From the NCBI GenBank assembly GCA_004552195.1, contig SFPC01000011.1, positions 1 through 31,780 of the forward strand: DNA of 31,780 nt, read 5' to 3'. Of the stretch, positions 1-31,780 are shown piece after piece (within the stretch, counting starts at the first letter, position 1; every line of letters begins with the position of its first letter). The translations under genes and the position numbers were made by a program. The stretch is from Bacteroidales bacterium (lineage in GTDB: Bacteria; Bacteroidota; Bacteroidia; Bacteroidales; Bacteroidaceae). The notes beneath the pieces were generated by a model, which was not told the origin of the DNA, ran no database searches, and was given only the letters and a program-made list of their open reading frames with translations.

Positions 1-99
1 ACTCCCCCGTTATCGGGGGAGAGCAATCTCAAAAAAAGAAACTAACTGCATCCCAATAGAGCACACATGATATAAACTAATTTTCAACACCTACTTACC
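1..99. repeat. 99-bp terminal inverted repeat, left copy
   Basis: Bases 1-99 are the exact reverse complement of 31682-31780; the match stops at base 100. The outermost 20 bases form a perfect hairpin (CTCCCCCG, loop TTAT, CGGGGGAG, at 2-21). No coding is visible in it. It may be the end of a multicopy element such as an IS at which assembly stopped, or a real inverted repeat flanking this segment. No transposase is present inside the window to decide. Confidence 0.9.
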
Positions 100-116
100 A
101 ATGAACATTTATCAAA

Positions 117-200
117 AAAGTGGGCAAGTTGTGGTTCACAAGTCCGGGAGTTGAAAAAAATACTCGGCGAGTAGGAAAAAATAGTTCGGCACTTGTAAAG
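117..200. repeat. 21-bp module array A (four modules)
   Basis: Four consecutive 21-bp modules start at 117, 138, 159 and 180. The second begins ACAAGTCCGGGAGTTG, the third contains TCGGCGAGTAG and the fourth AATAGTTCGGCACTTGT. The 84 bases align without gaps to 10713-10796 (about 57 of 84 identical by eye). The outer ACAAGT and ACTTGT parts are inverted and could pair. It lies in the non-coding region downstream of dprA. Function unknown. Confidence 0.75.
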
Positions 201-284
201 AGGTTATCGCCATGAGTTGCAACAGCGGTTTCCGACAAGCTACCAACTCCTTATGCGCACCTATATATACGCTTTTTCACCTTT

Positions 285-387
285 GAAAAAAATGCTTCAA
301 ACATTCATAGACCGACCTTTTGAACTTGAAAATCAAGCATTTTGAGCATGAAGGACTGCCAAGTTAAATCTTTCATGCTCAAAATGC
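285..387. repeat. AGACCG-type palindromic intergenic repeat, copy 1
   Basis: Bases 285-353 resemble the arms of the long palindrome at 22196-22411: an A-run, TTCA, then AGACCGACCTTTT at 309-321 (AGACCGCCCTTTT in the other), then GAAAATCA and ATGAAGG. Its 3' part forms a strong hairpin: 337-355 pairs with 369-387 over 19 positions with one G-T mismatch and a 13-base loop. It is located 100 bp beyond the 3' end of dprA. The rest of 388-487 shows no gene; a weaker mirrored arm may extend to about 450. Confidence 0.6.
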
Positions 388-487
388 CCTACAACATAAA
401 AACGCAGGTATCCCGACCGCTTTCCGGGCATTGAAGAAAACCATTTTTCTTGCAAAAAATCCCCATTCCATCGCCAAAACGCTCTTA

Positions 488-1621
488 TCAGGCATATGTC
501 AGGCGGAAGCGGTTACCGGGCATCCGTTTGATAGCCTGCAAATCCTCTAAATCGAACAACAAATCGGACAAGGCGGCCACGGGAATTTGCGTAACCAGTG
601 CCAAACGGTCGAGCGAGAGCTCATCCACCCCGTTCAGGGCATCCAGCACCTTGTTTTGTTCAGGAGTATAGACAGGAAACAGCTGAGGTTCAGGCGTTTT
701 CTCCTTCTTTTCAGGCATCCAGTTGAGCTGTTGCAAGATTTGTTCGGCCGAAGTAACGAGAACAGCTTTGTTTTCGTTGATCAACCGGTTACAGCCCGCC
801 GAATAAGTGTCCGTAGCGCGTCCCGGCACGGCCAACACCTCGCGGTTGTAACTGTTGGCCAAGGAGGCGGTGATGAGCGCGCCGCCTTTGTCAGCACTTT
901 CTATGACCAGCGTGGCTGTGGACATCCCCGCCACGATGCGGTTGCGGCGCACAAAATTTCCTTTGTCGGGCACGGTGCCGGTGAAGTACTCAGTAATCAG
1001 CCCACCCTGCTCCACCATTTCCCGTGCCGTCTTCCGGTGCAACGAAGGGTAGATGCGGTCCAGTCCGTGTGCTAAGACGGCCGCCGTATCCAGTCCGTTG
1101 GCCAATGCTTCCCGGTGAGCATGAATGTCTACTCCGTAAGCCAGTCCGCTGACCACAAACACTTCGGGCTTTAGCCGTGCCAGCTCGGTCAGTATGTCGC
1201 GACACATTTGTTTGCCATACTCCGTAATATGCCGGGTGCCCACCACGCTCAGCGTGTAACGCCGGTCTATATTCCCCGAACCGCAATAGAACAAGGCCAA
1301 GGGGGCATCAGGCACGTCCTCGGCCCGGAGCAGATGGGGATACAGCTCGGAAGTATAGGGAAAGATGCGGATGTGGTGTTCGCGGCAGAAGTCGCATTCG
1401 CGTCGGGCGCGGTCGCGTGCTCCCTGCACGGCAGCCCGGTCGCTCAGCATCCTGCCCCAGAGTTCCAGTGCGGGGTGTGGGTCGGACAGGGTTGCCCGGG
1501 CCGAACCGTAATAGCGCAACAGGGCGTGCGCCTGCATCTGGCTCAACCCGCGCAAGCTGATTAGCGTGAGCATGGCTTCTTGTTCTTCGGCCAACTCGTT
1601 GGATGAAAAATCGGTGGTCAT
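488..1621 (-). CDS. dprA: DNA-processing protein DprA/Smf
   Basis: DprA loads RecA on incoming single-stranded DNA during natural transformation and is widespread also in non-competent bacteria. The 377-residue product has an N-terminal helix-hairpin-like segment (LTLISLRGLSQMQA), the Rossmann-fold core with SVVGTRHITEYG, VVSGLAYGVDIHAH and the PDKGNFVRRNRIVAG and GALITASLA motifs, and a C-terminal winged-helix segment ending GNRFRLTYA. I start it at the ATG at 1621; an in-frame TTG two codons upstream is possible but less likely. A box TACCTTCG (minus, 1718-1711) just upstream may be its own promoter. It follows the thioesterase gene by 97 bp on the same strand, an order often seen in Bacteroidales. 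Confidence 0.95.
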   Translation of the reverse strand: MTTDFSSNELAEEQEAMLTLISLRGLSQMQAHALLRYYGSARATLSDPHPALELWGRMLSDRAAVQGARDRARRECDFCREHHIRIFPYTSELYPHLLRAEDVPDAPLALFYCGSGNIDRRYTLSVVGTRHITEYGKQMCRDILTELARLKPEVFVVSGLAYGVDIHAHREALANGLDTAAVLAHGLDRIYPSLHRKTAREMVEQGGLITEYFTGTVPDKGNFVRRNRIVAGMSTATLVIESADKGGALITASLANSYNREVLAVPGRATDTYSAGCNRLINENKAVLVTSAEQILQQLNWMPEKKEKTPEPQLFPVYTPEQNKVLDALNGVDELSLDRLALVTQIPVAALSDLLFDLEDLQAIKRMPGNRFRLTYA

Positions 1622-1718
1622 GGACAAAAGGGAAAAATCGGGTCAGCGTTTTCGGCATCTCCATGGGTCGGACCGTGGCCTTCGGGATGGGGTCCGTACC
1701 ATGGCAGAGACGAAGGTA

Positions 1719-2117
1719 TTACTCGTTCACAATGCGGTTCAGCTCTTCGCAGTCTGACAGTTTGCCGTTCACTAAGCAAACGGCCTCGACGGTCGATTTG
1801 AGCACGGGCTTGAGGTCGGGCAGGCGATAGATGTCCTGCACGAAAACATACTTAATGCCTTCTTTGCGCAAAGCCAGTTTGGAAACGAAACGGTCGGTGC
1901 TGCGTAGCGGGGTCTTGAACTGCAACTGCATCCGGGCCACCACGGCATCAATGCCGCGCTCATGCAGTTCGGCAAAACTGACGCCGTGCGAGCGCAGGAA
2001 CTCGTGACGCGTGTGCTCGGTGTAATGTTGGTAATTGGCATTGTTAACAATGCCTTGCAAGTCGCACTCATAGTCGCGCACCTGCATTTCAAGCGAGAAA
2101 ATGTAGGAAGGAGTCAT
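1719..2117 (-). CDS. acyl-CoA thioesterase, 4HBT/YbgC-type hotdog fold
   Basis: A 132-residue single hotdog-domain protein, the usual length for YbgC/FadM-like thioesterases, which hydrolyse acyl-CoA or acyl-ACP thioesters in the cytoplasm. The family's active-site stretch is clear near the N-terminus: CDLQGIVNNANYQHYTEHTR, with the expected catalytic Asp at residue 19 and the downstream Tyr. The start ATG at 2117 gives a normal N-terminus beginning directly before the first beta strand. It lies between dprA and a repeat-filled 421-bp gap on the minus strand. The physiological substrate cannot be read from sequence. Confidence 0.88.
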   Translation of the reverse strand: MTPSYIFSLEMQVRDYECDLQGIVNNANYQHYTEHTRHEFLRSHGVSFAELHERGIDAVVARMQLQFKTPLRSTDRFVSKLALRKEGIKYVFVQDIYRLPDLKPVLKSTVEAVCLVNGKLSDCEELNRIVNE

Positions 2118-2203
2118 GGAGATAGAAGATATGGATCAAGAACAAGCATTTACTTGGCTCGTGCATTGCTCCGAAGATTTTCACTATTCGGTTTTCAGGG
2201 ATG

Positions 2204-2529
2204 ACAACAACCACTGACAACGACGACAGCACATGGCAACCGTAAGAAATTGTCTGAAATTGTTTCAAGTTGTCGTCATTTCTCATCTACAACAACAGGG
2301 ACAACAATAACAACTGCTGGCAACGCCTATCATGTTGTCTTTTGTTGTATAAGTTGTCGTCTATTCTCATCTACAACAACAGGAACAACAATAACAACTG
2401 CTGGCAACGCCTATCATGTTGTCTTTTGTTGTATAAGTTGTCGTCATTTCTCATCTACAACAACAGGAACAACAATGACAACTGCTGGCAACGCCTATCA
2501 TGTTGTCTTTTGTTGTATAAGTTGTCGTC
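2204..2529. repeat. three 84-bp tandem repeats with ACAAC/GTTGT phased motifs
   Basis: Units start at 2269, 2353 and 2437, each exactly 84 bp, with a partial fourth (GTTGTCGTC) at 2521-2529. Units differ from each other at only about three positions each, so the amplification is recent. Within each unit ACAAC and its complement GTTGT recur about every 9-10 bp (for example 2292, 2301, 2310, then GTTGT at 2334, 2344, 2353) and can pair as a hairpin. A looser ACAAC/GACGAC stretch precedes them at 2204-2228. The array fills the gap between the DUF2851 stop and the thioesterase start, both on the minus strand, so it would be transcribed as a 3' UTR or spacer. Because 84 is divisible by three, open frames run through it, but they do not look like genes. 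Confidence 0.9.
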
Positions 2530-2538
2530 TGGTTATAT

Positions 2539-3837
2539 TCAACGGCCTTTGCGCAGATATTCCATACCGAAGCGGCAACGCAGGCAGTCTTTGCGGTCAC
2601 AATAATGTTGTCGCAGCTGGATGAGGGCCTGACTATCGGCGGCGTGCGCCACGGCCACACCCGCGCGTTCCCAGCACCGTGTGATGTAGTTGCGCTCCGG
2701 CGGCATGGACTCCAGCAGGTTGAAAGCGCGCTCACACAGCGTTTCGTCCATCCGGCTACGCCCGTAGGCGAAAAGCAGGGGTACAGCGGTATTGATTACC
2801 AACAGATTGAGCGAAGCCGTTTGCAAAACCTTGTCGGCCTCCACCGATGGCGCGCCAAAGGCATAGTGCGTACGCCAATAAGGCGTTGCTCCCACGCGGA
2901 ACAGGGCATGCAGCGATTTGAGGTCCGTTGTTTCCAACAATCGCGAAAAGTCCAGCTTGCGCTCCACATAAAGACGGGTCAGTTGCGACAGCCGCAGATA
3001 GGGAAAGTTCTGCGGGCGCAACCGGCCGAACTTCCACAGTGACCGGCTCACGGGATGCAATCCGAACTTGTGTTGCAGAAAGCGATACTCCTGCTGCAAA
3101 CGGCAGAAATGGTCATCGCGTTGGGCGGGCTCCAACCGCTCGTCGTCCAGCAGTCCGGCCTGTCCCATAAAGAAAGCCTCCACCTGAAATTCCGAGTCGC
3201 GGTGTTTTCCGATGTCCGAGGGTTGGATGGTAAAGGCCCATTGCTCGAAAGCGTCCGCGTTGGTGCCAAATCCGAAGTTGCGGGCCAGCGTAATGAAAAA
3301 CGCCCTTTCCCAATCGCCCTCGGTACGCTGCAAATAGTTCTCAATGCGCTGCATCTTCGTTTCGAGCCTTTCCACCGTCAGCCGGCTCATCCAGCTGTGG
3401 ATGGTCAGGGGTGCTATTTGGGGAATGACGCGATAACAGGGCGGATAGGTTTCCTCCGCCCGCAACTCCCGGTAGTTGGCCATCAGCTGCGGCGGCACCT
3501 GCAGGGCGAGTTGGGGCGGCAGTTTACCGTCGGCGGTTCGGGCCGCCGCATCGACCTTCCCCACCACGTGGAGTATCACGTTGTTGTAAGCCGGGTCGTT
3601 CTCATGCCGATGTCTGAACCAGTCGGAAGCCAGCTCGTGCACTTCCACGTTGCCGGCCCACAGCACACCGTCAATTCTCACTTTGGCATTGAAAAAGTCC
3701 GGCCCGGCATTGACGAGGTTGTGTACGCCGGGGTCTATCACTTCGATGCGTTGCCCTTGGTCGCCGCGAAGTGACGCGGTACCGTAGAGTCGGTGTTGCC
3801 AAACGTAATGGAGCATGTATTCCATGTTTTCTTCCAT
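2539..3837 (-). CDS. DUF2851 family protein
   Basis: A 432-residue soluble protein of the DUF2851 family, common in Bacteroidota and of unknown function. Recognisable features are the N-terminus MEYMLHYVWQHRLYG, the segment DFFNAKVRIDGVLWAGNVEVH, which is reminiscent of nuclease-like folds but is not proof of activity, and a C-terminal cysteine cluster in HYCDRKDCLRCRFG. I chose the ATG at 3837, not the upstream in-frame GTG at 3894, because a good promoter (TTGG, 19 bases, TACCTTTG) lies between them; the ATG at 3825 is also possible. Its stop codon is 9 bp from the 84-bp repeats. It is divergent from mnmG. Confidence 0.85.
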   Translation of the reverse strand: MEENMEYMLHYVWQHRLYGTASLRGDQGQRIEVIDPGVHNLVNAGPDFFNAKVRIDGVLWAGNVEVHELASDWFRHRHENDPAYNNVILHVVGKVDAAARTADGKLPPQLALQVPPQLMANYRELRAEETYPPCYRVIPQIAPLTIHSWMSRLTVERLETKMQRIENYLQRTEGDWERAFFITLARNFGFGTNADAFEQWAFTIQPSDIGKHRDSEFQVEAFFMGQAGLLDDERLEPAQRDDHFCRLQQEYRFLQHKFGLHPVSRSLWKFGRLRPQNFPYLRLSQLTRLYVERKLDFSRLLETTDLKSLHALFRVGATPYWRTHYAFGAPSVEADKVLQTASLNLLVINTAVPLLFAYGRSRMDETLCERAFNLLESMPPERNYITRCWERAGVAVAHAADSQALIQLRQHYCDRKDCLRCRFGMEYLRKGR

Positions 3838-3851
3838 ATTGGTGAAACGGA

Positions 3852-3882
3852 CAAAGGTAGGGCATCTTCCCAGAAAATCCAA
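3852..3882 (-). promoter_or_regulatory. Bacteroidota-type promoter for the DUF2851 gene
   Basis: Read on the minus strand: -33 element TTGG (3882-3879), 19-base spacer, -7 element TACCTTTG (3859-3852). This is a close match to the phylum consensus TTTG-N19-TAnnTTTG. The expected transcript start is only a few bases before the ATG at 3837. The rest of the 306-bp gap 3838-4143 holds no gene that I can see. Confidence 0.75.
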
Positions 3883-4048
3883 GGGGTTCACCACTTTCTT
3901 TGTCTATTCTTCCCCGTTGGCTCGGACGAGGCGACATCGAGAAGGTGGCCGGACGAAGGGATGGGACGGAGGGTTTACCCGTAACGTGCAGATGGATTTC
4001 TGTTACAGCAATTTGAAGGATGGAGGGTGTAACTCTGATAAAAACTCG

Positions 4049-4056
4049 TACTTTTG
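4049..4056 (+). promoter_or_regulatory. -7 box upstream of mnmG
   Basis: TACTTTTG matches TAnnTTTG and is followed by TCC, as in many Bacteroidota promoters. It lies about 90 bp upstream of the mnmG ATG. No convincing TTTG is found at the -33 spacing, so this is a moderate call. Confidence 0.45.
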
Positions 4057-4143
4057 TCCCGGTTAACCCGGCCGGACTGCGTGGGCGCATGGCAAAAGCC
4101 CCACTTACCCACCCTGCCGCCGGGATTCTATTTCCTACAAGTT

Positions 4144-6021
4144 ATGAGTACTATTTTTAAATACGATGTGGTGGTGGTAGGTGCCGGCCATGCCGGCTGT
4201 GAAGCAGCATCGGCCGCTGCCCGCATGGGAGCGGAAACCTGCCTCGTCACCATGGACATGAACAAGGTGGCTCAGATGAGCTGCAACCCGGCCGTGGGCG
4301 GAATAGCCAAGGGCCAGATTGTACGTGAAGTGGACGCGCTCGGCGGAGGCATGGGCGAGGTGACGGATGCCACGGCCATACAGTTCCGCATGCTGAACCG
4401 CTCAAAAGGACCGGCCATGTGGAGTCCCCGGGCGCAGTGCGACCGCACACGGTTCATCACCACATGGCGCCAACGGCTGGAACAGACGGAGCATTTACAC
4501 ATTTGGCAGGACGAAGTGACGGAGGTACTGACGGAAAACGGTGAAGTGACCGGCGTACGTACCATTTGGGGAGCAACACTGTTGGCTCGCGCCGTGGTCA
4601 TTACGGCGGGCACCTTCCTGCGTGGCTTGATGCACATCGGACGTCGCCAAGTGGCTGGCGGACGCTGCGCGGAGCCGGCTGCGGCCTTCCTCACGCAAAG
4701 CATAGAGGCGTTGGGCATTCGCTCGGCGCGAATGAAAACGGGCACACCCGTTCGCATCGACAAACGGTCGGTGCATTTGGAAGAAATGACGGAACAACCG
4801 GGCGAAACGGACTACCACCGTTTTTCATACATCAGTCCTTTGCGGCCACTACCGCAGCTTCCGTGCTGGACATGCGAAACGAATGCGGAAGTTCACGCCG
4901 TGCTACGCTCAGGATTGGCGGATTCACCGCTTTACAACGGACAAATCCAAAGCATTGGTCCGCGCTACTGTCCCAGCATCGAAACGAAAATCGTTACCTT
5001 TCCCGACCGCGACCGTCATCCGCTGTTCCTGGAACCTGAGGGGTTGGACACGAACGAACTTTACCTGAATGGTTTTTCATCGAGTTTACCGATGAATATT
5101 CAGATAGAATCCTTGCGTCGAATGCCCTGCTTCCGCGATGTACGCATCTACCGTCCGGGCTATGCCATTGAATATGATTTCTTCGACCCCACGCAGCTGC
5201 ATCACACGTTGGAAACGAAGAAAATCGGAGGTCTGTTCTTTGCCGGACAAGTGAACGGCACCACGGGCTATGAAGAAGCAGCGGGACAAGGACTGGTAGC
5301 CGGTATCAACGCCGCGCTGAAGTGTGGCGGCGGAAAGGAATTCACGCTGCGCCGGGACGAGGCTTACATCGGCGTACTCATCGATGATTTGGTTACGAAA
5401 GGGGTGGACGAACCTTACCGTATGTTCACCTCGCGCGCGGAGTACCGTATTTTGTTACGACAGGACAATGCGGACATCCGCCTCACGCCCTATGCCATGC
5501 AACTCGGCTTGTGCTCGGAAGAACGCCGTAAGCGATTTGAGGCAAAGCGCGAAAACATCGGTCAAATCATAGACTTTTGCAAGACCTTCCCCGTGAAGGC
5601 TCCACGCATCAATCCTTTCTTGGAAAGACTTGGGGCTACCCCACTCCACGGCGGCTGCAAATTGTACGATCTCATCAACCGGCCTCAAATCACGCTGCAC
5701 AATCTGGCTAAGGAGATTGAAACGTTCGGCAAGTTCCTGCAATCAATCGAAACAGATGCCGAAGAAACGATTGAAGCGGCAGAAATCGAAATGAAGTACC
5801 ATGGCTACATTGCCCGCGAACGGGCCTTGGCCGACAAGATGCAGCGTTTGGAAAATATTAAAATACGAGGTCGTTTCAAGTATGCCGAAATCACGCAGCT
5901 GAGCACGGAGGCGCGCCAAAAGCTCGAAGCCATCAATCCGGAAACTTTGGCGCAAGCAGGCCGCATTCCGGGAGTGTCGCCCAGCGACATCAGTGTATTG
6001 TTGGTTTTGCTCGGAAGATAG
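4144..6021 (+). CDS. mnmG: tRNA uridine-5-carboxymethylaminomethyl modification enzyme MnmG (GidA)
   Basis: FAD-dependent enzyme that, with MnmE, adds the carboxymethylaminomethyl group at C5 of wobble uridine 34 in certain tRNAs. The 625-residue length is typical. Motifs visible in order: dinucleotide-binding VVVVGAGHAGCEAA at the start, CNPAVGGIAKGQIVREVDAL, the GTTGYEEAAGQGL flavin motif, SRAEYRILLRQDNADIRLT, and the C-terminal helical MnmE-binding domain ending SPSDISVLLVLLGR. I chose ATG 4144 because the family N-terminus begins right there; an in-frame start at 4054 would add 30 unrelated residues and would overlap the probable promoter. It heads the plus-strand run with apt and uvrC. 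MnmG often lies near oriC in other bacteria, which fits the parS-like site 140 bp downstream. Confidence 0.97.
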   Translation: MSTIFKYDVVVVGAGHAGCEAASAAARMGAETCLVTMDMNKVAQMSCNPAVGGIAKGQIVREVDALGGGMGEVTDATAIQFRMLNRSKGPAMWSPRAQCDRTRFITTWRQRLEQTEHLHIWQDEVTEVLTENGEVTGVRTIWGATLLARAVVITAGTFLRGLMHIGRRQVAGGRCAEPAAAFLTQSIEALGIRSARMKTGTPVRIDKRSVHLEEMTEQPGETDYHRFSYISPLRPLPQLPCWTCETNAEVHAVLRSGLADSPLYNGQIQSIGPRYCPSIETKIVTFPDRDRHPLFLEPEGLDTNELYLNGFSSSLPMNIQIESLRRMPCFRDVRIYRPGYAIEYDFFDPTQLHHTLETKKIGGLFFAGQVNGTTGYEEAAGQGLVAGINAALKCGGGKEFTLRRDEAYIGVLIDDLVTKGVDEPYRMFTSRAEYRILLRQDNADIRLTPYAMQLGLCSEERRKRFEAKRENIGQIIDFCKTFPVKAPRINPFLERLGATPLHGGCKLYDLINRPQITLHNLAKEIETFGKFLQSIETDAEETIEAAEIEMKYHGYIARERALADKMQRLENIKIRGRFKYAEITQLSTEARQKLEAINPETLAQAGRIPGVSPSDISVLLVLLGR

Positions 6022-6158
6022 ATATTTTCTTCCCAACCCACATCACCGCTTTAGGAACGGGCACAGCGAGATGCTTACTTGAAGTAAAACTTTAAGGATA
6101 AAAGCCATTAAAACCCGCCCATGGCCTCAAAAAGCCGTTGAACGCGAGTTTTTGTTAG

Positions 6159-6174
6159 CGTTCCACGTGAAACA
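6159..6174. promoter_or_regulatory. parS-like ParB-binding site, copy 1
   Basis: CGTTCCACGTGAAACA contains the core GTTCCACGTGAAAC. The widespread bacterial parS consensus is TGTTnCACGTGAAACA, so only the outermost first base differs. It lies in the intergenic region between mnmG and apt, 35 bp before the apt ATG. An identical 14-base core occurs in polA at 13293-13306. ParB itself is not encoded in this window. Confidence 0.75.
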
Positions 6175-6208
6175 AAGCTACACTTTATAATTCAAAATCA
6201 AGTATAAA

Positions 6209-6745
6209 ATGAACCAAGAATTGTTGTTAAACAACTTACGCAACGTGCCGGATTTCCCGAAGCCGGGCATTCACTTTAAAGACGTCAGCACGCTATTCAA
6301 AAACCCCGATTGCATCAAGGAAATGCTGGATGAATTGGTACGCCTCTACCAAAATAAAGGAATAACGAAGGTGGTGGGCATCGAGAGCCGGGGCTTCGTC
6401 ATGGGAGCCATGCTGGCCGAAAAACTGGGGGCGGGTTTCGTCATGGCACGCAAGCCCGGAAAACTTCCGGCCGAAACACGCAAAGCAACGTACCAGAAGG
6501 AGTACGGCTATGACACGATAGAAATCCACACAGACGCCATCAATTCAGACGATATCGTGCTCATCCACGACGATCTCCTCGCCACAGGTGGTTCGATGCT
6601 GGCTGTCTACAACTTGGTGCAGCAATTCCATCCCCGACAAACGTTTATCAATTTTCTCATTGAGCTGAAAATGGAAGGTTTGGAAGGACGGAAATTCCTG
6701 GGCAAGGACCTCGACATCACAACCCTGCTCACCATCACGGAATAA
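6209..6745 (+). CDS. apt: adenine phosphoribosyltransferase
   Basis: Salvages adenine: adenine plus PRPP gives AMP and pyrophosphate, in the cytoplasm. The 178 residues match the usual length for the family. The N-terminus has the family pattern RNVPDFPKPGIHFKDVSTLF, then GIESRGFVMGAMLA, and the PRPP-binding loop VLIHDDLLATGGSM with the acidic pair at residues 121-122. The start ATG at 6209 is unambiguous. A strong rho-independent terminator follows 10 bp after the stop codon, so apt probably ends a transcription unit. Confidence 0.97.
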   Translation: MNQELLLNNLRNVPDFPKPGIHFKDVSTLFKNPDCIKEMLDELVRLYQNKGITKVVGIESRGFVMGAMLAEKLGAGFVMARKPGKLPAETRKATYQKEYGYDTIEIHTDAINSDDIVLIHDDLLATGGSMLAVYNLVQQFHPRQTFINFLIELKMEGLEGRKFLGKDLDITTLLTITE

Positions 6746-6754
6746 CCGCATTTG

Positions 6755-6794
6755 TCCCTGCGTCTGTACGATGCGCGTACACGCAGGGATTTTT
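6755..6794 (+). terminator. rho-independent terminator after apt
   Basis: TCCCTGCGT at 6755 pairs with ACGCAGGGA at 6781-6789, with an additional GTAC/GTAC pairing inside, followed by TTTTT at 6790-6794. It is placed just after the apt stop codon. Confidence 0.85.
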
Positions 6795-6875
6795 GTTTCA
6801 AACAACTTCAGGCTTCGATGAAAGCATTGGGATTGTCAGTGCACCAAACAAAGCATCGCTATTTTCTAATCCACC

Positions 6876-8702
6876 ATGCGCAGCAAAGAAGAAACGGAAA
6901 AATATCTCAAGGGCATCGTCCTGAATTTACCGGAAACGCCGGGCTGTTACCAGTACCTGGACGAGAACGGCACCATCATCTATGTGGGGAAAGCAAAGAA
7001 CCTCAAGCGGCGCGTAAGCTCGTACTTCAACAAGGACCAACAGACGCGCAAAACCACACTGCTAGTTTCGCACATCCGCGACATACGCTACGTAGTGGTG
7101 CGCACCGAGGAGGATGCCCTGCTGTTAGAAAATAATCTCATCAAGCGGTACAAGCCTCACTACAACGTGCTCTTGAAAGACGACAAAACGTACCCATCCA
7201 TCGCAGTTACGACAGAGTACCTTCCACGCATCTTCAAAACACGCCAACGCGGCAAGCGGGGGGCAGTGTACTTCGGGCCGTACAGCCACGTGCCGACCAT
7301 GTATGCCCTGTTGGAGCTGTGTCGCGACCTGTACCGGCCGCGTCCGTGCCACACGCCCATGACGCGCGAAGGAGTGGAGCAAGGGAAATACCAGGTGTGC
7401 CTGGACTACCACATTCATCGGTGTAAAGGCCCCTGTGTGGGTCGCCAGAGCCGCGAGGACTACCTCCGCTGCATCGAGGCGTGCAAGGAAATCCTGAAGG
7501 GCAACACGGCGGAGGTGCAACGCCGGATGCGCGATGAAATGGTGGCTTTGGCGGCGGAACTGCGTTTTGAAGAGGCGCAGGAAATCAAGGAACGTTACGA
7601 ACTGATTGAACGTTTCCGCGCACGCAGCGAAGTGGTGTCGGCCGTACTCCACAACATCGACGTTTTCTCCATAGAGAGCGAGGACAAGGTGGCGTACATC
7701 AACTACCTGCACGTCACAAACGGCTGCATCAACCAGGCTTTCACCTTTGAATACAAGAAAAAGCTGGAAGAAACCGACGAGGAACTGCTGCGCCTCGGCA
7801 TCGTGGAAATGCGCGAGCGGTATCACAGCGCGTCGCGCGAGATTGTGGTACCTTTCCTCGTCGACCTGCCCGACGACATGGTGCAGCAAACAGTGCCACA
7901 GAAGGGCGATAAGAAAAAACTCCTGGAGTTGTCCCGCCTGAACGTGAAGCAGTACAAATTTGACCGCCTGAAACAGGCCGAAAAGCTCAATCCGGAACAA
8001 AAACAGACGCGGCTGCTGAAGGAGATACAGCAGGATTTGGGACTGCCCCGCCTGCCGTTGCGCATCGAGCTGTTTGACAACTCTAACATCAGCGGAACGG
8101 ATGCTGTGGCGGCCTGTGTGGTATTCGACAAACTGAAACCGGCGAAAAAGGAGTACCGAAAATACATCATACGCACCGTGGCGGGCCCTGACGACTACGC
8201 TTCCATGCGCGAGGTGGTGGGCCGCCGTTACAGTCGGCTGCAAGCCGAGGGACTGCCCCTGCCCGACCTCATCATTGCCGACGGCGGACGCGGCCAGATG
8301 GAGGTGATACGCAGCGTGGTGGAGGATGAACTGGGACTCTCCATCCCCATCGCCGGACTGGCCAAGGACGACCGCCACCGCACACGCGAGTTGCTCTACG
8401 GATTTCCGCCGGCCACCATCGGACTGCGGCCCGAGAGCCAACTGTTCCGCACCCTCACCGCCATGCAGGACGAGGTGCACCGCTTTGCCATCACCTTCCA
8501 CCGCGACCTCCGCTCCAAGCGACAAACAAGTTCGGAACTCGACGCCCTTCCCGGCGTTGGACCGGCCACCAAGAGCCGTTTGTTGAAACAATTCAAGAGT
8601 GTGAAGCGCATCAAGGAGGCTTCGATTGAAGAACTGCAAGCTTTGCTTGGCCGGGTGCGTGGGGAAAAATTGCATGCGTGCCTGCACGATGCAGCGGAAT
8701 AA
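6876..8702 (+). CDS. uvrC: excinuclease ABC subunit C
   Basis: Makes both incisions around DNA lesions in nucleotide excision repair together with UvrA and UvrB. The 608 residues carry the full domain set: N-terminal GIY-YIG nuclease (TIIYVGKAKNLKRRV, about residues 15-100), four cysteines at 158, 175, 183 and 187 (RPCH, QVCL, HRCKGPC) in the spacing of the iron-sulfur site known in UvrC, a UVR UvrB-binding helix pair near 220-250 (ELRFEEAQEIKERYELIERF), the RNase H-like C-terminal nuclease (ELFDNSNISGTDAVAACVVF), and a terminal double helix-hairpin-helix (LDALPGVGPATKSRLL). The start ATG at 6876 fits the family N-terminus. It is followed after 20 bp by dtd. Confidence 0.97.
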   Translation: MRSKEETEKYLKGIVLNLPETPGCYQYLDENGTIIYVGKAKNLKRRVSSYFNKDQQTRKTTLLVSHIRDIRYVVVRTEEDALLLENNLIKRYKPHYNVLLKDDKTYPSIAVTTEYLPRIFKTRQRGKRGAVYFGPYSHVPTMYALLELCRDLYRPRPCHTPMTREGVEQGKYQVCLDYHIHRCKGPCVGRQSREDYLRCIEACKEILKGNTAEVQRRMRDEMVALAAELRFEEAQEIKERYELIERFRARSEVVSAVLHNIDVFSIESEDKVAYINYLHVTNGCINQAFTFEYKKKLEETDEELLRLGIVEMRERYHSASREIVVPFLVDLPDDMVQQTVPQKGDKKKLLELSRLNVKQYKFDRLKQAEKLNPEQKQTRLLKEIQQDLGLPRLPLRIELFDNSNISGTDAVAACVVFDKLKPAKKEYRKYIIRTVAGPDDYASMREVVGRRYSRLQAEGLPLPDLIIADGGRGQMEVIRSVVEDELGLSIPIAGLAKDDRHRTRELLYGFPPATIGLRPESQLFRTLTAMQDEVHRFAITFHRDLRSKRQTSSELDALPGVGPATKSRLLKQFKSVKRIKEASIEELQALLGRVRGEKLHACLHDAAE

Positions 8703-8708
8703 GTTAGT

Positions 8709-8716
8709 ACATTTGC
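8709..8716 (+). promoter_or_regulatory. possible -7 box before dtd
   Basis: TACATTTG matches TAnnTTTG and is followed by CAG; it ends 6 bases before the dtd ATG, so a transcript from it would be nearly leaderless. No good -33 element is seen, so it may be a chance match or a weak internal promoter. Confidence 0.35.
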
Positions 8717-8722
8717 AGCATT

Positions 8723-9175
8723 ATGAGAGCAGTAATCCAACGAGTAAGTCGTGCCTCCGTCTGCATCGAAGGCCGCGTAAAGTCAGCCATCGGGCCGGGC
8801 TTTCTCATCCTCCTCGGCATTGAAGAGGCCGACACGCGCGAAGATGCCGACTGGCTTTGCAAAAAAATCAGCGGCCTGCGCGTTTTCAACGACGAAAACG
8901 GCGTGATGAACCGCAGCATTTTGGACACCAACGGCGAGGCCCTCGTCGTGAGCCAGTTCACCCTCATGGCATCGTACAAAAAGGGCAACCGCCCCTCCTA
9001 CATCCGCGCAGCGGGCCACGCCCACGCCATTCCCCTCTACGAATATTTTGTGAAAAACCTCGAAACGCTCCTGCCACACCCCGTGGGCACGGGCGAATTC
9101 GGGGCCGACATGCAAGTGGAGCTGGTCAACGACGGCCCGGTCACCATCTGCATGGACACGAAAAACAAAGAATAA
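8723..9175 (+). CDS. dtd: D-aminoacyl-tRNA deacylase
   Basis: Removes D-amino acids (and glycine mischarged on tRNA-Ala) from tRNA as a homodimer. The 150 residues are full length. The two active-site motifs are present: SQFTL at residues 77-81 and the GPVT motif at 138-141 (NDGPVTICMDT), together with the conserved KGNRPSY segment. The N-terminus MRAVIQRVSRASV is that of the family, so the start is firm. It lies between uvrC and a MazG-like gene, an arrangement common in Bacteroidales. Confidence 0.96.
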   Translation: MRAVIQRVSRASVCIEGRVKSAIGPGFLILLGIEEADTREDADWLCKKISGLRVFNDENGVMNRSILDTNGEALVVSQFTLMASYKKGNRPSYIRAAGHAHAIPLYEYFVKNLETLLPHPVGTGEFGADMQVELVNDGPVTICMDTKNKE

Positions 9176-9205
9176 AAAACACCCCTCTTATTCCCTTTCA
9201 GAACC

Positions 9206-9553
9206 ATGGACCTTACGCCCCAATCACCCACTTTGGCCGAAGCCCAGCAGATGGTGGACCACTGGATACACACCTACGGCGTGCGCTACTTCAGCGAATT
9301 GACCAACATGGCCTGCCTCACGGAAGAGGTGGGCGAACTGGCCCGCGTGATGAGCCGAAAATACGGCGACCAGTCGTTCAAAGCGGGCGAAAACACCGAT
9401 CCGGCGGACGAGATGGCCGACGTGCTTTGGGTACTCCTCTGCCTGGCCAACCAAACGGGCGTGGACCTCAGCGAAGCCTTCCGACGCAACTTAGAAAAGA
9501 AGACACGCCGCGATGCCACGCGCCACTTGGAAAACCCGAAACTGAAATCATAA
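9206..9553 (+). CDS. MazG-like nucleotide pyrophosphohydrolase
   Basis: A 115-residue all-alpha protein of the MazG-like/dUTPase superfamily, which hydrolyses (d)NTPs to NMPs and pyrophosphate. The magnesium-binding pattern EExxE...ExxD is visible: E40, E41, E44 in LTEEVGELARV, and E69, D72 in DEMADVLWVLL. It is the short single-domain form, about half the length of E. coli MazG. It lies 30 bp after dtd and 16 bp before deoC and is probably co-transcribed with both. The preferred nucleotide cannot be told from sequence; a house-cleaning role is likely. Confidence 0.9.
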   Translation: MDLTPQSPTLAEAQQMVDHWIHTYGVRYFSELTNMACLTEEVGELARVMSRKYGDQSFKAGENTDPADEMADVLWVLLCLANQTGVDLSEAFRRNLEKKTRRDATRHLENPKLKS

Positions 9554-9569
9554 AAAACATATCCCCATC

Positions 9570-10505
9570 ATGACCGAAAACCATTGCCACTGCCACCACG
9601 AAGACCACGATGCGGCAGCTCCCTCCAACATCTACGAACAGGCTTTTGCCAAATACGACCTGCACCTCCACGACGAGCACGTCAGCGAAGCCGTTCATCG
9701 CTTAGTACACGACCGCTGGGCCGACTACAACACGCCCGAGGTGAAGCGCACCCTGCTCGGCACCGTAGAGCTCACCACTTTGAAGGTAACAGACTCGCAG
9801 GAGAGCGTATTAGCCTTCACCGAGCGCGTCAACCGCTTCGCCGACGAACACCCGGACCTCCCCCATTTGGCCACCATCTGCGTTTATCCCAACTTTGCAA
9901 AGATTGTGAGCGAATCGTTAGAGGCCGACGAGGTGGAAGTGGCCTGTGTGGCGGGCGGATTTCCCTCGTCGCAAACCTTTCTCGAAATAAAAACAGCCGA
10001 AACCGCACTGGCCGTTCACGACGGAGCCACGGAAATTGACTGTGTGCTCAATGTGGGAGCTTTCCTCAGCGGCGACTACGAAACGTGTGCCGACGAGATT
10101 GCCGAAATCAAGGCTGCCGCGGGAGGTCGCCCGCTCAAGGTGATACTGGAAACGGGCGCGTTGCAGACAGCGGTGAACATCAAGAAAGCATCCATCCTGG
10201 CCATGTACGCCGGGGCGGATTTCATCAAAACGTCAACGGGAAAAATCGAACCTGCCGCCACGCTGGAAGCCGCCTACGTCATGTGTCAGACCATCCACGA
10301 GTACCAAGCCGAAACGGGCCGCCTCGTGGGCTTCAAGGCCGCCGGAGGCATCAAGACGGTGGACGAAGCCGTACAGTTCTACACCGTAGTGCGCGAACTG
10401 TTAGGCGAGGATTTTATTGCCCAAGGCTTGTTCCGCATCGGCACGAGCCGCCTTGCCAATCTCTTAGTGAGCGACATTCTCGGAAAGGACGTGAAACCGT
10501 TCTAA
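9570..10505 (+). CDS. deoC: deoxyribose-phosphate aldolase
   Basis: Cleaves 2-deoxyribose 5-phosphate to glyceraldehyde 3-phosphate and acetaldehyde (class I aldolase). The Schiff-base lysine is K220 in ADFIKTSTGK, the second lysine K256 in GFKAAGGIKT, and the acidic partner D157 in TEIDCVLNVGAF. At 311 residues it is of the longer DeoC type. The first 20 residues hold a His/Cys-rich tail (HCHCHHEDHD) that is not part of the usual catalytic domain and might bind metal or be disordered. It is the last gene of the plus-strand run and is followed by a perfect hairpin terminator. Confidence 0.95.
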   Translation: MTENHCHCHHEDHDAAAPSNIYEQAFAKYDLHLHDEHVSEAVHRLVHDRWADYNTPEVKRTLLGTVELTTLKVTDSQESVLAFTERVNRFADEHPDLPHLATICVYPNFAKIVSESLEADEVEVACVAGGFPSSQTFLEIKTAETALAVHDGATEIDCVLNVGAFLSGDYETCADEIAEIKAAAGGRPLKVILETGALQTAVNIKKASILAMYAGADFIKTSTGKIEPAATLEAAYVMCQTIHEYQAETGRLVGFKAAGGIKTVDEAVQFYTVVRELLGEDFIAQGLFRIGTSRLANLLVSDILGKDVKPF

Positions 10506-10562
10506 ACCCTCTTTACGGCCTCTAAAAGCCTACTTCCGGACACACTTTAAACGCACATTTCA

Positions 10563-10601
10563 CAGCATCTTGCCGTCATCTGCATGCAAGATGCTGTTTT
10601 T
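10563..10601 (+). terminator. rho-independent terminator after deoC
   Basis: CAGCATCTTGC (10563-10573) and GCAAGATGCTG (10586-10596) form a perfect 11-bp stem with a 12-base loop, followed by TTTTTG. It lies 57 bp after the deoC stop. Confidence 0.9.
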
Positions 10602-10708
10602 GTGTATTTTTAGGCGATTTTCGCGAATTTTCTCTCGCGGACGAATAAGTTATCAGACAAATAAAATAAAACGGCTTAGAGCGAAAATTTACACCTCAAC
10701 GAAACATC

Positions 10709-10796
10709 GCAAAAAGTCCGCCACTTGTGCATCACAAGTCCAGGACTATTTTTTACAAGTCGGCGAGTAGAAAAAAATAGTCCAGGACTTTTTGCA
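10709..10796. repeat. 21-bp module array B (four modules)
   Basis: Modules begin at 10713, 10734, 10755 and 10776, exactly 21 bp apart. The second begins ACAAGTCCAGGACTATTTTTT with 20 or more bases of module, the third ACAAGTCGGCGAGTAG, and the fourth AATAGTCCAGGACTT. The array is homologous, gap-free, to 117-200. GCAAAAAGTCC (10709-10719) and GGACTTTTTGC (10785-10795) are perfect inverted ends, and modules two and four are themselves nearly inverted, so the array can fold strongly. It lies between the convergent genes deoC and the polyprenyl synthetase gene. No gene is visible in 10602-11041. Confidence 0.8.
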
Positions 10797-10872
10797 AGCC
10801 TCTCAGCGACGGGATAAAAACAACCATGCCATGTATATGCTCCGCCTGCGGATAGGCTGCCGGAATATATTT

Positions 10873-11030
10873 GACGACAACGTAAAACAACGAAAGACAA
10901 CTTTTAAGCATAATCTGTTGTCACAAGTTGTCTAAGTTGTCGTCCACAAAAGAATTGACGACAACGAAAAACAACAAGAAACAACGTCAAAGCGAGAAAC
11001 GTTGTTTCTTGTTGTTATCGTTATTGTCGA
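10873..11030. repeat. 10-bp-phased ACAAC/GTTGT array with 18-bp perfect hairpin
   Basis: ACAAC occurs at 10877, 10887 and 10897, its complement GTTGT at 10917, 10927 and 10936, ACAAC again at 10961, 10971 and 10981, and GTTGT at 11001 and 11011. The spacing is 9-10 bp and the sense alternates. AACAACAAGAAACAACGT (10970-10987) pairs perfectly with 10999-11016 across an 11-base loop; read on the minus strand this is directly downstream of the polyprenyl synthetase stop and is followed by a T-rich stretch, so it may terminate that gene. GACGACAAC/GTTGTCGTC are shared with the 84-bp repeats at 2269-2529. Confidence 0.8.
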
Positions 11031-11041
11031 AAAGACAGGGG

Positions 11042-12016
11042 TTACCACTTGCGTTCCACCACAAAATCAATGTAGTCGTTGAGCGATTGCCGGATTTCCG
11101 GATGATGCCATGCAGGAAGCAGCGATAAAGCCTGTTCGCGCAGCTGTTGCATCCGTTCTTCCGCATAGACAATACCCCCGGCCTGCTTGGTAAATTGCAC
11201 CATTCGAGCTATCTCCTCCGGCGTGGCCTCCCCGTTTTTGATGTGTGCGGCCCATGCCTGCGCCTCCGGGTTGTTTGTTTCGCGCAAGGCATAGATGGCC
11301 GGCAATGTCAGCTTACCTTCCACCATGTCGTTACCCGTCGGTTTGCCAATCGCCGCATCGGAAAAATAGTCAAAGATGTCGTCGCGAATCTGAAAGCACA
11401 AACCTATCAATTCCCCGAAACGACGGGCACGTGCCACGTACTCGGCGTTACCACCCGACGAGATGGCACCCAACTCGGCACAGGCGGCAAAAAGCGCTGC
11501 CGTTTTGTGACTGATAATCTTGAAATACGCCTCTTCCGAAACACGCTCCGTGCGGATGTTGGAGAGCTGATAAATCTCACCTTCGGAGAGCGTGCCACCC
11601 AGCCGCGAAATGATTTCCACCACACGGATGTCGTTCGTCCGGGCCGCCTGGAGCAAGGCCGCGGAGAGCAAATAGTCGCCCAAAAGCACCGCCACTTTGT
11701 TGTCGTACATGGCATTGACAGAGCGTTGTCCGCGTCGCTGCGAACTTTCGTCCACCACATCGTCGTGAACCAACGAAGCCGTGTGCAGGAGTTCCAAAGT
11801 AACAGCCGAACGCAACGACTTCTCCCCCACCTCGCCCAGCTCTTTCGCCATGAGCAGCACCAAAATCGGGCGCATCATCTTCCCTTCGCGACGGCGAACA
11901 TAGTCGAGTGCATGGCCCAGGAAGTCATCGTCGTGGGTCAATGCGCTGTCAAAAAGAGCCTTATAGCGGAATAATTCGTCGGCCACCGGCCGACGGATAA
12001 TGGAGAGTTTGTCCAT
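11042..12016 (-). CDS. ispB: polyprenyl synthetase (trans-isoprenyl diphosphate synthase)
   Basis: Condenses isopentenyl diphosphate units onto an allylic diphosphate to make the long-chain polyprenyl diphosphate used for the menaquinone side chain. The 324 residues match octaprenyl/solanesyl synthases. The first Asp-rich motif is HDDVVDESSQRRG (D85, D86, D89) and the second is QIRDDIFDYFSD (D212, D213, D216); GKMMRPILVLL is the IPP-binding start. The family call is firm, but chain length, and so the exact gene name, is inferred. It is divergent from polA across 124 bp. A -7 box TACTTTTG (minus, 12044-12037) lies about 20 bp upstream of its ATG. Its 3' end meets the phased ACAAC hairpin array. 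Confidence 0.9.
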   Translation of the reverse strand: MDKLSIIRRPVADELFRYKALFDSALTHDDDFLGHALDYVRRREGKMMRPILVLLMAKELGEVGEKSLRSAVTLELLHTASLVHDDVVDESSQRRGQRSVNAMYDNKVAVLLGDYLLSAALLQAARTNDIRVVEIISRLGGTLSEGEIYQLSNIRTERVSEEAYFKIISHKTAALFAACAELGAISSGGNAEYVARARRFGELIGLCFQIRDDIFDYFSDAAIGKPTGNDMVEGKLTLPAIYALRETNNPEAQAWAAHIKNGEATPEEIARMVQFTKQAGGIVYAEERMQQLREQALSLLPAWHHPEIRQSLNDYIDFVVERKW

Positions 12017-12036
12017 GTGTTGCGTGTTTGAGCCGA

Positions 12037-12044
12037 CAAAAGTA
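12037..12044 (-). promoter_or_regulatory. -7 box for the polyprenyl synthetase gene
   Basis: Minus-strand TACTTTTG fits TAnnTTTG and is followed by TCGGC; the ATG is 20 bases downstream. The -33 element is weak. Confidence 0.5.
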
Positions 12045-12055
12045 CGAATTTATCA

Positions 12056-12085
12056 TTTAGTTAAGCGGGCTTTTCTGTAATTTTG
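12056..12085 (+). promoter_or_regulatory. promoter for polA
   Basis: TTTA at 12056-12059, an 18-base spacer, then TAATTTTG at 12078-12085, followed by TGTCG. This is close to TTTG-N19-TAnnTTTG. The polA ATG is about 55 bp downstream. Confidence 0.5.
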
Positions 12086-12140
12086 TGTCGTTCGGGCAAC
12101 AAAAGCCCCTTTTTGGTAACAAATAAAACAGCTACATACC

Positions 12141-14909
12141 ATGCAAACCCTCTATTTGCTTGATGCCTACGCACTGATTTACCGTGCCTACTACGCACTG
12201 ATTCGCAGCCCGCGCATCAATTCCAAAGGGCAGAACACATCGGCCATTTTCGGTTTCGTCAACACGTTGCACGATGTGTTGCGCACGCATCATCCCGACT
12301 ATCTCGGCATCGCTTTCGACCCTGCAGGCGGCACTTTCCGCCATGAGGCTTACCCTGAGTACAAAGCACAGCGCGAGGCAACGCCGGAGGACATCCGCCA
12401 GGCGGTGCCCGTCATCAAAGAGCTTATCCGGGCTTTCCGCATCCCCATCTTAGAAGTGCCCGGCTACGAGGCGGACGATGTGATCGGCACCCTGGCCCGG
12501 CAAGGGGCGGAGCAGGGATTGGAGGTGCGCATGGTGACACCCGACAAGGACTATGCGCAACTCGTGGCCCCGGGCATCAAGATGGTACGCCCCGGCTCGG
12601 GCAGCAAACCGGCCGAGGTGATGGGCGAAGCTGAGGTGTGTGAAAAATATGGACTCACGTCGACGGCGCAAATCATCGACCTGCTCGGACTGATGGGCGA
12701 CACGGCGGACAACATTCCGGGCTGTCCCGGCGTGGGGGAGAAAACGGCGGTAAAACTTATCAGCCAGTTTGGCGGCATCGACGAACTACTGAGCCGCACG
12801 GAGGAGCTGAAAGGGGCAATGCGAAAAAAAGTGGAGGAGAACGCGGAGCAAATCCGTTTTTCCAAATTTCTCGTCACCATCAAAACGGACGTGCCCATCC
12901 AGCTCGACACGGAAGCACTGCGCGTTCAGGAACCTGACCGCGAAGCGCTGCGTAAGATTTACGAAGAATTGGAATTTCGCTCCTTCATCAAGAAGCTCGA
13001 CGAAGAGGTGGAACAATCGCAAAAAAATGTTAGCAGTTGGGGCGCGCTCTTTGACGCAGAGCCGGACGAACTCCCGACAGGGATAAATAAACCCACCCAC
13101 AAAACGCTAAAAGATGTGCATCACGAATATATTTTCATTGATAATGAAGAGGGAGCGCAGCATCTTTGTGACAAATTATTGACTTTTTCAACAGTAGCAG
13201 TTGACACAGAAACGACATCGGTGGAGGCAATCACCGCAAAATTGGTTGGCATGAGCTTTGCCGTGGAGGGCGGACGCGCCTGGTACGTGTCCGTTCCACG
13301 TGAAACGGAGGCGGCGCAACGGATGGTGGACATTTTTCGCCCACTCTTTGAAAACCGAGAAATTTTGAAGGTGGGGCAAAATCTGAAATACGACCTCACT
13401 GTGCTGACCAACCAGAACGTGCATCTGGCTCCCCCCTTGTTCGACACGATGCTGGCGCACTACCTCGTACAGCCGGAGCTGCGGCACAACATGGACTACC
13501 TCGCGGAAATCTATCTCGACTACCAAACGATACACATCGAGGAGTTGATCGGCCCCAAGGGGAAGAACCAACGGAACATGGCGGACCTGCCGCCCCGGCA
13601 GATCTGCGACTACGCTTGCGAGGATGCCGACGTCACGCTCCGCCTCATGAAGCCGCTGAAGAAAGAGTTGGAAGAAAACGGCCTGATGCGGGTGTTCAAG
13701 GACATAGAGATGCCGCTCATGCCCGTGTTGGCGAAAATGGAACAAAACGGCGTGGTGCTCGACACGGAGGCACTGGCCGAAACGGGTCGCCACTTCACCG
13801 AAAGGATGGAGCAGTTGGAAAAGGACATCTTCGACCTGGCGGGACACCCCTTCCTGCTGACCTCTCCCCGGCAGGTGGGTGAGGTGCTCTTCGACGAGCT
13901 GAAACTAAACGACAAGGCGAAGAAAACAAAGAGCGGGCAGTACTCCACCGGCGAGGAGGTGCTGGAATCACTGAAACCGAAACATCCCATCGTGGGCAAG
14001 ATATTGGCACACCGTGGCCTGAAGAAGTTGCTCAGCACCTACGTGGAGGCATTGCCAAAGCTCATCAATCCGCAAACGGGCCGCCTCCACACCTCGTTCA
14101 ACCAGGCCGTAACGGCCACAGGCCGCCTGTCGTCGTCGAACCCCAACCTGCAGAATATACCGGTGCGCGGCGACGACGGCAAGGAGATAAGAAAGGCGTT
14201 CGTACCCGAAGAGGGCTGCACCTTCTTCTCGGCTGACTACTCGCAAATCGAGCTGCGCATCATGGCACACCTCAGCGGCGACGAACACCTCGTGCAGGAC
14301 TTCCGCGAAGGGCGCGATATCCACGCGGCCACCGCAGCACGTGTGTACCACAAACCTATAGAAGAGATTTCGCGCGATGAAAGGCGCAAAGCGAAAACGG
14401 CAAACTTCGGCATCATCTACGGCATCTCGGCCTTCGGGTTGGCGGAACGGATGGAGGTGAGCCGCACTGAGGCGAAAGAGTTGATTTCCAACTATTTCAA
14501 CACCTACCCTCGCGTGCAGCAGTTCATTGAAGAGAGCATCGAAAAGGCACGCTCGCAGGGGTATATCCTCACAGAGTTTGGCCGTCGCCGCTACCTGCCT
14601 GACATCTCCTCCCGCAATGCCGTGGTGCGCGGCTATGCGGAGCGCAACGCCGTGAACGCGCCCATCCAAGGCACCGCTGCGGACATTATCAAGCTGGCCA
14701 TGATCCGCATTGACCAACGCTTTGAACGCGAAGGCATCCGCTCGAAAATGATATTGCAGGTTCACGACGAACTGAACTTCTCGGTGTGGCCCGAAGAGCT
14801 GGACCGCGTGCGCCACATCGTGGTAGAAGAAATGGAAAATGCCTTTACCATGCAAGTTCCCTTGGTGGCCGAATGCGGCACGGGCAGCAACTGGCTCGAA
14901 GCGCATTGA
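12141..14909 (+). CDS. polA: DNA polymerase I
   Basis: Repair and Okazaki-fragment maturation polymerase, 922 residues, full length with three domains. The 5' nuclease domain begins LYLLDAYALIYRAYYALI and includes GYEADDVIGTLA and TPDKDYAQLV. The 3'-5' exonuclease looks active: D355 and E357 (VDTET), D418 (NLKYDLTVL), Y491 and D495 (YACEDADVT). The polymerase has motif A DYSQIELRIMAHLSGD (D699), the motif B O-helix RRKAKTANFGIIYG, and motif C QVHDE (D876). The start ATG is unambiguous. The gene contains a parS-like 16-mer at codons near residue 385. It is divergent from the polyprenyl synthetase gene, and an 18-bp terminator separates it from the convergent DUF5723 gene. Confidence 0.98.
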   Translation: MQTLYLLDAYALIYRAYYALIRSPRINSKGQNTSAIFGFVNTLHDVLRTHHPDYLGIAFDPAGGTFRHEAYPEYKAQREATPEDIRQAVPVIKELIRAFRIPILEVPGYEADDVIGTLARQGAEQGLEVRMVTPDKDYAQLVAPGIKMVRPGSGSKPAEVMGEAEVCEKYGLTSTAQIIDLLGLMGDTADNIPGCPGVGEKTAVKLISQFGGIDELLSRTEELKGAMRKKVEENAEQIRFSKFLVTIKTDVPIQLDTEALRVQEPDREALRKIYEELEFRSFIKKLDEEVEQSQKNVSSWGALFDAEPDELPTGINKPTHKTLKDVHHEYIFIDNEEGAQHLCDKLLTFSTVAVDTETTSVEAITAKLVGMSFAVEGGRAWYVSVPRETEAAQRMVDIFRPLFENREILKVGQNLKYDLTVLTNQNVHLAPPLFDTMLAHYLVQPELRHNMDYLAEIYLDYQTIHIEELIGPKGKNQRNMADLPPRQICDYACEDADVTLRLMKPLKKELEENGLMRVFKDIEMPLMPVLAKMEQNGVVLDTEALAETGRHFTERMEQLEKDIFDLAGHPFLLTSPRQVGEVLFDELKLNDKAKKTKSGQYSTGEEVLESLKPKHPIVGKILAHRGLKKLLSTYVEALPKLINPQTGRLHTSFNQAVTATGRLSSSNPNLQNIPVRGDDGKEIRKAFVPEEGCTFFSADYSQIELRIMAHLSGDEHLVQDFREGRDIHAATAARVYHKPIEEISRDERRKAKTANFGIIYGISAFGLAERMEVSRTEAKELISNYFNTYPRVQQFIEESIEKARSQGYILTEFGRRRYLPDISSRNAVVRGYAERNAVNAPIQGTAADIIKLAMIRIDQRFEREGIRSKMILQVHDELNFSVWPEELDRVRHIVVEEMENAFTMQVPLVAECGTGSNWLEAH
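13292..13307. promoter_or_regulatory. parS-like ParB-binding site, copy 2, inside polA
   Basis: CGTTCCACGTGAAACG contains the same 14-base core GTTCCACGTGAAAC as 6160-6173. Here it encodes part of the exonuclease domain (V-P-R-E-T), so the site is accommodated by codon choice. parS sites inside coding sequence are normal in other bacteria. Confidence 0.65.
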
Positions 14910-14917
14910 TACACATA

Positions 14918-14960
14918 AAAAAATCTCCCCTGCGAAAGACTATCGCAGGGGAGATTTTTT
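14918..14960. terminator. bidirectional terminator between polA and the DUF5723 gene
   Basis: An 18-base arm at 14918-14935 (A-run then TCTCCCCTGCGA) pairs perfectly with 14943-14960 (TCGCAGGGGAGATTTTTT) over a 7-base loop. The A-run and T-run make it work in both directions, as expected between convergent genes. Confidence 0.93.
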
Positions 14961-14998
14961 AAATAGAAGCAGGCGGTATGAGAACCGCTACATGCTGA

Positions 14999-16429
14999 TT
15001 AGAAAGGTATGGACATACCGAGCGAGATGTTGCCGTTGGCACTCTTCAAGGGGATGCACTGCTTGCTCAGCTTGCCGAAGAAGCGGTCAGTACCAATGAA
15101 GAAGTTGAAGTGTTTGGCGTGCAGGTCAAGCACCATACCACCCGTTACACCGGTCGACGTGAAGGACAGATTGGCCGTATATTCCAACCACTTCAACGGA
15201 CGTACCGTGGCGGAGAACATACCCGAGTGCCAGCTGTATTGGCCGGCCAGGCGACCGGAGTACAGGAAGCCGAAGCGCAGGTTGCGGTAAGCGGGCAGGG
15301 TGTACTCGGCTCCTACGTTGATGGTGGCTGCCAGGGCACGGGTGTCCGTCTTCTGAGCCTGTTCATCCTCGTAAATGGAGAAAATTTCCTCCAAGTCGTC
15401 GCCGATGGCTTCGAGCTGGTCGTCAATCTGGTTCGTTTCCGTCTTCAGTCCGCCGGCATAAACATCCTCTTCAAAGCCGTCGAACGTCCAGGTGCCTGCT
15501 GAAGAAGCCTGATAGGCATCCTTCCAGCTGATAAATCCGAGGTCGGTGATGGCGGCACTGAGTCGGAGGTCTTCCGTCAGGTCGTAGGTGGCACCGAGGT
15601 CGAAGGCCAGACCGAAGCCGGAGAGGCCGCCCTTAAACTCGTCGAAACCGGAGATACGACGGCGCTCCGTGCGGTTGCCGTTCTCGTCCACATAGTTCTT
15701 GTCGGCGCTTTCATACTCCAAGGTGCTCTTCATGAGCGCGGCAGAAGCCTTGATGTTACCGTCAATGTTCCACTGGTCATCGCTCATGTGCAGGTTGAGT
15801 TTGTCCACGTTGAGGTCGACATAACCAAGGCCGAAGAGGAACTTCATCTTACCACCCACGGTCAGCTTATCGCCGATTTTGTGCGAGTGGCCCAGGCCCA
15901 GTTCCACGTAGTTTTCCGTGCGGATGCCAAGGTTGTCGATGCTGTAGTCCTCCTTTGCTCCGGTTTCCTTCATAAACTCAAAGAGCGACTTCGGGAGCAC
16001 CAATCCTGTGCTCGAACGGAGGTTCATCTCAATGACATTGACACCTCCCCAGCCGCGCCAGGCCACACCGGCGAGCTGATACTTGAGGTGAACAGAGAGC
16101 TTGTTCTTGTCCTTCAGGTCGCCCAGGAAGTCTGCGGCGTCCACGTTAGGGTGCATGAAGGTAGTGTACTGCCGACCCTCCATCCCGTAGCCTTGCCACG
16201 TGGGGTCCATTTTATACACAAAATTCTCCAAGCCGAAGTTACCCGTCAGGCCCAGGTTGAAGTTACCGAACACCAAGGGCATGGACATATACGGCGCGTC
16301 GAGCAGAGCAGGGTTCATTTCGTGCTTATAGTTCGACGTCTGCATGAAATAAGTGGAGCGAAGCTCCTGCGCAGCGGCCGGGAAAGCGGTTGCGGTAGCC
16401 AACAATAAGGCTGCTATCTTGTTTTTCAT
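14999..16429 (-). CDS. DUF5723 family outer-membrane beta-barrel protein
   Basis: A 476-residue protein with a signal peptide (MKNKIAALLLATATAFPAAAQ, cleavage after AAA or AQ) and many alternating aromatic/hydrophobic strands (for example NFNLGLTGNFGLENF, LTVGGKMKFLFGLGYVDLNV, LRFGFLYSGRLAGQYSW), ending in phenylalanine as outer-membrane barrels do. The pattern and the early ELRSTYFMQTSNYKHEMNPALL match the DUF5723 family of Bacteroidota, whose function is not established; the barrel recalls FadL/PorV-like proteins. It follows an unrecognised lipoprotein gene by 40 bp on the same strand, and the two are probably one operon and perhaps one surface complex. Confidence 0.85.
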   Translation of the reverse strand: MKNKIAALLLATATAFPAAAQELRSTYFMQTSNYKHEMNPALLDAPYMSMPLVFGNFNLGLTGNFGLENFVYKMDPTWQGYGMEGRQYTTFMHPNVDAADFLGDLKDKNKLSVHLKYQLAGVAWRGWGGVNVIEMNLRSSTGLVLPKSLFEFMKETGAKEDYSIDNLGIRTENYVELGLGHSHKIGDKLTVGGKMKFLFGLGYVDLNVDKLNLHMSDDQWNIDGNIKASAALMKSTLEYESADKNYVDENGNRTERRRISGFDEFKGGLSGFGLAFDLGATYDLTEDLRLSAAITDLGFISWKDAYQASSAGTWTFDGFEEDVYAGGLKTETNQIDDQLEAIGDDLEEIFSIYEDEQAQKTDTRALAATINVGAEYTLPAYRNLRFGFLYSGRLAGQYSWHSGMFSATVRPLKWLEYTANLSFTSTGVTGGMVLDLHAKHFNFFIGTDRFFGKLSKQCIPLKSANGNISLGMSIPF

Positions 16430-16469
16430 TGTGAAATATCTGTGAAGTTATAGAAATGTGTCTGCATCA

Positions 16470-18308
16470 TCAGTTAAAGTCGGCAATTACTTTACCGGTG
16501 AGGTAAAGACGCACATCGGCAAAGCGGAGATACTGCGTAGAGCACAGCTCGTGAACCTTGCCATTGACGTCATTGGCAGCCTGCACGTTGAATTTGAGGC
16601 GATCCATCTTCTGGAGCAGCGTGGGGTCGTCGAGCGTGGCAGAGATTTCCACCTCTGTTTCCTTCACCGTCGAGCCGTCGCCGGCGGGAACCTTGATGGG
16701 GCTGAATTTGATGCCGGGAATAACCTTATTGTTGACGTCGTAGGCCGTGATAGTAGCTTCGAGGTCAAGCGGAATGGTGTTCTGCGCCTTAGCTTTCACC
16801 ATCACACCCTCAGCCTGGTAGTCTTCCAAATCCTCCACCATGCTGTCAGTGCTATCCTTGTACACAATGGTCAAGCCCTTGTCGAATTGGAAAGGCACAT
16901 ACACCTTATAGTCGGCAGAAGCATGGTAGTCGTGACCCAGCTTGATGGTATATTCCTTGTCCTGCACGCTCAGTTTGCCACCTGTCAGGTCCACGCGGAT
17001 TTCGTCGGGCAGCTTCTCGATGAGGGTGCTGAGCTTATCGGCCTTGGCCGTTACTGCGCCCGCGGGGAGCGTGGGATATTCCGGATCGTAGGGCTTTCCG
17101 TTTTGGTAGTAGTACACCGTGTTGTGCTGCTTGTCCTCTACTTGCGTCACAGGCAGGCTCACGTTCTTCGTGAAGCCCTGTGCGCCTTTCTTCACCGAGG
17201 TCAGTTCGCCGCTCAGGTTCAGACCCACGGGAATGTCGGAAAGGTCAGCCGTAAACTTCAGCGTCGGGTTGGCAGCACCAATCTTCACAGCATCGTCGTT
17301 GAGGAAGTCGGGCAGGGAAGAAGCAATGTCAATCGGATCCACGGTGGGGTTGATTTCGGGGCTGAACTTACCCGTTACCTGTTCGATATCAATTTTGGTG
17401 CTGTTGCCTAATGAGAGCGACAGATAGATGTCGGCATAGTCGTCTTGGCTCAGCTCGAAGCTGCCGGTCGTCTTGAAGTAAACCGTACCCTTGATGCCGG
17501 CTTGGAGCACCGACTGTCCTTTGTCGTCCTTACCGAACACCAGCATACCGTCCTTCGGTGCGCCGTATCCCTTCGTGTCCACCTTGTCGGCCACGATGGA
17601 GCAGATAATGCCGTCGGCGGGAATAACGAGTGCATCCTTGTGCGTGAGCACATTATCCTTCATGGTCCAGCCTGCGGGCCAGGAATTGTCGCGCACCTGC
17701 AAGATGCTCGGAATAGTGATGCTGAAGTTCTCGATTTTTTCAATACCAAACTTCACGCCGGGGCTCACGAGGGTGTGAATTTTCAGTGAAACCTTCATGT
17801 CTTTCACATCAGCCGAACTGATGTAGCTCACTTCTGCCGGAACTTCTACCGACACATCCACATCGGCATGACCTTCTGCCGTACCGCTGAAGGAAAGATT
17901 GGCATCAACCGGCAGATTAAAACCTTCGGGGAGTTGGTTGGCTACGTCGCCGAGCTGCGCTTTGAGGGAGTTGTAGTCCAGTACGCGCTCTTGGGTTTCA
18001 ATATTTGATTCCTTAAACGAAGCCGACACTTCATTCACATGGATGTTGAAACTCGTAGTGCCGTCTTCCACAAGGTAATAGAGATTGTTGGCATCAAGCT
18101 TCACGGATTCGTCCAAATCCAGGATATCCCCGAGAAGAATCTTCTCCGTGTTGCCCATTTTCAGCTTCAGCCCGTTAGAGCCAAGCCCCATCGTCATGTC
18201 CACGCTGTCCAAGTCGTAGTCGTCGCTCACGCAACCCGTGGTCAACATGGCAGTGCCAGTACATAAAGTACCGATGGCAATCAAATGCTTGAAAGAAAGG
18301 ATTGACAT
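16470..18308 (-). CDS. unrecognised large lipoprotein
   Basis: A 612-residue protein with a type II signal peptide: a hydrophobic stretch and lipobox LTTGC with the lipidated Cys at residue 26. The following VSDDYD is acidic, like the surface-export signal of Bacteroidota lipoproteins, so surface exposure is plausible. The body is beta-rich, with repeated hydrophobic strands and proline/glycine turns (for example VSVEVPAEVSYISSADVKDMKVSLKIHTL, broken here as an illustration of strand pattern), and ends LYLTGKVIADFN. Short related-looking themes such as a strand followed by a KxGDIL or LDIPxGL turn recur, but I cannot name a domain. It is the first gene of a two-gene operon with the DUF5723 barrel and has a -7 box TATATTTG upstream (minus, 18416-18409). 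Function unknown. Confidence 0.85.
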   Translation of the reverse strand: MSILSFKHLIAIGTLCTGTAMLTTGCVSDDYDLDSVDMTMGLGSNGLKLKMGNTEKILLGDILDLDESVKLDANNLYYLVEDGTTSFNIHVNEVSASFKESNIETQERVLDYNSLKAQLGDVANQLPEGFNLPVDANLSFSGTAEGHADVDVSVEVPAEVSYISSADVKDMKVSLKIHTLVSPGVKFGIEKIENFSITIPSILQVRDNSWPAGWTMKDNVLTHKDALVIPADGIICSIVADKVDTKGYGAPKDGMLVFGKDDKGQSVLQAGIKGTVYFKTTGSFELSQDDYADIYLSLSLGNSTKIDIEQVTGKFSPEINPTVDPIDIASSLPDFLNDDAVKIGAANPTLKFTADLSDIPVGLNLSGELTSVKKGAQGFTKNVSLPVTQVEDKQHNTVYYYQNGKPYDPEYPTLPAGAVTAKADKLSTLIEKLPDEIRVDLTGGKLSVQDKEYTIKLGHDYHASADYKVYVPFQFDKGLTIVYKDSTDSMVEDLEDYQAEGVMVKAKAQNTIPLDLEATITAYDVNNKVIPGIKFSPIKVPAGDGSTVKETEVEISATLDDPTLLQKMDRLKFNVQAANDVNGKVHELCSTQYLRFADVRLYLTGKVIADFN

Positions 18309-18408
18309 ACCTGTAATGTTTTAGGTTAATATTAAGATGTAATTTTAAAAAAGCAAAGGATTTAAAAATTCTGTTTTGATTTTGCGAAAAAAATGTCTGT
18401 ATTTGCTG

Positions 18409-18416
18409 CAAATATA
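18409..18416 (-). promoter_or_regulatory. -7 box for the lipoprotein/DUF5723 operon
   Basis: Minus-strand TATATTTG matches TAnnTTTG and is followed by CAGC. It is 100 bp upstream of the lipoprotein ATG, leaving an A/T-rich leader. The -33 region is not convincing. Confidence 0.5.
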
Positions 18417-18477
18417 AGCCTTTTAAATAAAAAAGTTGAGTTTTGTTTAAAAAAATAATGATGATTGCAAATCAAAC

Positions 18478-18507
18478 TTTCATTTTCTGATAAAAGTTGT
18501 ACATTTG
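18478..18507 (+). promoter_or_regulatory. promoter of the cobalamin riboswitch and btuB
   Basis: TTTC at 18478-18481, an 18-base spacer, and TACATTTG at 18500-18507, followed by CGG. The transcript would begin right at the 5' side of the riboswitch aptamer. Confidence 0.65.
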
Positions 18508-18665
18508 CGGCGGAAACGGATAAGGGAAACGGGTGAAAGTCCCGTGCAGTCCCGCTGCTGTAAGTTCCATTTTTGTCGGTTCACATTGGCCACTGCCCGC
18601 CTGACTCCAAGGCGAGCGGGAAGGCGGACCGGACAGGAACAAGCCAGAAAACCTGCCGTAGTTCC
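18508..18665 (+). ncRNA. cobalamin (B12) riboswitch
   Basis: The conserved blocks of the cobalamin aptamer are present in order: GGGAAACGGGTGAAAGTCCC (18524-18543), GCAGTCCCGCTGCTGTAAG soon after, and the closing B12 box AAGCCAGAAAACCTGCC (about 18641-18657). It lies directly upstream of a TonB-dependent receptor gene, the classical target. In Bacteroidota such elements usually block translation of the receptor when B12 is plentiful. The exact ends are approximate. Confidence 0.93.
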
Positions 18666-18746
18666 GGGCGCAGACTGCGCCGCCCCGAAGCCCCGAGGAG
18701 GGCCAAAGGGGAATACATCTTACACTTTTTATCATCCATCTTTGGC

Positions 18747-20789
18747 ATGAAGTTTCTCCTGCGCTCCACCATGTGCCGGAGTATGCTCGTTGGCATCTGC
18801 CTGTGGCCGGCCCAAGCCATGGCCGTGGCCGGCTTCCCCCTGCCCTGCCCCACCCAGCCCGACACCCTCGGCACGGCGGAGGTAACTGCCCCGCGCCGGC
18901 CTGCCGCACTCAGCTCCCCCACCCCCGTGCAACGGCTCGACTCCGCCGACTTCCGACGGCAAGGCATCACCTCCGTGGCCGATGCCCTGCTCCGCATGGC
19001 CGGCGTCAACCTGCGCGACTACGGCGGGGCGGGCGGACTGAAAACGGTGAGCGTGCGCGGCCTCGGAGCGGCACACACCGCCGTGGCCTACGACGGACTC
19101 TGCCTCTCGGACCACCGACGCGGCGAGATCGACCTGCAACGCTACCACCCGGAACTGCTCCGGAGCATCGAACTGCACCCCTTGGGCGAAAGCTCCCTGC
19201 TCTGCCCCGTGCGAAACCTCTCGGCAGCGGCAGTGGTCAGCCTCTCCGCCTTCCACCCCGACACGCTGCGGCGCGGCCTCGGCGGCACCGCCACGCTCAA
19301 GCAGTCGGCCTTCGGCAGCTACCACGCACTGGGCTCCCTCGAAGGCCGCACGGGCCAGCGGTCGGCGGCCTCGCTCTGCGGCGATGCCTTCTGGAGCCAA
19401 AACGACTACCCTTTCCGCGTGGCAAACGGCGTGGCCTCCACCCGTCTGCGGCGCACCAACAGCGAGATGCGCGGCGGCTCGGCCGAAGGGAGGTGGTGGC
19501 AGCGAATGGACAATGGGCTGTGGGAGAGCACGGCGGGATTTTACCGCAACAACCGCCAACTGCCAGGACAGGTCATACTGTATGTCAACGAGAACCACGA
19601 ACGACTGAAGGAAACCTCCGCCTTTGCCCAGACGCGGCGCACTTTCCGCCCCGGCGGGCGCACCGAGTGCTTTGCCGCCCTGCGTTACCAATGGCAGCAC
19701 ACGGCCTACAGCGACATCGATGCGCAGTACCCCGGCGGCGCGTTGCGCCAACGCTACGTGCAGCAGGAGGTCTATGCCACCGGCGGCCTGTCGCGCAGCC
19801 TCACTCCTTGGCTCCGTCTGGCCTATGCCTCGGACCTTTCCCACGCCTGGCTCCACAGCAACCTCCGGCAGGACAACCGTGCGCTGCGCACGGGCTGGCT
19901 GCAGAGCCTCTCGGCACAGGTCGTGGCGGGCCGCTTCAAACTGCTGGTGCGCGGGGCTGACTTGTGGTACCGCGACGAGAGCCGCACCGCCGCCTCGGCT
20001 GCGGATGCAGGCCGCCGCACACGCCATTACCACGCCTTCACACCCATGGCCTCGGCCTCCTACCGGCTGTGGCACGCCCCGGTGAGTATGTATCTGCGGG
20101 CTGGATGGCAGCAGAGTTACCGCCTGCCCACGTTTTCCGAAGCCTACTTTGACCACCTGGGGCAGGCTGCCCTGCGTCCCGAGCGGACCAATCAGTGGAA
20201 CGGTGGCCTCACGCTCTCGGCGCAGCCGGCTGCCTGGTGGCCCGGGCTCACGCTGACGGTGGACGGCTACACGAACCGCGTGAGCCACCGCATCGTCTCC
20301 GTGCCCTACACGCTCTTTGTATGGCGCACGCTCAACATGGGGCGGGTCGATGCCCACGGACTGGATGCCACCCTCTCCTCTCACTGGCAGCCCGCGCCGC
20401 AGTGGACGTTGCGGCTCACGGCCAACTATTCTCTTCAGCGCGTGGCGGACCGCACCTCGCCGGGTGCTGACACCTATGGCAACCAGCTGGCTTACACGCC
20501 GCGCCACAGCGGGGCGGCCTCCGTGGGATGCGAAACGCCCTGGCTGTCGCTCACAGCCCATTGCCGCTATGCTTCCGAACGGTGGAGCACCAACGAGCAT
20601 CTGCCCACCACTTCTCTGCCGGCCTACTGCGAATGGGGCTTTACCATGGCGCGTTCGTTCGCCCTGAGCCATTGCCAGCTGGACCTCCGCGCCGACCTGC
20701 TCAACGCTTTCAACCGCCGCTACGAAGTGGTGCGCCGCTACCCCATGCCGGGCCGGGCCTACGCGCTCTCGGCCACGCTCCGCTTCTGA
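18747..20789 (+). CDS. btuB: TonB-dependent vitamin B12 receptor, BtuB-like
   Basis: Outer-membrane transporter that takes up cobalamin with energy from TonB. The 680 residues comprise a signal peptide (to about residue 28), a TonB-box-like DTLGTAEVTA, a plug domain (RLDSADFRRQGITSVADALLRMAGV, then TVSVRGLGAAHTAVAYDG) and a 22-strand-type barrel ending in LSATLRF. There is no N-terminal carboxypeptidase-like domain as in SusC proteins. I start at ATG 18747; an in-frame ATG at 18573 lies inside the riboswitch and cannot be the true start. The substrate call rests on the cobalamin riboswitch and the BtuG-like neighbour. G+C is markedly high here (44 of 60 bases in 18901-18960). Confidence 0.93.
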   Translation: MKFLLRSTMCRSMLVGICLWPAQAMAVAGFPLPCPTQPDTLGTAEVTAPRRPAALSSPTPVQRLDSADFRRQGITSVADALLRMAGVNLRDYGGAGGLKTVSVRGLGAAHTAVAYDGLCLSDHRRGEIDLQRYHPELLRSIELHPLGESSLLCPVRNLSAAAVVSLSAFHPDTLRRGLGGTATLKQSAFGSYHALGSLEGRTGQRSAASLCGDAFWSQNDYPFRVANGVASTRLRRTNSEMRGGSAEGRWWQRMDNGLWESTAGFYRNNRQLPGQVILYVNENHERLKETSAFAQTRRTFRPGGRTECFAALRYQWQHTAYSDIDAQYPGGALRQRYVQQEVYATGGLSRSLTPWLRLAYASDLSHAWLHSNLRQDNRALRTGWLQSLSAQVVAGRFKLLVRGADLWYRDESRTAASAADAGRRTRHYHAFTPMASASYRLWHAPVSMYLRAGWQQSYRLPTFSEAYFDHLGQAALRPERTNQWNGGLTLSAQPAAWWPGLTLTVDGYTNRVSHRIVSVPYTLFVWRTLNMGRVDAHGLDATLSSHWQPAPQWTLRLTANYSLQRVADRTSPGADTYGNQLAYTPRHSGAASVGCETPWLSLTAHCRYASERWSTNEHLPTTSLPAYCEWGFTMARSFALSHCQLDLRADLLNAFNRRYEVVRRYPMPGRAYALSATLRF

Positions 20790-20847
20790 TGCCCCTCGGC
20801 CTGCCGGCATCTTCTTCGGAATTATTCTTTTCCAAAATCATATTGTT

Positions 20848-21930
20848 ATGTCAAAAATTCTCCAATCGGCAGCCCTCGCGCTGCTTCTCCCCTTCGTCTT
20901 CACGGCCTGCTCCGACGACGACAACACGCCCGACCCTGTCATCGACCCTGTGCCCACACCGGCCACGGCGGCCTATGTCGTGAACCAGGGAAACATGTAC
21001 GGCGGTGTGGCCGGCAGCATCGACTGCATTGACCTGGAGTCGGGCGCCACGACCTCCGGCCTCTTTTTCAACGTCAACGCGCAGGCGCTGGGCGACTCGC
21101 CGCAGCAGGCCGTGCGCCACGGCAACCGCATCTACCTGCCTGTTTACGGCTCTAACCTCCTGTGGGTGGTCAATGCCTCCACGCTCCGGATTGTAGCCAG
21201 CGTGCCGGTCAATGCTCCCGAGGCCGTGTGCGGTGCCGGGGAATATGTCTTCGTGGCGGGCAACGACGGTATCGTAACGCGCATCGACACGCTCAACTGC
21301 CAGCCCTCAGCCACCGTGGCGGTAGGGCCTAACCCCGCCGGCATCGTGGCGGTGGACAGCCTGGTATATGTCAGCATCAGCGATGGCTACAACTATGCCA
21401 ACAACTACGAAAACGGCAAGAAGCTCGCCGTGGTCCATGCACGCACCATGCAGGTGGAGCGCAACATCGCCGTGGGACTCAACCCGGGCGCGCTGTGTGC
21501 CAACTCGCGCGGCGAGGTGTTCGTCCTGACGCGCGGCAACTACTTCGATGTGTTGCCCAAGGTGCAGAAGGTGTCGGCGGACGGAGACGTGAAGGACTAC
21601 TGCGATGGCTCACTCATCACGCTCGCGAACGACTGCCTGTATGTGGTGAACGCCACGGCGGACTATGCCAACAACACGAGCGAAGTGAGCCTCTCCACGT
21701 ACAACACGCTGACCGACGAGGAACTTCCCATCACGCTCCCGGCGGAGTCCGTGCCGGGCTGGCCCAATGCCATCGACGTGGAACCCGTGACCGGGCAGAT
21801 TTTCATCAGCTCGGACAAAGGTCCGTCGGACTACGACAAATCGGGCTACGTCTACCGCCTCGCCCCTTGGGGAGAACTGCTCCAACGCTACGACGTTGGC
21901 ATCCATCCCTTCGGCGTAGTGTTCAAATAG
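20848..21930 (+). CDS. beta-propeller surface lipoprotein, BtuG-like (YncE/DUF5074 type)
   Basis: A 360-residue lipoprotein: lipobox FTAC with Cys at residue 21, followed by SDDDN, a typical surface-export signal of Bacteroidota. The body is a repeat of beta-propeller blades (AAYVVNQGNMYG, IYLPVYGSNLLWVVNASTLRIV, GEYVFVAGNDGIVTRIDT, AVVHARTMQVERNIAVGLNPGAL, CLYVVNATADYA, GQIFISSDKGPSDYDKSGYVYRL), about seven. In Bacteroides, BtuG is a seven-bladed surface propeller that binds B12 very tightly and works with BtuB; position 58 bp after a riboswitch-controlled btuB makes the same role likely here. The assignment is by fold and context, not by a binding-site match. Confidence 0.82.
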   Translation: MSKILQSAALALLLPFVFTACSDDDNTPDPVIDPVPTPATAAYVVNQGNMYGGVAGSIDCIDLESGATTSGLFFNVNAQALGDSPQQAVRHGNRIYLPVYGSNLLWVVNASTLRIVASVPVNAPEAVCGAGEYVFVAGNDGIVTRIDTLNCQPSATVAVGPNPAGIVAVDSLVYVSISDGYNYANNYENGKKLAVVHARTMQVERNIAVGLNPGALCANSRGEVFVLTRGNYFDVLPKVQKVSADGDVKDYCDGSLITLANDCLYVVNATADYANNTSEVSLSTYNTLTDEELPITLPAESVPGWPNAIDVEPVTGQIFISSDKGPSDYDKSGYVYRLAPWGELLQRYDVGIHPFGVVFK

Positions 21931-21962
21931 GCGCAAACCCGCCAGGGTAATTGCTCCAATGC

Positions 21963-22046
21963 TTCACAAGCCCAGGACTTCGTTTCACAAGTCCGGGAGT
22001 TCGCTTTACAAGTCCGGGAGTTGTTCGCACAACTCCCGGACTTGTT
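21963..22046. repeat. 21-bp module array C with perfect 17-bp hairpin
   Basis: Cores beginning ACAAG or ACAAC lie at 21966, 21987, 22008 and 22029, exactly 21 bp apart. The last one is inverted. As a result ACAAGTCCGGGAGTTGT (22008-22024) and ACAACTCCCGGACTTGT (22029-22045) form a perfect 17-bp stem with the four-base loop TCGC. No T-run follows. The cores are the same family as arrays at 117-200 and 10713-10796. It lies 33 bp after the BtuG-like gene. Confidence 0.88.
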
Positions 22047-22063
22047 AGCTTCCTAAAGGTTGT

Positions 22064-22138
22064 TATAGATTGCTATAGCTTTTTTATAGTTATCTATAGC
22101 TATCTATAGCCTTCTATAGCAATCTATAGCTATCTATC
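22064..22138. repeat. 10-bp-phased TATAG array
   Basis: TATAG occurs at 22064, 22074, 22085, 22095, 22105, 22115 and 22125, with a degenerate TATCC at 22135. The best unit is ATCTATAGCT (and variants), repeated head to tail with a 10-bp period. CTATAG is palindromic, so each unit reads the same on both strands at its centre. No gene is seen here. Just after it, at 22153-22172, a GCGCGC-TCTTC-GCGCGC hairpin is found. Confidence 0.88.
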
Positions 22139-22195
22139 CCTTCCCCCCTTCACGCGCGCTCTTCGCGCGCGCAACTATACGTAGTTTATTTCCTC

Positions 22196-22411
22196 AAAAA
22201 AGGGTTCAACCCTTCACAGACCGTCCGTTTCCCGCTGATTTTCATCAGAAAAGCGTGTGAAGGGTTGGTTTTTCAAGCCTTCACATGCACCCTCGCGCAG
22301 CACCCCTGCTGCCTGACAGATGTGAAGGATTGGAAAAACCAACCCTTCACACCGAAATAGCTGATTTTCATAGGTAAAAGGGCGGTCTGTGAAGGAATGA
22401 ACCTTTTTTTC
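22196..22411. repeat. 216-bp long imperfect palindrome, AGACCG family, copy 2
   Basis: The two arms are inverted relative to each other. A perfect 20-base pair GTGTGAAGGGTTGGTTTTTC (22255-22274) matches 22333-22352; CCTTCACAGACCG (22211-22223) matches 22383-22395; the A-run 22196-22201 matches the T-run near 22403-22410. Inside the loop CCTTCACAT (22278-22286) pairs with ATGTGAAGG (22320-22328), with a further GCAGC/GCTGC pair inside. The whole could fold into one long hairpin. One arm is clearly related to 285-353. No convincing protein is encoded. The remaining gap to 22625 contains only a further hairpin at 22490-22525. Confidence 0.85.
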
Positions 22412-22489
22412 AAGGTAAAAAACACGTATATAATAAGGCAAAACCGAGGAGTAATCCCAAGCTTCATCTTACAATTTCATTCTGTGCTG

Positions 22490-22525
22490 CGGCCTGCATC
22501 TCCCACCGTGGGAGAGCAGGCCGCT
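22490..22525 (+). terminator. strong GC hairpin, possible terminator
   Basis: GCGGCCTGC-AT-CTCCCA pairs with TGGGAGAGCAGGCCGC with one bulged base and a three-base loop. Only a weak T-rich stretch (GTGTTTTCC) follows, so terminator function is tentative. It lies between the long palindrome and the export-operon promoter. Confidence 0.55.
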
Positions 22526-22626
22526 TGCGTGTTTTCCAAAGAACACAACTTCATCTGCGGCTAACAAACAAGTGTGATCACATTTCTGACAATAAAGCTA
22601 ATCCCTGAGGAAACAGGTACTATCGC

Positions 22627-22657
22627 TTGCCCCCACCACACCAAAACCATACATTTG
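22627..22657 (+). promoter_or_regulatory. promoter of the HlyD/ABC export operon
   Basis: TTGC (22627-22630), exactly 19 bases, then TACATTTG (22650-22657) followed by CGTCC. This matches TTTG-N19-TAnnTTTG well. The first gene starts about 75 bp downstream. Confidence 0.75.
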
Positions 22658-22732
22658 CGTCCACAACTCTGTGAAAGCAACAGAAAGAACACCTCAAAGT
22701 GATTTTACGACGCATCAAGCCCTAACCCCATC

Positions 22733-23629
22733 ATGAACCTACACTTTCTGAAACACTGCATGGCCTGCGCGCTGCTGAGCGCGTGCGGCTCGGACGAAGG
22801 AGCATACGATGCCAACGGGGTGTTTGAGGCCACGGAGGTGGTGGTGTCGGCCCAGACGCAGGGCGAACTGGTGATGTTCGACCGCGTGGAGGGCGACACG
22901 GTGCGGAGCGGCGAGACGGTGGCGCAGGTGGACACGGTACAGCTGTGCCTGCGCCGAAGGCAACTGCTGGCCAACCTCGACGCGGTGGGCTGCCGCCATT
23001 ACAACGTGGCGCGGCAGGTGGCTTCCATCCGGCAGCAGTTGGCCACGCAGCGCAACGAACGGACGCGCTATGCACGCCTCGTGGCGGAACACGCGGCAAA
23101 CCAGAAGCAGGTGGACGACATCGACGCGCAAATTGCCTTGCTCGAAAAGCAGCTTGACGCGCAGACGGAGACACTGGAGAACTCCAACGCGGGCTTGCAG
23201 GCGGAGGCGCGCTCCATCGAGGCGCAGCTGGAGCAGTTGGACGATCAGCTGGGGCGTGCGGCGGTGCGCACGCCCATCCGGGGCACGCTGCTGGCGAAGT
23301 ATGCGGAACAGGGTGAGCTGGCCACGGCGGGCAAGCCGCTGTTCAAGGTGGCGGACATGCAGCACCTGTACCTGCGGGCTTACGTGACCGCGCCGCAGCT
23401 GACGAAACTGAAGCTGGGACAGACGGTGAGGGTGTTCGCCGACCAGGGGAAGGAGGGACGCAAGGAGTATCGGGGCCGCCTCACGTGGATAGCGGACGAG
23501 GCGGAGTTCACGCCGAAGACCATCCAGACGCGCGACGAGCGGGCTAACCTGGTCTATGCGGTGAAGATAGCGGTGGAGAACGACGGACTGATCAAGCTGG
23601 GTATGTATGGATCGTGTGTGTTTCACTGA
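22733..23629 (+). CDS. HlyD-family membrane fusion lipoprotein (YbhG-like)
   Basis: Periplasmic adaptor of a tripartite export system, linking an inner-membrane ABC permease to an outer-membrane channel. The 298 residues start with a short lipoprotein signal (lipobox LLSAC, Cys at residue 18), then a biotinyl/lipoyl-like half (GVFEATEVVVSAQTQGELVMFDRVEGDTVRSGETVAQVDT), a long coiled-coil hairpin (about residues 75-165, rich in Q, L, A), the second lipoyl half (GRAAVRTPIRGTLLAKYAEQGELATAGKPLFKVADM) and a beta-barrel segment. It overlaps the next ATPase gene by 23 bp, so they are translationally coupled. Organisation matches E. coli ybhGFSR. The TolC-type gene often next to such operons in Bacteroidota is absent here. 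Confidence 0.9.
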   Translation: MNLHFLKHCMACALLSACGSDEGAYDANGVFEATEVVVSAQTQGELVMFDRVEGDTVRSGETVAQVDTVQLCLRRRQLLANLDAVGCRHYNVARQVASIRQQLATQRNERTRYARLVAEHAANQKQVDDIDAQIALLEKQLDAQTETLENSNAGLQAEARSIEAQLEQLDDQLGRAAVRTPIRGTLLAKYAEQGELATAGKPLFKVADMQHLYLRAYVTAPQLTKLKLGQTVRVFADQGKEGRKEYRGRLTWIADEAEFTPKTIQTRDERANLVYAVKIAVENDGLIKLGMYGSCVFH

Positions 23630-24526
23630 CCTGCGCAAACGCTACGGCGGGGTGGACGCGCTGCGCGGCGTGTCGCTCCGCATCGGCGAGGGCGAGCTGT
23701 TCGGCATCATCGGGCCGGACGGGGCGGGCAAGACGACGCTGCTGCGCATCCTGGCCTCGCTCCTCGTGCCCGACGGCGGCACGGCACAGGTGTGCGGACT
23801 GGACGTGGTGCGCCAGTTTCGAGAGGTGCGCCGCCGGCTGGGCTACATGCCGGGGCGTTTCTCGCTCTACCAGGACCTGACGGTGGAGGAGAACCTGCGT
23901 TTCTTTGCCCGCCTGTTCGGCACTTCGGTGGAGGCGAACTACGACCTGATTGCCGACATCTACGGACAGCTGGCACCCTTCAAGGACCGGCGCGCCGGCA
24001 AACTGTCGGGCGGCATGAAGCAGAAGCTCGCGCTCTGCTGCTCGCTGGTACACCGCCCAAGGTGCTGCTGCTCGACGAGCCTACCACGGGGGTCGACGCG
24101 GTGTCGCGCCGCGAATTCTGGCAGATGCTGGACCGCATCACGGCGCAGGGCATCACGGTGGTGGCCTCCACGCCTTACATGGACGAGGCGGCGCGCTGCC
24201 GCCGCATTGCGCTGATGCAGGACGGACGTTTCCTGCTGACAGACACGCCGCAGGGGGTGGCGCACTCCTTCCTCACCCCGCTGTGGGCGGTGCGCGCTGA
24301 CAACATGCACCGGCTGCTGCCTGACGTGCGCTGCCTCGACGAGGTGCTGTCGGCCTACTCGTTCGGCGACAGCCTGCACGTGACGTTCCGCTCGGCAGCC
24401 GGGGTGGCATTGCTCGAAAAGCATCTGGCGCAGTGCGAACATACGGGAGTGGAAATACAGGCCACGCCGCCGGGCGTGGAGGACGTGTTTATTCATTTAG
24501 GCAACAAGGACAATGATGAAGGATGA
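23607..24526 (+). pseudogene. ABC transporter ATPase, interrupted by a one-base frameshift
   Basis: ATPase subunit of the export operon (YbhF-like, first half). Frame from ATG 23607 gives VCFTDLRKRYGG, Walker A GPDGAGKTT, the Q-loop region and signature LSGGMKQKLAL, then runs out of homology after residue 150 (arginine at 24054-24056). The rest of the domain continues in the -1 frame from 24059: KVLLLDEPTTGVD (Walker B and D-loop), STPYMDEA (switch His replaced by Pro-like context STP), and the C-terminal tail to 24526. One C is missing from CGCCCAAGG relative to the expected CGCCCCAAGG. Uninterrupted, the product would be 306 residues. The truncated 202-residue product lacks Walker B and could not hydrolyse ATP. 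No slippery heptamer is visible, so a sequencing/assembly error or a recent mutation is more likely than programmed frameshifting. Confidence 0.85.
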
Positions 24527-25292
24527 GGCGGTGATACGGACGGAGGGGCTGACGAAACGCTTCGGCACGTTCGTGGCGGTGAAGGGCATCAGTTTTTCGG
24601 TGCGGCGCGGGGAGATTTTCGGCTTCCTTGGGGCGAACGGTGCGGGCAAGACGACGGCCATGCGGATGCTGTGCGGCCTGAGCCGTCCCTCGGCAGGACG
24701 GGCGTGGGTGGCGGGCTGCGACGTGGCGCGCAACCCGGAGGAGGTGAAGCGGCGCATCGGCTACATGAGCCAACGCTTCTCGCTCTACGAAGACCTCACA
24801 GTGCGCGAAAACCTGAAGCTCTACGGCGGCATCTACGGTATGCGACGCGAGGCTATCCGCGAGAAGACGGAGCGCGTGCTCAAGGAGTTGCAGCTGGAGC
24901 GCGAGGCGGACAAGTTGGTGGCTTCGCTGCCGTTGGGCTGGAAGCAGAAGCTGGCGTTTTCCGTGGCCATCTTCCATGAGCCGCAGATTGTGTTTCTCGA
25001 CGAGCCGACGGGCGGGGTGGACCCGCTGACGCGCCGCCGTTTCTGGGAGATGATTTACGCGGCGGCGGAACGGGGCATCACGGTGTTCGTAACCACGCAC
25101 TACATGGACGAGGCGGAGTACTGCGACCGTGTCAGCATCATGGTGGACGGGGAGATACGTGCCCTCGACACGCCGCGCCGACTGCGCGAAGCATTCGGGG
25201 CAGAGGGGATGGACGAGGTGTTCCAACGCCTGGTGCGGACGGAGCGGACGGACCGCGGTGCCGGCGCAGCGGCGGACGCAACGGACGAATAA
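24513..25292 (+). CDS. ABC transporter ATP-binding protein
   Basis: Second ATPase of the operon, 259 residues, overlapping the end of the first by 14 bp. Walker A is GANGAGKTT, the Q-loop SQRFSLYEDLTV, Walker B IVFLDEPTGGVD and the switch histidine TTHYMDEAE. The signature motif is degenerate, SLPLGWKQKLAFS instead of LSGGQ, as in the C-terminal half of YbhF-type proteins. With the first ATPase it would form a heterodimer corresponding to the fused two-domain YbhF. The start can be either of two adjacent ATGs at 24513 and 24516. Confidence 0.93.
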   Translation: MMKDEAVIRTEGLTKRFGTFVAVKGISFSVRRGEIFGFLGANGAGKTTAMRMLCGLSRPSAGRAWVAGCDVARNPEEVKRRIGYMSQRFSLYEDLTVRENLKLYGGIYGMRREAIREKTERVLKELQLEREADKLVASLPLGWKQKLAFSVAIFHEPQIVFLDEPTGGVDPLTRRRFWEMIYAAAERGITVFVTTHYMDEAEYCDRVSIMVDGEIRALDTPRRLREAFGAEGMDEVFQRLVRTERTDRGAGAAADATDE

Positions 25293-25310
25293 CGATTGTT
25301 TGGTGCAAGC

Positions 25311-26462
25311 ATGAAGACTTTTATCAGTTTTATACAAAAGGAGTTCCGCCATATCCTGCGCGACAAGCGCACGATGCTGATTTTGCTGGGCATGCCCATC
25401 GCGCAAATCCTGCTCTTCGGCTTTGCCATCTCCACGGAAGTGAAGAACAGCCGGGTGGCGGTGCTGGACCCTTCGGGCGATGCGACGACGCGCCGCATTG
25501 TGGAGCAGCTGGATGCCAGCCAGTACTTTGAGGTGGCGCACCGCGTGGACCGCATCGAGGAGGTAGACCGCCTGTTCCGCCGGGGCGACATTGCGCTGGC
25601 GGTGGTGTTCAGCCCGAACTTCGACTCGAAACTGCAACACACGGGACAAGCCCGCCTGCAACTGATTGCGGACGGCACGGAGCCTAACCAGGCGCAAATG
25701 GTGGCGGGCTATGCCTCGCAGGTGGTGCAAAGCGCACTGACCCGGAGCGGCAGCGGCGCAGTCAACGGCGGAAACAGCTCGGTGGACAGCGCAAGCGGCG
25801 CGGCGGTTGGCAGAGGCGGCGGGGTGAAGACGTGCATCCGCTACCTGTTCAACCCGCAGTCGAAGAGCGCGTTCAACTTTGTGCCGGGCGTGATGGGGAT
25901 GATTTTGCTGCTCATCTGCGCCATGATGACCTCCGTGTCGATTGTGCGCGAGAAGGAGACGGGCAGCATGGAGGTGTTGCTGGCTTCACCGATGCCGCCG
26001 CTGGGCATCGTGCTGGCCAAGACGGTGCCCTACTTCGTATTGTCGGGTGTGAACCTGGCCACCATCCTGCTGCTGTCGAAGTTCGTGCTTGGCGTGCCGG
26101 TGCAGGGCAGCTTGGCGTTGCTCCTGGGCATCTCGTTGCTCTACATCCTGCTGTCGCTCTCGCTGGGCTTGTTCATCTCGAACATAGTGCAGTCGCAGAT
26201 GGCGGCGGTGCTGGTTTCGGGCATGGGACTGATTATGCCTACGGTGATTCTCTCGGGCCTGATGTTCCCCATCGACAGTATGCCGGAAATACTGCAATAC
26301 ATCTCGGGCATCGTGCCAGCCCGCTGGTTTATCAGCGCGGTGCGCAAGGTGATGATCGAGGGGGTGGAAACGCTCCACGTGATAAAAGAAATCTGCGTGC
26401 TGGCCGGCATGACGGTGGCACTGCTGACAACAAGCATCCTGACGTTCCGCGTAAGACTGTAA
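25311..26462 (+). CDS. ABC-2 type permease (YbhS-like)
   Basis: Membrane subunit, 383 residues, of the ABC-2 export family. One N-terminal membrane helix (LILLGMPIAQILLFGFAI), a large periplasmic domain of about 150 residues (VAVLDPSGDATTRRIVEQL, VVFSPNFDSKL), then five helices from VPGVMGMILLLICAMMTSVS to the C-terminus, with the EKETGSMEVLLASP motif typical of these permeases. Between residues about 150 and 180 there is a low-complexity Gly/Ser-rich linker (SGSGAVNGGNSSVDSASGAAVGRGGG, quoted in part). I use ATG 25311; an in-frame TTG at 25296 is less likely. It follows the ATPase by 18 bp and pairs with the next permease. The exported substrate is unknown. Confidence 0.92.
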   Translation: MKTFISFIQKEFRHILRDKRTMLILLGMPIAQILLFGFAISTEVKNSRVAVLDPSGDATTRRIVEQLDASQYFEVAHRVDRIEEVDRLFRRGDIALAVVFSPNFDSKLQHTGQARLQLIADGTEPNQAQMVAGYASQVVQSALTRSGSGAVNGGNSSVDSASGAAVGRGGGVKTCIRYLFNPQSKSAFNFVPGVMGMILLLICAMMTSVSIVREKETGSMEVLLASPMPPLGIVLAKTVPYFVLSGVNLATILLLSKFVLGVPVQGSLALLLGISLLYILLSLSLGLFISNIVQSQMAAVLVSGMGLIMPTVILSGLMFPIDSMPEILQYISGIVPARWFISAVRKVMIEGVETLHVIKEICVLAGMTVALLTTSILTFRVRL

Positions 26463-26501
26463 GCGGGGAAAAGCCATTCAAATATCCTCTAAGACACAAC
26501 A

Positions 26502-27593
26502 ATGATGCTGTATTTTCTCATAGAAAAGGAATTCAAGCAATTCCTGCGCAACAGTTTCCTGCCGCGCATGGTGGTGATGATGCCGCTCATGATGATGCTC
26601 GTGCTGCCCTGGGCCGCCAACCAGGAAGTGCGCCACCTGGCACTCTGCGTGGTGGACCACGACGAGTCGGCCTATACGCACCGGCTGACGGAACGCATCG
26701 TGGCAACCGACTACTTCCACTTGGCGTGCCGCGCCTCCACCTACGACGAAGCCTTGGAACGGGTGAAGAACGGCGAGGCCGACATGGTGCTGGAATTTCC
26801 TGCCCACTTTGAACGAGACAGCCAACGCGGCGAACAGCCCTCGGCCTACGTGGCCACCAATGCCGTGGACGGCACGAAGGGGACCATCGGTTCGTCGTAT
26901 CTCGCACAGATCCTGGCCTCACCGCTGCCCGACGAGAAAGCGGCCCAAGCCATCCTTTCGCCCCTGAGCCAGCAATTCCGTTTCAATCCCCACTTGGACT
27001 ACAAAGTGTTCATGGTGCCGGCCATGATGGTGATGCTCCTCACGCTGCTGGCGGGCTATCTGCCGGCACTGAACATCGTGGGCGAGAAGGAGAAAGGCAC
27101 CATCGAGCAGATGAACGTGTCGCCCGTGAGCCGCCTGCAATTCGTGATGGCGAAGCTGCTGCCCTTCTGGGCCGTGGGGCTGTTTGTGATGACGCTGTGC
27201 CTCGTGCTGGCCGCCGTGGTCTACGGCCTCGTGCCGCAAGGGTCGTTGGGCAGCATCTACGCCCTGGCGGCGGTGTACATCCTCGTGGTATCGGGCATGG
27301 GACTGGTCATATCCAATTACAGCCACACGACGCAGCAGGCCGTACTGGTGATGTATTTCTTCACGATGATACTGCTGCTGATGAGCGGCCTGCTCACACC
27401 GTTGCGGAGTATGCCGGAGTGGGCGCAATACATCGCGGCAGCCAATCCGCTCCGCTACTTCGTGGAAGCCATGCGCGCCATCTTCCTCAAAGGCAGCACG
27501 CTGGCCGACCTCAGCCGCCAAGTCCTCGCCCTCCTCTCCTTTGCCGCCGTGTTCAACGCTTGGGCCGTGGCCACGTACAAGAAGGTGGAATAA
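26502..27593 (+). CDS. ABC-2 type permease (YbhR-like)
   Basis: Second membrane subunit, 363 residues, same architecture: an N-terminal helix (MVVMMPLMMMLVLPWA), a periplasmic domain (LCVVDHDESAYTHRLTERI), and a C-terminal bundle of five helices with GEKEKGTIEQMNVSPVSR, the family's coupling motif. It is separated by 39 bp from the first permease and ends the export operon. The two permeases and two ATPases would form one heteromeric pump. Its 3' flank holds the 21-bp TTTCACAC repeats. Confidence 0.92.
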   Translation: MMLYFLIEKEFKQFLRNSFLPRMVVMMPLMMMLVLPWAANQEVRHLALCVVDHDESAYTHRLTERIVATDYFHLACRASTYDEALERVKNGEADMVLEFPAHFERDSQRGEQPSAYVATNAVDGTKGTIGSSYLAQILASPLPDEKAAQAILSPLSQQFRFNPHLDYKVFMVPAMMVMLLTLLAGYLPALNIVGEKEKGTIEQMNVSPVSRLQFVMAKLLPFWAVGLFVMTLCLVLAAVVYGLVPQGSLGSIYALAAVYILVVSGMGLVISNYSHTTQQAVLVMYFFTMILLLMSGLLTPLRSMPEWAQYIAAANPLRYFVEAMRAIFLKGSTLADLSRQVLALLSFAAVFNAWAVATYKKVE

Positions 27594-27661
27594 CCTCTGC
27601 CAGAAAAGCCGCCCTTTCCCCCACCCAGCCGGCAACAAGACCTACTCCTGGATTTTCTAAG

Positions 27662-27721
27662 CCCAGTGTGAAAAGTTTCACACCCAGTGCAAAAAGTTTC
27701 ACACCCAATGTGAAAAATTTG
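27662..27721. repeat. 21-bp TTTCACAC/GTGTGAAA array
   Basis: CCCAGTGTGAAAAGTTTCAC-type units begin at 27662, 27683 and 27704, again 21 bp apart; the third is degenerate and incomplete. The first contains the near-perfect palindrome GTGTGAAA-AG-TTTCACAC (27666-27683). The 329-bp gap 27594-27922 contains no gene otherwise; it ends in a -7 box. Confidence 0.8.
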
Positions 27722-27874
27722 CTCATTCTATAATCAAAACTGTCACATACTCACGCCTAACTAAAAACCGATACAGCCATTCCCCCTCCCACTCCACCCT
27801 CACCACTCTGGCCCGCATTACTCCATAGGTAGCCATAAACTCCTGTGTATTACCTAAAAAACCAAAGAAATGCT

Positions 27875-27882
27875 TACTTTTG
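27875..27882 (+). promoter_or_regulatory. -7 box for the MsbA-like gene
   Basis: TACTTTTG matches TAnnTTTG, followed by CCC, about 40 bp before the ATG at 27923. The -33 region has no clear TTTG. Confidence 0.5.
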
Positions 27883-27922
27883 CCCAAAAATTTATTAACC
27901 CTACGAAAAAAACAGGCCGGAC

Positions 27923-29758
27923 ATGAAAGAATTCATGCGCGTGATGCGACAATATGTCAAGCCCTACAAATTATACCTTGTTGGCTCATTGGTGTTTAAC
28001 CTGCTCTCGGCTATACTCAATGTCTTCTCCTTCGTATCCATCATTCCCATGCTCCAAATGCTCTTCGGCATTGACCAGAACCGCTACGAGTTCATACCAT
28101 GGTCGGCAGCGGGAATGAGTATGAAGGACATCGCCGTTAACAATATGTACTGGTACACCACAGAGCTGATGGACCAATACGGAGCGGCCACGGCACTGCT
28201 CTTCATCGGCCTATTCCTCGTTACGGCCACGCTCCTGAAAACAAGCTGCTACTTCGCCTCGGTGGGCATCATGGTGCCGCTGCGCACGGGCATCGTACGC
28301 GACATCCGCTCACGTGTGTACCATAAAATCACTTCCCTGCCGCTCTCGTTCTTCTCGGACGAAAGGAAAGGAGACATCATTGCGCGCATGAGCGGCGACG
28401 TGAACGAGATAGAAAACTCCATCACGGGCTCCTTAGAGATGATTATCAAGAACCCCATCCTGTTAGTGTGCTACTTCGGCGTGCTGATTTACGTGTCGTG
28501 GCAGCTCACGGTGTTCACCCTCGTGGTGTTGCCGCTCATGGGCTGGCTCATGGGACGCATTGGCCGCAAGCTGAAACACCAGAGCTTAGACGCGCAGAAT
28601 AAGTGGAGCGACACAATGGCACAACTGGAGGAGACGCTCGGCGGAATGCGCATCATCAAGGCGTTTACGGCGGAACACAAAATGACGAAACGCTTTGACC
28701 GCTGCACCAACGACTTCCGGAAGGCTTCGAGCCGCGTGGCGGTGAGACAGGCTTCGGCCCACCCCGTCAGCGAGTTCCTCGGCACGGCACTCATCGTGTT
28801 GGTGCTGTGGTACGGCGGTACACTGATTTTCTCGGACCACTCACCCATTGATGCACCTACCTTCATCTTCTACATGGTCATCCTTTACAGCATCATCCAG
28901 CCGCTGAAGGATTTCTCGAAAGCATCGTACAACATCCCGAAAGGCATGGCCTCGGTGGAACGCATCAACAAAATCCTCAACGCGGAGAACCCCATTACGG
29001 AAGCAGCGAACCCGGTGCGCATGGACGGCTTGCACGACTGCATTGAGTTCCGCAACGTGAGCTTCTCGTACAACGGCACGACACCGGTGCTGACAGACGT
29101 GAACCTGACGGTGTGCCGGGGACAGACCATTGCCCTGGTGGGACAAAGCGGCTCGGGCAAGTCGACACTGGTGGACCTCCTGCCGCGCTACCACGACGTG
29201 AGCGGGGGTGAAATCCTCATCGACGGGAAAAACGTAAAGACACTGGCGCTCTCGGACTTGCGCGCACTCATCGGAAACGTGAACCAGGAGGCGATACTCT
29301 TCAACGATTCTTTCTACAACAACATCACCTTCGGCGTGGAACAGGCCACGATGGAGGAGGTTATCGAAGCGGCGAAAATTGCCAACGCCCACGATTTCAT
29401 CATGGAGAGCGAACAGGGCTACGACACGAAGGTGGGCGACCGGGGCTGCCGCTTGTCGGGCGGACAACGCCAGCGCATCTCCATAGCCCGCGCCATCCTG
29501 AAAAACCCGGCCATACTCATTCTCGACGAGGCGACTTCGGCTCTCGACACGGAGAGCGAACGCTTGGTACAGGAGGCATTGGAACACCTGATGAAGACCC
29601 GCACCACCATAGCCATTGCGCACCGGCTCTCAACCATCAAGAACGCCGACGAAATCTGCGTGCTCTACGAAGGACGCATCGTGGAACGGGGCACACACGA
29701 GGAACTACTCAAACAGGGGGGATATTACAAACGCTTGAACGATATGCAGCAGCTCTGA
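27923..29758 (+). CDS. ABC exporter, fused permease and ATPase (MsbA-like)
   Basis: A 611-residue half-transporter that works as a homodimer in the inner membrane. Six membrane helices in residues about 15-330 (for example LYLVGSLVFNLLSAILNVFSF, AATALLFIGLFLVTATLL, LLVCYFGVLIYVSWQLTVFTLVVLPLMGWLMG), with a loop between helices 1 and 2 longer than usual (about residues 45-80). The ATPase domain has Walker A GQSGSGKST near residue 407, signature LSGGQRQRIS and Walker B ILILDEATSALD. The nearest functional group is lipid A/lipid flippases, but exporters of other substrates look alike, so MsbA function is inferred. It is 25 bp upstream of the LTA-synthase-family gene and likely co-transcribed. 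Confidence 0.92.
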   Translation: MKEFMRVMRQYVKPYKLYLVGSLVFNLLSAILNVFSFVSIIPMLQMLFGIDQNRYEFIPWSAAGMSMKDIAVNNMYWYTTELMDQYGAATALLFIGLFLVTATLLKTSCYFASVGIMVPLRTGIVRDIRSRVYHKITSLPLSFFSDERKGDIIARMSGDVNEIENSITGSLEMIIKNPILLVCYFGVLIYVSWQLTVFTLVVLPLMGWLMGRIGRKLKHQSLDAQNKWSDTMAQLEETLGGMRIIKAFTAEHKMTKRFDRCTNDFRKASSRVAVRQASAHPVSEFLGTALIVLVLWYGGTLIFSDHSPIDAPTFIFYMVILYSIIQPLKDFSKASYNIPKGMASVERINKILNAENPITEAANPVRMDGLHDCIEFRNVSFSYNGTTPVLTDVNLTVCRGQTIALVGQSGSGKSTLVDLLPRYHDVSGGEILIDGKNVKTLALSDLRALIGNVNQEAILFNDSFYNNITFGVEQATMEEVIEAAKIANAHDFIMESEQGYDTKVGDRGCRLSGGQRQRISIARAILKNPAILILDEATSALDTESERLVQEALEHLMKTRTTIAIAHRLSTIKNADEICVLYEGRIVERGTHEELLKQGGYYKRLNDMQQL

Positions 29759-29783
29759 TACGAGCTGCCCAATTCTCTTTTCC

Positions 29784-31634
29784 ATGAAAAAGCCTTTACG
29801 CCTTCTCGCTCTGCTCGGCTTCTACGCCACCATGGTGCTACTCTTCGCCGTGGCGAAACTGTGTTTCGTCGTGGCGCAACCGGCGGCGGTGCGCGGCGAG
29901 GTGTCTGCGGCGGAACTGGCACAAATCGTGTGGCACGGTTTGCCGCTCGACCTGGCCACGGCGGGCTATGCCGCCGCTCCGCTGTGGCTGCTCTTAGGGC
30001 TGAGCGTATGGATGCACATTCGCGGCCTGCAAAGGGTGTACAGCATGTATGCCGCCCTGCTGGCGGCCCTGTTAGCCGTCATCGCCGTGGCCGACACGTG
30101 CCTCTACGGTTTCTGGGGCATCAAGCTAGACGGCACGGTGTGGAACTACCTGTCGCAACCCGGCGGCGCGCTGGCCAGTGTGTCCATGTCCTACGCACTG
30201 ACCGTTACGCTGACAACGGTGGTGGCGGGCGTGGCCGTCTACTACGTGCTGCGCTGCATCGTACCCCGCCAACTGCCACCCTGCCCCCACCGGCTGTGGG
30301 CCACGGGGTTGTGGGCGGTAATGGGGGGCCTGCTTTTCTTAGGCATACGCGGCGGTGTGGGGAAAAGCACGGCGAACGTGGGGATGGCGTACTGGACAGA
30401 CCGCCCTTTTCTCAACCATGCGTCGGTAAACCCGGCCTTCAGCATTTTGGCATCGCTGCAAAAGTCGCGGAACTTTGAGGAGGAATACAACTTTTTCGAC
30501 GAGGCGGAACGCGCCCGCCTGTTTTCCATGCTCCGCTTCTCCACTGAGAGCGTAGAACCCGACACGTTGCTCCGCACCCGGCGGCCCAACGTGTTGTTGG
30601 TGCTGATGGAAGGCTGCGGAGGCACGTTTGTGCATGCCGTGGACGACAAGAGCGACCCCAACATCACGCCAAACCTGAACCGGTTGGCGGCAGAGGGCGT
30701 GGTATTCACCGAATGTTACGCCAATTCCTTCCGCACGGACCGTGGAACGGTGTGTGCGCTGAGCGGATTTCCGGCTTTCCCCGACGTGAGCGTGATGAAA
30801 TTGCCTGGGAAATGCGGCCGGCTGCCTTCCATCGCGGCCTCGCTACGCCGCGCGGGCTACTCCACGGAATTTCTCTACGGCGGCGACATCAATTTCACGA
30901 ACACGAATGGTTATCTTTTAGCCACGGGCTACGAACGTACCTTTGGCGAAACGTCATTCCCGGCTTCGGTGCGCCGCACGCACGACTGGGGCGTGACGGA
31001 CGCCATTGCCTTCGACAGTCTCCTGGTCCGCATCAACCGCTACCCCACGAATCGCCCCTGGCACTTAGGGTTCCTCACGCTGGCCAGCCACGAGCCGTGG
31101 CAGGTGCCCTACCACCGCATAGCGAACGACGAGAAGGCCAATGCAATGGCGTATCTCGACGACTGCATCGGCCGTTTCACGGATCGCCTCCGCCAATCGC
31201 CGCAGTGGGACAACACGCTGGTGATTTTCCTGCCCGACCACGGCATCCCCTACCCCGAAGGACTGACGGAAACAGACGAACGCAAGTCGCACATCCCCAT
31301 GATATGGACCGGAGGGGCGGTGCGCGAACCTCGCCGCGTGGAGGTGTTGTGCAACCAGACGGACTTGCCCGCCACACTGTTGGGACAGTTAGGGCTGCCG
31401 CACGACGATTTCCGCTTCAGCCGCGATGTGCTGAGCCGTAACTATACGCATCCGTCGGCGCTCCACGCCTGGAGCGAAGGCATCTACTATAAGGACAAAA
31501 CAGGCATCACGGTGCTGAACCTGCTCACGCAACCGGTGGGCACGTTCCGCGAAGCTCCGCAACCGTCGCAGCAACGGACCAACGCGGCCAAAGCGTTCCT
31601 GCAAACGGCCTACGATGCGCTGGGAGCACTGTAG
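29784..31634 (+). CDS. LTA synthase/sulfatase-family membrane protein
   Basis: A 616-residue protein of the alkaline-phosphatase superfamily. Five predicted N-terminal membrane helices (about residues 8-30, 57-78, 87-107, 135-157 and 171-189) anchor a large periplasmic catalytic domain. Visible catalytic elements are E276 in VLLVLMEGCGGT, the likely nucleophile T318 in NSFRTDRGT, and the metal ligands D485 and H486 in FLPDHGIPYP. Members move phosphoglycerol or phosphoethanolamine groups onto envelope polymers or lipids. Its substrate here is unknown; the MsbA-like exporter just upstream suggests envelope lipid or glycan work. It ends 47 bp before the terminal inverted repeat. Confidence 0.88.
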   Translation: MKKPLRLLALLGFYATMVLLFAVAKLCFVVAQPAAVRGEVSAAELAQIVWHGLPLDLATAGYAAAPLWLLLGLSVWMHIRGLQRVYSMYAALLAALLAVIAVADTCLYGFWGIKLDGTVWNYLSQPGGALASVSMSYALTVTLTTVVAGVAVYYVLRCIVPRQLPPCPHRLWATGLWAVMGGLLFLGIRGGVGKSTANVGMAYWTDRPFLNHASVNPAFSILASLQKSRNFEEEYNFFDEAERARLFSMLRFSTESVEPDTLLRTRRPNVLLVLMEGCGGTFVHAVDDKSDPNITPNLNRLAAEGVVFTECYANSFRTDRGTVCALSGFPAFPDVSVMKLPGKCGRLPSIAASLRRAGYSTEFLYGGDINFTNTNGYLLATGYERTFGETSFPASVRRTHDWGVTDAIAFDSLLVRINRYPTNRPWHLGFLTLASHEPWQVPYHRIANDEKANAMAYLDDCIGRFTDRLRQSPQWDNTLVIFLPDHGIPYPEGLTETDERKSHIPMIWTGGAVREPRRVEVLCNQTDLPATLLGQLGLPHDDFRFSRDVLSRNYTHPSALHAWSEGIYYKDKTGITVLNLLTQPVGTFREAPQPSQQRTNAAKAFLQTAYDALGAL

Positions 31635-31681
31635 TAAAGCCTTGAAAACGAAGCTCTGTTGGCAGAATGATAAGCCCAAAC

Positions 31682-31780
31682 GGTAAGTAGGTGTTGAAAA
31701 TTAGTTTATATCATGTGTGCTCTATTGGGATGCAGTTAGTTTCTTTTTTTGAGATTGCTCTCCCCCGATAACGGGGGAGT
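31682..31780. repeat. 99-bp terminal inverted repeat, right copy
   Basis: Exact reverse complement of bases 1-99. Read in this direction it contains CTCCCCCGATAACGGGGGAG, a perfect hairpin with a four-base loop, at the very end of the window. A stretch of seven T's and GAGATTGCTCTC precede it. See the left copy for interpretation. Confidence 0.9.

Follow-up and report, generated by a model that had tools for sequence, protein, structure and literature searches.

The window, by which we mean the whole 31,780-nt stretch of DNA analyzed, contains the following arrays of short repeated motifs:

141..193, strand.: array A, three AGTCCNGGACT-like palindromes at 141, 162 and 183, with 10-bp A-rich spacers (fold z −1.8 and −3.8)
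2204..2276, strand.: possible diverged GACGACAAC-type copy, found only with mismatches allowed
2267..2529, strand.: tandem GACGACAAC-type array of three 72-bp units (2289-2360, 2373-2444, 2457-2528) at 84-bp spacing
10715..10789, strand.: array B, four palindromes at 10715, 10737, 10758 and 10779 (fold z −7.8 and −5.6)
10873..10945, strand.: GACGACAAC element copy 1, with three ACAAC boxes, a loop and three GTTGT boxes (fold z −6.1 and −5.1)
10957..11029, strand.: GACGACAAC element copy 2, its start 84 bp beyond that of copy 1 (fold z −7.5 and −8.4)
21969..22042, strand.: array C, four palindromes at 21969, 21990, 22011 and 22032 (fold z −7.4 and −7.2)
22064..22137, strand.: local CTATAG array in 10-11-bp steps
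27662..27720, strand.: array D, 2.8 copies of GTGTGAAAAGTTTCACA-type palindromes (fold z −3.9 and −5.5)

The ACAAC/GTTGT arrays at 2.2-2.5 kb and 10.87-11.03 kb proved to be one 70-73-bp inverted-repeat element, GACGACAAC...GTTGTCGTC, with three boxes in each arm; copies 1 and 2 have the same boxes except for an altered last one in copy 2, and their spacers differ. An earlier, sequence-only reading of this DNA had placed the boxes every 10 bp at 10877-11016 and about every 9-10 bp at 2289-2357. The six window units (including the mismatch-only unit at 2204-2276) do not form a strict 10-bp array, as their box steps are split evenly, 12 at 10 bp and 12 at 9 bp; in genome G032, the step was 9 bp in 261 of 264 cases. 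The same reading had taken the 84-bp repeat as 4 × 21, but the circular self-identity of the unit was no higher at an offset of 21 (0.24) than on average (0.25), with values of 0.39 at 10 and 0.36 at 22, and the unit consists of the 72-bp element plus a 12-bp linker. The 84-bp spacing is accidental. Of the 58 genomes searched in the genus, seven matched an arm pattern of the element (two of them by one match each), and no other genome in the family and phylum samples did. First spacers paired at 174 of 297 positions (176 when permuted) and second spacers at 62 of 288 (132 when permuted). An all-against-all comparison of 144 ORFs from 21 loci (the window and 20 others) yielded no recurring neighbor gene, the matches being ORFs inside the arrays and three pairs of general families. 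The element terminates in CGTC; we considered a CGTC-tagged REP and rejected it, as each arm has three 5-bp boxes with 4-5-nt gaps, whereas CGTC REPs are described as one 8-9-bp stem with a 4-5-nt loop (PMC3733652). The ACAAC/GTTGT element is an inverted-repeat family with boxes 9-10 bp apart, separate from the 21-bp arrays.

We compared 6-mer recurrence in the 3,927 intergenic bases of the window with 100 dinucleotide shuffles, and found that spacings of 84, 21, 10, 30, 42 and 20 bp (and also 67 and 13 bp) exceeded every shuffle. When the 84-bp array was reduced to a single copy, there were 32 recurrences at 21 bp (shuffle mean 1.3, maximum 6), 23 at 10 bp (mean 1.4, maximum 6), 15 at 30 bp (maximum 7) and 10 at 42 bp (maximum 8), and the excess at 20 bp was gone (9 vs. 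a shuffle maximum of 11). The TATAG motif, which had been said to recur every 10 bp, starts at 22064, 22074, 22085, 22095, 22105, 22115 and 22125; five of these six steps are indeed 10 bp, but one is 11 bp, and this is a single local array. The window periodicities are two different things, the ACAAC/GTTGT inverted-repeat element and the 21-bp modules, and the 21-bp pitch is common to two unrelated motifs. With ACAAC/GTTGT box steps of 9 as well as 10 bp, an 84-bp unit free of 21-bp substructure and a single TATAG array, the 10-10.5-bp rule that was proposed to unite all motifs is absent from this sequence. What survives of the proposed set of at least five unrelated phased motifs is that their periodicities exceed shuffles and that the 21-bp modules are real, while the 10-bp and 84-bp rhythms fall outside such a rule.

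For the 21-bp modules, the coordinates bore out the sequence-only reading, both at the three AGTCCNGGACT loci, where seven of the eight steps across arrays A-C were 21 bp and one was 22 bp, and near 27662, where GTGTGAAA-type modules of array D start at 27666, 27687 and 27708. The palindromes of array D are unrelated in sequence to those of arrays A-C. Array B is flanked by converging genes and has 27-nt arms that are 85% complementary, and the last two palindromes of array C make a 17-bp hairpin. The palindrome scan also returned an additional chance pair of AGTCCNGGACT-like sequences, 51 bp apart. Exact ACAAGTCC occurs five times in the window, with a 21-bp-spaced pair at locus C only. An exact search of 58 genomes of the genus gave no doubled ACAAGTCC units, and in 1.3 Mb of DNA scanned, AGTCC-type palindrome pairs (at most one mismatch in all) at 21-22 bp appeared in the window only, so the window's 21-bp family was not found elsewhere.

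The pitch itself was widespread. We sampled up to 20 kb from each of 40 genomes of the family, which we take to be the Bacteroidaceae in the GTDB sense, and found 21-22 bp to be the commonest tandem offset in intergenic DNA, with sequences that differ by lineage. Eighteen of 40 TRF arrays had a period of 20-22, and none had a period of 17-19 or 23-25. In an ungapped test of 259 gaps, 21-22 bp accounted for 12 of the 40 that passed the threshold (shuffles gave 6.7 per pass, all offsets together). Arrays at 21-22 bp (42-44 also counted) were present in 10 of the 40 genomes. Across the family, the best offset was 21-22 bp in 42 of the 62 gaps that peaked within 15-30 bp; the corresponding count in a 200-kb E. 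coli control was 0 of 83 gaps. Relatives showed no excess at 10-11 bp, with 7 of 171 threshold-passing gaps vs. 23 of 171 at 8-9 bp, and single relatives peaked at 8, 16 and 13 (G001), 23, 46 and 8 (G051), or 9, 18 and 36 (G007). A phylum sample, for which kinship was not given, had a TRF period of 20-22 in 5 of 15 arrays and 0 of 22 gaps at 20-22 in the ungapped test. The expected excess in relatives at both 10 and 21 bp was therefore seen across the family for 21-22 bp but not for 10-11 bp, and since the sequences are unrelated, the notion of different sequences sharing one pitch is true of the two-turn pitch only. The step between successive cores was 22 bp in all 8 cases in G225, in 12 of 13 in G118 and in all 6 in G061, counts that come from arrays detected by that same offset. 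Many arrays had diverged in sequence yet were exact in pitch.

Across 52 arrays, the mean best-strand fold z was −4.9, compared with −1.25 in control stretches, and the direct-repeat score was above the inverted-repeat score in 46 of the 52, which had been selected through their direct repeat. Column conservation within arrays was uneven in 5 of 50 at p ≤ 0.05. Converging gaps held 16 of 45 arrays, compared with 111 of 598 of all gaps (p = 0.005), or 11 of 34 without the extra 400 kb taken from two array-bearing genomes; another 23 of the 45 lay in gaps between co-directional genes. Palindromic units showed no clear difference between intergenic (17/92) and ORF (10/69) arrays, some of these “ORF” arrays being ACAAC arrays within spurious ORFs. 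No array of the window or of six loci matched Rfam at gathering score, and weak miRNA-like matches at 10951-11029, 22254-22352 and 22010-22044 scored far below it.

One family had enough copies for close examination: a ~130-bp element with palindromic modules every 22 bp, present in at least 54 copies in G225. Matches numbered 116 in G225, 129 in G089 and 77 in G666 (totals in which some places count twice, once per strand), with zero in 8 of the 11 other genomes tried. At one locus, the element was retained in G089 at 22-bp pitch, and G238 and G666 have the same gene on the left but lack the element beside it. Thirteen copies from separate loci in three genomes gave a 130-column alignment whose sole gap is terminal, from which RNAalifold predicted a long hairpin. 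Arm pairing gave 29 doubly changed cells vs. 12.0 in shuffles, with 0 of 500 shuffles as high and slid versions at 2-7; because the copies are mutually related, these counts should not be read as probabilities. Most shuffles were also outscored by a hairpin built from modules 1 and 2 only. There was no covariation within modules, that is, in the local palindromes; rather, it joined distant modules. Pairing of the modules into a long hairpin makes the 21-base rhythm a real feature, and this pattern, counted in one family other than the window's own, is better explained by hairpin elements than by a family of DNA-binding proteins. Compensatory changes can also be obtained by templated repair of DNA quasi-palindromes, for which an RNA role is unneeded. 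A conserved tail hairpin is present, but a run of five T follows it in only 1 of 13 copies (G225b), so it is no ordinary intrinsic terminator, and we ruled out that identity for the family. By analogy of architecture, arrays A-D, for whose families no copy was found outside the window, may work like these elements.

We therefore lean toward regarding the 21-bp arrays as lineage-specific dispersed intergenic hairpin elements of the family, similar to REP and BrickBuilt elements, with palindromic modules locked at 21 or 22 bp and a preference for gaps between converging genes. Two demands on every module, to preserve its palindromic skeleton and to pair with its mirror partner, would explain why the pitch stays even. 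Such elements may have spread as non-autonomous elements and may serve in transcripts as 3′-end hairpins, limiting read-through or decay on both strands; two helix turns (21 bp in DNA, 22 in RNA) would bring every module to one face, where a putative reader could contact them.

The pitch could instead be set by operator arrays, in which a fast-evolving DNA-binding protein (nucleoid, partition or regulatory) sits on each palindrome and one-face cooperation fixes the two-turn spacing. Unrelated motifs with similar pitch in many lineages are consistent with this, as is the strict pitch of G061 (6 of 6 at 22 bp) despite differing spacers, and because the palindromic skeleton TTnAnCnnGnTnAA of the G225 family is invariant at 21 of 24 positions (8/8, 7/8 and 6/8 in modules 1, 2 and 3), a protein could read every module. 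We nevertheless consider operators unlikely, given that covariation joins distant modules and not the halves of one, that column conservation was uneven beyond chance in just 5 of 50 arrays, that the 54 listed G225 copies showed no strand polarity along the chromosome (permutation p 0.24), and that no candidate protein was found. Of the common mechanism on one DNA face that had been suggested, the shared 21-22-bp pitch thus stands, but the covariation of the arms favors hairpins over a DNA-binding-protein family. Functionless minisatellites, generated when replication slips at hairpins, preferentially in lengths close to 21-22 bp, and dispersed by ordinary duplication, would account for the stronger tandem direct identity (46 of 52 arrays) and the mostly even column conservation (45 of 50 not significant); however, the exact pitch of many diverged arrays, the 130 columns kept in 13 copies at separate loci, and the covarying arms make this explanation quite improbable.

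It is very unlikely that the elements are REPs of the enterobacterial and Pseudomonas kind, mobilized by a Y1 tyrosine transposase. In the Bacteroidetes, the same phylum, a TnpA-REP (RAYT) subclass (2.6) is described whose flanks form unusual secondary structures that also occur at other places in the genome (PMC6006769); five of 13 array-bearing genomes (G001, G002, G003, G101 and G177) had a Y1 match, and in G047 a sub-cut-off Y1 remnant (21.4 bits, with one stop) adjoins a gap with a best offset of 22 bp. PF01797 had no match in the assembled sequence searched for the other eight genomes (G225, G118, G061, G065, G107, G006, G051 and G248), of which G225 is one 4.45-Mb contig, and the remaining 11 Y1 loci had no gap at best offset 21 or 22, several having their own 45-84-bp repeats. 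Dispersed, many-copy intergenic palindromes, as expected of REPs, were found for one family (in samples intergenic by construction), but a Y1 (HUH) transposase gene flanked by the repeat was not found among the 13 genomes and 12 Y1 loci. As summarized in PMC3733652, REPs and BIMEs share with the hairpin elements short intergenic palindromes, mainly co-directional or converging gaps and often larger hairpins, and CGTC ends occur as in the ACAAC element; CGTC REPs, as outlined there, differ in having no modules at fixed pitch, and GTAG REPs accompany RAYT transposases, whereas 8 of 13 array-bearing genomes here had no RAYT match.

A close likeness to the favored hairpin elements is BrickBuilt, a minisatellite/MITE of Porphyromonas gingivalis with 23-nt direct units, 19 copies in ATCC 33277 and homologues in P. 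gulae (PMC4596501). According to that description, it too is found in the Bacteroidales, in intergenic DNA only, with tandem short units of similar length, a leader and tail, and predicted long stem-loops. Its 23-nt direct units differ from the 21-22-bp palindromic ones here, which speaks against BrickBuilt proper, although the G225 family also has a conserved tail hairpin; the present elements are set further apart from that description by covariation, by their occurrence as several unrelated families, and by copy numbers in the tens for the family that was counted. Among the matches listed in narrow searches of open-licence PMC papers, none described a class of dispersed hairpin elements with fixed pitch.

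It is possible, though we think it doubtful, that all of this is one common system, in which the fast-changing palindromic module is particular to each lineage but the two-turn pitch is shared, each genome carries tens of copies, and a co-evolving host factor reads one helical face, of DNA or double-stranded RNA, at gene ends. If the hairpin reading is true, the intergenic DNA of dominant gut bacteria would hold a class of dispersed, fixed-pitch hairpins of which we found no description, and annotation of transcript ends would be affected. The arrays would then offer a natural experiment on the helical rhythm of hairpins, and would pose the question of what reads or makes a 21-22-bp pitch while the sequence is free to change.

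Counted over the gaps of the window, distances between recurring 5- and 6-mers peaked at 84, 21, 10, 30 and 42 bp, and the peaks at 84, 21 and 10 bp far exceeded those of dinucleotide shuffles, which held when a single copy of the 84-bp array was retained. Two kinds of object produce these peaks, an inverted-repeat element with three ACAAC/GTTGT boxes per arm and modules spaced by 21 bp:

141–193: array A, 21-bp modules; less clear folding (z −1.8 and −3.8)
2.3–2.5 kb: ACAAC/GTTGT element, 84-bp array of three copies; one unit folds with z −1.6 and −4.1
10715–10789: array B, 21-bp modules; fold z −5.6 to −7.8 (arrays B and C)
10873–10945: ACAAC/GTTGT element, single copy; fold z −5.1 to −8.4 (this and the next copy)
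10957–11029: ACAAC/GTTGT element, single copy, the two starts lying 84 bp apart
21969–22042: array C, 21-bp modules
27662–27720: array D, 21-bp modules; fold z −3.9 and −5.5

The three 'ACAAGTCC' loci are better described as 11-bp palindromes, AGTCCNGGACT, with a pitch of 21 bp and one step of 22 bp, and the palindrome at 27.66 kb, GTGTGAAAAGTTTCACA, has the same pitch but is unrelated to them. Relatives carry different palindromes at 21–22 bp, including TTACAAACTTTGTAA at locus L002 and GAGGAGATATCTTC at locus L014. Two further, longer inverted repeats, at 22255–22352, where the 20-nt arms (GTGTGAAGGGTTGGTTTTTC, 22255/22333) match perfectly, and at 337–387 (19-nt arms at 337/369), may represent a further intergenic repeat family.

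The window is otherwise a piece of Bacteroidales chromosome with ordinary gene content, to which Pfam assigned dprA, mnmG, uvrC, dtd, a polyprenyl synthetase, polA, a TonB-receptor plug protein and ABC transporters. Prevotellamassilia-like genomes were the closest among those compared; the DUF2851 protein is 76% identical to that of L014 and 69% to that of P. timonensis, and mnmG DNA matched nearly full length at 80–81% identity in three genomes. A Cobalamin riboswitch (RF00174, 80 bits) occupies 18491–18674, where a TonB-dependent receptor gene begins; on this ground the gene probably encodes a BtuB-like transporter.

We examined the generality of the pitch, on DNA not selected for repeats, in 40 genomes of the family of P. 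timonensis (G001), which we take to be Bacteroidaceae in the GTDB sense (643,677 bases), in a genus sample (200 kb each from four genomes, with 39 of 40 stretches, 780 kb, used), in 15 DUF2851 loci, in 20 phylum genomes given without kinship, and in E. coli. TRF reported periods of 20–22 for 18 of 40 arrays in the family sample, with none at 17–19 or 23–25; the corresponding counts were 14 of 86, 5 and 3 in the genus sample, where more arrays fell at 8, 13 and 16, and 5 of 15, 3 and 2 in the phylum sample. Periods of 20–22 made up 5 of 25 arrays at the DUF2851 loci, and 50 kb of E. coli yielded no intergenic array. We also determined the best ungapped offset of each gap, without recourse to TRF; it was 21–22 bp in 12/40 family, 12/79 genus and 8/27 DUF2851-locus gaps above threshold, in none of 22 such gaps in the phylum sample, and in none of 83 gaps (2 above threshold) in 200 kb of E. 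coli. When family DNA was pooled, with a further 400 kb from two genomes that carry arrays, offsets of 21–22 bp were best in 42 of 171 gaps (42 of the 62 with a best offset of 15–30 bp; 32 gaps at 21 or 22 bp without the added DNA), compared with 7 of 171 at 10–11 bp. The two-turn pitch is therefore general in this family, while the one-turn pitch is not. Counter to this generality, single relatives peak at 8/16/13 (P. timonensis), 23/46/8 or 9/18/36. At L001 in P. timonensis (16060–16726) we saw prominent large intergenic inverted repeats and tandem units of 8 and 13 bp, quite unlike the window. The sequence-only reading had proposed that unrelated motifs share a 10–10.5-bp period, with an excess at 10 and 21 bp to be expected in relatives; the 21-bp pitch common to unrelated motifs, which that reading correctly picked out, is real and the excess appeared at 21–22 bp, but a common rule of 10–10.5 bp does not hold.

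The ACAAC/GTTGT element also departs from that rule. Across the arrays compared it consists of GACGACAAC, two more ACAAC boxes, a loop, and the mirror image ending in GTTGTCGTC. The 84-bp repeat, previously read as 4 × 21 bp, proved to be copies of this element, and its unit has no 21-bp substructure. Searching with a pattern for one arm, and with the reversed pattern as control, we found matches in 7 of 58 genus genomes (94 arms in G032, 17 in G055, 7 in G054, 4 in G003, 2 in G051, and 1 each in G015 and G047; control, 1 match), in 5 of 399 family genomes, all in the genus list (control, 13 matches in 12 genomes), and in none of 198 phylum genomes (control, 4 matches). The single matches in G015 and G047 are therefore at chance level. 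Arrays in G032 contain as many as 11 units of the element, one every 70–74 bp. Of 264 box steps in this genome, 261 measure 9 bp, and those in the window are divided between 9 bp (12) and 10 bp (12), so the boxes follow no 10–10.5-bp rule. Among ten 73-bp units of locus L085, variable columns numbered 1/37 in boxes and 12/36 elsewhere (p = 0.0006), and the boxes thus look more constrained than the remaining columns, although loci were picked by their boxes, which biases toward this result. The second spacers of both arms pair at 62 of 288 positions, against 132 with partners permuted within genome, and the first at 174 of 297, against 176; as neither exceeds the permuted value, there is no sign that spacers are maintained for pairing, even though whole copies fold well. 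No recurring neighbour gene of the copies was found. At L230 in G032 (1995–2115), one unit, flanked on both sides by TTTACCGGACAGCAATAATA-like inverted repeats, lies some 160 bases away from a Y1 (RAYT-type, PF01797) transposase gene, and these may be nested repeats.

Arrays with the 21–22-bp pitch are over-represented between converging genes and tend to fold. Converging genes bordered 16 of the 45 arrays whose two flanking genes were known, against a background of 111 in 598 gaps (odds ratio 2.7, p = 0.005); 23 arrays had co-directional and 6 diverging neighbours (11, 19 and 4 for the three orientations, respectively, without the added 400 kb). Fold z was below −3 in 34 of 52 arrays versus 6 of 52 control stretches, and the inverted self-match went beyond all 15 shuffles in 39 of 52; the direct repeat was the stronger in 46 of 52.

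The hairpin and its maintenance could be demonstrated for one family. In 220 kb sampled from genome G225 (one 4.45-Mb contig), four loci bear arrays of the module TTCACCGCGGTGAA, whose 8 steps all measure 22 bp, and a 1.4-kb query across one array retrieved more copies from G225, G089 and G666. An alignment of thirteen copies spans 130 columns and contains one gap only, a terminal one, and RNAalifold predicted a long hairpin (columns 29–56 with 65–92) and a small tail hairpin. For the hand-drawn hairpin (columns 28–56 with 65–93, plus tail), 89.2% of paired cells could pair versus 82.9% in shuffles, and 29 cells were doubly changed versus 12.0, a value reached by 0 of 500 shuffles; because the copies are related, these shuffle counts are not probabilities. 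Slid versions gave 2–7 doubly changed cells, and modules and spacers each folded on themselves gave 7 versus 7.0. Pairing module 1 with module 2 as a hairpin gave 9 versus 6.4 (38/500 shuffles as high; 9/500 for the covariation score), a weaker but not absent signal. Spacer pairing is plain in G225 (CTAACTAG with CTAGTTAG) and in G666 (CGTAGGAG with CTCCTACG, TTCACGAT with ATCGTGAG), and the skeleton TTnAnCnnGnTnAA keeps 8/8, 7/8 and 6/8 invariant positions in modules 1, 2 and 3.

With a covariance model scored on no more than 150 candidates per genome, some places matching on both strands, we obtained at least 116 matches in G225, at least 129 in G089, at least 77 in G666 and 2–5 in G238, G663 and G264, with none in G212, G646, G118, G061, G065, G107, G001 and G032 or in the window. 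Because matches are confined to few genomes, the family is lineage-specific, in tens of copies where counted. Among the matches listed, at least 54 places in G225 are full-length; the 54 listed show no strand polarity, and three bins spanning 2.0–3.5 Mb of contig 1, one third of the chromosome, are sparse (5 of 54). At locus L209 the element is present in G089 with its pitch unchanged, and in G238 and G666 the same gene on the left has no copy next to it.

The sequence-only reading had suggested a family of DNA-binding proteins, nucleoid structuring or replication slippage guided by geometry as the mechanism; we consider a class of hairpin elements more likely than a set of protein-binding arrays. 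Two turns amount to 22 bp in double-stranded RNA and 21 bp in DNA, so the modules could still be read on one face, and protein-binding arrays are a less likely alternative. As hairpin elements, the arrays would resemble the REP/BIME elements of other phyla, dispersed hairpins at gene ends. Their nearest likeness is BrickBuilt of P. gingivalis, with 23-nt units, leader and tail, and long stem-loops (PMC4596501).

RAYT mobilisation is reported for a Bacteroidetes subclass (PMC6006769). It is not supported here as a general explanation, with a Y1 match in 5 of 13 array-bearing genomes and none in 8. Of 12 Y1 loci examined, one, a weak remnant containing a stop (L235 in G047, 1501–2039), adjoins a gap in which 22 bp is the best tandem offset, and the other 11 do not. 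At L226 in the relative G055 (1150–2310), a Y1 gene among many palindromic CTGGCTGGAAGCCAG-type repeats has the look of a REP/transposase unit.

The 21–22-bp arrays are probably non-autonomous dispersed hairpin elements located at gene ends, and from their position we infer a role at transcript ends. Their fixed pitch may come from a double demand, in which each module keeps its skeleton and also pairs with its mirror module.
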